From Falsiroseomonas tokyonensis (GTDB lineage: Bacteria; Pseudomonadota; Alphaproteobacteria; Acetobacterales; Acetobacteraceae): DNA of 64,000 nucleotides. The DNA is taken from contig NZ_JAFNJS010000001.1 in the NCBI RefSeq assembly GCF_019024325.1, forward strand, positions 1,178,001 to 1,242,000, given 5' to 3'. Below are positions 1 through 64,000 of the stretch, in pieces. The notes beneath the pieces were generated by a model that saw only the letters and a program-made list of their open reading frames with translations, made no database searches and had not been told where the DNA came from. Every line of letters starts with the position of its first letter. Position 1 is the stretch's first letter. Made by a program: the position numbers and the translations under genes.

Positions 1-330
1 ACGGTGGAGGGCAAGGGCCATCTGGTGGTGCCCTATTCGCTGACCAACAATGACGGCAAGTACAATATGCAGACCGGCAATGCGGAGCAGTGGTTCGGCT
101 TCGTCCGCGATGCCTTCGACATGCTGTATGAGGAAGGCGCGCGCACGCCGAAGATGATGTCGGTCGGCCTGCATATGCGCCTGATCGGTCACCCGGCCCG
201 CGCCGCTGGGCTGAAGCGGCTGCTGGACCATATGATGCAGCGGCGCGATGTCTGGATCGCGAAGCGGGTGGATATCGCGCGGCACTGGATGGCGACGCAT
301 CCCTATCCGGGCCGCGGGTTGAACGAATAG
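1..330 (+). CDS. puuE: C-terminal end of an allantoinase (PuuE)/polysaccharide deacetylase-family protein, 5' end outside window
   Basis: Only the last 109 codons are visible; the reading frame is open to base 1. The tail has the features of the PuuE-type cofactor-independent allantoinase/NodB-like deacetylase C-terminus: a 'MSVGLHMRLIGHPAR' segment followed by 'IARHW' and 'THP' near the end. In this family the enzyme opens the allantoin ring to allantoate in purine catabolism. No other purine gene is in the window, so the substrate cannot be confirmed; a related polysaccharide deacetylase is the alternative. The next gene is convergent, 4 bp away. Confidence 0.75.
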   Translation, partial: TVEGKGHLVVPYSLTNNDGKYNMQTGNAEQWFGFVRDAFDMLYEEGARTPKMMSVGLHMRLIGHPARAAGLKRLLDHMMQRRDVWIAKRVDIARHWMATHPYPGRGLNE

Positions 331-334
331 CGGT

Positions 335-1813
335 TCAGTGCGGCGCCGCCAGCGCGGCGCCCGCCTTATCGTGGGTGGCGAGCTGGTCCACCAGCGTCGC
401 GCTGGCGGCGTTCATTCCATGCAACGTCACCGCCACGCCCTGGCCGCGGAACTTCAGCACCACGCGGTCCAGCGCCGCGATCGCCGTCAGGTCCCAGATA
501 TGCGCGCCGGTGACATCGATCACCACGCGCGCCACCGCCTCCCGCAGGTCGAAGGCCTGGGCGAAGGCCTCGGCGGAGGCGAAGAAGACCTGGCCGGTGA
601 CGGTGTAGCGCCGTTCCGTGCCATCGGCCGAAAGCGCAGACTCCACGCGGAACAGCCGCGCCACCTTGCGGGCGAAGAAGATGCCGGAGAGCAGCACGCC
701 CACCAGCACGCCCTGCGCCAGGTCATGGGTCGCCACCGTCATGGCCACCGTCGCCAGCATGACCACGGAGGAGCTTTTCGGATGCACCCGCAGATCCCGC
801 AGCGACTTCCACGAGAAGGTGCCGATCGAGACCATGATCATCACCGCGACCAGCGCCGGCATCGGGATCTGCCGCACCAGGTCGGCCAGCACCAGGATGA
901 GGAACAGCAGGAACAGCCCCGCCCAGAGCGTGGACAAGCGCCCGCGGCCGCCCGACTTCACGTTGATGACGGACTGCCCGATCATCGCGCAGCCCGCCAT
1001 GCCGCCGAAGCAGCCGGCGACGAGATTGGCGAAGCCCTGGCCATAGCTCTCGCGGATCTTGTCGGAGCCGGTGTCGGTCATGTCGTCGACGATCTGCGCC
1101 GTCATCAGCGATTCGAGCAGGCCGACCACGGCGAGCGTCGCCGAATAGGGCAGGATGATGCGCAGCGTCTCCCAGCTCAGCGGCACATCCGGCAGCAGGA
1201 AGGCCGGCAGCTCCGAAGGCAGGGCGCCCATGTCGCCCACCGTCCGCACATCGAGGCCGAGCCAGATGGCGGCCGCCGTCATGACGACGATGGCGACGAG
1301 CGGGGAGGGCACGGCGGTGGTGACGCGCGGCAGCAGGTAGATGATGGCCAGCGCCGCCGCGCACATGGCGTAGGTCACCCAGGTCACGCCGATCAGCTCC
1401 GGCAGCTGGGCCAGGAAGATCAGGATGGCCAGCGCATTGACGAAGCCGGTCATGACGGAGCGCGAGACGAAGCGCATCAGCACGCCGAGCTTCAGCGCGC
1501 CGGCGCCGATCTGCAGCAGGCCACAAAGCAGCGTCGCCGCCAGCAGGTACTGAAGCCCATGCTCCCGCACCAGCGTCACCATCACCAGCGCCATGGCCCC
1601 GGTGGCGGCGGAGATCATCGCCGGCCGGCCGCCGGCGAAGGCGATGACCACGGCGATGCAGAAGGAGGCATAGAGCCCGACCTTGGGATCGACGCCGGCG
1701 ATGATGGAGAAGGCGATCGCCTCCGGAATCAGCGCGAGGGCCACGACGGTGCCGGCCAAAATATCGGCGCGGATATTGGAAAGCCATTCGGCGCGCAGCC
1801 GGGCGAGGGACAT
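335..1813 (-). CDS. SulP-family anion transporter with STAS domain
   Basis: A 492-aa inner-membrane protein of the SulP (SLC26) family, which carries sulfate, bicarbonate or other anions. About 10-12 hydrophobic segments fill residues 15-385, including the family signature near the N-terminus (GLYASF, around residue 46). A cytoplasmic STAS domain follows at about 395-480. The length is slightly short for the family (usually 500-560). ATG was chosen because GGAG lies about 11 bp upstream. Bicarbonate or sulfate is the likely substrate, but nothing nearby decides it; the gene appears monocistronic. Confidence 0.9.
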
Positions 1814-2141
1814 GAGGCAACTCCGGGAACATCGCCCCGCGCAGGAAAGCTGCGAAAGGGGGCTTGGGCATGATGGGCGCGGCAGGGATCACGCGCGGCG
1901 GCAGGACTGCCGCCGGCCGGGCCGGACAAATGCGGCCTGCCGCTCAGGGCGGGCCGGCGTCAGGCGTCAGGGCGGCGCGTTCGTCATCATGCCCTCGCTG
2001 GTACAGAACTTCGCTGCGTTGCACAATGGCCGGTGTCAGGGCGTAACCGCCGGCCAGGGCCGGGCGAAGCCCGGGTCAGGCGGTTGCTGGCGCGGGCCGC
2101 CGCCCCATATCCCGCCGCGCCGCCCTGCCCGAGGAGCCTCC
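1814..2141. other. Intergenic spacer without a recognisable gene
   Basis: This 328-bp spacer lies between the divergent SulP and TVP38-like genes and must hold both promoters. I see only a two-copy tandem heptamer (CGTCAGG at 1958-1964 and 1965-1971) and short GC-rich palindromic runs. No ORF with a credible start or family match was found. Confidence 0.5.
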
Positions 2142-2858
2142 ATGCCCGTCACCCGCCTGCTGCGTGACCGGAGGGTATGGGGGGTGCTGGCCGTGGTGGC
2201 GGCGTTGCTGGCGCTGCGCTGGAGCGGGCTGCTGCCGGACCTCTCGCTGGATACGCTGGCGCGGCATCGCGCGGCGCTGGCGGCGCTGGTCGCGGAACAT
2301 GCGGTGCTGGCGGCCGGCGGCTTCGTGCTGGCCTATGCCGCCGCCGTCGCGCTTTCCATTCCCGGCGCGGTGATCCTGACCCTCACGGGCGGCTTCCTGT
2401 TCGGCGCGGTGGCGGGCACGGCGCTGACCGTGCTGGGCGCGACCCTGGGCGCGACCCTCGTCTTTCTGCTGGCCCGCCGCATCTTTGGCGCCGATGCGCT
2501 GGAGCGGCTGGGGCCCGCGGCGAGCAGGCTGGCGGAGGGCATTCGCCGCAATGCCGCCTCCTACCTTCTGGTGCTGCGGCTTGTGCCTCTGTTTCCCTTC
2601 TTCCTGGTGAATCTGGTGCCGGCTTTTGCGGGCGTGCGGCTGCCGGTCTTCGTGCTGACCACTTTTGTCGGCATCATCCCGGCGACCGCGGTGTTCAGCC
2701 TGGCCGGGGCGGGGCTGGGCGAGGTGCTGGAAGCGGGCGGCCGCTTCGATGTGCGCAGCGTGCTGACGCCGCAGATCCTGGGCGCGCTGCTGGGGCTGGC
2801 GGCGCTGTCCCTGGCGGCGATTCCGCTGAAAGCGCGATTCACGACGAAAGGACCCTGA
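2142..2858 (+). CDS. TVP38/TMEM64 (DedA-like, SNARE-associated) membrane protein
   Basis: A 238-aa protein with about five hydrophobic segments and the TVP38/TMEM64 core: a glycine-rich '[13 protein letters not shown]' loop (about residues 85-97) and an '[12 protein letters not shown]' re-entrant motif near 147-158. These proteins are VTT/DedA-superfamily relatives that affect membrane lipid distribution. ATG 2142 follows GAGGAG. The stop codon overlaps the start of the next gene by 1 bp, so it is probably co-transcribed with the PhnDE-like genes. Confidence 0.88.
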
Positions 2859-3700
2859 TGATGATCGCCAGACGCAGCCTGCTGGCCGGCGGCGCCCTGC
2901 TGGCCAGCCCGGCCTTGGCGCAGGCGCCGCCGCTGCGCTTCGCGGTGGGGCCCTTCCAGCCGACGCCGGGCGACACGCGCCGCGCCTTCGAACCCTTCTT
3001 CGCGCATCTCGCGGCGCGGCTCGGGCGGCGGCACGAGTTGCAAGTCACCGGCGACTGGGCCGGCATCGCCGTGGCGCTGGGCAGCGACCAGGTGGATTGC
3101 GCCTGGATGGGCCCCTGGGGCTATGTGCTGGCGCAGGACCGCGCGGGGGCGGAGGCGATCGCCACCGTGCTGTGGCGCGGCAGCCCGACGTACCACGCCA
3201 TCATCCTGGCGCGGCCCGACCTGCCCATCGCGCGCTTTCCGGAGGATGCGCGGGGGATGTCGATCTCCTTCGCCGATGCGGGGTCCACCAGCGGCTGGCT
3301 GGTGCCGCATCACTGGTTCCTGCGCCAGGGCATCGATCCGCGCACCTACTTCCGCTATCGCGACGGCGCCAGCCATGCGGCGAATGTGACCGCGGTGGCG
3401 AATGGCCAGGTCGACCTCGCCACCGATTACGACCGCAACCTGGCGGCGATGCAGGCGGCCGGGCGGGTGCGTGCGGAGCAGGTGAAGGTGGTCTGGCGCA
3501 GCGATCCGCTGCCCAACGATGCGCTGGCCGTGCGCCGCGGCCTGGCGCCCGAACTGCGCGCGGCGCTGGCCGAGGCGGCGCTGGCCAGTACGGCCGAGGT
3601 ACTGCCCACCGACTACACAGGCTGGGTTGCCGCTACGGCCGAGACCTACGCCCCCATCGCGGCGGCCGGCCGCGCGCTGGGAAGGCTGCGCAACGCGTGA
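2858..3700 (+). CDS. phnD: PhnD-type phosphate/phosphite/phosphonate ABC transporter substrate-binding protein
   Basis: A 280-aa periplasmic binding protein. The N-terminus is a Tat-like signal (ARRSLLAGG, cleavage after ALAQA). The mature part has the PhnD fold: 'RFAVGPFQPTPGDTRRAFEPF', a 'DCAWMGPWGY' ligand-loop region (D/E-x-A-W/F-GP) and 'SFADAGSTSGWLVP', matching the PhnD 'STSG' oxyanion-binding motif. It starts inside the stop of the preceding gene and its own stop overlaps the permease start by 4 bp. The exact ligand (phosphite, phosphonate or a phosphate ester) is not decided. No ATPase gene accompanies it here. Confidence 0.87.
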   Translation: MMIARRSLLAGGALLASPALAQAPPLRFAVGPFQPTPGDTRRAFEPFFAHLAARLGRRHELQVTGDWAGIAVALGSDQVDCAWMGPWGYVLAQDRAGAEAIATVLWRGSPTYHAIILARPDLPIARFPEDARGMSISFADAGSTSGWLVPHHWFLRQGIDPRTYFRYRDGASHAANVTAVANGQVDLATDYDRNLAAMQAAGRVRAEQVKVVWRSDPLPNDALAVRRGLAPELRAALAEAALASTAEVLPTDYTGWVAATAETYAPIAAAGRALGRLRNA

Positions 3701-4440
3701 GGCGGTTGGCGTGGCTGGCCTTCGCCGCGCTGCTGGCGGGGTCTGTCTGGGTGGTGGGGCCGGATCCGGCGCGGCTGGCGTCGGGGCTGCCGCGGCTGGC
3801 CGGCTGGCTCGCCAGCGCCTGGCCGCCGGATTTCTCCGAACCGGGTGACATCGCCCGGCGCGCGGCGGAGACGGTGGGGATTGCGACGCTTGGCACCGTG
3901 GTGGCGGCGCTGCTGGCCGCGCCGGTGGCATTGCTGGCGACGCGGCCGGTGGTGCGCGCGCGATGGCTGCGGCAGCCGGCGCGTGGGCTGCTGGATGCGC
4001 TGCGCGGCGTGGATGGCTTCGTCTTCGCGCTGATCTTCGTCGCCGCCGTCGGCCTCGGCCCTTTCGCGGGCATGCTGGGCGTGGCGCTGCATTCCGCGGG
4101 GTCCTTGGGAAAACTGTGGTCGGAGGCGCTGGAGGCGGCGGATCCGCGGCCGGCCGAGGCGATCCGCGCCGTCGGTGGCACGCCCCTGCAGGTGGCGCGC
4201 CATGCGCTGATTCCGCAGACGCTGCCGGAGACGGCGGGCGCGCTGCTCTACGTTTGGGAGTTCAATATCCGCGCCTCCACTGTGCTGGGGCTGGTCGGCG
4301 CCGGCGGCATCGGGCAGGAGCTGAAGAACGCGGTGGATCTGCTCGACTTCAATCGTCTTTTCGCGCTGCTGCTGGTGGTGGTGGGGCTGACGCTGGCGGC
4401 GGATCGGATCAGCGCGGCGCTACGGAGGAGCCTGGCATGA
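3697..4440 (+). CDS. phnE: PhnE-type ABC transporter permease
   Basis: A 247-aa inner-membrane permease, partner of the preceding PhnD-like protein. It has an N-terminal helix and about five further helices. The PhnE EAA loop region is 'EAIRAVGGTPLQVARHALIPQ' (about residues 155-175), followed by the typical 'NIRASTVLGLVGAGGIGQEL' motif. It starts with GTG in the 4-bp overlap GTGA with phnD, indicating translational coupling. The last four bases overlap the start of the next gene. A PhnC-type ATPase would be needed for transport and is absent from the window. Confidence 0.88.
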   Translation: MRRLAWLAFAALLAGSVWVVGPDPARLASGLPRLAGWLASAWPPDFSEPGDIARRAAETVGIATLGTVVAALLAAPVALLATRPVVRARWLRQPARGLLDALRGVDGFVFALIFVAAVGLGPFAGMLGVALHSAGSLGKLWSEALEAADPRPAEAIRAVGGTPLQVARHALIPQTLPETAGALLYVWEFNIRASTVLGLVGAGGIGQELKNAVDLLDFNRLFALLLVVVGLTLAADRISAALRRSLA

Positions 4441-5264
4441 GGATCGCACTGGACGGGCCGATGCTGGTCTTCGGCGGGCCCTATTCCAACCTGCAGGCGA
4501 CGCAGGCCGTGCTGGCCGAGGCGGCGCGGCGCGGCATTCCGCCCGCGAACATTCTGTGCACGGGCGATGTGGTGGCCTATGGCGCCGATGCGGCGGCCTG
4601 CTGCGATCTGGTGATGGGCAGCGGCATTTTCGTCATTGCCGGCAATTGCGAGGAACAGCTCGCCGAGGCGGCAGGGGATTGCGGCTGCGGATTCGAAGAG
4701 GGCACCGCCTGCGACCTGCTGAGCCGAAGCTGGTACGCCCATGCCAATGCCGAGGTGACGCCGGCGCAGCGCGACTGGATGCGCGCGCTGCCGAAGCGGA
4801 TCGTGCTGGCGCTGCCGGATGGACGGCGCCTGGCCGTGCTGCATGGCGGCGCCAGCGAGACGAGCCGCTTCCTCTTCGCCTCGACGCCGGATTCCGTGCT
4901 GGCAGAGGAGATCGCCGCCACCGGCTGCGACGGCGTGATCGCCGGCCATTGCGGCCTGCCCTTCGCGCGGCGGGTTGGCGATGCGCTGTGGCTGAATGCG
5001 GGCGCGGTGGGCATGCCTGCCGATGACGGCACGCCGCGCGTCTGGTTCGCGGTGCTGACGCCCGGGCCGGACGGGTTGGGCGTCGAAATCCTGCCGCTGG
5101 ACTACGACCATGCCGCCGCCGCCGCGGCGATGCGCGCGGCGCGGCTGCCGGAGGGCTATGCGGCGGCGCTGTCCAGCGGGATCTGGCCCTCCGCCGACGT
5201 GCTGCCGGCCGCTGAGCGGGCGAGGCGCGGCCAGGCGCTGGCGCCGGTCGCGCTGATGTGGTGA
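4437..5264 (+). CDS. Metallophosphoesterase-family protein with a degenerate first metal motif
   Basis: A 275-aa protein similar to small calcineurin-like (YfcE-type) phosphoesterases. The visible order is 'FGGPYSNLQAT' (residues about 11-21), 'CTGDVVAYG' (about 41-49), 'GNCEEQL' (about 70-76), 'VLHGG' (about 129-133), 'GHCGLPF' and 'NAGAVGMP'. The first motif of active members is normally D-x-H-x-N. Here it reads GPYSN, so the first Asp/His ligands are missing, and the last GHxH motif is GHCG. The GD and GN motifs remain. Its start overlaps phnE by 4 bp, so it is the last gene of that operon and may act on the imported phospho-compound. Activity is uncertain. Confidence 0.78.
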   Translation: MRIALDGPMLVFGGPYSNLQATQAVLAEAARRGIPPANILCTGDVVAYGADAAACCDLVMGSGIFVIAGNCEEQLAEAAGDCGCGFEEGTACDLLSRSWYAHANAEVTPAQRDWMRALPKRIVLALPDGRRLAVLHGGASETSRFLFASTPDSVLAEEIAATGCDGVIAGHCGLPFARRVGDALWLNAGAVGMPADDGTPRVWFAVLTPGPDGLGVEILPLDYDHAAAAAAMRAARLPEGYAAALSSGIWPSADVLPAAERARRGQALAPVALMW

Positions 5265-5315
5265 GGCATCCCGCGCCGCATGGGGCAGCCTGCGGACAGC
5301 GGATGGGGGGACGGC

Positions 5316-6110
5316 ATGGCAGCGAAAATCCGGGTCGGCATCGGCGGCTGGACCTTCGAACCCTGGCGCGACAATTTTTTCCCGAAGGGCCTGCCCCAGA
5401 AGCAGGAGCTGCATTTCGCCAGCCGCCAGGTCACGGCCATCGAGATCAACGGCACCTATTACGGCAGCCAGAAGCCCGAGAGTTTTGCCCGCTGGCATGA
5501 CGAGGCGCCGGAGGATTTTGTTTTCTCGCTGAAGGCCAGCCGCTTCACCACTAACCGCAAGGTGCTGGCGGAATCCGAGGCCTCGGTCGCGCGCTTCCTG
5601 GCCAGCGGGCTGACGGAGCTGAAGGCGAAGCTTGGCCCGATCAACTGGCAGTTCCTGCCGACCAAGCAGTTCGAACCCGACGACTTCGAAGCTTTTCTCC
5701 AACTTCTGCCGAAGACGCAGGACGGCGTGGCACTGCGCCATGTGGTGGAGGTGCGGCACCCGAGTTTTGCCGTGCCGGAATTCCCCGCACTGCTGCGCCG
5801 CTACGGCATCGGCGTGGTGGTGGCCGACAGCGACAAGCATCCGGCGATCCACGACGTGACCGCACCCTTCGTCTATGCGCGGCTGCAGAATGCGGCGGAG
5901 GAGGAGGCGCTGGGCTATCCGGAGGCGGCGCTGGACGCCTGGGCGGAGCGTGCCCGCATCTGGGCCAAGGGCGGCGTGCCGAAGGATCTTCCCCTGCTGG
6001 CGCCGGCGGAAGCGAAACCGCCGAAATCGCGCGAGGTCTTCGTCTTCATGATCAACGGCTTCAAGCCGAAGGCGCCGCATGCGGCGAAGGCGTTGCTGGA
6101 AAGGCTTTGA
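5316..6110 (+). CDS. DUF72 (YecE-like) domain protein
   Basis: A 264-aa DUF72 protein with a TIM-barrel-like fold. The N-terminal 'VGIGGWTFEPWRDNFFP', 'EINGTYYGSQKPESFARW' and 'FVFSLKASRF' are hallmark segments. The function of the family is not established. Start 5316 is preferred over an ATG at 5280 because a GGGGGG run lies 5-10 bp before it and the family begins directly with the IRVGIGGW strand. It ends 160 bp before a convergent gene, with a large inverted-repeat structure in between. Confidence 0.88.
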   Translation: MAAKIRVGIGGWTFEPWRDNFFPKGLPQKQELHFASRQVTAIEINGTYYGSQKPESFARWHDEAPEDFVFSLKASRFTTNRKVLAESEASVARFLASGLTELKAKLGPINWQFLPTKQFEPDDFEAFLQLLPKTQDGVALRHVVEVRHPSFAVPEFPALLRRYGIGVVVADSDKHPAIHDVTAPFVYARLQNAAEEEALGYPEAALDAWAERARIWAKGGVPKDLPLLAPAEAKPPKSREVFVFMINGFKPKAPHAAKALLERL

Positions 6111-6139
6111 GCGGGGCGAGGGTTCAGCGCGGCTGAGAG

Positions 6140-6253
6140 CCCCCACCCCGACCCTCCCCCGTAAACGGGGGAGGGAGAAGGGGCTGCTCCCTCTCCAGCA
6201 CTTGCGGGGGGTTGCGGCGCTGCCGCAACGCCGAAGGCTGGTCGGGGTGGGGG
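6140..6253. repeat. Nested inverted-repeat element between convergent genes
   Basis: Three perfect stems are nested. The outer arms CCCCCACCCCGACC (6140-6153) and GGTCGGGGTGGGGG (6240-6253) are 14 bp. Inside them are CCCTCCCCCG-TAAA-CGGGGGAGGG (6152-6175) and GTTGCGGC-GCT-GCCGCAAC (6211-6229). The element fills the gap between the 3' ends of the DUF72 and ThDP-enzyme genes. It may serve as a bidirectional terminator, be a dispersed REP-like element, or both. Confidence 0.8.
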
Positions 6254-6270
6254 TGTGGGTTTGTGCCCGA

Positions 6271-7962
6271 CTAATACTCACACACCACATTCACCAGCGC
6301 CTGCCGCTTCTCCCGCAGCACCACCTCCACCGCGCGCCGCAGCGCCGCCGGCAGCTCCGCCGCCACGCTCACCCGCTCCCCATACCCGCCGCTGGCCTCG
6401 GCCAATTTCTCGAAGGCCGGCGCCGGGCTGAGATCGGCCAGCAGCGTGCCGCCCTGCTGCGCCGAGGCGCCGTCGCGATACATGGCCAGCGTCGAATTGC
6501 GCACCGCGCCATACATCGCGTTGTTGAAGACCACGATCAGCAGCGGCAGGTTGTGCGCGGCTGAGACCCAGTGGCAGGCGGTCGGGTTGTTGAAGACATA
6601 GGCGCCGTCGCCCAGCGTCGCCACCACCAGCCGCTCCGGCGCCGCCAGCTTGGCGCCGAGGGCTGCCCCGAAACCCCAGCCGAGGCCGCCGGCGGTGGAC
6701 TGGCCGTAGAAAGTTCCGTGCGCCACGCGCGGGCAATGCGTCTGCCGCAGCGGGTATTCGTTCACCAGCATGGCCTCCGGCCCCACGGCCTCGGCGATGC
6801 AATGGCTGATCCATTCGGGCGTGATCGGCCCCTCCGGCGGCTGCGCCACCTGCGCCGCCCAGGCCGCGCGCTGCGCCGCGCTTTGCGCGCCGTAGTGCTG
6901 CAGGCGGCTTTGCACCGCCTCGCTCTCCGCCGGCAGCAGCGCATCGAGCGCCGCGGCGATGCCGTTCAGCCCCGTCGCGGGTTCCGCGGTGATGGCAAGG
7001 TCGGTCGGGAAGCTGCGCATCGGATAGCGGGTGAAGAGCGGGTCCTCGCCCAGGTGGATGATGCGTGCGTCTTCAGGCGGCCCCTGCAGATGCGGAATCC
7101 AGGGCACGTCGGTATCCACCACCAGCACGCAATCCGCCTGCGCCAGCAGCGGGCCGGGCTCGTAGCCGAGATGCATGGGGTGGTCGGCGGCGATATTCAC
7201 GAAGCGGGGCGTGAAGGAGATCACCGGCACGCCGAAGCGACTCGCGAAAGCGCTGAGGGCCTCAAAGCCTTCGCGCGTGCGGCCGGCGGCGGAGGTGATG
7301 ATCAGCGGCCGCTCGGCCTGCGCGATCCATTGCGCCGCCTGCGCCATCGCGGCCGGATCCGGCAGCGGTTTCGCGGGCACCGCGGCGCGCGCGGCATCGA
7401 CGCGCGCGGCGCCTGCCGGGGCGGCCAGCGTGTCGCGCGGCAGCGTCGCATAGACCGGTCCACGCGGCGCCGTCATGGCGATGTGCAGCGCGCGGGTGGC
7501 GAGGTCCGCGGCCTGGTCGGGCTGGCGCAGCTCGCCATCCCATTTCACCGCCTCCCGCACCATGCCGGCCTGGTCGAACATCTCCTGCGCCCAATGGATG
7601 TGCCGCGTGCGGGCGCCGTGGCGGCCCTTTTCCGCATAGGGCGTGCGTCCCGCGAGGACGAAGACCGGCGTATGGTCGCGTGCCGCATTCAGGATGCCGT
7701 TGATCGTATTCGCCGTGCCGACATTCACATGCACCATCACCGCCTGCGGCCGGCCGGTGATCATGTAGGCCCCGTGCGCCATGGCGACGGCGGCATTCTC
7801 GTGCGGCACCGTCATCGGCACCGGCAGGCGATGGTTGCTGCCCTCCAGCTTCGCAAAAGCCTCGACGATCGGCGGGAAGTCGGTGCCGCCATTGGCGAAG
7901 AACCAGTCGACGCCGCAGGCCCCGAGTTGGCGCAGAAAAATTTCCGCAGCACTTTCCGTCAT
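6271..7962 (-). CDS. Thiamine-diphosphate-dependent enzyme, acetolactate synthase large-subunit-like
   Basis: A 563-aa three-domain ThDP enzyme. The N-terminal PYR domain carries the cofactor-activating glutamate in 'TVPHENAAVAMAHG' (E55). A central Rossmann-like domain covers roughly residues 190-330. The C-terminal PP domain has the Mg-ThDP motif 'GDGAYVFNN...NN', starting near residue 451. It resembles the acetolactate synthase/benzoylformate decarboxylase superfamily but no regulatory subunit is nearby, so decarboxylation or carboligation of a 2-oxo acid other than pyruvate is plausible. A Bug-type receptor gene lies upstream on the same strand, hinting at a carboxylate substrate. Confidence 0.85.
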   Translation of the reverse strand: MTESAAEIFLRQLGACGVDWFFANGGTDFPPIVEAFAKLEGSNHRLPVPMTVPHENAAVAMAHGAYMITGRPQAVMVHVNVGTANTINGILNAARDHTPVFVLAGRTPYAEKGRHGARTRHIHWAQEMFDQAGMVREAVKWDGELRQPDQAADLATRALHIAMTAPRGPVYATLPRDTLAAPAGAARVDAARAAVPAKPLPDPAAMAQAAQWIAQAERPLIITSAAGRTREGFEALSAFASRFGVPVISFTPRFVNIAADHPMHLGYEPGPLLAQADCVLVVDTDVPWIPHLQGPPEDARIIHLGEDPLFTRYPMRSFPTDLAITAEPATGLNGIAAALDALLPAESEAVQSRLQHYGAQSAAQRAAWAAQVAQPPEGPITPEWISHCIAEAVGPEAMLVNEYPLRQTHCPRVAHGTFYGQSTAGGLGWGFGAALGAKLAAPERLVVATLGDGAYVFNNPTACHWVSAAHNLPLLIVVFNNAMYGAVRNSTLAMYRDGASAQQGGTLLADLSPAPAFEKLAEASGGYGERVSVAAELPAALRRAVEVVLREKRQALVNVVCEY

Positions 7963-8010
7963 TTTTCTATCCCTCAGACGCCGGGCGTGGCCTCCGGCCG
8001 CTTGGCTTCG

Positions 8011-8040
8011 TCATGCCGCAGGCATGCCTTCGGCATGACG
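8011..8040. repeat. Three-arm palindromic repeat, copy 1
   Basis: A 30-bp element with arms CATGCC (8012-8017), GGCATGCC (8021-8028) and GGCATG (8032-8037). The middle arm can pair with either the left or the right arm, giving two mutually exclusive hairpins. Two related copies at 41630 and 41690 carry compensatory base changes. It lies between the ThDP-enzyme start and the Bug gene stop. Confidence 0.75.
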
Positions 8041-8054
8041 CATAAGCCGCGGCG

Positions 8055-8101
8055 GGTCACAGCGGCGCCGTGACCGGCCGCTCGGCCCGCAAGGCGGGCC
8101 G
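8055..8101 (-). terminator. Candidate terminator hairpins after a Bug-receptor gene
   Basis: Two adjacent stems follow the stop of the minus-strand gene: CGGCCCGC-AAG-GCGGGCCG (8083-8101), 12 nt after the stop, and GGTCAC...GTGACC (8055-8060 with 8070-8075). There is no clear T tract, so termination is inferred from position and stem strength only. Confidence 0.45.
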
Positions 8102-8112
8102 CAATTCACTCG

Positions 8113-9078
8113 TCAATTCACGGTCGCGCCCGACAGGCGGATGGCGTCGTGCATCACTGGCGTCAGGCGCTGGATGGAGGCCGCCATCTCCGCCGGCGTG
8201 CTGCAGACCGGGTCGGTGCCCAGGCGGATCAGCCTGTCGCGGAACTCCGCATCCTGGCAGGCGGCGCGCAGCGTGGTGGCGATGCGGTCCCGCACCGAAT
8301 CCGGCACGCCGGCCGGCGCGGCCAGGCCGTTCCAGGTGGTGACCTCGAAGCCGGGGTGCCCCTGTTCCGCGATGGTCGGCACATCCGGCAGCACGGCGTT
8401 GCGCGTGGCGCCTGTCACGCCCAGCAGCCGCACGCTGTTCCCTTGCAGCGCCGGCAGCACCTCCACCGCATTGCCCAGATAGACATGGATGCGCCCGCCC
8501 AGGATGTCCTGCATGGCGAGCGGGCCGGAGCGGTAGGGCACATGCTCCATCCGCAGGTCGAGGCGTTGCAGCAGATAGGCCATGCCGAGATGGCTCAGCC
8601 CGCCCGTGCCGCCCGAGGCATAGTCGAGCTGCCCCGGCTGCGCCCGCACATGCGCCACGAACTCCGCCAGGTTGGTCGGCCCCAGGCTTTGCGAGACCAC
8701 CAGCACCAGCGGGCTGGCCGCCGTGATGGCGATGGGCGCGAGGTCCCGCTGCGGGTCCAGGCTGATCCGCTGCATCAGCGGCAGCACCACGAGATGGGAG
8801 GCGCTGGCGCCGAGGAGCGTGTAGCCATCGGCCGCGGCGCGGGCCACCGCCTCCATGCCGATGATCCCGTTGCCGCCGGGACGATTGTCCACGACCACCG
8901 GCTGGCCGAGCTGCTTCGTCAGCCATTCCGCGCCGAGCCGCGCCACGCCGTCGCTCAGCCCGCCGGGGCCGAAGGGCACGATCAGCCGGATCGGCCGGTC
9001 CGGCCAGGTGCCTTGCGCCATGGCGGGGGCAAGGGGCGCCAGCGCGAGGCCGGCCAGAAGCAGAAGGCGACGCAGCAT
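8113..9078 (-). CDS. Bug-family tripartite tricarboxylate transporter substrate-binding protein
   Basis: A 321-aa periplasmic receptor of the TctC/Bug family. It has a Sec-type signal peptide (MLRRLLLLAGLALAPLAPAMAQG). The mature protein opens with the family strand 'WPDRPIRLIVPFGPGG'. Further signatures are 'LGQPVVVDNRPGGNG' and 'MEHVPYRSG'. Start 9078 places the signal peptide correctly; an ATG at 9108 would add 10 residues. No TctA/TctB genes adjoin it, so it must use a membrane pair encoded elsewhere, possibly the one at 39.5-41.6 kb. The ligand is unknown, likely an organic acid. Confidence 0.9.
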   Translation of the reverse strand: MLRRLLLLAGLALAPLAPAMAQGTWPDRPIRLIVPFGPGGLSDGVARLGAEWLTKQLGQPVVVDNRPGGNGIIGMEAVARAAADGYTLLGASASHLVVLPLMQRISLDPQRDLAPIAITAASPLVLVVSQSLGPTNLAEFVAHVRAQPGQLDYASGGTGGLSHLGMAYLLQRLDLRMEHVPYRSGPLAMQDILGGRIHVYLGNAVEVLPALQGNSVRLLGVTGATRNAVLPDVPTIAEQGHPGFEVTTWNGLAAPAGVPDSVRDRIATTLRAACQDAEFRDRLIRLGTDPVCSTPAEMAASIQRLTPVMHDAIRLSGATVN

Positions 9079-9294
9079 GTCGGGGCCCTCGGCAGGTTGT
9101 CCGGACATGTAAGCAGCATCGCGCGCAGCCTGGAACCCGACTTGTGTCCCAGTCAGGTCGAAAATTAACGCACTCAGGCGCGGAGCAGGATCAGCAGGGC
9201 GAGCAGCAGCGGCGCAAGCGGCTGGACTTTGCCAGGGGCCGCTCAGTAACCAACTGGGCCGATGGTCCGGATTGTCAGAAGGAAGGCCGCGGCG

Positions 9295-9370
9295 TGGTGG
9301 AGGTGAGCGGGATCGAACCGCTGACCTCGTCATTGCGAACGACGCGCTCTACCAACTGAGCTACACCCCC
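9295..9370 (-). tRNA. tRNA-Ala (anticodon CGC)
   Basis: Read on the minus strand, a full cloverleaf folds. The acceptor pairs GGGGGTG with CACCTCC. The D arm is GCTC-AGTTGGTA-GAGC. The anticodon stem-loop is CGTCG-TTCGCAA-TGACG, placing CGC at 34-36. The T arm is AGCGG-TTCGATC-CCGCT. A73 is followed by an encoded CCA. The acceptor contains the G3:U70 wobble pair recognised by alanyl-tRNA synthetase. It reads the GCG alanine codon, heavily used in this GC-rich window. Confidence 0.95.
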
Positions 9371-9520
9371 GTCCACCGCAGGGCGCGGGTTATGGAAGGG
9401 GCGCCGGAAGGTGTCAAGCGGGGGGACGGGGGCCGCCGCGTGAAAGCCTGCCGGCCCGCAATGCCTTGTTCGTTAGCCATCCCGCCACTAGGTTTCGCCC
9501 ATCACGCCCAGGGGTTGCTG

Positions 9521-9832
9521 ATGCTGCTCGATGCCGTTTTCTTCCTGCTCCGGGCGGGTCTCGACCTGTTCTGGTGGGCTGTGCTGCTGGCCGCCATCAT
9601 GCAGACGCTGCTGTCCTTCAACGTGCTGGACGGCCGCAACCGCATCGTCTGGACCATCGCGGATTTCCTGTACCGGGTGACGGAGCCCGCCCTGCGCCGG
9701 GTGCGCGGGCTGCTGCCGAACCTCGGCGGCGTGGATCTCTCGCCCCTGGTGGTGCTGCTGCTGATCACCGCGGCGACCATCGCCCTTTCCGCCATCCAGG
9801 GTTACCTGCTGCGGAGCGGCCTCTACTTCTGA
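9521..9832 (+). CDS. YggT-family membrane protein
   Basis: A 103-aa protein with two hydrophobic segments: residues about 1-30, and about 70-100 ending in 'IQGYLLRSGLYF'. Between them is the YggT signature 'VLDGRNRIVWTIADFLYRVTEPALRRVR'-type region (about residues 35-62). YggT proteins are small inner-membrane proteins linked to osmotic tolerance and cell-division contexts. It precedes DUF167 and FolD on the same strand, a common arrangement in alphaproteobacteria. ATG 9521 was chosen because AGGGG precedes it and homologues begin at the first membrane segment. Confidence 0.88.
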   Translation: MLLDAVFFLLRAGLDLFWWAVLLAAIMQTLLSFNVLDGRNRIVWTIADFLYRVTEPALRRVRGLLPNLGGVDLSPLVVLLLITAATIALSAIQGYLLRSGLYF

Positions 9833-9839
9833 CGCGGCC

Positions 9840-10139
9840 ATGACGGCCTGGCGCCTGCGGCCGGATGGGCTGGACCTGGCCGTGAAGGTGCAGCCACGGG
9901 CCCGCCGCCCGGCCTTCGGCGGGCTGGCCGCGGATGGTGCCACGCTGAAGGTGGCGGTGGCGGAGGCGCCGGAGGATGGCCGCGCCAATCGCGCGGTGTG
10001 TGAGGCGGTGGCCCGCGCCCTCGGCCTGCCGAAATCCGCGGTGGAGGTGTTGCATGGCGCGACCAGCCGCCAGAAAACCCTGCGCATCACCGGCAACCCG
10101 GCCGAACTCTCGGCAAGACTGGAAGGCCTGACCGCATGA
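9840..10139 (+). CDS. DUF167 (YggU-like) protein
   Basis: A 99-aa DUF167/UPF0235 protein. It has the family strand '[11 protein letters not shown]' and the signature '[16 protein letters not shown]' (about residues 43-58), followed by the '[15 protein letters not shown]' segment. Biochemical function is unknown. It begins 7 bp after YggT and overlaps the folD start by 4 bp (ATGA), so these three genes are probably one transcript. Confidence 0.9.
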
Positions 10140-10978
10140 CGGCCCAGATCATCGACGGCAAGGCGGTGGCCGCCAGGCTGCGCGAGGCCATCGCCGCCCG
10201 CACCGCTTCCCTCGGCTTCCGGCCCGGCCTGCGCGTGGTGCGGGTGGGGGAGGATCCGGCCTCCGGCGTTTATGTCCGCAACAAGGACAAGGCGGCGAAG
10301 GAGGTGGGCTTCGACAGCGCCACCATCGCTTTGCCCGCCAGCACGACGGAGGCGGAGCTGCTGGCCGAGGTCGCCCGGCTGAACGCCGACCCCGCCGTGG
10401 ACGGCATCCTGGTGCAACTGCCTTTGCCGGCGCAGATCCGCGCCGATCGGGTCATCGCCGCCGTGGCGCCGGAGAAGGACGTGGATGGTTTTCATCCGCT
10501 GAATGCCGGCAAGCTCGCCAGCGGCCAGCCGGGCCTGGTGCCCTGCACGCCGAAGGGCGTCATGCACCTGCTGAAGGCGGCCGGCGCGGCGCTGCCGGGG
10601 GCGCGGGCGGTGGTGCTCGGGCGCAGCAATATCGTCGGCCGTCCCATGGCGCAGCTGCTGCTCGCCGCCGATTGCACCGTCACCCTGGTCCATTCCCGCA
10701 CCCGCGACCTGCCGGCCGAATGCCGCCGGGCCGAAATCCTGGTGGCGGCGGTGGGCCGGCCCGAGATGGTGCGCGGCGACTGGGTGGCCGAAGGCGCCAC
10801 CGTCATCGATGTCGGCATCAACCGTCTGCCCGACGGCAGGCTGGTGGGCGATGTTGCCTTCGCCGAGGCTGCGGCGCATTGCGGCGCCATCACCCCTGTG
10901 CCCGGCGGCGTCGGCCCTATGACCATCGCCTGCCTGCTGGAAAACACGCTGGACGCGGCCCTGGCCCGTCGCGGCTGA
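10136..10978 (+). CDS. folD: Bifunctional methylenetetrahydrofolate dehydrogenase / methenyltetrahydrofolate cyclohydrolase
   Basis: A 280-aa cytoplasmic enzyme of one-carbon metabolism that interconverts 5,10-methylene-, 5,10-methenyl- and 10-formyl-tetrahydrofolate with NADP. Visible motifs: 'YVRNKDKAA' with the catalytic Y-x3-K around residue 45-50, 'VQLPLP', 'PCTPKGVM', the nucleotide-binding '[10 protein letters not shown]', and the C-terminal '[10 protein letters not shown]'. Length is standard. It starts inside the end of the DUF167 gene, which implies translational coupling. Confidence 0.97.
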
Positions 10979-11037
10979 GGGTGCAAGCCCGCCGCCGCGC
11001 GCGGTAGGTAGCTCGGACCACCGAGGACATCGCTTCC

Positions 11038-11913
11038 ATGCAGGGCAGCGCGCTGCTGATCGCCGGCACCTTCGTCGCCATCTGGGCCTCCGCCTTCACC
11101 GTGGCGGGGGTGGTGGTGAAGGAATGGCCGCCGCTCTGGTCGCTCGGCATCCGCTTCGGCCTGACCGCGCCGATGCTGCTGGTGATCGTGCTGGCGCTGC
11201 GGTCGCGGCTGCCGGCGCCGGGCGATATCGGCCGGGTCGTGGTGCTCGGCCTGTGTGGCATGGGCGGCTACCTCGCCTTCGCCTGGCTGGCCATGGCGCG
11301 CATCCCCACCGGACTTGTCGCCCTCATCTGCGCGACGACGCCGCTGATGGTGGCGGCCGGCGAGAGCCTGTTCCTGCGCCGCCCGCTGCCCGGTCTGGCC
11401 TGGGTGGGGCTGGCCATCGGGTGGTCCGGCGTGGCGCTGCTCGGCTTTTTGCGCGCGGTGGACGGGCTGGCGGCGGCGGAGGCGCTGGGCTTCGTCTTCG
11501 CCATCGGCGCCGCCATCAGCCAGGCGGTGGGGCTGCTGGTCTATGCGCCGGCCAAGGGGCGGGTCGATATCTGGATGGCCAGCCTCGGCCAGACCACCGT
11601 CTCCGCCGTGTTGTGCCTGGCGCTGGCGGTGGCGCTGGAGGGGGCGCCGCCCACCTCCGCCAGCTGGCCGACCTGGGCGGCCATGGTCTGGTCCATGGTG
11701 GTAGTCGGCATCGGCGCCTATGCGCTGAATTTTGCGATGATGCGGCGCGTCCCGGCCTCCACCGCCTCCGCCCTGCAATTGCTGGCGCCGCCTTTGGCCG
11801 CGGTCTTCGGCTGGGCGCTGCTGGGGGAACGGCTGTATGTCAGCGACATCGTCGGCGGGGTGCTGACGCTAGGCGGGCTGGCGCTGCTGGTGCATGCGCG
11901 CTCGCGGGCCTGA
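11038..11913 (+). CDS. DMT-superfamily (EamA) transporter
   Basis: A 291-aa protein with ten predicted helices in two EamA halves (about residues 5-135 and 150-285). The first half opens with 'GTFVAIWASAFTVAGVVVK' and the second ends 'LGGLALLVHAR'. EamA proteins mostly export amino acids or other metabolites. No operon partner is evident, so the substrate stays open. Confidence 0.87.
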   Translation: MQGSALLIAGTFVAIWASAFTVAGVVVKEWPPLWSLGIRFGLTAPMLLVIVLALRSRLPAPGDIGRVVVLGLCGMGGYLAFAWLAMARIPTGLVALICATTPLMVAAGESLFLRRPLPGLAWVGLAIGWSGVALLGFLRAVDGLAAAEALGFVFAIGAAISQAVGLLVYAPAKGRVDIWMASLGQTTVSAVLCLALAVALEGAPPTSASWPTWAAMVWSMVVVGIGAYALNFAMMRRVPASTASALQLLAPPLAAVFGWALLGERLYVSDIVGGVLTLGGLALLVHARSRA

Positions 11914-12058
11914 CCCCCGGGAATTGCAATGCTGCCGGGTGCCAGTCCCAGTGCAGGATCATCCCATGCAAATGCGACGACGAGCTAGCATCGGCTTCTG
12001 AGCCCTCTGCCCGCCCCCAAGGGGGCGCCTCGTCCGTTCGCCTGCAGGATTCCCCGCC

Positions 12059-12673
12059 ATGTACACCCCCGCCGCCTTCCGGGTCGACGACCCCGCCTGG
12101 ATTTTTAGGCATGTCGAACGCAACGATTTCGGCATGCTGGTCACCGCCGAGCCCCTGATGGTCAGCCACCTGCCCTTCCAGCTGGTGCGGCCGGTGGGCG
12201 ATGAACCCGCCCGGCTCCTCTGCCACCTCGCCCGCGCCAATCCCCATTGGCGCGCTTTTGCGGGGGGCGGGGCGCCGGCGCTGGCGGTGTTCCGCGGCGC
12301 GCATGCCTATGTCTCGCCGACCTGGTACGGCCAGCACCCCAGCGTGCCGACATGGAACTACGACGTGGTGCAGGCCGAGGGGATCGCCACGCTGACCGAG
12401 GATCCGGCCGAGATCGCCGGCCAGATGCGCGCCATGGCCGCCGCCTATGAACCCACACCCGGCTTCGACATGGACGCCCAGCCCCCGAAATACATGGAGG
12501 GGATGTTCAAGGCGCTGGTCGGTGTGACCCTCACGGTTCGGCACTGGACGGGCAAGCGCAAGCAGAGCCAGAATCGGCCCGAGGCGGACCGGCATGCGGT
12601 GGCCGCGGCGCTGGAGGCGCGCGGCGAGCATGCGGCCGCCGCCGCTCTGCGCGAGGCCAATGGCATTGACTGA
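12059..12673 (+). CDS. PaiB-family FMN-binding protein
   Basis: A 204-aa protein of the PaiB/FMN-binding split-barrel family. Characteristic features are the N-terminal 'MYTPAAFRVDD', 'SHLPFQL', 'HLARANPHWRAF' and 'YVSPTWY...VPTWNY' segments. In Bacillus, PaiB is called a negative regulator of sporulation and protease genes; in proteobacteria it is more likely an FMN-dependent enzyme or acetyltransferase partner. It overlaps the Nudix gene by 14 bp. Confidence 0.85.
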   Translation: MYTPAAFRVDDPAWIFRHVERNDFGMLVTAEPLMVSHLPFQLVRPVGDEPARLLCHLARANPHWRAFAGGGAPALAVFRGAHAYVSPTWYGQHPSVPTWNYDVVQAEGIATLTEDPAEIAGQMRAMAAAYEPTPGFDMDAQPPKYMEGMFKALVGVTLTVRHWTGKRKQSQNRPEADRHAVAAALEARGEHAAAAALREANGID

Positions 12674-13217
12674 CGGACGCCCGGACATCGAGACCCTCGG
12701 CAGCCGCGAGGTCTATCGCAATGCCTGGATGACGGTGCGGGAGGACCAGGTGCGGCGCCGGGACGGCTCCACCGGCATCTATGGCGTGGTGGAGAAGGTG
12801 GATTTCGTCACCGTCGTGCCGCTGCACGCGGATGGCTCCATCCAGCTGGTGCAGCAATTCCGCTACCCGGTCGGCCAGCGGCACTGGGAATTTGTCCAGG
12901 GCATGTGGGGCCCGCCCGGCACCGACCCGGTCGAGGCCGCGCGCCATGAACTGCTGGAGGAGACGGGCCTGGCCGCCGCGCATTGGACCCATGCCGGCTT
13001 CCTGAACCTGGCCCAGGGCACCATGCGCCAGGGCTACGACATCTTCCTGGCCACCGGCCTGACCCAGGGCGCGGCGATGCCGGAGGTGGAGGAACAGGAC
13101 CTGATCACCCGCGCCGTGCCGCTGGCGGAATTCGAGGCGATGCTGCGCGACGGCGCCATCCTGGACGCCACCACCATGGCCACCTTCGGCCTGCTGCGGC
13201 TGAAGGGGCTGCTGTAG
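12660..13217 (+). CDS. Nudix hydrolase, ADP-ribose/NDP-sugar pyrophosphatase-like
   Basis: A 185-aa Nudix protein. The box region is 'GTDPVEAARHELLEETGL': the metal-binding EExG core is intact, while His replaces the usual Arg and the upstream Glu is absent. The preceding 'RYPVGQRHWEF' loop is typical of ADP-ribose or GDP-mannose pyrophosphatase relatives that clear nucleoside diphosphate derivatives. ATG 12660 lies inside the end of the PaiB-like gene, so the pair is coupled. Confidence 0.85.
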   Translation: MALTDGRPDIETLGSREVYRNAWMTVREDQVRRRDGSTGIYGVVEKVDFVTVVPLHADGSIQLVQQFRYPVGQRHWEFVQGMWGPPGTDPVEAARHELLEETGLAAAHWTHAGFLNLAQGTMRQGYDIFLATGLTQGAAMPEVEEQDLITRAVPLAEFEAMLRDGAILDATTMATFGLLRLKGLL

Positions 13218-13226
13218 GAGGGTCGC

Positions 13227-13823
13227 CTATTCCTTCGCCCAGGCCAGCACACACCCATCCGGCCGCTGCTCCAGCCGGGCGCAGCAGCCGCGCAGCAGCC
13301 CGAGCGGCTGCTCGCCCAGGCCATCCGGCAGGCTGAGCTCCAGCAGCACCTCCGCCTCCGCCTCGCTGAGCGCGGCATTCAGGCGGCTGCCATGCGGCAA
13401 GCGGGGCGCGGCCTCCTGCACCGCGGCGAGCAGCGCGATCTCCAGCGCCGCGCGGTCCAGCCGCACCGAGGTCAGCCGTTCCGGCGCCACCAGCTCCGCC
13501 CCATGCCGCGCGCCGAGCGCCACGCGCAGCAGCGGCAGCAGCTGGCGCAGCACCGTGGCGGGGGAGACCAGGGACGTCTCCGCCACCTCCCGCCGCGCCG
13601 CGTCGAGGAAGCCGCGCATCGTTTCCTCCAGCCGCCGGCTGGCCTGCAGGGCGCGGTCCAGCTGGCGCTGCGGCGCGCCCTCGCCCACGCTGCGCGCCAG
13701 CAGGTCCAGATTGGCGGCCAGCACCATCATGGCGTTGTTGATCTCATGCTGCACCGCCGGCGCCACGCGGCGCAGATGGTCCTGGCGCAGCCGGACGGGG
13801 TGGGTTGGCTGATCATCCGCCAA
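13227..13823 (-). CDS. Histidine-kinase-like protein with intact H-box and degenerate ATPase part
   Basis: A 198-aa soluble protein. Residues about 15-75 form a two-helix dimerisation domain with an H-box-like 'VAPAVQHEINNAMMVLAANL', so His27 is a plausible phosphorylation site. Residues about 115-195 align with a GHKL ATPase in outline ('RLDRAALEIALLAAVQEA', then 'GSRLNAAL' and 'LPDGLGEQPLG'). The N-box Asn and the canonical DxGxG and GxG boxes are missing. It may be a phosphotransferase similar in concept to ChpT, or a decayed kinase. The neighbouring PBP gene is 12 bp upstream on the same strand. Confidence 0.6.
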   Translation of the reverse strand: MADDQPTHPVRLRQDHLRRVAPAVQHEINNAMMVLAANLDLLARSVGEGAPQRQLDRALQASRRLEETMRGFLDAARREVAETSLVSPATVLRQLLPLLRVALGARHGAELVAPERLTSVRLDRAALEIALLAAVQEAAPRLPHGSRLNAALSEAEAEVLLELSLPDGLGEQPLGLLRGCCARLEQRPDGCVLAWAKE

Positions 13824-13835
13824 GCCGGGTCTCCT

Positions 13836-15764
13836 TCATCGCGCGGCCCCCAGGGTCTGCGCCGCATCCCGCGACGGATCCTGTGCCGGGGCCTGGGCCA
13901 GGGATTCGATTATATCTCGAAACAATCGCGCCGGCAGCGTGCCGCCGCGCACATCGGCCATCGGTGTCGCGTCATCATTGCCGAGCCAGACGCCGGCGAC
14001 CAGCGTGCCGCCGCCCGCACCCGGGGGCGCGGCGATGAAGCCGATGAACCAGGCATCCCGGAAGTCCTGGGTCGTGCCGGTCTTGCCGGCCACCGCCCGC
14101 CCGCCGGGGGGCTGCGCGGCGCGGCCGGTGCCGCGCGCCACCACCGCCTCCAGCATCCGGCGCATCTCGCCGGCGTGCTCCGGCGTGGTCACCCGCAGCA
14201 GGGTGGGGCGCCCGGCCGGCACCGGCTGGCCATCGGCCCGCGCCGAGACCAGGCCGCGCGGCTCCGGCAGCAGCCCGCCATTGGCGAAGGGTGCGAAGGC
14301 CGCCACCAGGTCGAGCAGCGTCACCTCCCCGGTGCCGAGCGCCAGGGTGGCATCGCCCGGGAAGGGGCCGGGCAGGCCGAAACGCTGGGCGGTGGCCATC
14401 GCCGCGCGGGCGCCGCCGCCGCGGGCCAGCACGCGCACCGCGGCGGTATTCACCGAATGGGCCAGCGCCTCCTCCAGCGTGATCTCGCCCTGGCTGCGCC
14501 AGGCGCCATTGCCGGGGCGCCAGCCGCCCAGGTTGATCGGGCCATCCGCCACCATATCGGCAGGCGAAAGCCCGGCCTCCAGCGCGGTGAGGAAGACGAA
14601 GGGCTTGAAGGCGGAGCCCGGCTGCCGGCGCGCCTGGGTGGCGCGGTTGAACTGGCTCTGCCGATAGTCCCGTCCGCCGGCCATGGCGCGGATCAGCCCG
14701 GATTCCGCCTGCATCACCACCACCGCGCCCTGGCCGACGCCCGCCCGCGCGCCGGGGCCGGCCAGCAGTGCCTCCAGCCGCTGTTCCACCACCGCCTGGA
14801 TCCGCAGGTCGAGCGAAGTGCGCAGCACCAGGTCCGCATTGCCGGGGAAGCGGGCGCCGAGGTCGTCCAGCGCCCAATCGGCGAACCACCCCGAATCGCG
14901 GGAGGGCCGTGGCGGGATGCGGATGTTCTCTGCCGCCAGCGTCGCCTGGCGCTGGGTCAGGGCGCCGGTCTCCACCATGGCGCCCAGCACTTCCGCGGCA
15001 CGGCCGGCGGCGGCCTCGGGTGCCGTGCGCGGGTTCAGGCGGGACGGCGCCTTGGGCAGCCCGGCAAGCACCGCCGATTGCCACAGGTTCAGCCGCGTGG
15101 CGGGGATGCCGAAATACAGCCGCGCCGCCGCATCCACGCCGAAGGCACCGGCGCCGAGATAGACGCGGTTGAGATAGATCTCGAGCAGCTGGTCCTTGCT
15201 GAATTTCCATTCCAGCCACAGCGCCATCACTGCCTCCTGCGCCTTGCGCCGGAAGCTGCGCTCCGGCGTCAGGAACAGGTTCTTGGCCAGCTGCTGCGTC
15301 AGGGTGGAGCCGCCCTGGGCGATCTGGCCGGTGGACCAGTTCACCCAGGCGGCGCGGGCGATGCCGATGGGGTCGATGCCAAAGTGCTGGCGGAAGCGGC
15401 GATCCTCGATCGCCAGCAGGGCGGCGGGCAGATGCGCCGGCAGGTCGCGCAGCCGCACGATCTCCCCATGCACATCGCCGGAGGTGGCGATGACGGTGCC
15501 ATTCGCCGCCTCCAGCGTCACGCCGGCGCGGCGGGTCTGGCTGAGCGCCAGGTCGGTGCGCGGCAGATCCCAGACCAGCACGAGCAGCACCGCCGCCATG
15601 GCCAGGGCGCCCCAGGTGCCGAGCAGCACCATCCAGCGCAGCCAGCGCCAGGCGGAGCGGCGGGGCGGCGGGCGCGGCGCCGCCCGTGCCGCCGCCACCT
15701 GCGCAGGGGCGGGGCGGTGCTTGCGTGGGGCGCGGATCGGCGGGGTGGCGGCGCGGCGAGTCAC
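13836..15764 (-). CDS. Class A penicillin-binding protein (transglycosylase/transpeptidase)
   Basis: A 642-aa bifunctional peptidoglycan synthase. It has a Pro/Ala/Arg-rich cytoplasmic tail, one membrane anchor (about residues 42-66), a GT51 domain with catalytic Glu in 'IEDRRFRQHFGID' (E120), and 'GGSTLTQQLAKNLFL' (151-165). The transpeptidase domain has S384-x-x-K387 (GSAFK), SVN 437-439 and KTG 561-563, all intact. It polymerises lipid II and crosslinks the strands at the outer face of the inner membrane. The length fits a PBP1C/PBP2d-like short class A form. The gene for the H-box protein follows 12 bp downstream. Confidence 0.94.
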   Translation of the reverse strand: MTRRAATPPIRAPRKHRPAPAQVAAARAAPRPPPRRSAWRWLRWMVLLGTWGALAMAAVLLVLVWDLPRTDLALSQTRRAGVTLEAANGTVIATSGDVHGEIVRLRDLPAHLPAALLAIEDRRFRQHFGIDPIGIARAAWVNWSTGQIAQGGSTLTQQLAKNLFLTPERSFRRKAQEAVMALWLEWKFSKDQLLEIYLNRVYLGAGAFGVDAAARLYFGIPATRLNLWQSAVLAGLPKAPSRLNPRTAPEAAAGRAAEVLGAMVETGALTQRQATLAAENIRIPPRPSRDSGWFADWALDDLGARFPGNADLVLRTSLDLRIQAVVEQRLEALLAGPGARAGVGQGAVVVMQAESGLIRAMAGGRDYRQSQFNRATQARRQPGSAFKPFVFLTALEAGLSPADMVADGPINLGGWRPGNGAWRSQGEITLEEALAHSVNTAAVRVLARGGGARAAMATAQRFGLPGPFPGDATLALGTGEVTLLDLVAAFAPFANGGLLPEPRGLVSARADGQPVPAGRPTLLRVTTPEHAGEMRRMLEAVVARGTGRAAQPPGGRAVAGKTGTTQDFRDAWFIGFIAAPPGAGGGTLVAGVWLGNDDATPMADVRGGTLPARLFRDIIESLAQAPAQDPSRDAAQTLGAAR

Positions 15765-15928
15765 ACCCCCACCCTACAGCATTTTCGGCCCTGCGGCCCG
15801 ACACCCGGCCGGGGCCCATATGCAACGCCTTTGGCCATGTTAGGAATTTGCAACGAGGCAGCCGTCGAAGGCCCGCTTATCCTGCCTGCCCGAGCCCTCC
15901 GAAGGCCCCATCAGGAAGACACGCGCGC

Positions 15929-16894
15929 ATGTCGAAACCCCTTCAGCCACAGCCGCTCGACTTCGCCGCGCTTGCCGCCGTCACCGGCGGGGCGGAGATC
16001 CGGGGGACGCAGGGCCATGACCTGCTCCAGGGCGGGGCGGGCTCGGACCGCATCCATGGCGATGCGGGCAACGACACCATCGTGGCGAATGGCGGTTACA
16101 ACCTCGTCGAGGGCGGCGCCGGCGACGACGTCATCCATGCCGATGGCCCGATGAATGTCGTGATCGGCGGCACCGGCGACGACACCATCGTCACCGGCGC
16201 CGGAAACGACCTGATCATCTGGGCGATGGGCGACGGCAACGACGTCATCAGGGGCGCCCAGACCCCCTATGGCGTCCAGGGCAGCGACATGCTGGAGCTG
16301 CACCTGCCGCCGGAATACGGGATGGAGCAGGTGCTGGCCGGGCTTCAGCTCGACGATCCCTGGTTCGACCGCGCCGAGCTCGATGGCCGCTTCATCTCGC
16401 TGACCGGCAATGCCACGCTGACCATCGGCGGGGAGACGCTGCGCCTGGAAGGCATCACCCGCATCAGCTTCCCCGCCATGGTCTATGGGACCGAGGGCCA
16501 GGACACGATCTCCGGCGCCCATACCTCCCAGAGCATCTATGCCGGCGGCGGCGATGACGTGATCTTCGGCAATCGGGGCCATGACTATGTCAGCGCCGGC
16601 GATGGCAATGACCGTGTCGTCTGGCAGATCGGCGACGGCCATGAGGATGTGAATGGCGGCCAGGGCACCGATACGCTGCGGCTGGAGGATACCGGCATCC
16701 TGGATGCGCAGCAGCTGCTTGCGGCGATCGAGCTGGAGCCCGGTTCCGCCCAGCCGCAGATCCTGCCGGATGGCCGGCTCTCCGTCGCAGGGGTGGTGGG
16801 CAGCGTCACCATCCATGGCGAGACGATCAGCTTCCGCAACATGGAGTTCATCGAGCTCGGCGGCTACGAATATGTGGCCGGGCGGCGGAGCTGA
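15929..16894 (+). CDS. RTX-type (haemolysin-type Ca2+-binding repeat) protein
   Basis: A 321-aa acidic protein with two blocks of RTX nonapeptides (GGxGxDxUx). Residues about 25-97 contain 'GGAGSDRIHGDAGNDTI', 'GGAGDDVIH' and 'GGTGDDTIVTGAGNDLI'. Residues about 195-240 contain 'GGGDDVIFGNRGHDYV' and 'GDGNDRVVW'. There is no N-terminal signal peptide, as expected for type I secreted proteins. No catalytic domain is recognised. AGGAAG about 10 bp before ATG 15929 supports the start. No type I secretion genes are nearby, so export would depend on a distant system. Confidence 0.87.
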   Translation: MSKPLQPQPLDFAALAAVTGGAEIRGTQGHDLLQGGAGSDRIHGDAGNDTIVANGGYNLVEGGAGDDVIHADGPMNVVIGGTGDDTIVTGAGNDLIIWAMGDGNDVIRGAQTPYGVQGSDMLELHLPPEYGMEQVLAGLQLDDPWFDRAELDGRFISLTGNATLTIGGETLRLEGITRISFPAMVYGTEGQDTISGAHTSQSIYAGGGDDVIFGNRGHDYVSAGDGNDRVVWQIGDGHEDVNGGQGTDTLRLEDTGILDAQQLLAAIELEPGSAQPQILPDGRLSVAGVVGSVTIHGETISFRNMEFIELGGYEYVAGRRS

Positions 16895-16896
16895 GT

Positions 16897-17391
16897 TCAG
16901 CCGCCAAGCCGCTTCTGCAGCAGCACCAGGTCCAGCCAACGGCCGAACTTGCGGCCGACCTCGGGCATCCGGCCCGTCTCGACGAAGCCGGCGCGCAGGT
17001 GCAGCGCGATGGAGCCCGCATTGCCGGCCTCCACCGCGCCCACCATCACATGCCGCCCCTGCGCCCGGGCCTGCGCTTCCAGCGCCGCCAGAAGCGCCGC
17101 GCCGATGCCCTGGCGATGCGCCGCCGGGTCGACATAGACGGAATGCTCCACCGTGGCGTCGTAGCCGGCGAAGGGGCGGAAGGGGCCGTAGCTGGCGAAG
17201 CCGAGCACCGTATCGCCGCGCCGGGCCACCAGCACCGGCAGGCCGGCCGCGCGGCGCGCGGCGAACCAGGCGCCGCGGGTTTCCAGCGTCTCCGGCTGCA
17301 GGTGCCAGACGGCGGTGGTCTCGGCGATCGCCTGGTTGATCAGGGCGAGGATGGCGGGCAGGTCGGCCTCGGTGGCCTCGTCGATGGTCAT
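16897..17391 (-). CDS. GNAT N-acetyltransferase, phosphinothricin/methionine-sulfoximine acetyltransferase-like
   Basis: A 164-aa GNAT enzyme. The opening 'IDEATEADLPAILALIN' and 'VEHSVYVDPAAHRQGIGAAL' (acetyl-CoA-binding motif A with Q/R-x-x-G-x-G/A) match the PAT/MddA subgroup, as does 'HLRAGFVETG' near the end. These enzymes acetylate small amines such as phosphinothricin or methionine sulfoximine. Its ATG overlaps the stop of the GMC oxidoreductase gene upstream by 3 bp, so the two are coupled. Confidence 0.87.
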   Translation of the reverse strand: MTIDEATEADLPAILALINQAIAETTAVWHLQPETLETRGAWFAARRAAGLPVLVARRGDTVLGFASYGPFRPFAGYDATVEHSVYVDPAAHRQGIGAALLAALEAQARAQGRHVMVGAVEAGNAGSIALHLRAGFVETGRMPEVGRKFGRWLDLVLLQKRLGG

Positions 17392-18983
17392 GCATCCTCC
17401 AGGATCAGCCCGGCCGCCTTGTGGGCGACGGCCAGCACGGTCGCATTGATGTTGCAGACCGGAATGTCCGGGAAGGCCGAGGCATCCACCACCCGCAGCG
17501 CCGCCACGCCGCGCAGCCGCAGGCGCGGGTCGAGCGGGGCGCCGTCCCCGCCCATCCGGACCGTGCCGCAGGGGTGGTAGACGGTGCCGCCCGTCTCGGC
17601 GGCGAAGCGGATGAGATCGGCGTCCGACTCCACGCCGGGGCCGGGGCGCACTTCCTCCCGCACGATGCCGGCGAGCGGCGGGGCCGCCATCCAGCGCCGG
17701 GCGAGGCGGATGCCGCGGGCGAGGGCGGCGCGGTCCGCCGCCTCCGTCAGGAAGCGGGGCGCGATGACCGGGGCCTGGGCCGGATCGGCCGAGGCGAGGG
17801 TGACGCTGCCGCGCGACTGCGGCCGGCATTGCCAGACGCCGATGGTCAGGCCGGGCGCGTCCTCCGGCACGCCGATGCGGCCCTCGGCCCAGGAGAGCGG
17901 GCCGCCATTCAGCTGGATATCCGGCGCCTCCAGCCCCGGCTCGGTTTTCGCGAACACGCCGAACATGCCGGGCGACCAGGTCAGCACGCCGTCGCCGCGG
18001 GCGAGCCAGCGCACCACCTCCAGCGCCAGGCGCGGCCAGGTGATGCGGCGGTTGGCGGACCAGCGGTGATCGGCCAGGCGCCAGGTGAGCCGCGCGATAT
18101 AGTGGTCCTGCAGGTTCCGGCCGATGCCGGGGATGTCCCGCTGCACGGCGATGCCCTGGTCCTGCAGATGCTGGGCCGGGCCGAGTCCCGAGAGCATCAG
18201 CAGATGCGGGCTGCCGATGGCGCCGGCCGAGAGAATCACCTCGCGCCGCGCCGCGACCATCTGTTCCGCGCCGCCGCGGCGGATGCGGATGCCGGTGGCC
18301 CGGCCCTCCGACAGCTCGATGCGTAGCGCCAGCGCCTGGTCGAACAGCGCGACGCCGCGCGCCAAGGCGGGTTTCAGGAAGGCGGTGGCGGCGGAGTGCC
18401 GGCGGCGGCCGTTTCGCGTCTGCTGGAAGGTGGAAAAACCCTCCCGCCCCCCTTCGGCCCCTGGGCCGTTCATGTCGCGCGGCGTGGGCAGGCCGATGGC
18501 GGCGGCGGCCTCCCGCATCTTCGCCACCAGCGGCGGCAGTTCCGCCAGGTGCTGCACATGCAGCGCGCCGGTGCGGCCGCGATGCGGGCCGTCCTCCTCC
18601 GCCCGTTCGTAAGCCGCGAAATGCGGCGCGAGATCGGCCCAGGACCAGCCGGCACAACCCTTCTGGGCCCAGAGGTCGTAATCCGACGGGTCCCCCCAGA
18701 CATGCCCCAGCCCGTTGATCGAGGAGGACCCGCCCAGCACGCGCCCCCGCGGATAGTCGAGCGCCCGGCTGCCGGTGGCCGAATCCGGGGCGGTGCGAAA
18801 TCCCCAGGTCAGGGCCTTGTGGGTCAGGATGCGGGCATAGCCGGCGGGGATGTGCAGATAGGGGTGGCGGTCGCGCCCGCCGGCCTCGATGACGGCGACA
18901 CTTGCGCCCGAGGCGGAAAGCCGGTCCGCCAGCAGGCAGCCCGCGCTGCCGGCGCCGACGATGACGTAGTCGAACGCCGTCAC
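17388..18983 (-). CDS. GMC-family FAD oxidoreductase (choline/alcohol dehydrogenase-like)
   Basis: A 531-aa flavoprotein. The FAD-binding Rossmann motif 'DYVIVGAGSAGCLLADRL' is at the N-terminus. GMC signature regions include 'RGRVLGGSSSINGLGHVWG' and 'ILSAGAIGSPHLLMLSGLG'. The C-terminal part holds 'YHPCGTVRMG', with the catalytic His, and 'VCNINATVLAVAHKAA'. It oxidises an alcohol to an aldehyde using FAD; the substrate is unknown. GTG 18983 is preferred because an AAGGGGGG run precedes it and the family starts directly at the FAD strand. It precedes the GNAT gene and follows a LysR gene by 22 bp. Confidence 0.9.
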   Translation of the reverse strand: MTAFDYVIVGAGSAGCLLADRLSASGASVAVIEAGGRDRHPYLHIPAGYARILTHKALTWGFRTAPDSATGSRALDYPRGRVLGGSSSINGLGHVWGDPSDYDLWAQKGCAGWSWADLAPHFAAYERAEEDGPHRGRTGALHVQHLAELPPLVAKMREAAAAIGLPTPRDMNGPGAEGGREGFSTFQQTRNGRRRHSAATAFLKPALARGVALFDQALALRIELSEGRATGIRIRRGGAEQMVAARREVILSAGAIGSPHLLMLSGLGPAQHLQDQGIAVQRDIPGIGRNLQDHYIARLTWRLADHRWSANRRITWPRLALEVVRWLARGDGVLTWSPGMFGVFAKTEPGLEAPDIQLNGGPLSWAEGRIGVPEDAPGLTIGVWQCRPQSRGSVTLASADPAQAPVIAPRFLTEAADRAALARGIRLARRWMAAPPLAGIVREEVRPGPGVESDADLIRFAAETGGTVYHPCGTVRMGGDGAPLDPRLRLRGVAALRVVDASAFPDIPVCNINATVLAVAHKAAGLILEDA

Positions 18984-19005
18984 GCCCCGACCCCCCTTGC
19001 GGTGC

Positions 19006-19971
19006 TCACGCACCCACACCCGGCACTGGCCCCACCTCCCGCGCCACCGCCAGCATCGATCGCCGCAGCCAGGCATGGCCGGGATCGGCCTCGAAGCGGC
19101 GGTGGAAGATCATCGAAAGCCGCGTATGCTTGAACTCCACCGGGCAGGGCCGCAGCGCCAGGCCGTAGGTTTCCGCCATGCGCTGTGCCAGCCGGGCTGA
19201 GAGCGACATCACCATGTCCGTCCGCGCCAGAATCTCCGGCACCGCGCCGAGATGCGCCACCACGGCGCCGAGGCGGCGCGGAAACCCGGCCTCCCGCAGC
19301 GGCTCGTCCAGCGCGCCGTCGCGGGATCCGTTCGGCGAATGCAGCAGATGCGGGAAGGCGGTGAAGCGGTCCAGCGTCAGCGGCCCCTCCGCCAGCGGAT
19401 GCCCGGCGCGGACCAGGGTCAGAAAATTCTCGGGCAATAGCCGGACGCGGGTATAGAGCGCCGGCGGGTCGGGCAGCACGGCCACCGCCAGCTCCGCCTC
19501 CCCCTTCGCCAGCAGGTCCAGCGCATTGGTGCGGTCGGCATGGCGCACGGCGAGCAGGGCGTTCGGCGCTTCCTGGTGCATCTGTTCCAGCAGCGGCGGG
19601 ACCAGCACGCTCTCGGCATATTCGGACAGCGCCACGGTGAAGACGCGGTCCGTCGTCGCCGGGTCGAAGGGGGCGTGGTCGGCGAGCGTGGTGCGCAGCC
19701 GGTCCAGCACCTCCGCCACCGGGCCGGCCAGCGACAGGGCCAGGGCCGTGGGCTCCACCCCACCGGGGCGGCGCAGGAACAGCTCGTCATTCAGCGCCGC
19801 GCGCAGCCGGGCCAGGGCATTGGAGACGGCGGGCTGCGACAGGTTCAGCTTTTCCGCCGCATGGGTCACATGCCGCTCCCGCGCCACGGCGTCGAAGACG
19901 CGGAGCAGGTTCAGGTCGAGGGTCTGCAGGTCAGCCAAGGTCGGGCATCCCGAAGGGTGAGGCGCGCGCAT
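19006..19971 (-). CDS. LysR-family transcriptional regulator
   Basis: A 321-aa regulator. The N-terminal winged HTH has the typical order 'LDLNLLRVFDAVARERHVTHAA', 'LNLSQPAVSNALARLR' and 'FLRRPGG' (residues about 18-70). A periplasmic-binding-protein-like co-inducer domain follows. The true start may be TTG at 19938 (LADLQTLDL), which fits family alignments better than ATG 19971; neither has a strong ribosome site. A T-N11-A palindrome at 19986-20006 sits just upstream. It may control the GMC-GNAT pair, the divergent DoxX gene, or both. Confidence 0.9.
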   Translation of the reverse strand: MRAPHPSGCPTLADLQTLDLNLLRVFDAVARERHVTHAAEKLNLSQPAVSNALARLRAALNDELFLRRPGGVEPTALALSLAGPVAEVLDRLRTTLADHAPFDPATTDRVFTVALSEYAESVLVPPLLEQMHQEAPNALLAVRHADRTNALDLLAKGEAELAVAVLPDPPALYTRVRLLPENFLTLVRAGHPLAEGPLTLDRFTAFPHLLHSPNGSRDGALDEPLREAGFPRRLGAVVAHLGAVPEILARTDMVMSLSARLAQRMAETYGLALRPCPVEFKHTRLSMIFHRRFEADPGHAWLRRSMLAVAREVGPVPGVGA

Positions 19972-19985
19972 GGGACGGCGCGCGC

Positions 19986-20006
19986 ATCATTTGTGGTGGT
20001 GATGAT
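19986..20006. promoter_or_regulatory. Candidate LysR-type binding site (ATCAT-N11-ATGAT)
   Basis: ATCAT (19986-19990) and ATGAT (20002-20006) form an interrupted palindrome with an 11-bp spacer, matching the T-N11-A rule for LysR-type regulators. It lies in the divergent spacer between lysR and doxX, where autoregulatory sites are normally found. Confidence 0.5.
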
Positions 20007-20103
20007 CGCTGTTCCATCCCCGTGTTGGAAGCCGCCAGCCCTGCGGGGCCATAACCCGGCCCACACCGGGGCCGTTGGCGCCCCGCCCGATGGAGACACG
20101 GAT

Positions 20104-20541
20104 ATGAGCCTCGACGAGCGCACCACCACCCCCTATGCCGCGCTGCTGCTGCGCGTGAGCATGGGTGTCCTGTTCCTGGCCCATGGCCTGCTGCTGAAGA
20201 TCATGACCTTCGGCTTCGCCGGCACGATGGGCTTCTTCGGCTCCCTCGGCTATCCGCCGGTGCTCGGCGCCGTGGTGGCGGTGGCGGAGACGCTGGCCGG
20301 CATCGCGCTGATCCTCGGCGTCTGGGTGCGGCCGGTGAGCCTGCTGCTGCTGCCGATCATGATCGGCGCCACCCTCCAGCACGCCGGCAACCCCTGGATC
20401 TTCAGCGCCCCGGGCGGCGGCTGGGAATTCCCGGCCTTCTGGACCGTGCTGCTGCTGGTGCAGGCAGGCCTCGGCGCCGGTGCCTATGCGCTGGATCTGG
20501 GCCGCCTGACCGGCCGCGGCGCGGTGGCCGCCCGGGCCTGA
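20104..20541 (+). CDS. DoxX-family membrane protein
   Basis: A 145-aa protein with four hydrophobic helices. The DoxX signature is in the first part: 'LLLRVSMGVLFLAHGLLLK' followed by 'GFFGSLGYPPVLGAVVAVAETLAG'. DoxX proteins are small membrane proteins sometimes linked to redox stress or quinone-dependent oxidation, but most have no proven role. GGAG about 13 bp upstream supports ATG 20104. It is divergent from the LysR gene. Confidence 0.87.
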   Translation: MSLDERTTTPYAALLLRVSMGVLFLAHGLLLKIMTFGFAGTMGFFGSLGYPPVLGAVVAVAETLAGIALILGVWVRPVSLLLLPIMIGATLQHAGNPWIFSAPGGGWEFPAFWTVLLLVQAGLGAGAYALDLGRLTGRGAVAARA

Positions 20542-20545
20542 ACGA

Positions 20546-20989
20546 TCAGGTGCCGGTGGAGCCGAATCCGCCGGCACCGCGCGCCGTTTCCGGCAGCACC
20601 GCCACCTCCCGGAACCGGGCGCGGACCACGGGCGCGACCACCGCCTGGGCGATGCGCATACCGCGTTCCACGGTGAAGGGCTCGCTGCCGGCATTCATCA
20701 TGATCACCTGCAGCTCGCCCCGGTAATCCTCATCCACCGTGCCCGGCGTGTTGGGCATGGTGATGCCGTGCTTCAGCGCCAGGCCGGAGCGCGGCCGCAC
20801 CTGCAATTCGTGGTCCGGCGGCAGGGCGATGCAGAGGCCGGTCGGCACCAGCGCGCGGCCGCCGGGCGGGATCACCACCGGCGTGGCGACGGCGGCCACC
20901 AGGTCCATCCCCGCCGCACCGGGCGTGGCATAGGCGGGCAGGGGCAGGCCCTCGGCATGCGGCAGGCGGGTGACCAGGATCTCGACCAT
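20546..20989 (-). CDS. dut: Deoxyuridine 5'-triphosphate nucleotidohydrolase (dUTPase)
   Basis: A 147-aa trimeric dUTPase that hydrolyses dUTP to dUMP and pyrophosphate, keeping uracil out of DNA. All five family motifs are visible: '[11 protein letters not shown]', '[11 protein letters not shown]', '[13 protein letters not shown]', '[10 protein letters not shown]' and the C-terminal '[10 protein letters not shown]' P-loop-like tail. It directly follows coaBC with no gap, a conserved alphaproteobacterial pairing. Confidence 0.96.
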
Positions 20990-22165
20990 TTATGCCAGTG
21001 TCTCCGCAATCCGCGCCGCAAGCCGCCGCGCCACCTCCGCCTTCGGCAGGCGAGGCCAATCCTCCACCCCCGATTCCGTCACCAGATGCACGGCATTCTC
21101 CGCGCCGCCCATCACATCGCCCGAGACGTCATTCGCCACGATCCAGTCGCAGCCTTTTCGCAGGCGCTTCTGCTGCGCGTGGGGCACGACGTTTTCGGTT
21201 TCGGCGGCAAAACCCACCACCAGGCGCGGGCGCTGCACCTGGCGCTGGGCGATGGTGGCCAGGATGTCCGGGTTCAGCGTCAGCGTGATCTCGGGCGGCG
21301 GCGCGCCGGGCACCTTCTTGATCTTTTGCGTGCCGATCTCGGCCGGCCTGAAATCGGCGACGGCTGCGGCGAAGACCGCCGCATCGGCCGGCAGCGCGGC
21401 CTCCACCGCCGCCAGCATGTCCCGCGCGCTTTCGATCTTCACCACGGTCACGCCGGCCGGGTCCGGCACCGCGACCGGGCCGCTGACCAGGGTCACCCGC
21501 CCGCCGAGCGCCGCCAGCGCCGCGGCGATGGCATGGCCCTGCCGGCCGCTGCTGCGATTGGCGATGTAGCGCACAGGGTCAATGTTTTCGTGCGTTGGCC
21601 CGCTGGTCACCACCACATGCCGGCCGGCCAGCGGGCCCTGGTGCAGCAGCGATTCGATGGTCGCCAGGATGGCCGACGGCTCCGCCAGGCGGCCAGGGCC
21701 GCTCTCGGGCTCCGCCATCGGCCCTTCCTCCGGCCCCACCACGGCAACGCCGCGCGCGGCCAGGGACTTCATATTCGCGACGGTTGCCGGATGCGCCCAC
21801 ATCGCCGGGTTCATCGCGGGCGCCACCAGCACCGGGGCGCGCGTCGCAAGCAGCACAGTGGAGGCCAGATCATCTGCCAGCCCGGTCGCCATCTTCGCCA
21901 GCAGATCGGCCGAGGCCGGCGCCACCACCACTAGGTCCGGCGCGCGGGCCAGGCGGATATGGCCGATCTCGGCCTCCGCCGCCCAGAGGTCGTCATGCAC
22001 GCGGGCGCCCGAGATTCCGGCCAGCGCCTCCTTCGTCACGAAGCGGGCGCCGCCGGCGGTCAGGATGGGCGTCACGGCATGGCCCGCCTTGCGCGCCAGC
22101 CGCACCAGCTCCAGCGCCTTAAAGGCGGCGACGCTGCCGGAGATGATGAGGAGCAGATGGGCCAT
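20990..22165 (-). CDS. coaBC: Bifunctional phosphopantothenoylcysteine decarboxylase / phosphopantothenate-cysteine ligase
   Basis: A 391-aa coenzyme A biosynthesis enzyme. The N-terminal flavoprotein CoaC domain (about 1-180) opens with 'ISGSVAAFKALELVRLARKAG' and contains 'APAMNPAMW', the PxMNxxMW motif. The CoaB domain has 'TSGPTHENIDPVRYIANRSS' and a 'GFAAETEN' segment. It decarboxylates 4'-phosphopantothenoylcysteine after ligating cysteine to phosphopantothenate. dut follows immediately. Confidence 0.96.
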   Translation of the reverse strand: MAHLLLIISGSVAAFKALELVRLARKAGHAVTPILTAGGARFVTKEALAGISGARVHDDLWAAEAEIGHIRLARAPDLVVVAPASADLLAKMATGLADDLASTVLLATRAPVLVAPAMNPAMWAHPATVANMKSLAARGVAVVGPEEGPMAEPESGPGRLAEPSAILATIESLLHQGPLAGRHVVVTSGPTHENIDPVRYIANRSSGRQGHAIAAALAALGGRVTLVSGPVAVPDPAGVTVVKIESARDMLAAVEAALPADAAVFAAAVADFRPAEIGTQKIKKVPGAPPPEITLTLNPDILATIAQRQVQRPRLVVGFAAETENVVPHAQQKRLRKGCDWIVANDVSGDVMGGAENAVHLVTESGVEDWPRLPKAEVARRLAARIAETLA

Positions 22166-22180
22166 GCCGGGCAGGCTAGA

Positions 22181-22278
22181 GCATTTTCAAGCCAGGCGGT
22201 ATCGCCTGGCGACTCGGAAAATGCGCCAGAACAACAAGCTGGAAGCGATCCGCCGTGCTTCGGCGGATCGCTTCCAGC
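22181..22278. repeat. Twin-hairpin palindromic element
   Basis: Two stem structures stand in tandem. The first has outer arms GCATTTTC (22181-22188) and GAAAATGC (22217-22224), plus an inner GCCAGGCG-GTAT-CGCCTGGC (22191-22210). The second is a 17-bp perfect stem, 22238-22254 with 22262-22278, with a 7-nt loop. It fills the space between the coaBC start and the DUF4139 stop and could terminate the latter. It starts with CTAGAGCA, also found at the palindrome after argG. Confidence 0.8.
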
Positions 22279-22289
22279 CCGGGATGGGC

Positions 22290-24305
22290 TCAGCCTCCAC
22301 CCCGGGTCACCACGCGCTGCGCCAGGCCGCGCCAGGCGGTCCAGGCGCGATCCGCCTCCGCCCCGCTGCGCCCCGCGGCCAGGCTGGCGGCGTTCAGCGC
22401 CGTGCGCGCGGCCTCCCGCTCCGGCCCCGTGCGATCCTCATAGGCGCGGCGGGCGCGGGCCAGCGCGGCCTCATCCGCCGCATGGGCGCGGGCGGCGGTG
22501 CGGAAGGTATCGAGGGCGCGGCGAGCGGCGCCGAAATCCTCGACCAGGGCGGCGAGCTCGGCGCGGCCCGGGGCCGTGGCCGGCAGCCTCTCCAGCAGGG
22601 TGCGCAGCGCCTCCAGCCGATCGGTGCCACCGGGCAGGCGGGCGATGTCGCGATCGAGCGAGAGGTCGCGCCAGGCGGGCGGCAGCGGCTCCGCCAGCGC
22701 GGTGTCCCAGAGCGGGATCTGCTGCGTGGTCTCCCGCTGCCAGGCCCATTCGAGGTTGGTGGGCGAGCCCTCCAGCCGCGCCTCCACGCGCTGGCCGAAA
22801 TCACCCTCCGCCACCGGGGTGAAGCGCGGCGTCTCGCCGCGGCGCGCCGGCAGGTCCAGCACCAGCGTGCCGCGGGCGGTGCCGGGGTCCACGGCGAGCG
22901 TCACCGTATGCACCAGCTGCTGGGTGACCTGCACCGCGCCGCGCCGCAGGGCGACGGCGATGGGAACGGAGGTGCCGCGCTGCGCCACGCTGTACTGCAC
23001 GCCCTGGTCGCGCGCGAAGGCGAGGATGCGCGATTCGCCCGTCGGCAGGCCGCGCAGCTCCGCATCCCCCAGGAAGCCGCCGGATTCGGCGCCGCCGCTG
23101 CCATAGACCGTGGCGAGGCCGCCGGGCAGCGCATGCGGCGTGGTGTTGCGCAGCCGCACCGCCTGCAGCGGATGCCGCCCGCCGAGCCCCTGCACCCACC
23201 AGACCCGCTCCGCCGGCAGCCGCGCATCGAGGAAGGGCACATTGGCGGTCTGGCCGGAGCGGATGGTCACCGGATCGGCCAAGGTGAAGGCGACGCGGCC
23301 GAGCGAGGCGGCGGCGGTGGCTTCCGCGGCGGCCGGCGCGGCTTCCATGACGGGGGCCGGCGCCGCCATGCGGGCCATGGCGCCCGGCGGGGCAAAGGGG
23401 GCCTGGGCCACCGGCGGCGGCGGCGGTACCGGGCGGCCGCCGGTATCGGCGCGCACCTCCACCTGGCCGCTGCCGAGAATCGGCAGTTCGGGCCGCGGCA
23501 GCAGCACGGGCGAGTAAAGCGCCTGGCGGAAGGCCGCGGCCTCGCTGGAGACCAGGGACAGGCGGATGCCGTCCCAGTCGGAGCCGGTGTGGTTCTCCAC
23601 CACCGCCCAGCCCATCAGCCGCGCCTCCCCCGCCGCGCCGAATTCCGGCACGGCCAGGCGCCAGGAGGGTTTCCACAGCGGCGCGCCGGCGACATAGGTC
23701 AGCGAGACCTCCCGCCCCGCCGCGGCGCCGGCGCGGAGAGCCACCGAAAGCTGGCGGGTATCGGCGCTGCGCGTCTCGGCCAGGGCCTCCGCCGCGCGGG
23801 CCAGGCGGGCGGCGAGCGCCTCATCCAGCAGCCGCACCTCCTGCGCCTCCCGCAATTCGATACTGCGGAGGCCAGTGGCGGAGAGCAGGGTCAGGCGCAG
23901 GCCGTCCTTGCTTTCCGAGGCCTCGGCGATGCGGCCCTCCGTCTCCCCCACCGCCACGCGCTGGCCGCGCAGCGCGTTCAGCAGGGTGGCGCGGCTGGCG
24001 AAATCCTCGGGCCGGGCGGGCAGCCCCCGAAAAGCCTCGGCGGCCAGGTCCTGGGCGGGCAGGCGCAGGCCCTCCACGCGGCCCGCCGGGTCGGCCACCA
24101 CCAGGGAGCGCAGGATGTCGTCCACATCGGCCAGCGGCACGCGGAAGGTCAGTGCGGGATCGGCGGCGGCCACCGGCCCCGCCCGCTCGATCTGCGCCAG
24201 CCCGGCGGAGGACAGCGTCACGCCGCGCACCGGCAGCTCCGCCGCCTGGGCGGTGAGCGCGGTGGTCGCCAGAAGCAGGGTGGCGAAGGCGCGGCGTGCG
24301 GTCAT
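22290..24305 (-). CDS. DUF4139 domain-containing exported protein
   Basis: A 671-aa protein with a signal peptide ending near 'ALTAQAAE'. The N-terminal region (about 24-200) resembles the DUF4140-like start, and the large DUF4139 domain ('VSLTYVAGAPLWKPSWRL', 'NHTGSDWDGIRLSLVS') covers roughly residues 190-520. The C-terminal ~120 residues are Ala/Arg-rich and probably helical. Function of the family is unknown. Start 24305 is supported by an AGGGGA site and the signal peptide. A long palindrome lies directly upstream. Confidence 0.82.
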   Translation of the reverse strand: MTARRAFATLLLATTALTAQAAELPVRGVTLSSAGLAQIERAGPVAAADPALTFRVPLADVDDILRSLVVADPAGRVEGLRLPAQDLAAEAFRGLPARPEDFASRATLLNALRGQRVAVGETEGRIAEASESKDGLRLTLLSATGLRSIELREAQEVRLLDEALAARLARAAEALAETRSADTRQLSVALRAGAAAGREVSLTYVAGAPLWKPSWRLAVPEFGAAGEARLMGWAVVENHTGSDWDGIRLSLVSSEAAAFRQALYSPVLLPRPELPILGSGQVEVRADTGGRPVPPPPPVAQAPFAPPGAMARMAAPAPVMEAAPAAAEATAAASLGRVAFTLADPVTIRSGQTANVPFLDARLPAERVWWVQGLGGRHPLQAVRLRNTTPHALPGGLATVYGSGGAESGGFLGDAELRGLPTGESRILAFARDQGVQYSVAQRGTSVPIAVALRRGAVQVTQQLVHTVTLAVDPGTARGTLVLDLPARRGETPRFTPVAEGDFGQRVEARLEGSPTNLEWAWQRETTQQIPLWDTALAEPLPPAWRDLSLDRDIARLPGGTDRLEALRTLLERLPATAPGRAELAALVEDFGAARRALDTFRTAARAHAADEAALARARRAYEDRTGPEREAARTALNAASLAAGRSGAEADRAWTAWRGLAQRVVTRGGG

Positions 24306-24390
24306 CGGGCGGTCCCCTGGTTTCCGCGCAGGCTGATGCCGAAGCCGGGCAGCTTTGCGGCCGCCCGGCACACGAAGGCGCGAGGAATCG

Positions 24391-24552
24391 GAGACCGTTG
24401 GAGAATACCGGGCGGGTCGGTTCCGCGGCGCTTTTCCGCCCCTGCAGCGTTGGGCGGCTTGCCGATGCAACCAGCATCGGCCGCACCGCCCGCCTTGCAG
24501 GAACGAAAAATCACCTGCGGACCCTCAGCCGCCTGCATTCTCCAACGGTCTC
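24391..24552. repeat. 162-bp imperfect palindrome with 16-bp perfect terminal inverted repeats
   Basis: The outer arms GAGACCGTTGGAGAAT (24391-24406) and ATTCTCCAACGGTCTC (24537-24552) are exact complements. The centre holds GCCGATGC-AACCA-GCATCGGC (24461-24481), flanked by GGGCGG/CCGCCC and CTGCA/TGCAG pairs on the same axis (24471-24472). It begins directly after the stop of the SMP-30 gene and ends 85 bp before the DUF4139 gene. No target-site duplication was seen. Confidence 0.8.
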
Positions 24553-25494
24553 TCAGCCGCCCGGCGCGCCCTGGGTGTTCACATAGAGGCTGTAGAGCGA
24601 ATGCGCCGCCGCCATGAACAGCCGGTTCCGGTGCCGCCCGCCGAAGCACACATTGGCGCAGCGTTCCGGCAGGTCGATGAAGCCGATCGGCGTGCCGGCG
24701 GCATCGAACACCTTCACCCCGTCCAGCCCCGGCGCGCCCATGCCCCAGCCGCACCAGAGATTGCCGTCCACATCCACCCGGAAGCCGTCCGGCGTCTCGC
24801 CCGGCGCGCATTTCACGAAGACGCGGCGGCGGCTGAGTTTTACGCCATCGCAGTCGAAGGCCAGGATGTTCCGCGGCTCCGACCGGCTCTCGATGACGTA
24901 GAGGATCTTTTCGTCGGGGCTGAACGCCAGGCCGTTCGGATGGTCGACATCATCCGCGACCAGCGTGATCTGGCCCGTGGTGCCGTCCACGCGGTAGACG
25001 TTGGTGTGCGGCAACTCGGGAGAATGCTTCTCGCCCTCATAGAAACCGCCGATACCGAAGGGCGGGTCGGTGAACCAGATGCTGCCGTCGGACTTCACCA
25101 CCACGTCGTTCGGGCTGTTCAGCCGCTTGCCCTGGTAATTGTCCGCAATGACGGTGATGGCGCCGTCATACTCGATGCGGATGACGCGCCGGCCGCCATG
25201 CTCGCAGGCGACGATGCGGCCCTGGCGGTCGCGCGTATGGCCATTGGCGTTGCCCGACGGCTTGCGGAAGTGGGTGACCTGCCCCGTCTCCTCGTCCCAG
25301 CGCAGCACGCGGTTATTGGGAATGTCGGACCACAGCAGGCAGCGTTGGTCACCGAGCCAGACGGGGCCCTCGCCCCAGCGGCTGCCGGTCCAGAGCCGCT
25401 CCACCGAGCTCAGCGGCAGGCGCAGCTTGTTGAAGGCCGGGTCCAGGGTCCGGATGGCGGGGTCCGGGTAGCGCAGGCTTTCCTGCCAGGTCAT
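24553..25494 (-). CDS. SMP-30/gluconolactonase-family lactonase
   Basis: A 313-aa six-bladed beta-propeller of the SMP-30/gluconolactonase/LRE family, which hydrolyses sugar lactones to acids with a divalent metal. Likely ligands are Glu in 'SRWGEGPVW', Asn in 'RLNSPNDVVV', and the Asn and Asp of 'DHPNGLAFSPD'. No signal peptide, so cytoplasmic. ATG 25494 follows a strong GAGGAGGAG site. Divergent from the epimerase-tetR pair, it fits as the lactone-opening step of the adjacent catabolic island. Confidence 0.87.
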   Translation of the reverse strand: MTWQESLRYPDPAIRTLDPAFNKLRLPLSSVERLWTGSRWGEGPVWLGDQRCLLWSDIPNNRVLRWDEETGQVTHFRKPSGNANGHTRDRQGRIVACEHGGRRVIRIEYDGAITVIADNYQGKRLNSPNDVVVKSDGSIWFTDPPFGIGGFYEGEKHSPELPHTNVYRVDGTTGQITLVADDVDHPNGLAFSPDEKILYVIESRSEPRNILAFDCDGVKLSRRRVFVKCAPGETPDGFRVDVDGNLWCGWGMGAPGLDGVKVFDAAGTPIGFIDLPERCANVCFGGRHRNRLFMAAAHSLYSLYVNTQGAPGG

Positions 25495-25577
25495 CGCGAT
25501 CTCCTCCTCGGGCCCGGCGGTCTTGGCGACGGGCATGGTCCTCGTCATGCTGGCGCGATATCGCCGGGAGGGGAACC

Positions 25578-26603
25578 ATGACCGATCTGCCAAAGCGCAT
25601 CGCCGATGAGGCGGCGCTGGAGGAGGTGATGTCGCGCCCCGACCCGGCGCTGATCGCCGACCTGGCCCGCGTGCCGGGGGACATCCTGGTGCTCGGCGCC
25701 GCCGGCAAGATGGGTCCGACGCTGTGCCGCCTGGCCAAGCGCGCCGACCCGGCGCGGCGCGTCATCGCCGTGGCGCGCTGGTCCGAGGCCGGGCTGCGGG
25801 CGCGGATGGAGAGCTGGGGCATCGAATGCCTCGCCGCCGACCTGATGGACGACGCGGCGCTGGCGGCGCTGCCGGATGCGCCGAACGTGGTCTTCATGGC
25901 GGCGATGAAATTCGGCAGCACGGGGAATGAGGCGCTGACCTGGGCGATGAATGTGCAGCTGCCGGCCCGCGTCGCGGCGCGCTGGGCGGCCTCGCGCATC
26001 GTCTTCTTCTCCACCGGCAATGTGCTGCCGATGTGGCCGGTGAACGGACCAATGCCGGATGAGGATGCGACGCCCGCCCCGATCGGCGACTATGCCGCGA
26101 GCTGCCTCGGCCGCGAACGTGCCTTCCAGCATGCCGCCGCCACCCGCGGCACGCGCTGCTTCGGCATCCGCCTGAACTACGCCATCGACCTGCGCTACGG
26201 CGTGCTGCATGACATCGCCACCAAGGTCCTGGCCGGCACGCCGGTGCCGCTGGCCATGGGGCATGCGAACGTCATCTGGCAGGGCGATGCCAATGCCTGG
26301 ACTCTGCGCGCCCTGGCCGCCGCCGAGGAAAGCTGCCCGATCCTGAACGTGACGGGGCCGGAGACCGTTTCGGTGCGCTGGCTGGCGGAGCAATTGGCGC
26401 AGCGCATGGACCGCACGCCGGAATTCGCGGGGACGGAGGCGCCGAATGCGCTGCTCTCCAACGCCGCCCGCGCCTTCGCCCGCTTCGGCTACCCCCGCGT
26501 GCCGCTGCTGGTGCTGGTGGATTGGGTGGCGGACTGGGTCGCCAGCGGCGGCCGGGCGCTGGGCAAGGCGACGAAATTCGAGGTCCGGGATGGCCGCTTC
26601 TAG
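25578..26603 (+). CDS. NAD(P)-dependent epimerase/dehydratase-family (extended SDR-like) protein
   Basis: A 341-aa protein. After an unusual 33-residue N-terminal extension comes the Rossmann motif 'DILVLGAAGKMGPTL' (about residues 35-49), 'AADLMDDAAL' and 'NVVFMAAMKFGSTGN'. The normal SDR Tyr-x3-Lys is not obvious: 'GDYAASCLGRER' has Tyr but Arg or Gly at the Lys position, so catalysis may differ. Its last 14 bp overlap the tetR gene. The context (lactonase, aldolase, dehydrogenases) points to sugar or sugar-acid metabolism. Confidence 0.75.
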   Translation: MTDLPKRIADEAALEEVMSRPDPALIADLARVPGDILVLGAAGKMGPTLCRLAKRADPARRVIAVARWSEAGLRARMESWGIECLAADLMDDAALAALPDAPNVVFMAAMKFGSTGNEALTWAMNVQLPARVAARWAASRIVFFSTGNVLPMWPVNGPMPDEDATPAPIGDYAASCLGRERAFQHAAATRGTRCFGIRLNYAIDLRYGVLHDIATKVLAGTPVPLAMGHANVIWQGDANAWTLRALAAAEESCPILNVTGPETVSVRWLAEQLAQRMDRTPEFAGTEAPNALLSNAARAFARFGYPRVPLLVLVDWVADWVASGGRALGKATKFEVRDGRF

Positions 26604-27243
26604 CACCACGATCCGCGCGCAGGGCGAACTCTCCGCCCGCGCCCGCGCGACGCGCCAGCGCATCCTGGATGCGGCGCTGGTGGAATTCGCCGAGAAGGGC
26701 ATGGCCGGCAGCCGCGTGGACGAAATCGCCGCCCGCGCCGGCGCCAACAAGCGCATGCTCTACGCCTATTTCGGCAGCAAGGAGGAGCTGTGGCTGACGG
26801 TGCTGGAACGCGCCTATGCCGCGAAGCGGGAGGAGGAGCGGGAGCTTTCGGTGGACAGCCTGCCGCCGCTGGAGGCGATGGTGCGCCTCGTGGCCTTCAA
26901 CCTGCGCTACACCAGCCGCCACCCCGAATTCGTGGCCCTGCTGAACCAGGAAAACCTGCACCGCGCCGCCTATCTGAGCCGGTCGGAACATGTACCGGCG
27001 CTCTATTCCCCGATGCTGGAGGCGCTGACCACGGTGCTGGCGCGCGGCGCTGCGGCGGGTATCTTCCGCGACGGGGTGGACGCCATGCAGCTCTATATCT
27101 CCATCCTCGCCTTGGGCCATTTCTACGTCGCCAATCGCCACACCCTGTCCACCATCTTCGGCACGCCGCTGGACACCGAAGCCGCCATCGCGGCGCGGGA
27201 GGCGCATATCTCCGACTTCGTCCTGGGCTACCTACGGCCTTGA
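26590..27243 (+). CDS. TetR-family transcriptional regulator
   Basis: A 217-aa regulator. The HTH is at residues about 18-64 ('RQRILDAALVEFAEKGM', 'RVDEIAARAGANKRMLYAYF'), with a helical ligand domain resembling the AcrR/RutR-like C-terminal group behind it. ATG 26590 lies within the end of the epimerase gene. A 16-bp palindrome (27267-27282) begins 23 bp after its stop, directly before the aldolase operon, and a near-identical one precedes the TctC-B-A operon. TetR is the natural candidate to bind both. Confidence 0.9.
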   Translation: MAASSTTIRAQGELSARARATRQRILDAALVEFAEKGMAGSRVDEIAARAGANKRMLYAYFGSKEELWLTVLERAYAAKREEERELSVDSLPPLEAMVRLVAFNLRYTSRHPEFVALLNQENLHRAAYLSRSEHVPALYSPMLEALTTVLARGAAAGIFRDGVDAMQLYISILALGHFYVANRHTLSTIFGTPLDTEAAIAAREAHISDFVLGYLRP

Positions 27244-27266
27244 CCTGACCGCCCGGCCGAGACAAA

Positions 27267-27282
27267 GTAACCGCCTGGTTAC
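27267..27282. promoter_or_regulatory. Candidate operator site 1 (GTAACC-N4-GGTTAC)
   Basis: GTAACC-GCCT-GGTTAC is a perfect interrupted palindrome, extended by one further A:T pair on each side. It ends 21 bp before the GTG start of the aldolase gene and overlaps where a -10 box or transcription start would lie (TTGACC at 27240-27245 could be the -35). The same sequence pattern occurs at 38481-38496. It is the likely operator of the TetR protein encoded immediately upstream. Confidence 0.7.
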
Positions 27283-27303
27283 TGGTTGGCGGGGGGAAAC
27301 ACC

Positions 27304-28344
27304 GTGGGTCTGCGCTGGCAGGACTGGCCCGAAAACGTGCTGGCGCGGCTGCGGGCCGGCTGCGCCATCCCGGCGCATCCGCTGGCGCTGAATGCGCGGC
27401 GGGAATTGGACCCGCTGCGCCAGCGCGCGCTGTCCCGCTACTACCTTTCGGCCGGCGCCGGCGGGCTCGCCGTGGGCGTCCACACCACGCAATTCGCCAT
27501 CCGCCAGGTCGGGCTGTTCGACCGCGTGCTGTCCCTGGCCGCCGAGGCCGCGAGTGAGCGGGATGACGCGCCCATCCTGGTCGCCGGCGCCATCGGCCGC
27601 ACGGAGCAGGCGGTGCGGGAGGCGCGGATCGCCCGCGGCCTCGGCTACCACGCGGTGCTGCTGAGCCTCGCCGCCTGGAAGGGCGCCTCGGAGGACGAGA
27701 TCATCGCGCATTGCGCGGCGGTGGCGGCCGAGATGCCGGTCTTCGGCTTCTACCTGCAGCCGGCGGTGGGCGGCGTGAAGCTGCCGCTGTCCTTCTGGCG
27801 CCGCTTCGCCGCGATCGAGAATGTGGTCGCCATCAAGATGGCGCCCTTCGACCGCTATGCGACGCTGAACGTTCTGCGCGGCGTGCTCGAAGCGGGGGCG
27901 GTGGACCGCATTTCCCTCTATACCGGCAACGACGATCACATCGTCGCCGATCTGCTGACGCCCTTCGCGCTGGCCGGCGCCAAGACGCCGCTCCGCATCC
28001 TGGGCGGGCTGCTGGGGCATTGGAGCGTCTGGACCAAGGCCGCTGTCGACCTGCATGCGCGCTGCTGCGGCGCCGATGCCACGCCCGAATTGCTGGCGCT
28101 GGATGCGCAGGTGACGGAGATGAACGCCGCCGTCTTCGACGTGGCGCATAGCTTCCACGGCGTCATCGCCGGCTGCCACGAGATTTTGCGCCGCCAGGGC
28201 CTGCTGGAGGGCATCTGGTGCCTCGACCCGGCCGAGAGCCTCTCGCCGGGCCAGGCCGAACTGCTGACCACGGTGGCGCAACGCTACCCGCATCTGACGG
28301 ACGATGCCTTCGTCCGCGCGAACCTCAACACCTGGCTCTCCTGA
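27304..28344 (+). CDS. Dihydrodipicolinate synthase-family aldolase/lyase
   Basis: A 346-aa class I (Schiff-base) aldolase-superfamily protein. Lys178 in 'ENVVAIKMAPFDR' aligns with the DapA Schiff-base lysine, and Tyr150 in 'FGFYLQPAVGG' with the catalytic Tyr; their 28-residue spacing equals that of E. coli DapA. Members of this type often cleave 2-keto-3-deoxy sugar acids rather than make dihydrodipicolinate. GTG 27304 is chosen over TTG 27286 because GGGGGGAAA sits 4-12 bp before it. First gene of a five-gene operon behind operator site 1. Confidence 0.85.
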   Translation: MGLRWQDWPENVLARLRAGCAIPAHPLALNARRELDPLRQRALSRYYLSAGAGGLAVGVHTTQFAIRQVGLFDRVLSLAAEAASERDDAPILVAGAIGRTEQAVREARIARGLGYHAVLLSLAAWKGASEDEIIAHCAAVAAEMPVFGFYLQPAVGGVKLPLSFWRRFAAIENVVAIKMAPFDRYATLNVLRGVLEAGAVDRISLYTGNDDHIVADLLTPFALAGAKTPLRILGGLLGHWSVWTKAAVDLHARCCGADATPELLALDAQVTEMNAAVFDVAHSFHGVIAGCHEILRRQGLLEGIWCLDPAESLSPGQAELLTTVAQRYPHLTDDAFVRANLNTWLS

Positions 28345-28359
28345 AGGATATTGGCAAAC

Positions 28360-29514
28360 ATGGCGGAACGCCGCATCGGCCTCATCATGAACGGCGTCAC
28401 CGGACGCATGGGCATGAACCAGCACCTGATCCGCTCCATCGCGGCGATCCGCAAGGATGGCGGCGTGATGCTGAAGAACGGGGATCGCGTGATGCCCGAC
28501 CCCATCCTGGTCGGCCGCAACAAGGAAAAGCTGGAGGCGCTGGCGAAGGCGCATGGCATCTCCCGCGTCTCGACGGACCTCGACGCCTGCCTGGCCGATC
28601 CGAAGGACACGCTGTTCTTCGACGCCGCGACCACGCAGATGCGCGCCGGCCTGCTGACCAAGGCGATCGAGGCCGGCAAGGACATCTATTGCGAGAAGCC
28701 GACCGCCGACAGCCTGGCCGATGCCATGGCCGTCGCGCGGCTGGCGAAGCAGAAGGGCATCAAGGCCGGCGTGGTGCAGGACAAGCTGTTCCTGCCGGGC
28801 CTGCGCAAGCTGAAGATGGCGATCGACAGCGGCTTCTTCGGCAAGATCCTCAGCGTGAAGGGGGAGTTCGGCTACTGGGTCTTCGAGGGCGACCTGCAGC
28901 CCGCCCAGCGCCCGTCCTGGAACTACAAGAAGGATGAGGGCGGCGGCATCATCCTCGATATGCTCTGCCACTGGCGCTATGTGCTGGATAATCTCTTCGG
29001 CAATGTCGAGAGCGTCTCCTGCCTCGGCGCGACGCATATTGAGACGCGCATCGATGAGTCGGGAAAACCCTATAAGGCGGATAGCGATGACGCGGCCTAT
29101 GCGACCTTCCAGCTGGAAGGCGGCGTGATCGCGCATATCAACTCCAGCTGGGTGACGCGGGTGCGGCGCGACGACCTGGTGACCTTCCAGGTCGACGGCA
29201 CGCATGGCAGCGCGGTGGCAGGCCTGCAGAAGTGCTGGACCCAGTCGCGCGTGAACACGCCGAAGCCGGTCTGGAGCCCCGACACGCCGCAGCCTATCAA
29301 CTTCTACGAGGGCTGGCAGGAAATCCCAGACACCGAGCCGATGCCCAATGGTTTCCGCGTGCAGTGGGAGCTGTTCTTCAAATACCTGGCCGGCGAAGTC
29401 GCGACCTATCCCTGGGATCTGCTGGCCGGCGCCAAGGGCGTGCAGCTGGCGGAGGCCGGGCTGCAGAGCTGGGCGGAGCGCCGCTGGATCGATCTGCCGA
29501 AGCTGGAGGTGTGA
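28360..29514 (+). CDS. Gfo/Idh/MocA-family oxidoreductase
   Basis: A 384-aa NAD(P)-dependent dehydrogenase. The Rossmann domain has 'GLIMNGVTGRMGMNQHL', and the family EKP motif is in 'DIYCEKPTADS'. The C-terminal substrate domain includes 'GGGIILDMLCHWRYVLDNLFG', with a candidate catalytic Asp/His pair. The family oxidises sugars, inositols or related polyols at one hydroxyl. ATG 28360 is preferred over TTG 28351 on ribosome-site spacing (GAAGGA). The gene continues directly into the DUF993 gene. Confidence 0.88.
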   Translation: MAERRIGLIMNGVTGRMGMNQHLIRSIAAIRKDGGVMLKNGDRVMPDPILVGRNKEKLEALAKAHGISRVSTDLDACLADPKDTLFFDAATTQMRAGLLTKAIEAGKDIYCEKPTADSLADAMAVARLAKQKGIKAGVVQDKLFLPGLRKLKMAIDSGFFGKILSVKGEFGYWVFEGDLQPAQRPSWNYKKDEGGGIILDMLCHWRYVLDNLFGNVESVSCLGATHIETRIDESGKPYKADSDDAAYATFQLEGGVIAHINSSWVTRVRRDDLVTFQVDGTHGSAVAGLQKCWTQSRVNTPKPVWSPDTPQPINFYEGWQEIPDTEPMPNGFRVQWELFFKYLAGEVATYPWDLLAGAKGVQLAEAGLQSWAERRWIDLPKLEV

Positions 29515-29516
29515 GC

Positions 29517-30662
29517 ATGCCCACCATCAAGCTGCCCGAGGGCGATTACACCCTGAAGGGCCCGCGCGATTTCCCGAAGGCGACGCCGCCTTTTCCGCGC
29601 GTCGCACTCGCCGCCGCGCATGTCGTGGCGGACACGATGGCCGAGCAGGACCCGTGGCTCGACGCCAAGATCGACTGGGACCGCACCATCGCCTTCCGGA
29701 AGCACCTGTGGTCGCTGGGCCTCGGCGTGGCGGAGGCGATGGACACGGCGCAGCGCGGCATGGGCCTCGATTGGACGGCGGCGCAGGAGCTGATCCGCCG
29801 CTCACTGGACGCGATGCAGGACCATCCCGGCGCGGTGATGGCCAGCGGCGCCGGCACGGACCACCTCGCACCCGGCCCCGACGTGACCGTGGACGATGTG
29901 ATCCGCGCCTATGAGGAGCAGTGCGAGGCCGTGGAGGCGATGGGCGGCCGCATCATCCTGATGGCCTCGCGCGCTTTGGCGAAAGCCGCGAAATCGCCGG
30001 CGGATTACGAGCGCGTCTATGACCGCATCCTGTCCCAGGTGAAGCAGCCCGTCGTCATCCACTGGCTGGGCGAAATGTTCGACCCGGCGCTGGAAGGTTA
30101 TTGGGGCAATCACGACCACATGGCGGCGATGGAGACCGCCCTGAAGGTCATCCACGCCCATGCCGACAAGGTCGATGGCGTGAAGGTCTCGCTGCTGGAC
30201 GACCAGAAGGAGATCTCGATGCGCCGCCGCCTGCCGAAGGGCGTGCGCATGTACACCGGCGACGACTTCAACTACGCGGAACTCATCGCCGGCGACAGCC
30301 ACGGCTATTCCGACGCGCTGCTCGGCATCTTCGACCCGATCGCGCCGGCGGTGGGCGGTGCGCTGGCCAGCCTCGCGAAGAACGACCTCTCGACCTTCCA
30401 CGACATCCTGGCGCCGACGGTGCCGCTGAGCCGCCATATCTTCAAGGCGCCGACGCGCTTCTACAAGACGGGCGTGGTCTTCATGGCCTGGCTGAACGGC
30501 CACCAGGACCACTTCGTCATGATCGGCGGCCAGCAATCCACCCGCAGCATCCGCCATTTTTCGGAATTGTTTCGCCTGGCCGACAAGGCCGGCCTGCTGC
30601 GGGATCCGGACATGGCGGTGGCGCGGATGCGGAACCTGCTCGCGCTGCACGGTGCCGCCTGA
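29517..30662 (+). CDS. DUF993 protein, dihydrodipicolinate-synthase-like TIM barrel
   Basis: A 381-aa protein of the DUF993 family, annotated as distant dihydrodipicolinate synthase relatives. Notable segments are 'VMASGAGTDHLAPGP', 'PVVIHWLGEMFDPAL', 'VDGVKVSLLDDQKE' (Lys223, a possible Schiff-base residue) and 'VFMAWLNGHQDHFVMIGG'. Function is unproven. GGAGGT precedes ATG 29517. It is placed between a MocA-type dehydrogenase and a sugar isomerase in one operon, so a second aldolase or lyase step is an inference from context only. Confidence 0.82.
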   Translation: MPTIKLPEGDYTLKGPRDFPKATPPFPRVALAAAHVVADTMAEQDPWLDAKIDWDRTIAFRKHLWSLGLGVAEAMDTAQRGMGLDWTAAQELIRRSLDAMQDHPGAVMASGAGTDHLAPGPDVTVDDVIRAYEEQCEAVEAMGGRIILMASRALAKAAKSPADYERVYDRILSQVKQPVVIHWLGEMFDPALEGYWGNHDHMAAMETALKVIHAHADKVDGVKVSLLDDQKEISMRRRLPKGVRMYTGDDFNYAELIAGDSHGYSDALLGIFDPIAPAVGGALASLAKNDLSTFHDILAPTVPLSRHIFKAPTRFYKTGVVFMAWLNGHQDHFVMIGGQQSTRSIRHFSELFRLADKAGLLRDPDMAVARMRNLLALHGAA

Positions 30663-31468
30663 TGGAGATGTCGCTGAACACCGTCACGGTGAGGGAGAAA
30701 TGGGGCCTCGCCGACTGTATCGAGGGCTGTGCGCGGCACGGTATCCCCGCCATCTCGCCCTGGCGTGACGTGCTGCAGGCCATGGGCGTGGAGCGTGCCG
30801 CAAAGCAGATCCGCGATGCCAGCCTCGCGGTCAGCGGGTTGTGCCGCGGCGGCATGTTTCCGGCCGCCGATGCCGCTGGCCGCGCCGCGGCCATCGAGGA
30901 CAATCTGCGGGCCATCGAGGAAGCGCACACCATCGGCGCCGCCTGCCTGGTGATGGTGTGTGGTGGCCTGCCGCCGGGTTCCAAGGATCTGCCCGGCGCG
31001 CGCGCCATGGTGCGCGATGGGCTCGCCGCCATCATGCCAGCGGCGCGCGCCGCCGGCGTGACCATCGCGCTGGAGCCGCTGCATCCCATGACCTGCGCGG
31101 ACCGCTCCGTGCTGTCGACGCTCGGCCAGGCGCTCGACCTCTGCGACGAATTCGGCGAAGGCATGGGCGTCGCGCTCGATGTCTACCACGTCTGGTGGGA
31201 CCCGCAGCTGGAAGCGCAGGTCGCGCGCGCCGGTTCGCGCATCGCCGCCTTCCATGTCTGCGACTGGAAGGTGCCGACGCTCGACACCGTCTTCGATCGC
31301 GGCATCCCTGGCGAAGGCTGCATCGACATCCCCGCCATCCGCCGCATGGTGGAAGCGCAGGGCTACGACAGCTTCGCCGAGGTCGAGATCCTGTCGAAGC
31401 ACTGGTGGCAGCAGGACCCGGACCAGGTGCTGCCCCTGCTGAAGGAACGCCACGCCTCCGCCGTCTGA
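30662..31468 (+). CDS. Sugar phosphate isomerase/epimerase-family TIM barrel
   Basis: A 268-aa xylose-isomerase-like TIM barrel (AP endonuclease 2 superfamily, IolE/IolI-like). The expected metal ligands are in place: Glu in 'VTIALEPLHPM', Asp/His in 'VALDVYHVWWD', His in 'AAFHVCDW' and Glu in 'FAEVEI'. It probably isomerises or epimerises a keto-sugar made by the MocA dehydrogenase. ATG overlaps the DUF993 stop by 1 bp; a second ATG lies 6 bp further on. Confidence 0.85.
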   Translation: MEMSLNTVTVREKWGLADCIEGCARHGIPAISPWRDVLQAMGVERAAKQIRDASLAVSGLCRGGMFPAADAAGRAAAIEDNLRAIEEAHTIGAACLVMVCGGLPPGSKDLPGARAMVRDGLAAIMPAARAAGVTIALEPLHPMTCADRSVLSTLGQALDLCDEFGEGMGVALDVYHVWWDPQLEAQVARAGSRIAAFHVCDWKVPTLDTVFDRGIPGEGCIDIPAIRRMVEAQGYDSFAEVEILSKHWWQQDPDQVLPLLKERHASAV

Positions 31469-31494
31469 GACCAACAAGAAACGGGAGAACAAGA

Positions 31495-32466
31495 ATGACC
31501 GGCCTCCGCATCTCGCGCCGCGCGCTGCTCGGCACCGTCCTCGCCACGCCGGCGCTTGCCCAGGGCTGGGCGCCCACGCGGCCGCTGCGCTTCGTGGTGC
31601 CCTTCCCGCCGGGCGGCGCGACCGACGTCGTGGCGCGCGTCATCGCCGACCGGATGCAGGAAAAGCTGGGCCAGCCCGTCACGGTGGAAAACCGCACCGG
31701 CGCCGGCGGCAATGTGGGCGTGGAGAACGTGGTGCGCAGCGCGGCGGATGGCCTGACCATCCTCATGGGCACCACCGGCACGCTGACCATCAACCCGCAT
31801 CTCTACACCAATATGGGCTTCAACCCGGCGACCGACCTGACGCCGATCGGCATGGCCTTTTCCACCGACCATGTGCTGATCGTGCATCCCTCCGTCCCCG
31901 CGCAGAACCTGCAGGAATTCCTGGCGCTGCTGCGGTCGCGGCCGAATGCGCTGTCCTACGGCTCCGGCGGCAACGGCTCCTCCACCCATCTGGTGCCGGA
32001 GCTGTTCAAGCTGGTGGCGCGGGTGGAGATGCAGCACGTGCCCTATCGCGGCAGCGCGCCGGCGCTGAACGACACGGTGGCCGGCAACGTCCAGGTGATG
32101 CTGGACCAGCTGCCCTCCGCCCTGCCGCAGGTGCAGGGCGGCCGCGTGCGGGCGCTGGCGGTCACGGGCCCGAAGCGCTCCGCCCTGCTGCCCAACCTGC
32201 CGACCTTTGCCGAGGCCGGGCTCGCGGATGCGCAGGCTACCTCCTGGGGCGCCGTCATGGCCCCTGCCGGCCTGCCCGCCGCGACGACAGAGCGCCTGTC
32301 CACCGTGTTGCGCGAAGTGCTGGCGGAGCCCGCCGTGCAGCAGCGGCTCGCGGCCGCTGGCGCCGATGCCGTGACCTCCACCCCCGCGGAGCTCGCCGCG
32401 ACGATGCGGGAGGAGACGGCGAAATGGGGCCGCGTGATCCGGGAAGCGCGCATCACCGTGAACTGA
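31495..32466 (+). CDS. Bug-family tripartite tricarboxylate transporter substrate-binding protein
   Basis: A 323-aa periplasmic receptor with a Tat-like signal (ISRRALLGTVLATPALAQ). Bug signatures: 'RPLRFVVPFPPGGATDVVAR', 'LGQPVTVENRTGAGG' and 'MQHVPYRGSAPALNDTVAG'. GGGAG 8 bp upstream supports the start. It ends the operon that starts with the aldolase, so its ligand is probably the substrate, or a precursor, of that pathway. It lacks its own TctAB and could share the pair at 39.5-41.6 kb. Confidence 0.9.
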   Translation: MTGLRISRRALLGTVLATPALAQGWAPTRPLRFVVPFPPGGATDVVARVIADRMQEKLGQPVTVENRTGAGGNVGVENVVRSAADGLTILMGTTGTLTINPHLYTNMGFNPATDLTPIGMAFSTDHVLIVHPSVPAQNLQEFLALLRSRPNALSYGSGGNGSSTHLVPELFKLVARVEMQHVPYRGSAPALNDTVAGNVQVMLDQLPSALPQVQGGRVRALAVTGPKRSALLPNLPTFAEAGLADAQATSWGAVMAPAGLPAATTERLSTVLREVLAEPAVQQRLAAAGADAVTSTPAELAATMREETAKWGRVIREARITVN

Positions 32467-32530
32467 ACGCAGCCTTGACGGCGGCCGCAGCATCGCCAGG
32501 CTGCGGCCGCACCTTCCAAGGCCTCACGAT

Positions 32531-33097
32531 ATGCCTTCGCTGCCCCGCTGGGCCTGGATCGCCATCCTGCTCGGCCTGCTCGCCGCCACCGTGCTCATCC
32601 TGCTGGCCATGGGGCGGGAGCCGATCTGCAAATGCGGCAGCATCAAGCTGTGGCATGGCGAGGTCATCAGTGCCGAGAATTCGCAGCACATCACGGACTG
32701 GTACACGCCCAGCCACATCGCGCACGGGCTGATCTTCTACGCCGCCCTGCACCTGGTGGCGCGCCGCCTCGGCCTGCTGCCGCGCGCCGCCATCGCGACG
32801 GTGGTGGAGGCGGGGTGGGAGATCGTCGAGAACACCGATGCGGTGATCCAGCGCTACCGCGAGGCGACCATCGCGCTGGACTATTTTGGTGACAGCGTCC
32901 TGAATTCCGGCTTCGACATCGTCGCCATGTGGCTGGGCTTCGCGCTGGCCGCGCGGCTGCCGGTCTGGGGCAGCGTCGCGCTGCTGCTGGCGATGGAGGT
33001 GGGCGTCGCGCTGGTGATCCGCGACAACCTCACCCTGAATGTGCTGATGCTGCTTTGGCCGCTGGATGCCGTGAAGGAATGGCAGGCGGCGAGGTAG
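32531..33097 (+). CDS. UPF0314/DUF2585 family membrane protein
   Basis: A 188-aa protein with about five hydrophobic segments and the family signature 'CKCGSIKLWHGEVIS...SQHITDWYTPSHIAHG' (residues about 33-68, split here). DUF2585/UPF0314 is a small alphaproteobacterial family of unknown function. The position between two arms of the catabolic island may be incidental. It is convergent with the M20 gene, 1 bp apart. Confidence 0.85.
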   Translation: MPSLPRWAWIAILLGLLAATVLILLAMGREPICKCGSIKLWHGEVISAENSQHITDWYTPSHIAHGLIFYAALHLVARRLGLLPRAAIATVVEAGWEIVENTDAVIQRYREATIALDYFGDSVLNSGFDIVAMWLGFALAARLPVWGSVALLLAMEVGVALVIRDNLTLNVLMLLWPLDAVKEWQAAR

Positions 33098-33098
33098 C

Positions 33099-34295
33099 TC
33101 AGCCCTTCGCCCAGTCCAGCTCCTCCGCCACCAGGCTCGCCCAATAGGCGGCGCCGAGCACCAGGGCGTCGTCGTTGAAGTCGTAGCGCGGCGTATGGAC
33201 GTTATGAAAACTGCCATCGGCGTTCATGCCATTGCCGATGCGCATGAAGACGCCGGGCTTTTCCTGCAGCATGAAGGCGAAATCCTCCCCGCCCGTGCTG
33301 AGGCCGACCTCGCCGACCTTGTCCTGGCCGACCAGCGCGGCCGCGGCGGCGATGGCGACCGGCAGCTTCTCCGTGGCATTCACCGTGGGCGGGCAGAGCG
33401 GCACATAGCTGAAGGTGGCGGTGCAGCCCTGGGCGGCAGCCAGCGATTCGGCCAGCGCCTGCAGCCGGCTGCGGATGATCGCCTGGTCCGAGGTCTCGAA
33501 ATAGCGCGCGGTGCCGCGCACCACGACCTTGGCCGGCATGACATTCGGCGAATCGAAGCTGCCGCCCGCGACATGGCCGACGGAAAGCGCGGCGCTGGCG
33601 GTGGGCTTCAGGTTGCGCGGCAGGATGGTGTGCACGGCCAGCAGGAACTGGCCCAGCGCCACGGTGGCATCGGTCGCCAGGTGCGGCGCCGCGCCGCCAT
33701 GCCCGCCGCTGCCGTGGAATTCCACGCCCCAGAAATCGGCCCCCGCCAGCATCGGCCCCGGACGCGTCGCGAACTGGCCCACCGGCAGGCCCGGCGAATT
33801 GTGCAGGCCATAGACCGCATCGACGGGAAAGCGGTCGAACAGCCCATCCTTGATCATCGCCGGCGCGCCGGTGCCGGCTTCCTCCGCCGGCTGGAAGATG
33901 AACTGCACCGTGCCGGCAAAATCCGGCTGGCTCGCCAGGTAGCGCGCGGCGCCCAGCAGCATGGTGGTGTGCCCGTCATGCCCGCAGGCATGCATCTTGC
34001 CGGGCACGGTGGAGGCATGCGCGAAATCGTTCTCCTCCTGGATGAACAGCGCATCCATGTCCGCGCGCAGACCGATGGCGCGCTGCCCCGGCCGGCTGCC
34101 CTGCAGCGTTCCGACCACGCCGGTGCCGCCGATGCCCTCCGTCACCGCGATGCCCCATTCGCGCAGTTTCGTGGCCACCAGCGCCGCGGTGCGGTGTTCC
34201 TCGAACCGCGTCTCGGGATGGCGGTGGATGTCCTGGCGGATCGCGCGCAATTCGCCGTCATAGGCGCGGATCGCGTCGAGGATGTCCTTGCGCAT
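33099..34295 (-). CDS. M20 family metal-dependent amidohydrolase (hippurate hydrolase-like)
   Basis: A 398-aa M20D amidohydrolase. It carries the paired metal motif 'HACGHDGHTTMLLGAA', the catalytic 'FQPAEEAGTGA', and 'GLHNSPGLPVGQFATR' with the family dimerisation domain around residues 185-300. Such enzymes cleave N-acyl amino acids or related amides. ATG 34295 is preferred because GGAGAG lies about 5 bp upstream. Last gene of a four-gene minus-strand operon in the island; a role releasing an acyl or amino group from the substrate is possible. Confidence 0.9.
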   Translation of the reverse strand: MRKDILDAIRAYDGELRAIRQDIHRHPETRFEEHRTAALVATKLREWGIAVTEGIGGTGVVGTLQGSRPGQRAIGLRADMDALFIQEENDFAHASTVPGKMHACGHDGHTTMLLGAARYLASQPDFAGTVQFIFQPAEEAGTGAPAMIKDGLFDRFPVDAVYGLHNSPGLPVGQFATRPGPMLAGADFWGVEFHGSGGHGGAAPHLATDATVALGQFLLAVHTILPRNLKPTASAALSVGHVAGGSFDSPNVMPAKVVVRGTARYFETSDQAIIRSRLQALAESLAAAQGCTATFSYVPLCPPTVNATEKLPVAIAAAAALVGQDKVGEVGLSTGGEDFAFMLQEKPGVFMRIGNGMNADGSFHNVHTPRYDFNDDALVLGAAYWASLVAEELDWAKG

Positions 34296-34308
34296 GCGTC
34301 TCTCCAAC

Positions 34309-35736
34309 TCAGCCGGGCCAGGCGGCCCTGGGCATCAAATCCATCGCGGCGGTATCGGGCTCAAGCGTCGCGCCGAGGCCGGGTGTCTCCAGGCTGGCAA
34401 GGTCCAGCAGTCCGTGGCGGATGGCAAGGCGTGGCCCATGCGCGGTATCGGCGTAGAGGCCGGGATGCGCTTCCAGGAACCGATAGGCTTCCGCCTTCGG
34501 TCGCCCCGCGAAGCCATCGACGAAATGGTGGCCGTTGCGCTCGACATGCGGCAGGCCGAGCAGCGCGACCAGCGCCAGGTCCTGCTGCACGCAGACGCCG
34601 GCCAGCGTGGTCAGGTCCTCGGCCGACATGAAGTAGCGGTCGCGCCCTTCCTCGGCATTCCAGGCGCGGCAGCGCGCCAGGTTGATGACGGATCGCCAGA
34701 CGCCCTTGCAGGCCTTGGAGGAAACGCCCGCATAGCCCAGCGCGCGGCCGGTGACGAAGGCATCCAGCGGCCCGTCGCTTTCGTCGATGATGACGGGGCG
34801 TTCGGCCGCCAGGGCAGCCATGCCGGTTTCCAGCGCGCGGGCACGCTTCACCGGCTGCTCGATGTAGAGGATGGAGTTGCACAGCCGCGCCAGCCGCGGC
34901 TCGGCCTGCATGGCGCGCCACAGCGCCAGCGCGCCCTCCGCATCCTCGTATTGCTCATTGCCGTCGAGGCTGGCGTGGTAGGGCTCCGCCGCGCGGTCCA
35001 GCACCGCGGCGATGCGCGACAGGCGCTCCACATCGGCCGTGATGTTGCCGCCGACCTTCAGCTTCCAGTAGCGGTGGCCGTAGTGCTGCGCTACCTCCTC
35101 CAGCGTTTCCGGCAGCCCGTCATTCACGCGGCTGTCCTGATCCGCCGCGGTGATCGGATCGACCAGCCCCACGGTGTGCCGCGCATGCAGGGTCCGCAGC
35201 GGCTGTTGCGCCGAGAGCATGGCCGCAAAATCGAAGCGGGCGAGGTCCGGCGCCACGGCATGCGGCGCCAGGCCGCCGATATTGGCGCGCATGCCGGTGG
35301 CGAAGGAGACGCCGCGTGCCTTCAGCAGCGCATCCAGCATGGCGCGGTCCAGCAGGGCGCGGCCGTAGCTCGCGACCAGCGGATTCAGCCCCTCCGCCCC
35401 CGCGGCCGCCGTCACCGCGGCGTAGCTGTTGGCGAAATGGCCGAAGGCGGTGTCGGCGCCGGCGGCGAGGCTTGCCTCCGTCGCCAGTTCCAGCGCGCGG
35501 CGCAGCTGCTGCTCGTTCTGCGCATCCGACAGCTTCGGGTCCTTGTCGAACCACTTCGCCGCCAGCGTCTCCGCCGCCACGCCCCAGCTTTCCGTCCCGT
35601 CCTCCAGCCGGATGCGCGCACGCACCACTGCCTGGCGGCCCTGGGTCACGGTGATGACGCCGAAGCGGAAGGGCATGCGGAGCGCGAAGGGCCATTCGAA
35701 ACGCTGCGTCTCCAGCAGCGTGAAGCGGATGCTCAT
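34309..35736 (-). CDS. Enolase-superfamily (mandelate racemase/dehydratase-like) protein
   Basis: A 475-aa enolase-superfamily protein, longer than the usual ~370-400. The catalytic pattern is visible: KLK (225-227) for the KxK base, metal ligands in 'SLDGNEQ' (D258), 'YIEQP' (E293) and 'IIDESDG' (D318/E319), and Lys341 in 'SSKACKG'. This set supports abstraction of a proton alpha to a carboxylate, as in sugar-acid dehydratases. It is coupled by a 4-bp overlap to the isomerase upstream. As a dehydratase it would supply the 2-keto-3-deoxy acid that a DapA-like aldolase cleaves. Confidence 0.82.
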   Translation of the reverse strand: MSIRFTLLETQRFEWPFALRMPFRFGVITVTQGRQAVVRARIRLEDGTESWGVAAETLAAKWFDKDPKLSDAQNEQQLRRALELATEASLAAGADTAFGHFANSYAAVTAAAGAEGLNPLVASYGRALLDRAMLDALLKARGVSFATGMRANIGGLAPHAVAPDLARFDFAAMLSAQQPLRTLHARHTVGLVDPITAADQDSRVNDGLPETLEEVAQHYGHRYWKLKVGGNITADVERLSRIAAVLDRAAEPYHASLDGNEQYEDAEGALALWRAMQAEPRLARLCNSILYIEQPVKRARALETGMAALAAERPVIIDESDGPLDAFVTGRALGYAGVSSKACKGVWRSVINLARCRAWNAEEGRDRYFMSAEDLTTLAGVCVQQDLALVALLGLPHVERNGHHFVDGFAGRPKAEAYRFLEAHPGLYADTAHGPRLAIRHGLLDLASLETPGLGATLEPDTAAMDLMPRAAWPG

Positions 35737-36548
35737 GTCTCGAGGATTCCCCGCAGATAGCCGATCGCCCGTGCGGCGCTGGTTGCGCCGTCGGGATGAT
35801 GGTCGAAAGGCTCCACGGCGCAGAAGCCGGAATAGTCGCAATCCTGCAGGGCATCGAGCACCGGACGGAAGGCATCGCGCCCCTGGCCGGGGCCGCGGCG
35901 GTTGCGGTCGTTCAGATGCACATGCGCGATCTGCCCGCCGGGGATGAAGCGGCGCAGCAGCGCGGCCGCGCTGGCCTGCTCGCCATTCCCGGCGGCGCTA
36001 ACATCCAGCATGGTCTTCAGAGCCGGCGTGCCGATGCGCGTGACGATCTCCACCGCCTCCGCCAGGCTGCTGGCCCAGTTGGTCTGGCCGGCATCGAGCG
36101 GTTCCAGGCAGTAGGTCACGCTGTGCTGCGCCGCCCAGCCGCCGGCCTGCGCCATCGCCTCCTCCGCCCGCTGCGCATCGCCCTCGGCGGCCACGACGCG
36201 CTGCTTCGGCGATCCATGCACCAGCAGCGTGGCGCCGAGATCGGCGGCCAGGCCCACCAGCCGCTGCATCACCTCCAGCGTGCGCGCACGCAGCGTGACA
36301 TCGGCGCTGGTGATCGAAAGCCCCGCGGGCGCCAGCAGCAACCAATGCAGTGACGTGATCGGCGCGCCTTCCTCCTGCGCCATGCGCCGCAGCTCCGCAC
36401 GCCGCGCCGCCGGCAGCAGATGCGGCGCTTCGGCATCCAGCGTGAAGGGCGCGACTTCCAGCCCATCATAGCCCAGCGCCGCGGCAAGCCGCGCCTGTTC
36501 GTGGAAAGGCAGGCCAGCGACCACTTCGTTGCAGAGCGAGATGCGCAT
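35733..36548 (-). CDS. Sugar phosphate isomerase/epimerase-family TIM barrel (second copy)
   Basis: A 271-aa xylose-isomerase-like barrel. Ligands: Glu in 'VTYCLEPLDAGQTNW', Asp in 'MLDVSAAG', His in 'QIAHVHLNDRN' and Glu in 'FCAVEPF'. It is only distantly similar to the isomerase at 30662-31468, so the two probably handle different steps. Its ATG overlaps the MocA gene stop by 1 bp and its stop overlaps the enolase-like start by 4 bp. Confidence 0.86.
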   Translation of the reverse strand: MRISLCNEVVAGLPFHEQARLAAALGYDGLEVAPFTLDAEAPHLLPAARRAELRRMAQEEGAPITSLHWLLLAPAGLSITSADVTLRARTLEVMQRLVGLAADLGATLLVHGSPKQRVVAAEGDAQRAEEAMAQAGGWAAQHSVTYCLEPLDAGQTNWASSLAEAVEIVTRIGTPALKTMLDVSAAGNGEQASAAALLRRFIPGGQIAHVHLNDRNRRGPGQGRDAFRPVLDALQDCDYSGFCAVEPFDHHPDGATSAARAIGYLRGILET

Positions 36549-37558
36549 TATGTCAATAACTCCTGGACGCGCATCTCATGCGCGGATCGCCGCGCGGCGT
36601 CCAGTATGCGCAGCGGCAGCACGCCGCCCTCGTAAAGATCCGGTCCCCGCTTCACGCGCGTCGCCACGGCATTGAGGAAGGCCGCAAGCTGCGCCGCCAC
36701 CACGCCCACCGGGTCCAGCGCCGCCGCGCCGAGATCCTCGGCCGGCGCATGGTCCGGCAGCCAGGCACCACTGGCCGCGGGATGATGCGCGCCGCGGCGC
36801 AGGCGCAGCGTCTCCGCCATGAAATCCACCTCGGCCAGCGCGGCGCTGCCGGCCACGGCCAGCAGCTTGCGGGTTTCCGCGCCGGGCACCACGGCATCGG
36901 CGTGTTCGCCGGGCAGCACGCAGCCGGCCTCGACCAGCGCGGTGGCGCCGGAGGGGAAGCGCAGCTGTATCACTGCCAGATCCTCCCGCCCCCGTCGCAG
37001 CGGGTCGGACAGGGTGGCGAAGACATGGCTTGGCGCCTCGCCGGCGATCCAGGGCAGCAGGTCGGCGAAATGCACCGCATCGTTCAGCAGCGCGCCGGAA
37101 TCGCCGCGTGCGCGCTTCAGCCCGGACATGCGCGCCGAGAGGTGATGGATGCGCCCGAAGCCGCCCGCGCGCGCCAGGCGATGGATGGCCTGCGCCTTGG
37201 GATGGAAGCGGAAGAACAGGCCGAGCTGCACGATGCGGCCGCGCGCTTCCGCCAGTTCATGGAGCATCGCGGACTCCGCCGCGGTCTCCGTCGCCGGCTT
37301 TTCGAGGAACAGGTCGCGGCCCGCACGCAGCGCGGCCTCCGCCAGCGCGACATGGGTGGCGGGGGGCGTCGCGATCAGCACCGCCTCGCAGTCCCGCAGC
37401 GCCGTGTCGAGATCCGCGGCGAAGCGCGTGCCGGGTGGCGCCGCCGCGCGCATCGCCGCATCGGGCTCCAGCACCAGGGCCTCCCGCCCCAGCCGCGCCA
37501 GCGCCGCCAGGTGGACGCGCCCGAAGGCGCCGCAGCCGAGGAGCAACAGGCGGGTCAT
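36548..37558 (-). CDS. Gfo/Idh/MocA-family oxidoreductase (second copy)
   Basis: A 336-aa dehydrogenase. The N-terminal 'LLLLGCGAFGRVHLAALARLG' is a Rossmann GxGxxG, with the EKP motif in 'DLFLEKPATETAAE'. The substrate domain has 'GALLNDAVHFADLLPWI', which contains the His of the catalytic region. It is the first gene of the minus-strand operon (MocA, isomerase, enolase-like, M20), whose promoter region carries a LacI-type palindrome. Confidence 0.88.
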   Translation of the reverse strand: MTRLLLLGCGAFGRVHLAALARLGREALVLEPDAAMRAAAPPGTRFAADLDTALRDCEAVLIATPPATHVALAEAALRAGRDLFLEKPATETAAESAMLHELAEARGRIVQLGLFFRFHPKAQAIHRLARAGGFGRIHHLSARMSGLKRARGDSGALLNDAVHFADLLPWIAGEAPSHVFATLSDPLRRGREDLAVIQLRFPSGATALVEAGCVLPGEHADAVVPGAETRKLLAVAGSAALAEVDFMAETLRLRRGAHHPAASGAWLPDHAPAEDLGAAALDPVGVVAAQLAAFLNAVATRVKRGPDLYEGGVLPLRILDAARRSAHEMRVQELLT

Positions 37559-37586
37559 GCGCCATCTCCGCAGGCGCGGTGCCGGC

Positions 37587-37602
37587 GGTCAAGCGCTTGA
37601 CC
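37587..37602. promoter_or_regulatory. Candidate LacI/GalR-type operator
   Basis: GGTCAAGCGCTTGACC is a perfect 16-bp palindrome centred on AAGCGCTT, the core shape of LacI-family operators. It lies 29-44 bp upstream of the MocA start on the minus strand and 30-45 bp before the divergent GNAT gene. No LacI-family gene is in the window, so the regulator would be encoded elsewhere. Confidence 0.6.
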
Positions 37603-37631
37603 CCGCGCGGGGCGCGCGCGAGCCTGCCGCC

Positions 37632-38450
37632 ATGTTCGATGTCCGGGCCGCGATCGCCGAGGATCTGCCGCGCGCCGCGGCGCTTTCCGCCGCCATCGGC
37701 TGGAACCAGGTGGCGGCGGACTGGGCCTTCTTCCTGCGCCACGGCGATCTGCGCGTGCTGGAGGATGGCGCGGGGGAGGCGCTGGCCGCCAGCGCGGCGC
37801 TGCTGCCCTATGGCGAGGCGCTTGCCTGGATCTCCATGGTGCTGGTGCGGCCGGACCAGAGGCGCCGCGGCCTGGCCAGCGCGCTGCTGCGCTGGGCCAT
37901 GGATGCGCGGCCGGGCCGCACGCTGGTGCTGGATGCGACGCCGGCGGGGCGGGCGGTCTACGGCCCGCTCGGCTTCGTCGATGTCTTCGGCCTGGCCCGC
38001 TGGCTGCTGCCCAAGGACCTTGCGCGCCCGCCGGGCATCGCGGTGCGGCCGCTGGCCGTGGCGGATTGGCCTGAGCTGCTGGCGCTGGATGCCGCCGCCT
38101 TCGGCGCCGATCGCGTGCCGCTGCTGCGCGACTTCGAAAAGCGCCTGCCGCGGGCGGCCTGGGTGGCGCCAGGCGGCTATGTGCTGGCGCGCGATGGCCG
38201 CCTGACGCCACAGATTGGCCCCGTGGTGGCGCAGGATGCGGCCACCGCGCTGGCACTGGTTGCCGCCGCGCGGGCGGCGCTGGCCCAGCCCGCGGTGCTG
38301 GATGTGCCGGATCACGCCACGGCGCTGACGCAGGCCCTTTCAGCGCAGGGCGGCGTCCTGCAGCGACCGTTCACGCGCATGGCGATCGGCGCGATGCCAG
38401 CTGCGCAATCCGGGAAAAACTTTGTGCTCGCAGGGCCGGAGTTCGGTTGA
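37632..38450 (+). CDS. GNAT N-acetyltransferase with two GNAT-like halves
   Basis: A 272-aa protein. The first half has the acetyl-CoA motif 'VLVRPDQRRRGLASALLRWAM' (about residues 72-92) and 'YGPLGFVDVFGL'. The second half ('AVRPLAVADWPELLALDAAAFGADR' onward) resembles a GNAT_acetyltran-like second domain. Substrate unknown. It is divergent from the MocA operon across a 73-bp spacer holding the LacI-type palindrome, and 69 bp before the TTT operon. Confidence 0.8.
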   Translation: MFDVRAAIAEDLPRAAALSAAIGWNQVAADWAFFLRHGDLRVLEDGAGEALAASAALLPYGEALAWISMVLVRPDQRRRGLASALLRWAMDARPGRTLVLDATPAGRAVYGPLGFVDVFGLARWLLPKDLARPPGIAVRPLAVADWPELLALDAAAFGADRVPLLRDFEKRLPRAAWVAPGGYVLARDGRLTPQIGPVVAQDAATALALVAAARAALAQPAVLDVPDHATALTQALSAQGGVLQRPFTRMAIGAMPAAQSGKNFVLAGPEFG

Positions 38451-38480
38451 CGGCAGGCGCGGAGGGGTCGCACCATTCAG

Positions 38481-38496
38481 GTAACCGGTGGGTTAC
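38481..38496. promoter_or_regulatory. Candidate operator site 2 (GTAACC-N4-GGTTAC)
   Basis: GTAACC-GGTG-GGTTAC, extended by one G:C pair on each side, has the same arms and spacer length as the site at 27267-27282. It ends 23 bp before the ATG of the TctC-like gene, compared with 21 bp at site 1. The shared sequence and placement suggest that one regulator controls the aldolase operon and the transporter operon together. Confidence 0.7.
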
Positions 38497-38519
38497 CCAC
38501 CAAGGCAGGGGAGGCAGGA

Positions 38520-39536
38520 ATGAGCATGTCGATCAATCGCAGGATGCTGCTGGCGGCGACGGGCATGGGCCTCGCCGCGCCGAGGCTCGGCCGGGCGCAG
38601 GGATCCTGGCGTCCTGACCGGCCGGTGACGATCATCGTGCCCTGGGCCGCCGGCGGCTCCACCGACCAGATGGCGCGCATCGTGGCGGCGGAGCTCGAAG
38701 CCGCACTCGGCCAGCGCTTCGTCGTGGTGAACCAGCCCGGCGCCTCCGGCTCCATCGGCACGCGCAATGCGCTGGAAGCGGCGAAGGACGGCATGACCTG
38801 GGCGGCCGGCGCCGCCGTCGATGTCGGCTGCTACAAGGTGCTCGGCCTGCTCGATACGGAGCTGAAGGACTGGAACCTGTATTTCGCGGTCGCCAATGTG
38901 AATGTGCTGGTGGCCAATCCTTCGGCGAATATCCGCGACTTCGGCGCGGCGATGGAAGCCTTCCGATCGCGCGGCGCCAGCCTTTCGGTCGCCACCGCCG
39001 GCGTTTCCTCCGCCGGGCACAATATGATGGAGGCGATCCGCGCCGCATCGCAGGTGCAGTACCGCCACGCCACGTATGACGGCGGCAATCCGGCGATGAT
39101 CGCAACCGTGGGCGGCGAGACGCAGATGGGCGCGGTGCTGCTGGTGGAGGCGGCGGAGATGATCCGCGCGCGCCGCCTGATCCCGCTCGCGGTGCAGTCG
39201 GAACAGGCCGTCACGTTGCAGGGCGTGGGCGAGATCCCCTCGATCCGCCGCTGGCTGCCGAATGTGCCGGCGCCGCTGAACTATTTCGGCATCTGGACGC
39301 CGAAGGGCGTGCCGGAGAATGTCATCGCGACGATGAACCAGGTCTGGCAGGAGAAGATTGCCAATAGCCAGCGCCTGAAGACCTATGCGAATGAGCGCGC
39401 AGCTGTCTTCGCGCCGCTCTACGGCCAGCAGGCCTATGACGAGGCCTGGAAGATGGTGCGGCAGACCGCCTGGCTCTACTTCGATGGCGGCAAGGCGCGG
39501 GTCAGCCCGGATACGCTGGGCATCGCAAGGCTTTGA
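38520..39536 (+). CDS. Tripartite tricarboxylate transporter substrate-binding protein (TctC/Bug)
   Basis: A 338-aa receptor with a Tat-like leader (INRRMLLAATGMG, cleavage near GRAQG). Family strands: 'RPVTIIVPWAAGGSTDQMAR' and 'LGQRFVVVNQPGASGSIGT'. It is more divergent from the other three Bug proteins in the window and is the true partner of the downstream TctB and TctA. First gene of the operon behind operator site 2. Confidence 0.88.
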   Translation: MSMSINRRMLLAATGMGLAAPRLGRAQGSWRPDRPVTIIVPWAAGGSTDQMARIVAAELEAALGQRFVVVNQPGASGSIGTRNALEAAKDGMTWAAGAAVDVGCYKVLGLLDTELKDWNLYFAVANVNVLVANPSANIRDFGAAMEAFRSRGASLSVATAGVSSAGHNMMEAIRAASQVQYRHATYDGGNPAMIATVGGETQMGAVLLVEAAEMIRARRLIPLAVQSEQAVTLQGVGEIPSIRRWLPNVPAPLNYFGIWTPKGVPENVIATMNQVWQEKIANSQRLKTYANERAAVFAPLYGQQAYDEAWKMVRQTAWLYFDGGKARVSPDTLGIARL

Positions 39537-40048
39537 GCGGCGGCAGCGACCAGGCGCCGCTTTCACCGCGCGCCGATCTCTACGTCGCGGCGGTGCTGCT
39601 GGCGCTGGGCCTCGGGGTGATGGCGCTGGCCTGGCGCATGCCGACCTTCGTCGAGCAATCCGGCACGGGGCTGACGGCGCCGGGCATCGTGCCGGGCTTC
39701 CATGCCACCGTCGTCGCCGTGCTTGCCGTGCTGCTGGGGCTGCGCGCGATCCGGCAGGGGGCGCTGAAGGCCGGCACCCAGCGCGCCGGGGGTGGGGGCG
39801 GGGCGGATGCCTGGCGCCTGGCCATCGCCGCCACGCTCGGCGTGCTCTATGCCGGCGTGCTGGTCGGGCGGCTGCCCTTCTGGCTGGCCACCGCGCTTTT
39901 CGTCTTCAGCTTCACCGCGGCCTTCGAATGGTCCGTGGGGCCGGCGCGCCGGGTGCGGCGGCTGGCGGAGGCGGCGCTGCTGGGGCTCGCCACCGGGGGC
40001 ATCGTGACGCTAGTCTTCGAACGGATCTTCCTGGTGCGCCTGCCTTGA
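39533..40048 (+). CDS. tctB: TctB-family small membrane subunit of a tripartite tricarboxylate transporter
   Basis: A 171-aa protein with four hydrophobic helices, typical of TctB: 'LYVAAVLLALGLGVMALAW' at the start, a 'GTGLTAPGIVPGF' periplasmic loop, and 'ATLGVLYAGVLVGRLPFWL'. It starts at TTG in a 4-bp TTGA overlap with the receptor gene, implying coupled translation. It works with TctA in proton- or sodium-coupled uptake of carboxylates. Confidence 0.85.
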   Translation: MSGGSDQAPLSPRADLYVAAVLLALGLGVMALAWRMPTFVEQSGTGLTAPGIVPGFHATVVAVLAVLLGLRAIRQGALKAGTQRAGGGGGADAWRLAIAATLGVLYAGVLVGRLPFWLATALFVFSFTAAFEWSVGPARRVRRLAEAALLGLATGGIVTLVFERIFLVRLP

Positions 40049-40058
40049 GGATGCCCGC

Positions 40059-41567
40059 GTGAACAATCCCATCACCATGTTGGGCGACGGCTTCGCCCAT
40101 GTGCTGCAGGGCGGCGCCGTCTTCCATGCCTTCTGGGCGGTGCTGATCGGCATCGTCGTCGGCGCGCTGCCGGGGCTGACGGCGACCATGGGCGTGGCGC
40201 TGCTGACCACGCTGACCTTCACCATGGGCCCGAATGTGGCGATGCTGGTGCTGGTCTGCGTCTATGTCGGCGCGATCTATGGCGGCAGCCGATCGGCCAT
40301 CCTGCTGAACATCCCCGGCACGCCGGCCTCCGCCGCCTCCACGCTGGATGGCTTTCCGCTGGCGAAGCAGGGCTTGGCTGGGCGGGCCATGGGCATTTCC
40401 ACGCTGGGGTCCTGGTGCGGCACGCTGTTCGGCACGCTGATCCTGGCGATGTTCGCGCCGAGCTTCGGCGAATTCGCGCTGCAATTCGGCAGCTACGAGA
40501 TGTTCTGGGTGGCGCTGTTCGGCATCGTCATCGCCGGCAGCCTCTCGGGCGGCGATCCGCTGAAGGGCTATATCGCGGGCTTCCTCGGCCTGTTGGTGGC
40601 AACCGTGGGGCAGGAGACGAACCACGCCTATGCCCGCTTCGCCTTCGGCAATGCGGACCTGGCCGGCGGGCTCGGCCTGTTGCCGGTGCTGGTCGGCGTC
40701 TTCGGCGTGGCGGAGGTGCTGAACGCCATGCGCGGCCCGGCGGTGAAGGCCGTGTCGTCGAAGATCGACAGCGTCATCCCGCGCATCCGCGACGTGACGC
40801 AGTACTGGCGCACCATCTTCCGCTCCGGCGCGCTGGGCACCTTCATCGGTGCGATGCCGGGTCTCGGCGAGGATATCGCGGCCTGGACCAGCTATGCCGC
40901 GGCCAAGCGCGCCTCGAAGGAGAAGGAGCTGTTCGGCAAGGGCAGCGTCGAAGGGCTGATGGCGGCGGAGACCGGCGAGAGCGCCTGCGTGCCCGGCGCC
41001 ATCATCCCGGTGCTGACGCTGGCCGTGCCGGGTTCCGCGCCGGCGGCCGTGCTGATGGCGGCAATGATGATCCACGGGCTGAATCCGGGGCCGATGCTGG
41101 CGATCACCGCGCCAGAATTTATCTACCAGATCGTCGCCATGCTGGTGATCGCGGACATGGTGAAGCTGCTCTACGGGCTGGTGCTGGTGAAGCCTTTGTT
41201 GTGGGTGCTGTTGATCCCCCGTGCGCGGCTGATGCCGGTGGTCTTCGTGCTGTGCACCGTGGGCGCCTTCGCCATCACCTCCCGCCTGTTCGACATCTGG
41301 GTGATGCTGGGCGCGGGCCTCGTCGGCTTCATCCTGCGCGAGCTGCGCTTCCCCATGGCGCCGCTGGTGCTGGGCATCGTGCTGGGCGATCTGCTGGACA
41401 AGAACCTGCTGCGCGGCCTGGTGCTGACCGGCGGCGATGTCTCGCCCTTCTTCACGCGGCCGATCAGCATGGCGCTGTGTGCGCTGACGCTGCTGGCGGT
41501 GGCCTGGGCGATCCCGGGCTTCGTGCCGCGGGTGATGGGGCTGATCAGGCGGCGCGCGGCCGCCTGA
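40059..41567 (+). CDS. tctA: TctA-family large membrane subunit of a tripartite tricarboxylate transporter
   Basis: A 502-aa protein with about 11-12 helices. It has the two TctA signatures: 'GALPGLTATMGVALLTTLTF' near residue 33, and 'YVGAIYGGSRSAILLNIPGT' near residue 70. A second half-repeat, 'GAMPGLGEDIAAW', lies around residue 268. GTG 40059 follows TGAGGA. Completes the only full TTT system in the window; the three orphan Bug proteins nearby may also feed it. Confidence 0.93.
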   Translation: MNNPITMLGDGFAHVLQGGAVFHAFWAVLIGIVVGALPGLTATMGVALLTTLTFTMGPNVAMLVLVCVYVGAIYGGSRSAILLNIPGTPASAASTLDGFPLAKQGLAGRAMGISTLGSWCGTLFGTLILAMFAPSFGEFALQFGSYEMFWVALFGIVIAGSLSGGDPLKGYIAGFLGLLVATVGQETNHAYARFAFGNADLAGGLGLLPVLVGVFGVAEVLNAMRGPAVKAVSSKIDSVIPRIRDVTQYWRTIFRSGALGTFIGAMPGLGEDIAAWTSYAAAKRASKEKELFGKGSVEGLMAAETGESACVPGAIIPVLTLAVPGSAPAAVLMAAMMIHGLNPGPMLAITAPEFIYQIVAMLVIADMVKLLYGLVLVKPLLWVLLIPRARLMPVVFVLCTVGAFAITSRLFDIWVMLGAGLVGFILRELRFPMAPLVLGIVLGDLLDKNLLRGLVLTGGDVSPFFTRPISMALCALTLLAVAWAIPGFVPRVMGLIRRRAAA

Positions 41568-41629
41568 ATAGCGCGTCCTATCTGCGGCCCGTAGGGCCGA
41601 GCGCGCGAATGCGCGCCGCGGCATCTGCG

Positions 41630-41719
41630 TCACGCCGCAGGCGTGCCTTCGGCACGACGAAGTCAAGCCGCGCGGATGCGTGGCGCCCGTCACGCCTTTG
41701 GCGTGCCTCCGGCACGACT
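41630..41719. repeat. Three-arm palindromic repeats, copies 2 and 3
   Basis: Copies at 41630-41659 and 41690-41719 share the layout of the element at 8011-8040, but with CACGCC / GGCGTGCC / GGCACG arms. The T-to-C and A-to-G changes relative to copy 1 preserve base pairing. They lie between the convergent tctA and Bug genes, with further small stems at 41585-41599 (CGGCCC-GTA-GGGCCG). Confidence 0.75.
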
Positions 41720-41724
41720 GAGGG

Positions 41725-41747
41725 GCGGGAAGGTGAAACCTTCCCGC
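41725..41747. terminator. Candidate bidirectional terminator hairpin
   Basis: GCGGGAAGGT-GAA-ACCTTCCCGC is a 10-bp perfect stem with a 3-nt loop. It lies 9 bp from the stop of the Bug gene and between two convergent transcripts. No strong U tract is present. Confidence 0.55.
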
Positions 41748-41756
41748 GGTTCCAAA

Positions 41757-42731
41757 TCAGTCCAGCTTGATGTTCAGCTCGCGGATCTTGCGCCCCCAGA
41801 AGGCGTGTTCCGCCTTCACCGCCTCGAACCACACGCCGCGCGGACGCACCGGGGCGGGTTCCAGCCCGTCCTGCTCCAGCCGATTGGCGAAGCGGGGATT
41901 GGCCGCGGCCTGGCGCGCCGCCGTCTCCAGCCGCTCCATCTGGTCGGCCGGGATGCCGGCCGGGGCGAAAATGCCGTGCCAGCCGGTGATGGAGACGCCG
42001 GGCAGGCCGGCCTGGGCCAGCGTCGGCACCTCCGGCAGCGTGGCGATGCGGCCGTCGCCGGTCACCGCGATGGCGCGCAGCCGCCCCTCCCGTGCCAGCT
42101 GGATGGCTGGCGGCGGGGAGGAGAAGTTCATGGTGATGCGCCCGCCCACCACATCCAGCAGTGCGGGCCCGGTGCCGCGATAGGGGATATGCTCCATCTC
42201 CACGCCGACCGCATCGCTGAACAGCACGCCGGCCAGGTGGTTGGCATTGCCGACGCCGCCCGAGGAATAGGTCAGCTCCCCCTTCGGCTTGCTGCGGGCA
42301 TAGGCGATCAGCTCCTGCAGCGTATTGATCGGCAGGCGCGGGTCGATCACCAGCACATATTGGTAGGAGGTCACCTGCGCCACCGGTGCCAGGCCGGTGA
42401 TGAGGTCCACGCCGTCGCCGCGCTGCATATGCGGGTTCACCACCAGGTTGGTGGAGACGGCGAACAGCAGGGTCAGCCCATCCGGCCGGGCGCGCGCCAC
42501 GCTGACCGAGCCGATATGCCCCGCCGCGCCGCCGCGATTCTCCACCACCACGGTCTGCCCGCCCAGCGCTTCGCTGAGCGAATGGGCGAATTCGCGGGCG
42601 GTCAGGTCGGTGCCGCCGCCCGGGGCATAGGGCACCACCAGCACGACGGGGCGGGTTTGCGCCAAGGCGGGGGCGGCGAGGGCGAGGCCACCGGTGGCGC
42701 CCAGCAGGGTGCGGCGGGAGAGGCTTTTCAT
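41757..42731 (-). CDS. Bug-family tripartite tricarboxylate transporter substrate-binding protein
   Basis: A 324-aa receptor with a Tat-like signal (SRRTLLGATGGLALAAPALAQ). Bug motifs: 'RPVVLVVPYAPGGGTDLTAR', 'LGGQTVVVENRGGAAGH' and 'MEHIPYRGTGPALLDVVGG'. It is an orphan receptor convergent with tctA. The ligand cannot be told; proximity suggests it shares the TctAB channel. Confidence 0.9.
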   Translation of the reverse strand: MKSLSRRTLLGATGGLALAAPALAQTRPVVLVVPYAPGGGTDLTAREFAHSLSEALGGQTVVVENRGGAAGHIGSVSVARARPDGLTLLFAVSTNLVVNPHMQRGDGVDLITGLAPVAQVTSYQYVLVIDPRLPINTLQELIAYARSKPKGELTYSSGGVGNANHLAGVLFSDAVGVEMEHIPYRGTGPALLDVVGGRITMNFSSPPPAIQLAREGRLRAIAVTGDGRIATLPEVPTLAQAGLPGVSITGWHGIFAPAGIPADQMERLETAARQAAANPRFANRLEQDGLEPAPVRPRGVWFEAVKAEHAFWGRKIRELNIKLD

Positions 42732-42795
42732 GACTGTGGATCCTGGACGTTCCGAAACCATGGTTAGGGCAGTTGGCCGGCCGCTGCCAAGCGGA

Positions 42796-43836
42796 TCAGC
42801 AACCGGAACGACGCCCCTCGGCGAAATCCAGCAGGCAGGCGGCGTAGCGCAGGGTGAAGCGCCAGTCGCCGCCGGCGCCATGCCCTTCCAGCCCGCGCGG
42901 CCGGTCCAGCAGCAGCAGGGCGGCGGTACTTGGCGCGAGCCGGGCGAAGGCGGCGGCGCGGCCTGCCGGGTCGGGCGCGTATTCATCCCCCGCGAAGGTC
43001 GCCACCGCCACCCGCGTGGTCGGCGCCCTTGCCGTGGTGACGACCTGCCAAAGATCCTCCAGCGCCCAGGCATGGGCCACGCTGCCGGTCGGGCCATGCG
43101 CCGCGGGGGCGATGGCGATCACCGCATCGGCGCGGCCCGGCGCATCCAGCGCCGCCAGCGCGTCCCAGGCGCCGCGGGACTGGCCGGCGGCGATCACGCG
43201 CGCATAGCCACGCGCCCGCAGCTCGGCCAGCGCCAGGCGCATGCGGGTGGCGCCCAGCTCCGTCTCATCCGTCTCCGGGTCCCGGTCCAGGCGCAGCACG
43301 TCGTAGCCGGCATTGTTGAAGGCGCGGGCATGCGGCTGCGGCTGGCTGCCGCGACTGTCCGCCCCGCCAGCTGCCCTTCCATGCGCCCAGAGATAGGCGC
43401 CGCGCGCCGCTGCCGGCCCCTGCCACAGGAAGCGCCCGTCCGGCACCAGCGCCCAACCCTCGCCGCCCGCCAGGGGGGTGCTGGGTGGCGTGGGGGCGGG
43501 GGAAGCGGCCTCCGGCCAGACCACGGCCAGGTCCTGCGCATAGAGGCGGCAGCCGATGCCGCCATAGGCGGCACAATTGCCGAGGGCACGGCGTTCCGTG
43601 GCGGCTGCATTGTCCTCGATCGCTGCCGCCCAGCCCCAGGCGCCGTTCTCGGACAGGGCAAAGGCACGGGGCGTCGGCTGCAGCAGGAAGCGGCGGTAAT
43701 CCGCCCGCCCGCCTTCCCCCACATGCGGCACCCGCGTCGCATCCAGCAGGGCCGGGGTCTGGGCATGCGCCCCGACACCCGGGAGCAGCACCGGGAGAAG
43801 GAGCCAGAGCACGAAGAGGATCGCTGTCTTCAACAT
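42796..43836 (-). CDS. Exported alpha/beta-hydrolase-like protein
   Basis: A 346-aa protein with a signal peptide ([20 protein letters not shown], cleavage near GAHAQ). The first third (about 45-100) has the Ala/Gly-rich '[18 protein letters not shown]' with two Cys, of a type seen in small secreted domains. The second part has the nucleophile elbow '[15 protein letters not shown]' (GxSxG) followed by 'IAIAPAAHG' and, near the C-terminus, 'GLEGHGAGG' with a candidate His. Start ATG 43836 places the signal peptide; GTG 43860 would add 8 residues. Likely an esterase; substrate unknown. Confidence 0.65.
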
Positions 43837-44009
43837 GTCGTGATCGATGGAACCAGACACCGATGCGCCTGTCTAGCGAGATTCATGCCGCTTCAGCGGC
43901 GGCGGGGGCCTGCACCTCCCTTGCCCCGAAGCGACAGGAACGGCATGTTCCGCCGCCTTTGCCGCGGGCGATCCCGACCCAGTGCCCCCGGCCGACCAGA
44001 GGACCTCCG

Positions 44010-45245
44010 ATGCGCGTCAAGGACGTGAAGAAGGTCGTGCTCGCCTATTCCGGCGGGCTCGACACCAGCGTGATCCTGAAGTGGTTGCAGACCACCTACC
44101 AGGCGGAGGTGGTGACCTTCACCGCCGACCTCGGCCAGGGGGAGGAGCTGGGCCCGGCGCGCGACAAGGCGCTGCTGCTGGGCATCAAGCCCGAGAACAT
44201 CTTTATCGACGACCTGCGCGAGACCTTCGTGAAGGACTTCGTCTTCCCGATGTTCCGCGCCAATGCGCTGTATGAGGGCTGCTACCTGCTCGGCACCTCG
44301 ATCGCCCGGCCGCTGATCTCCCAGCGCCAGATCGAGATCGCGGAACAGGTGGGCGCGGATGCCGTGGCGCATGGCGCGACCGGCAAGGGCAACGACCAGG
44401 TCCGCTTCGAGATCGGCTATTACGCGCTGAAGCCGGACATCAAGATCATCGCCCCCTGGCGGGAATGGGAGCTGACCAGCCGCACCGCGCTGATCGCCTT
44501 CGCCGAGCAGCACCAGATCCCCATCGCCAAGGACAAGCGCGGCGAAAGCCCCTTCAGCGTCGACGCGAACCTGCTGCACAGCAGCAGCGAGGGCAAGATC
44601 CTCGAGGAGCCCTGGGACGCGCCGGATGAGATGGTCTGGCAGCGCACCGTCAGCCCGGTGGACGCGCCCGACCGCGTTACGGAAATCACCATCGAGTTCG
44701 AGCGCGGCGACGCGGTGGGCATCAATGGCGAGCGCATGTCGCCCGCGACCCTTCTCACCAAGCTGAATGCGTTGGGCAAGGAGAACGGCATCGGCCGGCT
44801 CGACCTGGTGGAGAACCGCTTCGTCGGCATGAAGTCCCGCGGCTGCTACGAGACGCCGGGCGGCACCATCCTGCACACGGCGCATCGCGCCATGGAATCC
44901 ATCACGCTCGACCGCGAGGCCTGCCACCTCAAGGACAGCCTGATGCCGCGCTATGCGGAGATCATCTACAACGGCTTCTGGTTCAGCCCGGAACGGCGGA
45001 TGCTGCAGGCGCTGATCGACGAAAGCCAGGCCAGCGTCACCGGCACCGTCCGGCTGAAGCTGTACAAGGGCAATACCATCGTCACCGGCCGGCAGTCGCC
45101 GCACAGCCTGTACTCGATGAAGCACGTGACCTTCGAGGACGACCAGGGCGCCTACGACCAGTTCGACGCCCAGGGCTTCATCAAGTTGAACGCGCTGCGG
45201 CTGCGGCTGGGCGCGATGGCGGGGCGCAAGGGCGGGGCGCTGTAG
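44010..45245 (+). CDS. argG: Argininosuccinate synthase
   Basis: A 411-aa enzyme joining citrulline and aspartate with ATP in arginine synthesis. The PP-loop '[15 protein letters not shown]' is at residues about 9-23. Other conserved parts are '[15 protein letters not shown]' and '[20 protein letters not shown]'. Full length for the type I family. AGAGGA precedes ATG 44010. No argH in the window. A 44-bp palindrome follows the stop. Confidence 0.97.
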
Positions 45246-45260
45246 AAGCCACTGAATCTA

Positions 45261-45304
45261 GAGCAACATGCGTCCAGGTGATTCCATCTGAACGCATGTT
45301 GCTC
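45261..45304. repeat. Palindrome downstream of argG
   Basis: GAGCAACATGCGT (45261-45273) pairs exactly with ACGCATGTTGCTC (45292-45304). The pairing continues inward with one mismatch and one G:T pair to a 4-nt loop at 45281-45284. It sits between the convergent argG and pheA genes, so it can act as a terminator. The preceding CTAGAGCA is shared with the element at 22181. Confidence 0.8.
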
Positions 45305-45322
45305 CAGGTGTTGAGTCCCGGC

Positions 45323-46201
45323 TCAGTTCCCCTCGCGCTGCGCCAGCCGCAGCGGATGGGCGCGATAGGTGCCGAGGATGCGCAGATCGGCGGAGAAATA
45401 CGAAAGCTCCTCCAGCGCCCGCGCCAGTCCGGGCTCGTCCGGGCGGCCATCGACATCGGCCAGGAACTGCGTCGCGGTGAAGGCGCCGCCGACCATGTAG
45501 CTTTCCAGCTTGGTCATGTTCACGCCATTGGTCGCGAAGCCGCCCAGCGCCTTGTAGAGCGCGGCCGGGATGTTGCGGACGCGGAAGACGAAGGTGGTCA
45601 CCCAGTCGCCGGGCTCGAAGGGCCCTTCCAGCGGCGTGGTGCGGCAGACATAGAAGCGCGTGGTGTTATGCGCCGCGTCCTCCACATTCTTGCGCAGGAT
45701 CTCCAGGCCATAGATCTCGGCCGCCAGTTCGCTGGCGATCGCCGCATCCTCCACCCCGCCACGCTCGGCGATCAGGCTGGCGGCGCCGGCGGTATCGGCC
45801 TCGATCACCGGCTGCAGCTTCAGGTCGCGCAGCAGGTTCAAGATCTGGCCCAGCGCCACCGGATGGCTGTGCGCGCGCTTCAGCGTGGCGATCGAAGCAC
45901 CGCGGGGGGCGAGAAGACAGTGCTCCACGCGCTCGAAGTGCTCGCCCACCACATGCAGGCCGCTATCGGGCAGCAGGCGGTGGATGTCCGGCACCCGTCC
46001 GGCCAGCGAATTCTCGCAAGGCAGCATGGCCAGCCCGGCGCGACCCTCCCGCACCGCGGCGATCGCCGCCTCGAAGGAGGCGCAGGGCAGGGTGGTCCAG
46101 CCGGGATAGGCCTGGCGGCAGGCCAGGTCGGAATAGGCGCCGGGAAGGCCCTGGAAGGCGATGACGCCGGAAGTGACGGGCTGGGCAGTGGCTGGGGGCA
46201 T
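45323..46201 (-). CDS. pheA: Prephenate dehydratase with ACT domain
   Basis: A 292-aa enzyme converting prephenate to phenylpyruvate for phenylalanine synthesis. The catalytic part has 'IAFQGLPGAYSDLACRQ', 'LPCENSLAGRV' and the essential 'HNTTRFYV' (T-R-F). A C-terminal ACT domain (about 200-280) starts 'TTFVFRVRNIPAALYKALGG' and carries 'TKLESYMVGG', a variant of the ESRP phenylalanine-binding motif. No chorismate mutase domain is fused. Confidence 0.95.
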   Translation of the reverse strand: MPPATAQPVTSGVIAFQGLPGAYSDLACRQAYPGWTTLPCASFEAAIAAVREGRAGLAMLPCENSLAGRVPDIHRLLPDSGLHVVGEHFERVEHCLLAPRGASIATLKRAHSHPVALGQILNLLRDLKLQPVIEADTAGAASLIAERGGVEDAAIASELAAEIYGLEILRKNVEDAAHNTTRFYVCRTTPLEGPFEPGDWVTTFVFRVRNIPAALYKALGGFATNGVNMTKLESYMVGGAFTATQFLADVDGRPDEPGLARALEELSYFSADLRILGTYRAHPLRLAQREGN

Positions 46202-46237
46202 GAGGTGCTGGAGGTCCTGCGCGTGGCGCCCTACGGG

Positions 46238-46264
46238 TTGTCGTTAACCGAAGGGGCCTATATT
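46238..46264 (+). promoter_or_regulatory. Weak promoter candidate before the cytochrome c gene
   Basis: TTGTCG (46238-46243) and TATATT (46259-46264) lie in the divergent pheA-cytochrome c spacer with a 15-bp gap, shorter than the ideal 17. It is the most A/T-rich spot in that spacer. Support is by pattern only. Confidence 0.3.
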
Positions 46265-46391
46265 GTCCGGCAGGTTTTACGGCAGGCCGGGACCGGCGCA
46301 AGCCCGCCAGCCCGGCCTGCGTTTCATGCTGGCCGTGCGGTGGCCGCGTTCTGGCAGCCCTCAGCGGCGCTTCGGAAGGGTGCACTCCAGG

Positions 46392-46925
46392 ATGAGTCTG
46401 GAAGTCAACAAGGTCTTCGCCGCGGTGCTCACCGCCGGCGTGGTGTTCATGGTCTCCGGCGTGATCGGCGGCGCCATCGTGCATCCGCGGAAACTGGAGA
46501 CCAGCGCGCTGGCCCCGGCCGCCCCGCCCGCCGCCGCGGCCCCCGCCGCCGCGCCGGCCGAGGTGCAGCCGATCGGCCCGCTGCTGGCCGCCGCCAGCGC
46601 CGACAATGGCCGCCAGATCGCGCAGCGCGCCTGCGCCTCCTGCCACAACTTCGTCCAGGGCGGGCCGAATGGCGTGGGTCCCAACCTCTGGGGCGTGGTG
46701 AATGGCCCGCATGCGCATGCGGAGGGCTTCAACTACTCCGCCGCCCTGCGCGCCAAGCACGACGAGAAGTGGGACTATGAGGCACTGAACGCCTTCCTGA
46801 CCCGCCCCTCCGCCGCCATCCCCGGCACCCGCATGGCCTATGCCGGCATGTCCAGCATCAACCAGCGCGCCGATGTCATCGCCTTCCTGCGCAGCCTGGC
46901 GACCGAGCCGGCGCCGCTGCCCTGA
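46392..46925 (+). CDS. Membrane-anchored class I cytochrome c
   Basis: A 177-aa protein: an N-terminal membrane anchor (about residues 8-30), an Ala/Pro-rich linker (about 38-58), then one cytochrome c domain with haem motif CASCH (81-85) and an axial Met at 148 in 'GTRMAYAGM'. It resembles the CycM/c552 type that carries electrons between the bc1 complex and oxidase at the periplasmic face. Divergent from pheA; its stop codon overlaps the proposed start of the phosphatase gene. Confidence 0.9.
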   Translation: MSLEVNKVFAAVLTAGVVFMVSGVIGGAIVHPRKLETSALAPAAPPAAAAPAAAPAEVQPIGPLLAAASADNGRQIAQRACASCHNFVQGGPNGVGPNLWGVVNGPHAHAEGFNYSAALRAKHDEKWDYEALNAFLTRPSAAIPGTRMAYAGMSSINQRADVIAFLRSLATEPAPLP

Positions 46926-47704
46926 GCGAGGCGGCTGATTTCCTCCCGGCCGCGGAAGCGGCCGCGGAGGCGGCAGGCGCCGTCATCCGCCCGCTGTTTC
47001 GCTCCGCCCTGCTGGTGGAGGCGAAGGGCGATGCCAGTCCGGTCACCGAAGCCGACCGGGCAGCGGAACGCGCCATCCGCGCCCTGCTGGCCGAACGCCA
47101 TCCCGACCACGGCGTGATCGGGGAGGAATATGGCGACACCAACCCGGACGCCGAGTGGGTCTGGGTGCTGGACCCGATCGACGGCACCCGCGCCTTCGTC
47201 ACCGGCCGCCCGCTATTCGGCACGCTGATCGGCCTGCTGCACCGGGGCACCCCCGTGCTGGGGCTGATCGACCAGCCGGTGACCGGCGAACGCTGGATCG
47301 GCGTGACCGGCCAGCCCACCCGCTTCCTGTCCCGCTTCGGCGGCACGCCGCGCTGCCGGCCCTGCGCTTCGCTGGCGGAGGCCGAGCTCTCCTGCACCTC
47401 GCCCGACATGTTTGACGCGGAAACGGCCTCCCGCTTCGCCGCGGTGAAGGCCGCCGCCCGCCGCACCACCTGGGGCGGCGACTGCTACGCCTATGGGCTG
47501 CTGGCGCTGGGGCTGGTGGATATGGTGGTCGATGCCACCATGAAGCCCTGGGACTGGGCCGCGCTGGTCCCGGTGGTGGAAGGCGCCGGTGGACGCTGCA
47601 CGGACTGGGCCGGCCGCCCGCTGCGCCTCGATGGCGACGGCAGCGTCCTCGCCCTCGGCGACCCTGCGATGCTGCCCGAGGTTTCGGCGCTTCTGGCCGG
47701 CTGA
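46922..47704 (+). CDS. hisN: Inositol-monophosphatase-family phosphatase, histidinol-phosphatase (HisN)-like, probable CTG start
   Basis: A 260-aa Mg-dependent phosphatase. Motifs: 'GEEYG' (metal Glu), 'VLDPIDGTRAFVTGRPLFG' (DPxDGT), and the C-terminal 'KPWDWAALVPVVEGAGG' (WDxA). The subgroup fits histidinol-phosphate phosphatase. The first clear start codon in frame is GTG 47015, but that would remove the conserved N-terminal helix: bases 46922-47014 encode 'SEAADFLPAAEAAAEAAGAV', typical of HisN, without a stop. CTG 46922, in a CTGA overlap with the cytochrome c stop, is the best candidate start. Confidence 0.8.
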   Translation: MSEAADFLPAAEAAAEAAGAVIRPLFRSALLVEAKGDASPVTEADRAAERAIRALLAERHPDHGVIGEEYGDTNPDAEWVWVLDPIDGTRAFVTGRPLFGTLIGLLHRGTPVLGLIDQPVTGERWIGVTGQPTRFLSRFGGTPRCRPCASLAEAELSCTSPDMFDAETASRFAAVKAAARRTTWGGDCYAYGLLALGLVDMVVDATMKPWDWAALVPVVEGAGGRCTDWAGRPLRLDGDGSVLALGDPAMLPEVSALLAG

Positions 47705-47753
47705 AGCCGCCCCGCCCGTTGCGGCGCGGCGGGTGAACCCCCAGACTAACGCC

Positions 47754-49625
47754 ATGCAGACCCATCCCCTACGCCGGCGCGACCTTCTGTCCCTGACCGC
47801 CGCCCTCGGCCTTGCGCCGGGCGTCCTGCATGCCGCAACCCCCGCCAGCGGCACCGCCGAATCAGGCCAGGCGATCCGCACCCATGCCCTGTCGCTGCTC
47901 GGCCAGCCCGCCCTGCCGGCCGATTTCACGCACTTTCCCTGGGTGAACCCGGAGGCGCCGAAGGGCGGCGAGATCGCGCTGACCGCGCTGGGATCCTTCG
48001 ACAGCTTCAACCAGTTCGTCCTGCGCGGCACCCCTGCGGTGGGACTCAGCCTGCTCTACGACACGCTGCTGAAGGAAAGCGCCGACGAGGCGAGCAGCGA
48101 ATACCCTTATCTCGCGCAATGGATCGACCTGCCCGCCGACCGCCTGTCGGTGAGCTTCGAGCTGAACCCCGCCGCCCGCTGGCACGACGGCAAGCCCGTC
48201 ACCGCCGCCGACGTGGTCTTCACCTTCAACGCGCTGCGCAGCCACGGCCGGCCCTTCTACCGGTCCTACTGGGGCGACGTGACGGAAGTGGTGGCCGAGA
48301 CCGAGCGTCGCGTCACCTTCCGCTTCCGCAGCAACGAGAACCGCGAGCTGGCCCTGATCCTCGGCCAGATGCCCGTGCTGCCGGCCCATTGGTGGGAAGG
48401 CCGCGACTTCACCCGGCCGCTGCTGGATCCGCCGCTGGGCTCCGGCCCCTACCGCCTGGAACGCTTCGAGGCCGGGCGCAGCCTGGTCTATCGCCGCGTC
48501 CCGGACTGGTGGGCGCGCGATATCCCCAGCCAGAAGGGCACCCAGAACTTCGACGTGCAGCGCTTCGAATATTTCCGGGACACCACGGTCGCGCTGGAAG
48601 CCTTCAAGGCCGGCCAGATCGACTTCCGCACGGAAAACAGCGCGCGCGACTGGGCCACCGGCTACGACTTTCCCGCCATGCGCCGCGGCCTGGCGAAGAA
48701 GGACGAGCTGCGCCACGAACTGCCGACCGGCATGCAGGCCTTCGCCATGAACCTGCGCCGCCCGCTGTTCCAGGACGCCCGCGTGCGCCGCGCGATGATC
48801 GAGCTGTTCGACTATGAGTGGATGAACGCCAACCTCTTCTACGGCAGCTACACCCGCACCCAGTCCTACTTCTCCAACTCCGAGCTCGCCTCCTCCGGCC
48901 TGCCGACCGGCGCCGAGCTCGCCGTGCTGGAGCCCTTCCGCGGCCGCGTCCCGGCCGAGGTCTTCACCACCGAATACAAGCTTCCCGTCACCGACGGCTC
49001 CGGCAACAACCGCGAGGGGCTGCGCACCGCGCTGCGCCTGCTGCAGGAAGCCGGCTGGCGCGTGCAGAACCGCCGCCTGGTCGGGCCGCAAGGTCAGCCC
49101 TTCGAATTCGAGATCCTGCTGCAGGGCGCCACCTTCGAACGCATCGCCCTGCCCTACGTCCAGGCGCTGGAACGCATCGGCATGACCGTCCGCGTGCGCA
49201 CCGTCGACCCGTCCCAGTACCAGGCCCGCACCGACGCCTTCGACTACGACATGACCGTCGACGTCATTCCGCAATCCCTCTCCCCCGGCAACGAACAGCG
49301 CGACTTCTTCACCTGCGCCAAGGCCCGCGAAAACGGCAGCCAGAACATCGCCGGCATCTGCGACCCGGCCATCGACGAACTCGTCGAACTCGTGGTCAAC
49401 GCCCCCGATCGCGACCAGCTCATCGCCCGCACCAGGGCGCTGGACCGCGTGCTGCTGTGGAACAACTTCATGATCCCCAACTGGCACAGCCGAACCTTCC
49501 GCATCGCCTTCTGGGACAAATTCGGCCGCCCCGACCGCAACCCCCGCTACAACCTCGGCCTCGACAGCTGGTGGATCGATACCAGCAAGGACCGGGCCCT
49601 GACCGACGCACGGCGGACGCTGTAG
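47754..49625 (+). CDS. yejA: YejA-type oligopeptide ABC transporter substrate-binding protein (SBP_bac_5)
   Basis: A 623-aa periplasmic binding protein with a Tat-like signal (LRRRDLLSLTAALGLAPG, cleavage near LHAA). It has the family-5 features 'WHDGKPVTAADVVFTFNAL', 'GSGPYRLERFEAGRSLVYRR' and 'LGLDSWWID' at the end. Length and the following B-E-F gene order match YejABEF, which imports peptides such as microcin C-like compounds. A 271-bp palindrome-rich spacer separates it from the permease gene. Confidence 0.9.
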   Translation: MQTHPLRRRDLLSLTAALGLAPGVLHAATPASGTAESGQAIRTHALSLLGQPALPADFTHFPWVNPEAPKGGEIALTALGSFDSFNQFVLRGTPAVGLSLLYDTLLKESADEASSEYPYLAQWIDLPADRLSVSFELNPAARWHDGKPVTAADVVFTFNALRSHGRPFYRSYWGDVTEVVAETERRVTFRFRSNENRELALILGQMPVLPAHWWEGRDFTRPLLDPPLGSGPYRLERFEAGRSLVYRRVPDWWARDIPSQKGTQNFDVQRFEYFRDTTVALEAFKAGQIDFRTENSARDWATGYDFPAMRRGLAKKDELRHELPTGMQAFAMNLRRPLFQDARVRRAMIELFDYEWMNANLFYGSYTRTQSYFSNSELASSGLPTGAELAVLEPFRGRVPAEVFTTEYKLPVTDGSGNNREGLRTALRLLQEAGWRVQNRRLVGPQGQPFEFEILLQGATFERIALPYVQALERIGMTVRVRTVDPSQYQARTDAFDYDMTVDVIPQSLSPGNEQRDFFTCAKARENGSQNIAGICDPAIDELVELVVNAPDRDQLIARTRALDRVLLWNNFMIPNWHSRTFRIAFWDKFGRPDRNPRYNLGLDSWWIDTSKDRALTDARRTL

Positions 49626-49692
49626 GTGGCGATGGGGTTGTCTTTGCGCCTGTGGCTCGCAGGGGGGACGCTGTCCCCCCTGCACCCCCCTG

Positions 49693-49870
49693 CCAGGAGG
49701 CAGGGGCCTCCTGGACCACAGGACTATGAGCGGGAAGGGAGAGGGGCACAGCGGGGCCGCATGATCGGCGCGCCTGCCTGCCCCCCTCCCTTCCCGCTCA
49801 TGATTCAAGGGTTCCAAGGGGCCACTGCCCCTTGGCGGGTGGGGTGTGGGGAGGGCAGCGCCCTCCCCAC
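49693..49870. repeat. Cluster of four hairpins inside the yej operon
   Basis: Four perfect stems follow each other: CCAGGAGG/CCTCCTGG (49693-49714); ATGAGCGGGAAGGGAG (49726-49741) with its complement at 49786-49801; CCAAGGGGC-CACT-GCCCCTTGG (49814-49835); and GTGGGGAGGGC-AGC-GCCCTCCCCAC (49846-49870). They occupy the gap between yejA and yejB, where they could stabilise the yejA mRNA or reduce read-through. Confidence 0.8.
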
Positions 49871-49896
49871 GGCCGCATAGCGCAGAACACGCCCCC

Positions 49897-51003
49897 ATGG
49901 CCGCCTACATCTTCCGTCGTCTGTTGCTCGTGGTGCCGACCTTGTTCGGCATCATTCTCATCAATTTTGCCGTGGTGCAGTTCGCGCCGGGTGGTCCGGT
50001 AGAGCAGATGCTTGCCGAGTTGCGGGGTGAGGGGCAGACGCTCGGGCGTTTGACGGGGGAGGGGCCGGGCGAGGTTCGGGCGCCTGGCGGTGGTGGTGCG
50101 GGGGGTGGCGAGGGGCCGGTCGGGACCTATCGTGGGGCGCGGGGCTTGGATCCTGCGATCGTGGCGGAGATCGAGCGGATCTTCGGCTTCGACAAGCCGG
50201 CGCATGTGCGGTTCGGCGAGATGATGTGGGGTTATCTCACCTTCGATTTCGGGCGGAGTCTGTTCCGCGATCGGCCGGTGGTGGATCTGATCGTGGAGAA
50301 GATGCCGGTCTCGATCTCGCTGGGGCTGTGGTCGACGCTGATCATCTACCTGGTGTCGATTCCGCTGGGCATCCGCAAGGCTGTGCGGGATGGCACGCGC
50401 TTCGATGTCTGGACCAGCGGCGTGGTGCTGGTGGGCTATGCGATTCCGGGGTTCCTGTTCGCCATCCTGCTGGTGGTGTTTTTTGCCGGCGGGTCTTTCG
50501 TGCAGTGGTTTCCGCTGCGGGGGTTGGCGAGTTCGGGGGCGGAGACCTGGCCCTTCTGGCAGCGCGCGCTGGACTATGCCTGGCACATGGCGCTGCCGAC
50601 GTTGGCGCTGGTGATCGGCGGCTTTGCCGGCCTTACAATGCTGACCAAGAATGCCTTCCTCGATGAGATCGGCAAGCAGTATGTCGTGACGGCGCGGGCC
50701 AAGGGGAATTCGGAGACACGGATTCTCTATGGGCATGTCTTCCGGAATGCGATGCTGCTGATCATCGCGGGTTTCCCGGCGGCCTTCATCAGCATTCTCT
50801 TCACCGGCGCGCTGCTGGTGGAGATCGTCTTTTCGCTCGATGGGCTGGGGCTGCTGGGGTTCGAGGCGGCGATCCGGCGCGATTATCCGATCATGTTCGG
50901 CACGCTCTACATCTTCACGCTGATGGGGCTGGTGCTGCAGATCGTGGGCGATGTGATGTACACGGTGGTCGATCCGCGCATTGATTTCGAGGCCCGCAAG
51001 TGA
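49897..51003 (+). CDS. yejB: Oligopeptide ABC transporter permease, YejB-like
   Basis: A 368-aa permease with six helices. The first, '[20 protein letters not shown]', is followed by a periplasmic loop with the Gly-rich insert '[10 protein letters not shown]'. The EAA loop region is '[24 protein letters not shown]'. The C-terminus '[16 protein letters not shown]' is characteristic of the YejB/DppB group. ATG 49897 was chosen because the preceding in-frame ATG (49846) lies inside a hairpin. Confidence 0.92.
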
Positions 51004-51013
51004 GGAGGGGCCG

Positions 51014-52047
51014 ATGACGCCCATCACGCTGCGGCGCATCGCCAATTTCAAGGCGAACAGGCGCGGCTACTGGTCCATGTGGATCTTCCTGGTTCTGTTC
51101 GTGCTGACGCTGTTCGCGGAGCTGCTGGCGAACGACAAGCCGCTGGTGGCGCGGATCGACGATCGCTGGCTGTTCCCGGCGGTGGTCGGCGGCTATGCTG
51201 AAAGCGACGTGCTGCCGGATGGGCTGCCCATCACCATGGACTGGCACGACCCGACCCTGCAGGCGGAATTCGCGGAACGGGGCGGCTGGGCGATCTGGCC
51301 GCTGATTCCCTACCGGCATGATTCGGTGGTGCGGGAGGTCGGCCAGCCCTCCCCGGCGCCGCCCTCCGCGCGCAACTGGTTGGGCACGGATGACCAGAGC
51401 CGGGACGTGCTGGCGCGCGTGATCTACGGCTTTCGCCTCTCGGTGCTCTTCGGCTTCACGCTGACCATCGTGAGTTCGCTGGTCGGCATCGCGGCGGGGG
51501 CGGTGCAGGGCTATTACGGCGGCTGGGTGGATCTCGGCTTCCAGCGCTTCATCGAGATCTGGTCCGGCATGCCGCAGCTCTATCTGCTGATCATCCTGGC
51601 CAGCGTGGTGGAGCCTGGCTTTTTCACCCTGCTGATTTTCCTGCTGCTGTTTTCCTGGATGTCGCTGACCGGCGTGGTGCGCGCGGAATTCCTGCGCGGG
51701 CGCAACCTGGATTATGTGCGGGCGGCGCGGGCGCTGGGGGTGAGCGACGTGGCGCTGATGGCGCGGCACATCCTGCCCAATGCCATGGTGGCGACGCTGA
51801 CTTTTCTTCCCTTCATCCTTTCGGGTTCGGTGACGGTGCTGGCGAGCCTGGACTTTCTGGGGTTTGGCCTGCCGCCAGGTTCGCCCTCGCTGGGGGAGCT
51901 GGTGAACCAGGGCAAGAACAACCTGCAGGCGCCCTGGCTGGCGGTGACGGGATTCGTCGTGCTGGGCGGCATGCTGACGCTGCTGATCTTCGTGGGCGAG
52001 GCGGTGCGCGATGCCTTCGACCCCCGCAAGCTGCCGGGGGGCGGGAC

Positions 52048-52051
<4 letters not shown>
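51014..52051 (+). CDS. yejE: Oligopeptide ABC transporter permease, YejE-like
   Basis: A 345-aa permease. N-terminal 'RIANFKANRRGYWSMWIFLVLF' leads into the first helix, and a long periplasmic domain follows with 'WHDPTLQAEFAERGGWAIWP' and 'NWLGTDDQSRDVLARVIYGF'. The EAA loop is 'EFLRGRNLDYVRAARALGVSD'. GAGGAGGGG precedes ATG 51014. Its last 4 bases overlap the ATPase start. Confidence 0.93.
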
Positions 52052-53657
<1,606 letters not shown>

Positions 53658-53661
<4 letters not shown>

Positions 53662-54122
53662 CCGAGGCCGATGACGCGCCGATGCCGCCGATCGAGCGGC
53701 TGCGGCTGCTGCTGGAAGCGCAGCAGGCGAAGCTCGGCGTGCATATCCGCAAGATGAATTCGCCCGGCAGCCCGGTCTATCGCTATGGCGAGAATATCTG
53801 GCCCGCCGGCACCATCCTCGTTACCTCCTTTGCCGGCACTGCGCTGATCCACTTCTATGTCGGCGCGGCGATCCTGGCGGTGGGCTGCTGGTGGTGGCTG
53901 GCCAAGGTGCAGCCGCGCATCCGCGACGGCGTCTTCGAACGCACCAGCCTCTGGGCGCTGCAGTCGGAGGAGCATTTCGACGCGCTCTGGGCCAAGGGCG
54001 TGCTCAGCCTGCATGCCGAATTGCCGGATGGCCGGAAGTTTGCCGCCGGGCGCCGCGACGACTGGCGCGGCTTCGTGCGGCTGGTGTCACGCGAAACCGC
54101 CCCCACGGAGGATGCCGCCTGA
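53658..54122 (+). CDS. Hypothetical membrane protein in the yej operon
   Basis: A 154-aa protein with no recognised family. Two hydrophobic helices (about residues 48-66 and 68-85, including 'AAILAVGCWWWLAK') lie between a charged N-terminal helix and a cytoplasmic C-terminal region. It is embedded between yejF and the GhrA-like gene with 4-bp and 1-bp overlaps, so it is clearly translated as part of the operon. Role unknown. Confidence 0.75.
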
Positions 54123-55054
54123 TGGCCGTGCTGCTTTCGACCAAGCCCGCCGCCATGGCGATGTGGCGGGATGCGCTGCTGGCGGTGGATCCCGCGCTCG
54201 AGATCCGCATGTTCCCCGAGTCCGGCGATCCGGCGGATATCGAGGCCGCCGTGGTCTGGACGGCGCATGACATGGCGGAGCTGCGCCGCTACCCGAATCT
54301 GCGGCTGATCGTCTCGATGGGCGCGGGGGTGGACCATCTGCTGCGGCCGCCGGGCCCGCCGCCGGGCATCCCGGTGGCGCGGCTGGTGGACCGGATGCTG
54401 ACGACGCAGATGGGCGAATGGGTGCTGCTGAATGTGCTGCGCTTCCATCGCCAGGACCTGGACTATCGCGCGCAGCAGCGCGACGGCATCTGGAACGAGC
54501 TGCCGGCGCCGGTGACGGCGGAGACGCCGGTGGGGTTTCTCGGCCTGGGCGAGCTCGGCAGCCATGCCGCAGGCCTGCTGCGCGGCCTCGGCTTCCCGGT
54601 GCTCGGCTGGTCGCGTCGGCCGAAGCAGGTGGCGGGGGTGGAGAGCTTCCACGGCGCGGACGGCCTCGCGCAAATGGCGGCGCGCAGCCGCATCCTGGTC
54701 TGCCTGCTGCCGCTGACGCCGGAAACGCGCGGCATCGTGGATGCCCGCCTGCTGGGCCTGCTGCCGCGGGGCGCCTTCCTGATCAATGGCGCGCGGGGGC
54801 AGCATGTGGTGGATGCGGATCTGCTGGCGGCCCTGGATTCGGGCCAGGTGGCGGCTGCCGCACTCGACGTGTTCAGCCCGGAACCGCTGCCGGCCGAGCA
54901 TCCCTACTGGACGCATCCGCGTGTGGTGATGACGCCGCATGCGGCCAGCATCACCATCCCGGCCAGCGCCGCGCCGCAGGTCGTGGAGAACCTGACGCGC
55001 GCCCGGGCCGGCGAATCGCTGCTCAATCTGGTGGACTTCAGCGCCGGCTATTGA
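54122..55054 (+). CDS. ghrA: Glyoxylate/hydroxypyruvate reductase A-like D-2-hydroxyacid dehydrogenase
   Basis: A 310-aa NAD(P)H-dependent reductase. The Rossmann motif is 'VGFLGLGELGSHAAGLLRGLG' with basic residues behind it ('WSRRPK') that suggest NADPH. Catalytic residues: Arg in 'INGARGQHVV', Glu in 'FSPEPLPAEHPYW' and His in 'MTPHAASITIP'. It reduces glyoxylate or hydroxypyruvate. Last gene of the yej-like transcript; a metabolic link with peptide uptake is not obvious. Confidence 0.9.
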   Translation: MAVLLSTKPAAMAMWRDALLAVDPALEIRMFPESGDPADIEAAVVWTAHDMAELRRYPNLRLIVSMGAGVDHLLRPPGPPPGIPVARLVDRMLTTQMGEWVLLNVLRFHRQDLDYRAQQRDGIWNELPAPVTAETPVGFLGLGELGSHAAGLLRGLGFPVLGWSRRPKQVAGVESFHGADGLAQMAARSRILVCLLPLTPETRGIVDARLLGLLPRGAFLINGARGQHVVDADLLAALDSGQVAAAALDVFSPEPLPAEHPYWTHPRVVMTPHAASITIPASAAPQVVENLTRARAGESLLNLVDFSAGY

Positions 55055-55102
55055 TCAGGCGCCGCGGGGCCGGAGGCAGCGCGCGGGGCGCTGCCATCCG
55101 GT

Positions 55103-55486
55103 TCAGCCGGCCTTGCGGTTCTCTTCCGGCACCACCGTCTCATGCGCCGTCTGCTCGGCCACCGTCATGATGCTGCGCATGTCGCGCAGGAAGGCGGCGC
55201 CCTTCAGGGTGCGCTGCACCAGCACGCTGCGCCGGTCCATCGGGTCCACCTTGCGCCGGGCCAGGTCGAGCTCGCCCAGCCGGTCCAGGGCCCGAGTGAT
55301 GGCGGGCTTGGAGACGTTCAGCTCCGCCGCCAGTCCGCGCACCGTATGCGGGCCGTCCGTCAGATAGACTGTGAGGAACACGCCGAGCTGACGTGCCGAG
55401 AGATCCGGCCCGTCCCGACGGACGAGCGCCACGACGGTGTCGCGGAGGATGCCGACCAGCTGGTCGGAATTTGCTTGAGTGGCCAT
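55103..55486 (-). CDS. MarR-family transcriptional regulator
   Basis: A 127-aa winged-helix regulator. The recognition part is 'TVRGLAAELNVSKPAITRALDRL' followed by the wing 'VDPMDRRSVLVQ', whose D-x-R-S motif is typical of MarR. ATG 55486 is favoured over an upstream ATG at 55648 because AAGGAAG lies about 9 bp before it. It may control the M17 aminopeptidase gene upstream or another locus; no operator was recognised. Confidence 0.85.
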   Translation of the reverse strand: MATQANSDQLVGILRDTVVALVRRDGPDLSARQLGVFLTVYLTDGPHTVRGLAAELNVSKPAITRALDRLGELDLARRKVDPMDRRSVLVQRTLKGAAFLRDMRSIMTVAEQTAHETVVPEENRKAG

Positions 55487-55658
55487 GATGTTGCTTCCTT
55501 CTTCGACACGCATGCGGCTGGCCTGCGCCGACTTAGCCCCAGGTCCTCCTCGGCCCCTGGCGCGCCCCTCTGCCGTCCCGCTCTGCGAAGGGTTCGTTTC
55601 TGACACACCCGTTTGAGAGCGCCGCAGGCCTGAAAGTTCCCGTTTCATCTCGAATTCG

Positions 55659-57053
55659 TTACCGTCCTGCAGGGCTTCGTTTGGAAACCAAAGCAGTCAC
55701 GGCCCTTGCCAGAGCGCGTGCCGCCTGAATTTCACCGCCTTCGGGCCGGCCGGGGCGCGACTGATCGTTCCATGCATATAAATCGATATGAGCCCAAGGC
55801 AGGCCCGGTGATACAAAGTGTTGCAGAAACAAAGCCGCCACCACGGCGCCAGCCATTGGCTTGCTGCTGACGTTGTTCATGTCTGCAATGGAGCTGTCCA
55901 GCCAAGAAACGTAATTTTTCATCAGCGGAAGTTGCCACACCGCATCGTGAACAGCTGTGCCCGCCAAGAGAATACTTTGTGCCAGTTCCGTATCATTGGA
56001 GAACAAGGCCGGCAAATCAGGCCCCAGCGCGACACGCGCTGCTCCCGTCAGCGTCGCGGCGTCGATCAGAAGGTCTGGCGCCTGTTCGCAGGCGAAGGCC
56101 AGAAGATCTGCCAGAACCAGCCGCCCCTCGGCATCGGTATTGCCGATTTCCACCGTCAGTCCTTGCCGTGTCCTGATGACATCCATCGGCCGGAAGGCGG
56201 CGCCGGAAACACTGTTCTCCACCGCGCCCACCAGCAGCAGCAGCCGGATCGGCGCCTTGGCGCGCATCAGCATCTCCGCCGTGGCGATCATGGCCGCAGC
56301 GCCGCCCATGTCCTTCTTCATGCGCAGCATGGCGGCTGCCGGCTTCAGGTCGAGCCCGCCGGTGTCGAAGCACACCCCCTTGCCGCACAGCGCCACCAGC
56401 GGCCCATCGGGCGCGCCCTGCCAGCGCAGGATGGCGATGCGCGGCGCGCGGGGGCTGCCCTGGCCCACCGCCGCCACCGCCGGGAAGCCCTGCTCGAGGG
56501 CGCTGCCGGAGATCTCCTCGAAGCTCGCGCCCTGCGCCGCGGCGAGGCGGGCGACGGCGGCGGAAAGCTCGGCCGGGCCGAGATGGTTGGCCGGCTGGTT
56601 CACCAGGTCCCGCCCCGCCCAGATGGCTTCCGCCTGCTGCTGGGCGGCTTCCGTCCCCGGGGGGGCGACCAGCGAAGCCGGCCGGCGCGGCGCGCGGGAC
56701 TTCAGGCGGGCGAAGCGATAGGCGCCCAGGCACCAGCCGAGCGTGGCGGCCACCGGGTCCGGCGCGCCCTCGATCCGCCAGCAGCTGCCCTCCGGCAGGG
56801 CGAAGGGCATGGCGCCGAAGGCCCAGGGTGCGGCAGCCGTCTCCGGATCCTCGCCCAGGCCGAGCACCGCGCCGGCCAGGCCGCTTCCGCCGGGCAGCAG
56901 GCGCAGCTCCTGCGCCTTGCCGCTGAAGCCGCTGGCCCGCAGGAAGCCGGCACTGGCTTCCGGCAGGCTGGCGAGCAGGGCGGGAAGGCCGTCCGGCGCC
57001 ACGGCATGAAGCGGCAGGGCGCGGTCGGTGGCCTCGGTCAGGCAGTCCAGCAT
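55659..57053 (-). CDS. M17 leucyl aminopeptidase-family metallopeptidase
   Basis: A 464-aa cytosolic aminopeptidase. The C-terminal catalytic domain has 'LCGKGVCFDTGGLDLKP' (metal-binding Lys/Asp), 'KKDMGGAA' and the signature 'GNTDAEGRLVLADLL' with the catalytic Arg. The N-terminal domain is Ala-rich and less conserved. ATG 57053 has GGAGA upstream. The 3' part of the gene has clearly lower GC and different codon choice from the 5' part, with the change near 56200-56250. Confidence 0.92.
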   Translation of the reverse strand: MLDCLTEATDRALPLHAVAPDGLPALLASLPEASAGFLRASGFSGKAQELRLLPGGSGLAGAVLGLGEDPETAAAPWAFGAMPFALPEGSCWRIEGAPDPVAATLGWCLGAYRFARLKSRAPRRPASLVAPPGTEAAQQQAEAIWAGRDLVNQPANHLGPAELSAAVARLAAAQGASFEEISGSALEQGFPAVAAVGQGSPRAPRIAILRWQGAPDGPLVALCGKGVCFDTGGLDLKPAAAMLRMKKDMGGAAAMIATAEMLMRAKAPIRLLLLVGAVENSVSGAAFRPMDVIRTRQGLTVEIGNTDAEGRLVLADLLAFACEQAPDLLIDAATLTGAARVALGPDLPALFSNDTELAQSILLAGTAVHDAVWQLPLMKNYVSWLDSSIADMNNVSSKPMAGAVVAALFLQHFVSPGLPWAHIDLYAWNDQSRPGRPEGGEIQAARALARAVTALVSKRSPAGR

Positions 57054-57250
57054 GGAGTCTCCAGGGGCAGGCGGGGCGGAACGCTGGGCGATCTGCCCCG
57101 GGTACAATGATAGCGCTAATGTGGAAAGGAATAACAACCGGAAGATGCAATGATGCCCGGCCGCAGCTTCAACCCTGCCAGGGGCGGCAGGGCAGGGCTC
57201 TTGGCGGCGGCGATTTCCTCCGCGCCGGTCTTGCTGTAGGCCCCTCGGCC

Positions 57251-58342
57251 ATGCGGATTCTGCTCTGGTACTGGGGCCGTCGTGGGGGCGGTGCGCAATT
57301 CACGCTGGGGCTGGCCCAGGCGCTGGCCCGTCGGCCCGGCGTCACGCTCAGCCTGTCCATCTCGCGGCAAGGCGAATTACTGGACGGGTTTCGCGAATTG
57401 AGCGTTTCGACCGACATCGTGGACACCTACCGCGATCTTCGGGGTTTCGCCACCGGCCTGCTGCGACTTCCCGCCCTGACACGGCGATTGCAGCGCAGCG
57501 CCGCCGCGGCGGATGTCGTGATCTCCGGCATGACGCATGTCTGGACGCCGCTGGTGGCGCCCGCCTTGGCCCGCGCCGGGCGCGCCTTCGTGCCGGTGGT
57601 GCATGACGCCGCGCCGCATCCGGGCGATTTCGGCTGGGCTTGGGATTGGCGCCTGGGGCGGGAACTGGATGCCGCGCGGGCCGCCATCGCCTTGTCGGAC
57701 CAGGTGGCGGATGCCCTGGCGCGCCGTCGCCCCGCCCTGCCGCTGATCCGCATGCGCCTGCCGGCCCTGCTGGCGCCCGCGCCGCGCCAGGATGCCCTTG
57801 CCGCACCGCCCGCCGGCAGCCTGCGGCTGCTGTTTTTCGGCCGCTTCCGCCGCTACAAGGGCCTGGATCTGCTGCGCGACGCCTTCCGCCTGCTGCACCA
57901 GGCGCATCCCGGGGTCACCCTGCGCGTGGTGGGGGAAGGGGATGCGGAGGCCTGCGCCCCCGGCCTCGGCGCGCTGCCCGGCGTGCGGCTGGAGCAGCGC
58001 TGGGTGGCGGAGGCGGAGATCCCCGCCTTGCTGGCCGCCGCCGATGCCGTCGTGCTGCCCTATCGCGAGGCCAGCCAGTCCGGGATCGTGCCGCAGGCGC
58101 TGGCCATGGGCGTGCCGGTGGTGGCCATGCCCGTGGGCGGGCTGACGGAGCAGCTGCGCGCCGGCGGCCTGCTGGCGGCGGCGGTGACGCCCGCCGCCCT
58201 CGCCGCCGCCCTGGCGCGGCTGACCGATCCGGCGGAACTCGCCCGGCTGCGCGCGGAGGCGCGCGAGGCAGGCCAGGCCGAGGCCGATTGGGACGGACAG
58301 GCCGAGGCCCTTCTGGCGGGCCTGGCGCGGATCGCCCGCTGA
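57251..58342 (+). CDS. Glycosyltransferase family 4 protein
   Basis: A 363-aa GT-B glycosyltransferase. N-terminal 'ILLWYWGRRGGGAQFTLGLA' is the acceptor-side Rossmann start, with 'LRLLFFGRFRRYKGLDLL' at the domain hinge (about residue 193). The nucleotide-sugar motif 'YREASQSGIVPQALAMGVPV' has the E-x7-E type pattern modified. It transfers a sugar from an NDP-sugar to a glycan or lipid. Near a methyltransferase and a small membrane gene, suggesting surface polysaccharide work, but no full cluster is present. Confidence 0.87.
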   Translation: MRILLWYWGRRGGGAQFTLGLAQALARRPGVTLSLSISRQGELLDGFRELSVSTDIVDTYRDLRGFATGLLRLPALTRRLQRSAAAADVVISGMTHVWTPLVAPALARAGRAFVPVVHDAAPHPGDFGWAWDWRLGRELDAARAAIALSDQVADALARRRPALPLIRMRLPALLAPAPRQDALAAPPAGSLRLLFFGRFRRYKGLDLLRDAFRLLHQAHPGVTLRVVGEGDAEACAPGLGALPGVRLEQRWVAEAEIPALLAAADAVVLPYREASQSGIVPQALAMGVPVVAMPVGGLTEQLRAGGLLAAAVTPAALAAALARLTDPAELARLRAEAREAGQAEADWDGQAEALLAGLARIAR

Positions 58343-58358
58343 TCCTCCCCTTGGATCC

Positions 58359-58574
58359 TCAGGGCAGGGCGGGAAGCCCCGTGGCCCAGTGCAGGATTCC
58401 CAGCGCGAAGATCGCGGCGCCAAGCGCCATGATGACGGGGGGCGGCACCGGCGTGATGCGCAGCGCCAGCAGCGCCAGGGTTCCGAACAGCGCACGCCAG
58501 AAGCTGGCGCCCAGCAGCATCAGGCCCAGGAAGGTGAAACCGGCGAACCAGACGGCCCGCATCGCCCGAAACAT
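58359..58574 (-). CDS. Small hypothetical membrane protein
   Basis: A 71-aa protein with two hydrophobic helices: 'AVWFAGFTFLGLMLLGA' and 'PPPVIMALGAAIFALGIL'. Family not recognised. GAGGA about 11 bp before ATG 58574 supports translation. It is convergent with the glycosyltransferase gene, 16 bp apart. Confidence 0.55.
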   Translation of the reverse strand: MFRAMRAVWFAGFTFLGLMLLGASFWRALFGTLALLALRITPVPPPVIMALGAAIFALGILHWATGLPALP

Positions 58575-58829
58575 TCGTGAATCCTCATCCAGGCCAACGC
58601 TTCTGGCCCATGGCGGCCGGTCGGACAAGGTCCCGCCACCTGCTTGATCGAGGCGAAGGCCCATGCAACACACTCGCCTATCTGGTGTGGCTTCGCTGGA
58701 TGGCCGGACGATGCAGATTGGGACGCTGCAGCACGGCCGGCGCTTGGCAGGCAACGGTCCAGCAGAATTCGACCTCAGCCACGCGCCGCGACGCCAGCGG
58801 CCGCCATTTCAGCCAAGGGAAAATCCCGC

Positions 58830-59867
58830 GTGACCCATCCCCTGTTGCGTCGGCTCGCCCATCTCCTGCCGCCGATCCAGCGCCTGTCGCAAAGCCGCGA
58901 CGCCGCGCTGCGGGACAGGGATGCGGTGCTGGACCGGATGCAGGAATTGATCGACCAGCAGGCCGCGGAGGCAGCCGCCCTGCAGGCGGCCCGGAAGGCC
59001 GAAGCCGAGCGTGAGGCGGATGCGCGGATGGAGCGGACGCTGACCATGGTGCGTGCCGAATACACGGTGCTGCCGCGCTTCGGCTTCCATCAGCCGCTGG
59101 ACTACAACGAGGTCAGCCTGCCACCGCATTTCGACCCGCCGGTGGTGCGGCCCGACCAGAAGCTGCCGCTGCCCGCGCCGGCGGACCGCTTCGGTTATCC
59201 GGCCGATGACGCCGCCTATCTCCGCATGGGGGAGATGGATGCGACGATCGTGCGCGACGCCATCGCCCGCCACCTGGGCGCGCCGCGCGACCTGGCGCTG
59301 CTCGATTTCGGCTGCTCCTCCGGCCGCGTGCTGCGGCATTTCGAGGCGGAACACGCCGCCCATGGCTGGCGGCTGCATGGCGTGGACATCCAGGCGCGCC
59401 CGATCGAATGGCTGCGCCTGCATTTCCCGCAGCACTACACGGTGACCACCGGCACGGTGCAGCCGCACCTGCCCTTCGAGGACAACAGCCTCGACGTGAT
59501 CTACGGCTTCAGCGTCTTCACCCACATCAAGTACCTGTGGGACATGTGGCTGCTGGAGCTGAAGCGCGTGCTGAAGCCGGGCGGGCTGCTGGTGCAGACC
59601 ATCCACACCGAGAATGCCTGGGAATACTACCACCGTTACAGGCACGAGGACTGGGTCCGGCGCGCCCATGCGGCGCGGATGCTGGACCAGCCGACCATGC
59701 AGGTGGACTGGCTGCACCACGGCGACATCGCCGTCAGCCAGGCCTTCTGGAAGGCCGAGGTCGCGCGCCGCAACTGGAGCCGCTACCTGGAGGTGCTGGA
59801 GCTGCTGCCGCCGCAGCACGCGCTGTCGTTCCAGGACGTGATGGTCTGCCGCAAGCCGGCGCGCTGA
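58830..59867 (+). CDS. Class I SAM-dependent methyltransferase with N-terminal coiled coil
   Basis: A 345-aa protein. Residues about 15-75 are Ala/Glu/Arg-rich and probably a coiled coil. The methyltransferase core has motif I 'LALLDFGCSSGRVLRHF' (about residue 153), 'HGVDIQARPIEW', 'DNSLDVIYGFSVFTHI' and 'LKRVLKPGGLLVQTIH'. GTG 58830 with AAGGGA is the chosen start. The substrate may be a sugar or small metabolite; glycosyltransferase proximity fits a glycan-related role. Confidence 0.82.
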   Translation: MTHPLLRRLAHLLPPIQRLSQSRDAALRDRDAVLDRMQELIDQQAAEAAALQAARKAEAEREADARMERTLTMVRAEYTVLPRFGFHQPLDYNEVSLPPHFDPPVVRPDQKLPLPAPADRFGYPADDAAYLRMGEMDATIVRDAIARHLGAPRDLALLDFGCSSGRVLRHFEAEHAAHGWRLHGVDIQARPIEWLRLHFPQHYTVTTGTVQPHLPFEDNSLDVIYGFSVFTHIKYLWDMWLLELKRVLKPGGLLVQTIHTENAWEYYHRYRHEDWVRRAHAARMLDQPTMQVDWLHHGDIAVSQAFWKAEVARRNWSRYLEVLELLPPQHALSFQDVMVCRKPAR

Positions 59868-59880
59868 GGCGCCGCGCGCT

Positions 59881-61710
59881 TCAGAAGGGGAATGGCTCCG
59901 GCGGGTTGTTGGCGGAGCCGCGCGGCACGTCGAATTCGTGGATGCCGCCGACGCCGAAGCCGATCCACTGGCTGCCGGTCCAGGCATATTCGTATTCGTT
60001 GCCGATCCCCCATTCGCTGGCGGATTGGCCGTTCTGCCCCCAGGACCGCGTCGGCAGCCAGCGCTCGCTGTTGCTGTCGTAGTAGTCGGTGATCCAGAGC
60101 GTGCCGTCGCGGATCTGGGTCGGGTTGGGATGTTCCCATTTGGCGTAGATCTCGTAGTAGCCGCGCGCGCCCTGCAGCCGGTCGCCCACCTGGAAGCGGG
60201 CGAAATCCTCGGACAGCCAGCCGGCATAGAGGTCCCCGGATTGGCTGTAGAAGGCCCAGGCGTAATAGCCGTCGCGCCCGACATCGACCTGGTAGATCCC
60301 ACCCTGGCCGAAGTCGTCCCATTCATTGCCGTCCCAGACATAGTCGTATTCCTGGCCCAGCCCGGCCTGGGTCACCGGCTGGCCGGTCTGCTCCCAGCTG
60401 CGCCCCTTCATCCAGCGCTGCGATTGCGCATCCAGGTAGTCGGTCACCCAGACCGTGCCCTCCGCCGCGCCGCTGGTGGACCCGCTGCGGTCGTAGATGG
60501 TGTAGGTGCCGCGGGCGCCGGGAATCTGCTGGCCGATGGCATAGAGACCCGCATCGGCCACGGCGAAGCCCGCATAGATGTCGCCGCTGGTCGCGTGCTG
60601 GAAATACCAGGAGAAGCGGGCCGGCTGTTCCAGGCTGGCCTGCACCGTGCCGGCGCGGCCGAAATCGTCCCATTCGTCGCCGTCCCAGGCATAGTCGAAT
60701 TCCGAGCCCAGCCCGCCATAGCCGCTGGGCGCGCCGCCCAGCACATAGGCGGAATAGCTGGTCAGCTGCTGGTTCGCGCTGGCGTCGAAATAGCCGCCGG
60801 TGGTCCAGACCGTGCCATGGGCCATCGCCTGCCCGCCGAGCGAGGCGGTGCCGGTGATGGTATAGGTGCCGCCCGGCATGGTGACGGTATCGCCGACATC
60901 CCAGGCGGTGCTGTGGCCGACCATGCGGCCGAAGTAGCGATCCCCGTTCGGCATCTGGAAGGTCCAGTCGAAAAGGGAATCCGGGATCCGGTCGGCCTGC
61001 AGCGAACCGCCCAGCCCTACCTGCACCCAGGCGGTGCCGGTCCAGGCGCGGTCCAGCTCGCTGCCCAGCCCGGCATAGCCGGTGGCCGCCGTGCCGCCGC
61101 TTTCAAGGTTGAAGTCCACCTTGGCCTGCGCGTCCCAGTAGCGGGTGGTGCGCACCGTGCCCTCGCTGCCCGCCTCCGCCTGGTCCTGGCCGAAGGGTGT
61201 TTCCGTCAGGATGCGATAGGTGCCGTGGTCGGTGCGCAGCGTGTCGCCCGGCGCCCAGTCCACGCTATCGGCCAGCAGCGTGCCGAACAGCGCATCGCCG
61301 CCATCGGCATTGAAGACCCAGGTGAAGAGGCTGTCCGCCAGGTCGCCCGGATCGGCCTGATCCGCGCCGCCGCGGCCGAAACTGTCCCAGCCGGTGCCGT
61401 TCCAGGCGGCATCCACCTCGCTGCCCAGCCCGCCCAGGCCGGCCGGGCTTCCCTCTCCCAGCTGGGTCAGCATCCAGCTGCCGGTGCGGTCGCGATACCA
61501 GCCGACCGCGATCCAGCCCTCCTCCATGTCGAACTGGCCGAGATCCGTGCCCTGCGGATCGCTGGCGACGATGGTGTAGGTGCCATGCGCGGTGGCGAGC
61601 GTGCTGCCCACCACGTAGCGCGTGGAATCCTCAACCAGCGTGCCGCCCCAGCTGTCGCCGGTGGTGGCGCGGAAGGTCCAGGTGAAGATGCTGTCCGTTA
61701 TTGCGGACAT
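59881..61710 (-). CDS. Five-fold tandem-repeat protein of unknown family
   Basis: A 609-aa acidic protein built from five repeats of about 113-118 residues, starting near residues 6, 126, 244, 365 and 481. Each repeat has an aromatic F-x-W-x-F start, a 'GDxYxG' turn, a 'GTYTI' strand, a 'GTVWxTxYxDA' strand, and ends with 'GLGSExDYAWxGxxWDxFG'. No signal peptide, catalytic motif or known domain was recognised. The pattern of aromatic-rich beta strands suggests a beta-propeller or bead-like binding protein. Its neighbours (methyltransferase; hybrid kinase) do not decide its role. Confidence 0.7.
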   Translation of the reverse strand: MSAITDSIFTWTFRATTGDSWGGTLVEDSTRYVVGSTLATAHGTYTIVASDPQGTDLGQFDMEEGWIAVGWYRDRTGSWMLTQLGEGSPAGLGGLGSEVDAAWNGTGWDSFGRGGADQADPGDLADSLFTWVFNADGGDALFGTLLADSVDWAPGDTLRTDHGTYRILTETPFGQDQAEAGSEGTVRTTRYWDAQAKVDFNLESGGTAATGYAGLGSELDRAWTGTAWVQVGLGGSLQADRIPDSLFDWTFQMPNGDRYFGRMVGHSTAWDVGDTVTMPGGTYTITGTASLGGQAMAHGTVWTTGGYFDASANQQLTSYSAYVLGGAPSGYGGLGSEFDYAWDGDEWDDFGRAGTVQASLEQPARFSWYFQHATSGDIYAGFAVADAGLYAIGQQIPGARGTYTIYDRSGSTSGAAEGTVWVTDYLDAQSQRWMKGRSWEQTGQPVTQAGLGQEYDYVWDGNEWDDFGQGGIYQVDVGRDGYYAWAFYSQSGDLYAGWLSEDFARFQVGDRLQGARGYYEIYAKWEHPNPTQIRDGTLWITDYYDSNSERWLPTRSWGQNGQSASEWGIGNEYEYAWTGSQWIGFGVGGIHEFDVPRGSANNPPEPFPF

Positions 61711-61801
61711 GGCCAGGCCAGGGCCGAAGGGGTCATGCGAGGCTCCTCGGCCCGTGCTGGGCCGGCCTGCGCAATCTGCCGCAAGGCGGTGAAACCGCCG
61801 T

Positions 61802-61855
61802 TAACCGCCCCGGCGGTGGAACCGCCGCTAACCGCCCCGGCGGTGGAACCGCCGC
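61802..61855. repeat. Two-copy 27-bp tandem repeat
   Basis: Bases 61802-61828 and 61829-61855 are identical 27-mers, with a partial, degenerate copy before them (61785-61801). Each unit contains GGCGGT-GGA-ACCGCC, a small hairpin. The array is upstream of the repeat-protein gene and downstream of the kinase gene, in a 169-bp spacer. Confidence 0.85.
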
Positions 61856-61879
61856 GAATTGCCCTTACGCGCCCGCCGG

Positions 61880-64000
61880 TCAGACCAGCAGGCGGCCGAT
61901 GCGCTCCACCAGCGCGACGGCGGTATAGGGTTTGCCGAGGAAGTTCACCCCCTCATCCAGCCGGCCGTGGTGGATGATGGCGTTGCGCGTGTAGCCGGTG
62001 GTGAACAGCACGCGCAGGCGCGGGCGCCGCGCCAGGGCGGCGGCGGCCAGTTCCCGCCCGTTCATCGGGCCGACCAGCACCACGTCGGTGAACAGCAGCG
62101 TCACCTCCGGATGCGCCTCCAGCAGCGCCAGGGCGGCGGGGCCATCGGCGGCGGCGATGGGGCGGCAGCCGGCCTCCGCCAGGGCGGCCACCGCGAAGTC
62201 CCGCACCATGTCCTCGTCCTCCACCACCAGCACGGTTGCGCCCGGCGGCAGGGTGGGGGCCAGGCGCAGGCTGCCATTGGCGGCGGCCGGGCCGGGCTCG
62301 GCCGGCCGGGCGCGCTCGGCCGCCGCCGCCTCCGCCTCCCGCAGCCGCGGCAGGTAGAGCTTCACCGTGCTGCCCTGGCCTGGTTCGCTGTAGATCGCGG
62401 CATGGCCGCCGGACTGGCGCGCGAAGCCATAGACTTGGCTGAGGCCGAGGCCGGTGCCCTGGCCCGTGGGCTTGGTGGTGAAGAAGGGCTCGAAGGCGCG
62501 GCTGACCACATCGGCCGACATGCCGGTGCCGGTGTCGGAGACGCAGATCAGCACATATTGCCCGGCCTCCACATCCTCCCGCCCCGCCGCATAGGCCTCG
62601 TCCAGGTGGGCATTCGCCGTCTCGATGGTCAGCTTGCCGCCGGCGGGCATGGCATCGCGCGCATTCACCGCCAGGTTCAGCAGCGAGGCCTCCAGCTGGT
62701 TCGGATCCGCATGCGCGCGCCAGAGCCCGCCCGAGAGCACGGTCTCGATCTCGATATCTTCGCCCAGCGTCCGCCGCAGCAGGTCGGACATGCCGGCGAC
62801 CAGGCGATTGGCATCCACCGGCTCCGGCGCCAGGGGCTGCTGGCGGGAGAAGGCGAGCAGCCGCTGGGTCAGCGTCGCCGCGCGATTGGCACCTTCCAGG
62901 GCATTGTCGATGCCCCGGCCGATGCGCCCTTCCAGCGCCTGGCGCGCGGCGGGATCGCCCTGGCCCTCCAGCTCCCCAAGGCGGCGGCGGGCCAAGGCGA
63001 GATTGCCGATGACGACGGTCAGCAGGTTGTTGAAGTCATGCGCCACGCCGCCGGTCAGCCGGCCCACCGCTTCCATCTTCTGCGACTGGCGCAGCTGCGC
63101 CTCTGCCCTGTCCCGCCCGCTGGCGGCGGCGACCAGCCGGGCATTGGTCTCGGCCAGGTCCCGCGTGCGTTCCGCCACGCGCTGTTCCAGCGCCTCGTTC
63201 AGCCGGCGCAGCTCCTCCTCCCGCCCCAGGATGGTGCGGGAGGCCTCGGCCAGGGCTGCGGCGGTCTCGGAGACTTCGCGGATGCCGCTCGGCACCGGCG
63301 CCACCGGCTCGCCCCGCCCCAGGGCCCGGGCCTGGGCGGCCAGGCGCAGCAGCGGATTGGCGATGCGGCGGCCGAGCACCAGCGCCAGCACCAGCGACAG
63401 CAGGGCAAGCCCGCCGCCGATCGAGCCGAGCAGCAGCAGCGCGCGGTCCAGCGGCTGGTTCAGCGTGGCGAGCGGCACGCCCACCGCGACCCGCCAATCG
63501 GCCAGGGCGGTCTTGGCGAAGCTGCCCAGCACCGGCGTGCCATCCGCCGTGAAGCCGTGCCAGCTGCCTTCCCACCCGCCGGTATGGCGGCGCAGATCCT
63601 CCGTCGCCAGCTGGCCGACGAACTCCTCGTGCCGGGTGTTGCGCGCCAGGATGCGGCCCTGGCCATCGACCACGGCGAGCGTCCAGCCCTCCGGTGCCTG
63701 GCGGTCCTCCAGCACATGGCGGATGCGGTCCGCCGGCGTGCTGAGGCTGAGGTAGAGCCCGCCCGGCTCGCCCTGCACCGGCACGCCGACCGGCAGCTCC
63801 ACGGCGAACATCGGCACCTGGTGCAGGATGCCGCGGAACAGGTCGGTGACCACCAGGTGATTGCGGCCCGGCGCCGGCGGCGGCAGCGGGGAGGTGGTGG
63901 TCGGCGGCTCACCCGGCGCCAGCCAGGCGTTCAGGCGCTGCCGCCCGTCGGGGTCGCGCAGCACCGCCGCCATGCCCAGCCGCTGGCGCAGCTCCACCGT
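61880..64000 (-). CDS. Hybrid sensor histidine kinase with receiver domain, N-terminus outside window
   Basis: The visible 706 codons run off the window end. In order: part of an extracytoplasmic sensor (dCache-like), a membrane helix ('LLLLGSIGGGLALLSLVLALVLG'-type, about 190-212), HAMP-like linker, coiled coil, HisKA with 'GGVAHDFNNLLTVVIGNL' (H-box), HATPase with 'NLAVNARDAM', 'DTGTGM', 'FEPFFTTK' and 'GTGLGLS'. A C-terminal receiver has 'VLVVEDEDMVRDF', the phospho-acceptor Asp in 'LLFTDVVL' and Lys in 'LGKPYT'. All boxes are intact. The signal and output are unknown. Confidence 0.92.
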   Translation of the reverse strand, partial: TVELRQRLGMAAVLRDPDGRQRLNAWLAPGEPPTTTSPLPPPAPGRNHLVVTDLFRGILHQVPMFAVELPVGVPVQGEPGGLYLSLSTPADRIRHVLEDRQAPEGWTLAVVDGQGRILARNTRHEEFVGQLATEDLRRHTGGWEGSWHGFTADGTPVLGSFAKTALADWRVAVGVPLATLNQPLDRALLLLGSIGGGLALLSLVLALVLGRRIANPLLRLAAQARALGRGEPVAPVPSGIREVSETAAALAEASRTILGREEELRRLNEALEQRVAERTRDLAETNARLVAAASGRDRAEAQLRQSQKMEAVGRLTGGVAHDFNNLLTVVIGNLALARRRLGELEGQGDPAARQALEGRIGRGIDNALEGANRAATLTQRLLAFSRQQPLAPEPVDANRLVAGMSDLLRRTLGEDIEIETVLSGGLWRAHADPNQLEASLLNLAVNARDAMPAGGKLTIETANAHLDEAYAAGREDVEAGQYVLICVSDTGTGMSADVVSRAFEPFFTTKPTGQGTGLGLSQVYGFARQSGGHAAIYSEPGQGSTVKLYLPRLREAEAAAAERARPAEPGPAAANGSLRLAPTLPPGATVLVVEDEDMVRDFAVAALAEAGCRPIAAADGPAALALLEAHPEVTLLFTDVVLVGPMNGRELAAAALARRPRLRVLFTTGYTRNAIIHHGRLDEGVNFLGKPYTAVALVERIGRLLV

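Follow-up and report, generated by a model that had tools for sequence, protein, structure and literature searches.

Do the catabolic genes gathered in one region of the Falsiroseomonas tokyonensis genome act together, and on what substrate? The original prediction, made from a stretch of 64 000 nucleotides (the window, to which all positions refer), was of an oxidative catabolic island with a TTT uptake system of its own. It was borne out in part: the genes look like a catabolic unit with such a transporter, the set was found again in other genomes, and the catabolic operon and TctC2BA are both preceded by a common operator. Because of this co-occurrence and this operator, the set is more than a product of chance and is very likely a real unit. 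It was read, with a probability of about 0.6, as a TetR-controlled catabolic regulon for a polyhydroxylated carboxylic acid.

Genes of the locus

All protein classes listed earlier were located by profile searches (Table 1), except that the enolase-like protein was recognized by its residues and by the Pfam matches of its relatives. The earlier list was correct in its entries but omitted DUF2585 as well as the SDR, TetR and GNAT genes; the latter three belong to the set. TctA, TctB and TctC2 all scored above their Pfam cut-offs and are encoded in one operon, as a TTT system should be. TctC receptors are commonplace in this host (at least 150 matches in the genome; 169 candidates, 150 scored).

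Table 1. Features of the locus, with positions in the window
Feature	Position	Strand	Evidence and remarks
SMP-30/SGL lactonase	24553-25593	-	196.8 bits; divergent neighbour
Extended SDR (NAD-dependent epimerase/dehydratase-like)	25578-26603	+	PF01370, 44.4 bits
TetR regulator	26590-27243	+	Pfam profiles TetR_N and TetR_C_29; candidate repressor of the palindrome
TTGAC element, -35-like (by eye)	27240-27244	+	27 bases 5' of operator start
Putative palindromic operator GTAACC-N4-GGTTAC	27267-27282		21 bases 5' of DapA start codon
DapA-like (NAL/DHDPS) class I aldolase	27304-28344	+	PF00701, 31.7 bits (cut-off 22.1)
GfoA, Gfo/Idh/MocA dehydrogenase	28351-29514	+	PDB 3oqb, 598.6 bits; core gene
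DUF993	29511-30662	+	614.9 bits; PDB 4dnh, 585.5 bits; core gene
XylA, PF01261 TIM barrel	30662-31468	+	136 bits; PDB 3ju2/SMc04130, 318.5 bits; core gene
TctC1 receptor	31495-32466	+	PF03401, 246.5 bits; last gene of DapA operon
DUF2585	32531-33097		Profile match
M20 amidohydrolase	33099-34307	-	153.2 bits; behind enolase gene; accessory
Enolase-superfamily protein	34309-35736	-	K-x-K, D, E, D-E, K-x-x-K
XylB, PF01261 barrel nearest ketose 3-epimerases	35733-36548	-	117.4 bits
GfoB, second Gfo/Idh/MocA	36548-37558	-	Pfam profile; accessory
Two-domain GNAT acetyltransferase	37632-38450	+	PF18014, 48.7 bits
Putative palindromic operator GTAACC-N4-GGTTAC	38481-38496		23 bases 5' of TctC2 start codon; TTGAC at 38447
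TctC2 receptor	38520-39536	+	PF03401, 64.8 bits
TctB	39533-40048	+	PF07331, 43.5 bits
TctA permease	40059-41567	+	PF01970, 460.4 bits
TctC3 receptor	41757-42731	-	TctC family match

Recurrence of the gene set

The set consisting of the enolase-like protein, two PF01261 barrels, Gfo, DUF993, the DapA-like protein, SDR, GNAT, TctCBA and TetR recurs, reshuffled and sometimes on one strand, in Alpha- and Betaproteobacteria. Thirteen of its genes are consecutive on one strand in Marinimicrococcus (L119), as are 11 in a betaproteobacterial MAG (L142) and nine in Nitratireductor (L059). Enolase loci were counted as the best 80 of at least 546. Among these 80, XylB was present at 63, TctA at 36, TctC2 at 33, GNAT at 32, DUF993 at 31, DapA at 30, SDR, XylA and TctB at 28 each, TetR and GfoA at 27 each, GfoB at 15, SMP-30 at 9, DUF2585 at 6 and M20 at 1. 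M20 is thus not conserved beside the enolase gene. A smaller operon, TetR-NMT1 ABC-enolase-GfoA-DUF993-XylA, was found in 6 of 16 further loci that were fetched.

The claim that a fixed 18-kb island holds every enzyme class needed was not upheld, given the counts for M20, SMP-30 and DUF2585 and the finding of the two arms on different contigs in 6/12 enolase-bearing genomes of the genus; one of these six, G004, consists of 740 contigs, so that linkage of the arms is not readable there. SMP-30, DUF2585 and TctC3 look lineage-local. SMP-30 is kept next to TetR within the genus and has no operator; it is possibly an accessory to the system.

Among 119 relatives, the enolase was found in 22 genomes and DUF993 in 29, and all 22 lie within the 29 (Fisher 3e-18 by genome and 5e-12 by genus, kinship not being corrected for). 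In an evenly drawn phylum set, DUF993 was present in 14/15 enolase genomes versus 36/398 overall; the exception was G299. These counts bear on an alternative that we consider unlikely but the most serious of those weighed, namely a pair of independent modules, each with its own substrate, that frequently have a regulator or a genome in common: enolase-XylB-SDR-DapA-GNAT with the transporter, and TetR-GfoA-DUF993-XylA. The latter was found without the enolase in 7/29 DUF993 genomes (G002, G010, G014, G017, G041, G056 and G097), and also in settings with GMC, SDR, CUT1 ABC or CoA-transferase genes. In 48 genomes the enolase locus lacks DUF993; it is encoded elsewhere in 39 of them and absent from nine, including the complete chromosome of Mesorhizobium L-8-3, so that the enolase module can persist in its absence. 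Besides the 22/22 and 14/15 co-occurrences, however, two modules are argued against by the single-strand runs that join both (L119, L142, L121, L125 and L059) and by the smaller operon, which links the enolase directly with GfoA-DUF993-XylA.

A palindrome shared by two operons

Without mismatch, GTAACC-N4-GGTTAC occurs exactly twice in the 6.16-Mb genome, both times in the window: once 5' of the DapA-GfoA-DUF993-XylA-TctC1 operon and once 5' of TctC2-TctB-TctA. Perfect palindromes numbered 32 among the 119 relatives, versus 15 sites for a reversed-pattern control. Twenty-seven of the 32 belong to DUF993-positive genomes (21 of the 29 have at least one), and each of these stands 5' of DapA (5), GfoA (9), TctC2 (10) or NMT1-ABC genes (3). 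When one mismatch was allowed in the host genome, the reversed control gave more matches than the motif (9 versus 3). Four genomes (G001, G006, G008 and G009) have the arms on separate contigs, and there both arms still carry a site with at most one mismatch.

A site was located within 200 bases upstream of 21/43 copies of DapA, 22/73 of GfoA and 26/47 of TctC2, and of none of the copies of DUF993 (0/97), XylA (0/74), enolase (0/109), GNAT (0/43), SDR (0/40) or SMP-30 (0/28); letter-shuffled upstream segments gave 0 sites. TTGAC stands 20-35 bases 5' of 59/77 non-identical sites, and at offsets 41-56 of 1/77. Near gene starts and behind TTGAC is where a repressor site would be expected; a sigma-70 consensus scan found no promoter at the 27240 TTGAC. 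The TetR gene adjoins the palindrome at the start region of the operon, as in a repressor-operator layout, and the helix motif NKRM was found in 36/37 distinct TetR proteins at site-bearing loci and 10/23 at loci without a site. Judged from these sequence patterns, the adjacent TetR is likely the repressor acting at the palindrome. None of the six smaller NMT1 ABC operons has a site with two mismatches or fewer, and five have one at 3 or 4.

In the palindrome scan the GfoB-XylB-enolase-M20 arm of the window had no operator site of its own. Its tie to the regulon comes from co-occurrence and from relatives in which the arm either follows a site or is divergent from one (L121, L125, L104 and L131). 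Scattering of homologous genes in related genomes had been named as what would refute the original prediction. The genes are in part scattered in position, but phyletic pattern and operator hold the parts together: they are co-inherited, and the catabolic and transporter operons carry the same palindrome by their starts. The palindrome is a new finding, and the grouping is better supported than sequence alone could show.

The enzymes

The enolase-like protein had no Pfam match. MR_MLE_C (PF13378, cut-off 29.4 bits) was passed by its relatives from Nitratireductor (L059, 39% identity, 45.5 bits) and Sinorhizobium (L060, 50% identity, 30.3 bits). The enolase superfamily is marked by a K-x-K motif, three acidic metal ligands and a lysine on the second face. 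This motif is present in the window protein and kept in 37/37 aligned sequences, in which K225, K227, D258, E293, D318, E319, K341 and K344 are invariant; these are the KLK/D/E/D-E/K residues named earlier. PDB matches were weak (best 22.5 bits, E 0.0005) and comprised dipeptide epimerase, NSAR/OSBS and muconate cycloisomerases; sugar-acid dehydratases were absent among them.

Membership of the DapA-like protein in the DHDPS/NAL family was confirmed by its PF00701 score and by the Schiff-base Tyr and Lys, Y156 and K184, invariant in 15 aligned sequences. These are the Tyr150 and Lys178 of the original prediction, the numbering here beginning six codons upstream. DUF993 was not detectable as a DHDPS/NAL relative (no PF00701 match by Pfam up to E 1; hhalign profile comparison with the DapA-like alignment, probability 2.4%). 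Its K225 is invariant in two alignments (17 and 18 sequences) and K319 is the other invariant lysine; both were set against the Schiff-base position by eye only.

Ketose 3-epimerases have a Glu/Asp/His/Glu metal set. In the PF01261 proteins E139, D174 and E243 are invariant (14 sequences), and the His position reads Gln in 2/7 XylB sequences. Assignment of XylB as a ketose 3-epimerase or IolO was not supported (IolO 80.7 and psicose 66.4 bits, equivalog cut-off 300), as was that of XylA as IolO (29.1 bits, cut-off 300). IolG (TIGR04380) was the best NCBIfam model for GfoA and GfoB, though at 68.6 and 80.7 bits both were below its cut-off of 355 and were not assigned to it. Nor did they reach the levoglucosan dehydrogenase model (LgdA equivalog NF052479, 61.7 and 30.2 bits, cut-off 650).

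Comparison with known systems

Acid-sugar routes combine an enolase-superfamily dehydratase with a DapA-type aldolase. The window likewise has an enolase-like protein, a DapA-like protein and a carboxylate transporter, but its enolase-like protein matches, weakly, muconate-lactonising-type chains and no sugar-acid dehydratase. Myo-inositol catabolism (IolG, IolE and IolO) also uses Gfo and PF01261 proteins, and the window proteins fall below the IolG and IolO cut-offs. The structural-genomics homologues of DUF993 (4dnh), GfoA (3oqb) and XylA (3ju2/3qc0) carry database names only: 'uncharacterized protein', 'oxidoreductase' and 'sugar isomerase'. On plasmid pAO1 of Paenarthrobacter nicotinovorans, GfoA (57%) and DUF993 (48%) are adjacent as in the window; unlike the window, this cluster has a GMC oxidoreductase, an aldehyde dehydrogenase, a glycerate kinase and a ribose-type ABC transporter, and no enolase. 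It reportedly has a proposed role in oxidative xylose use. The original prediction knew of no named pathway with this set, and none was found in the literature searched, nor anything on DUF993, some search phrases being unable to match names written with a slash.

The nearest known kind is the oxidation-elimination operons for levoglucosan and glycosides. Like the window, the levoglucosan operon lgdA-lgdB1-lgdB2-lgdC encodes Gfo/Idh/MocA oxidoreductases, PF01261 proteins and a dedicated transporter; unlike it, the operon is described, in the available portions of the two sources, without mention of DUF993, enolase, DapA, SDR, GNAT or TTT (PMC7676230, PMC10066097). The Agrobacterium operons for puerarin deglycosylation (OGE and PUE), likened here by description, unite oxidoreductases with two 'sugar phosphate isomerases/epimerases' in a single putative operon; they act on glycosides, and the available part of the source names no DUF993 or enolase partner (PMC10628242). 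A route of this kind, with C3 oxidation by one Gfo, beta-elimination and hydration by the two PF01261 proteins and reduction by the second Gfo, seems improbable here. The two Gfo and two PF01261 genes do match the family make-up of those operons as far as the sources portray them (PMC7676230, PMC10066097, PMC10628242), and Sinorhizobium relatives have a CUT1 sugar ABC transporter and more Gfo genes beside GfoA-DUF993. Against it, the levoglucosan dehydrogenase model was far from reached, GfoB is at only 15 of the best 80 of at least 546 enolase loci, the smaller operon contains a single Gfo gene and a single PF01261 gene, yet enolase and DUF993 in 6/6, and these loci use TTT or NMT1 transporters.

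In the Geobacillus-type amino acid route, GNAT, NSAR and M20 act together. An N-acylamino acid route, in which GNAT acylates, the enolase-like protein racemises like NSAR and M20 deacylates, is highly improbable for this locus: the three genes are together in the window and the weak PDB matches include dipeptide epimerase and NSAR/OSBS, but M20 is at 1 and GNAT at 32 of the same best 80 loci, and Gfo, PF01261 and DUF993 would have no role. A chance neighbourhood of unrelated catabolic genes is scarcely credible, being contradicted by co-occurrence and operator for both operator-bearing operons despite a host rich in such genes and the split arms, although it may still apply to M20, SMP-30, DUF2585 and TctC3.

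Proposed pathway and significance

For the proposed TetR-controlled regulon a polyhydroxylated carboxylate is the favoured substrate. Here we infer the order of steps, the substrate and any DUF993 activity. TetR, encoded just upstream, would bind the palindrome and be released once a pathway intermediate binds it. The acid would be taken up by TctC2/TctC1 with TctBA. The enolase-like protein would abstract the proton beside the carboxylate, leading to epimerisation or dehydration, and a Gfo enzyme would oxidize a hydroxyl to a ketone, beside which the PF01261 barrels, with bound metal, may shift or eliminate. DUF993, with the DapA-like protein where present, would form a Schiff base via its conserved lysine and cleave a C-C bond to give C3-type fragments. 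A glycerate kinase near DUF993 would support C3 products; it was found at 5/11 annotated plasmid loci and 5/20 phylum-set loci, and at 0/28 relatives' loci and 0/16 further fetched loci. Tentatively, and at less than even odds, DUF993 may represent a new class of Schiff-base C-C lyase and enolase-GfoA-DUF993-XylA the four-enzyme core of an undescribed route for a widespread hydroxylated carboxylate, served by TTT, NMT1 or sugar ABC importers that can replace one another; in the Acetobacteraceae a single TetR would then govern it as a regulon with two promoters.

What began as a guess from gene neighbourhood is now a putative regulon open to testing, with two named operators, a regulator, a pair of receptors and a four-enzyme core. 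Structures with no stated function have been solved for DUF993 and two of its partners, and the knowledge of which genes work with them points to a natural substrate screen through the receptors and the TetR ligand; an eight-gene operon of other bacteria could serve as a compact construct. Should the substrate prove to be an acid common in plants, algae or soil, the route would close an annotation gap in carbon cycling by Alpha- and Betaproteobacteria.

Organization of the locus

The genome around the window comprises 6.16 Mb with 70% G+C. All protein classes listed in the original prediction proved to be real, each being encoded in the window. Start codons of the window genes were individually checked. 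The island showed no compositional sign of recent import (69.8% G+C vs. 70.9% in the remainder of the window). Among the best 80 of at least 546 relatives, the closest named relatives of the enolase-like gene belonged to Falsiroseomonas species, placing the host within or close to this genus. TctC/Bug receptor matches were abundant across the 6.16-Mb genome: of 169 candidates, 150 were scored, giving at least 150 matches. The 609-aa open frame had coding-like codon positions and gave no match in Pfam or PADLOC. The palindrome GGTCAAGCGCTTGACC may correspond to two back-to-back −35 elements.

Features of the window in gene order (GfoA and GfoB, Gfo/Idh/MocA proteins; XylA and XylB, PF01261 barrels; TctC, Bug receptors)
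Feature	Coordinates	Strand	Remark
SMP-30		−	First in gene order
SDR		+	Opens the succession SDR to TctC1; most genes overlap or almost abut
TetR	26590-27243	+	Same succession
GTAACC-N4-GGTTAC	27267-27282		Predicted operator, perfect
DapA-like, GfoA, DUF993, XylA, TctC1	27304-32466	+	Catabolic operon, same succession
DUF2585		+	After TctC1
M20, enolase-like, XylB, GfoB		−	Tight run; transcription order GfoB-XylB-enolase-M20
GGTCAAGCGCTTGACC	37587-37602		Perfect 16-base palindrome between GfoB and GNAT
GNAT		+	After GfoB
GTAACC-N4-GGTTAC	38481-38496		Predicted operator, perfect
TctC2, TctB, TctA	38520-41567	+	Transporter operon, after GNAT
TctC3		−	Last in gene order
Open frame	59881-61710	−	609 aa

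A predicted operator common to the catabolic and transporter operons

The GTAACC-N4-GGTTAC palindrome, the predicted operator of TetR, was found by reading the intergenic DNA of the window. Its two sites were the sole matches in the window at up to two mismatches; 3 of 100 shuffles likewise gave two such matches. In the whole genome, they were also the only perfect matches. With one mismatch allowed, the reversed control pattern gave nine matches vs. three for the motif, and therefore the perfect form alone discriminates. The third motif match (C45:455836) had no query gene in its vicinity.

Across 119 relatives, 32 perfect sites were detected in 26 genomes (15 for the reversed control), and 27 of them came from DUF993-positive genomes (21 of 29). 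These 27 all precede DapA (5), GfoA (9), TctC2 (10) or NMT1-ABC genes (3). The remaining five were in five DUF993-negative genomes and adjoined no related gene except one 34% ABC ATPase match. In four genomes (G001, G006, G008 and G009), the arm with DUF993 lay on a different contig from the enolase/TctC2 arm, and each arm had a site at no more than one mismatch. The GfoB-XylB-enolase-M20 run of the window contains no palindrome site. Elsewhere, the enolase gene was downstream of a site within the same gene run (L121, L125), or its run was divergent from TctC2 with the site in between (L104, L131).

A consensus promoter scan found no promoter. Offset counting revealed a TTGAC element 20-35 bases 5′ of the site in 59 of 77 non-identical contexts, a site between divergent genes being counted once per side; at offsets 41-56 it occurred in 1/77. 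The recognition-helix region of TetR carried NKRM in 36 of 37 distinct proteins at site-bearing loci and in 10/23 at loci without a site (eight proteins were not readable for this region). The operator-bearing operons almost certainly form one regulon, and the common operator backs the proposal that the catabolic genes have their own tripartite tricarboxylate transporter (TTT).

Co-occurrence and recurrence of the gene set

Among the 119 relatives (own genome counted), 29 carried DUF993; the enolase occurred in 22 of these 29 and in no other. Per genus (105 genera), the 11 with the enolase were all within the 15 with DUF993. Fisher tests of the association gave 3e-18 by genome and 5e-12 by genus, without correction for kinship. 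In an evenly drawn phylum set of 398 genomes, where at most four candidates were scored per genome and misses are possible, DUF993 was found in 36 and the enolase in 15, of which only G299 had no DUF993 (14/15). The enolase alignment was searched against named genomes, and the best 80 of at least 546 relatives were retained with no more than 10 kb of contig on either side, many being shorter. DUF993 was in the same locus in 31/80. For the other 49, 48 genomes were searchable and 39 had DUF993 elsewhere (one as a contig-edge fragment only); thus 70 of 79 enolase genomes were DUF993-positive. The nine others include MAGs and also the complete chromosome of Mesorhizobium L-8-3.

Window proteins were compared by tblastn with 28 DUF993 neighbourhoods of relatives. 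TetR-GfoA-DUF993-XylA was a frequent core, often with TctC1, beside an optional block of SDR, DapA, enolase, XylB, GNAT and TctC2BA. TctC1/2/3 labels denote the best paralogue and could be interchanged at distant loci. In the 80 retained enolase loci, the companions were XylB (63), TctA (36), TctC2 (33), GNAT (32), DapA (30), SDR, XylA and TctB (28 each), TetR and GfoA (27 each), GfoB (15) and DUF2585 (6). The predicted gene list needs amending: SMP-30 (9/80) and M20 (1/80) were rejected as conserved pathway members. SMP-30 stays next to TetR within the genus, so a local role is possible.

The set recurs across loci, with its gene order reshuffled between lineages. It reads TctC2-TctB-TctA-GfoB-XylB-enolase-SDR-GNAT-TetR-DapA-GfoA-DUF993-XylA on a single strand in Marinimicrococcus flavescens (L119), TetR-GfoA-DUF993-XylA-SDR-DapA-TctC2-TctB-TctA-XylB-enolase in a betaproteobacterial MAG (L142), and TctC2-TctB-TctA-TetR-XylB-enolase-GfoA-DUF993-XylA on a Nitratireductor thuwali plasmid (L059). 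In Sinorhizobium fredii, too, the enolase gene adjoins DUF993. A gene-to-gene distance correlation (0.90 to 0.99, 12 loci) was discounted, being inseparable from shared ancestry without a control gene.

A smaller form, TetR-NMT1 ABC-enolase-GfoA-DUF993-XylA, was present in 6 of 16 further loci (L180, L181, L182, L184, L186 and L188). It is a compact operon of eight genes whose importer is of the NMT1 type, and the GTAACC palindrome was absent from all six. DUF993 also recurs in two other settings, one with GMC, SDR and CUT1 sugar ABC genes, and glycerate kinase in some (L202-L205, L209, L215), the other with CoA-transferase, crotonase and aldehyde dehydrogenase, and Gfo in most (L197-L201, L206, L208). 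A relative of the enolase-like protein (44-46% identical) is encoded at L063 and L185, a Rhizobium leguminosarum plasmid and a second genome, in loci without DUF993. Its neighbours there are an ABC transporter of dipeptide type, an IolB-like protein, a barrel resembling PF01261 and a hydroxyacid dehydrogenase.

Conserved residues and proposed chemistry

In the enolase-like family, K225, K227, D258, E293, D318, E319, K341 and K344 were kept (37 sequences); the best solved kin were muconate-lactonising-type enzymes, at no more than 22.5 bits. The DapA-like family kept its Tyr and Lys and was nearest to N-acetylneuraminate lyase (31.6 bits). K225 and K319 of DUF993 were conserved in alignments. 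Public records label DUF993 'dihydrodipicolinate synthase family protein' and, judged by eye, its K225 stretch G-[VI]-K-x-S and later TGDD resemble DapA; kinship by sequence was unsupported by Pfam and by profile comparison. In an alignment of 14 sequences, XylA and XylB kept E139, D174 and E243, numbered as in XylA. In XylB of L128 and L142, glutamine replaces the histidine of the H-x-H-x-N-D stretch.

The proposed route would comprise uptake, abstraction of a proton adjacent to the carboxylate, oxidation, metal-assisted epimerisation or elimination, and Schiff-base cleavage. Glycerate kinase genes near DUF993 (5/11 annotated plasmid loci, 5/20 phylum-set loci) suggest C3 products; none was near DUF993 in the 28 relatives' loci or the 16 further loci fetched.

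SMc04132 and SMc04133 are presumably the DUF993 and Gfo genes of S. meliloti, and a structure search identified SMc04130 as the XylA homologue 3ju2. SMc04132, SMc04133 and SMc04135 appear in table rows of PMC12542648. No known named pathway was reached via literature on the S. meliloti locus tags or pAO1 xylose. A literature search for DUF993 found no paper, nor did one with combined family names, names printed with slashes being largely outside its reach. For the structure 3JU2, a single unrelated paper came up.

In the portions of the sources consulted, the closest match is a route combining Gfo and PF01261 enzymes, in which oxidation and elimination are followed by hydration and reduction, used for levoglucosan (PMC7676230, PMC10066097) and glycosides (PMC10628242). 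Window proteins fell short of the curated levoglucosan dehydrogenase, IolG, IolO and psicose epimerase thresholds, and the smaller operons have enolase plus DUF993 in 6/6; the window system is therefore classed outside the levoglucosan/glycoside systems. The whole explanation, chemistry included, was given a probability of about 0.6.

NMT1-type ABC genes replace TctCBA in several betaproteobacterial loci. Since importers interchange among loci, this argues that the unit is defined by its enzymes, the importer being exchangeable.
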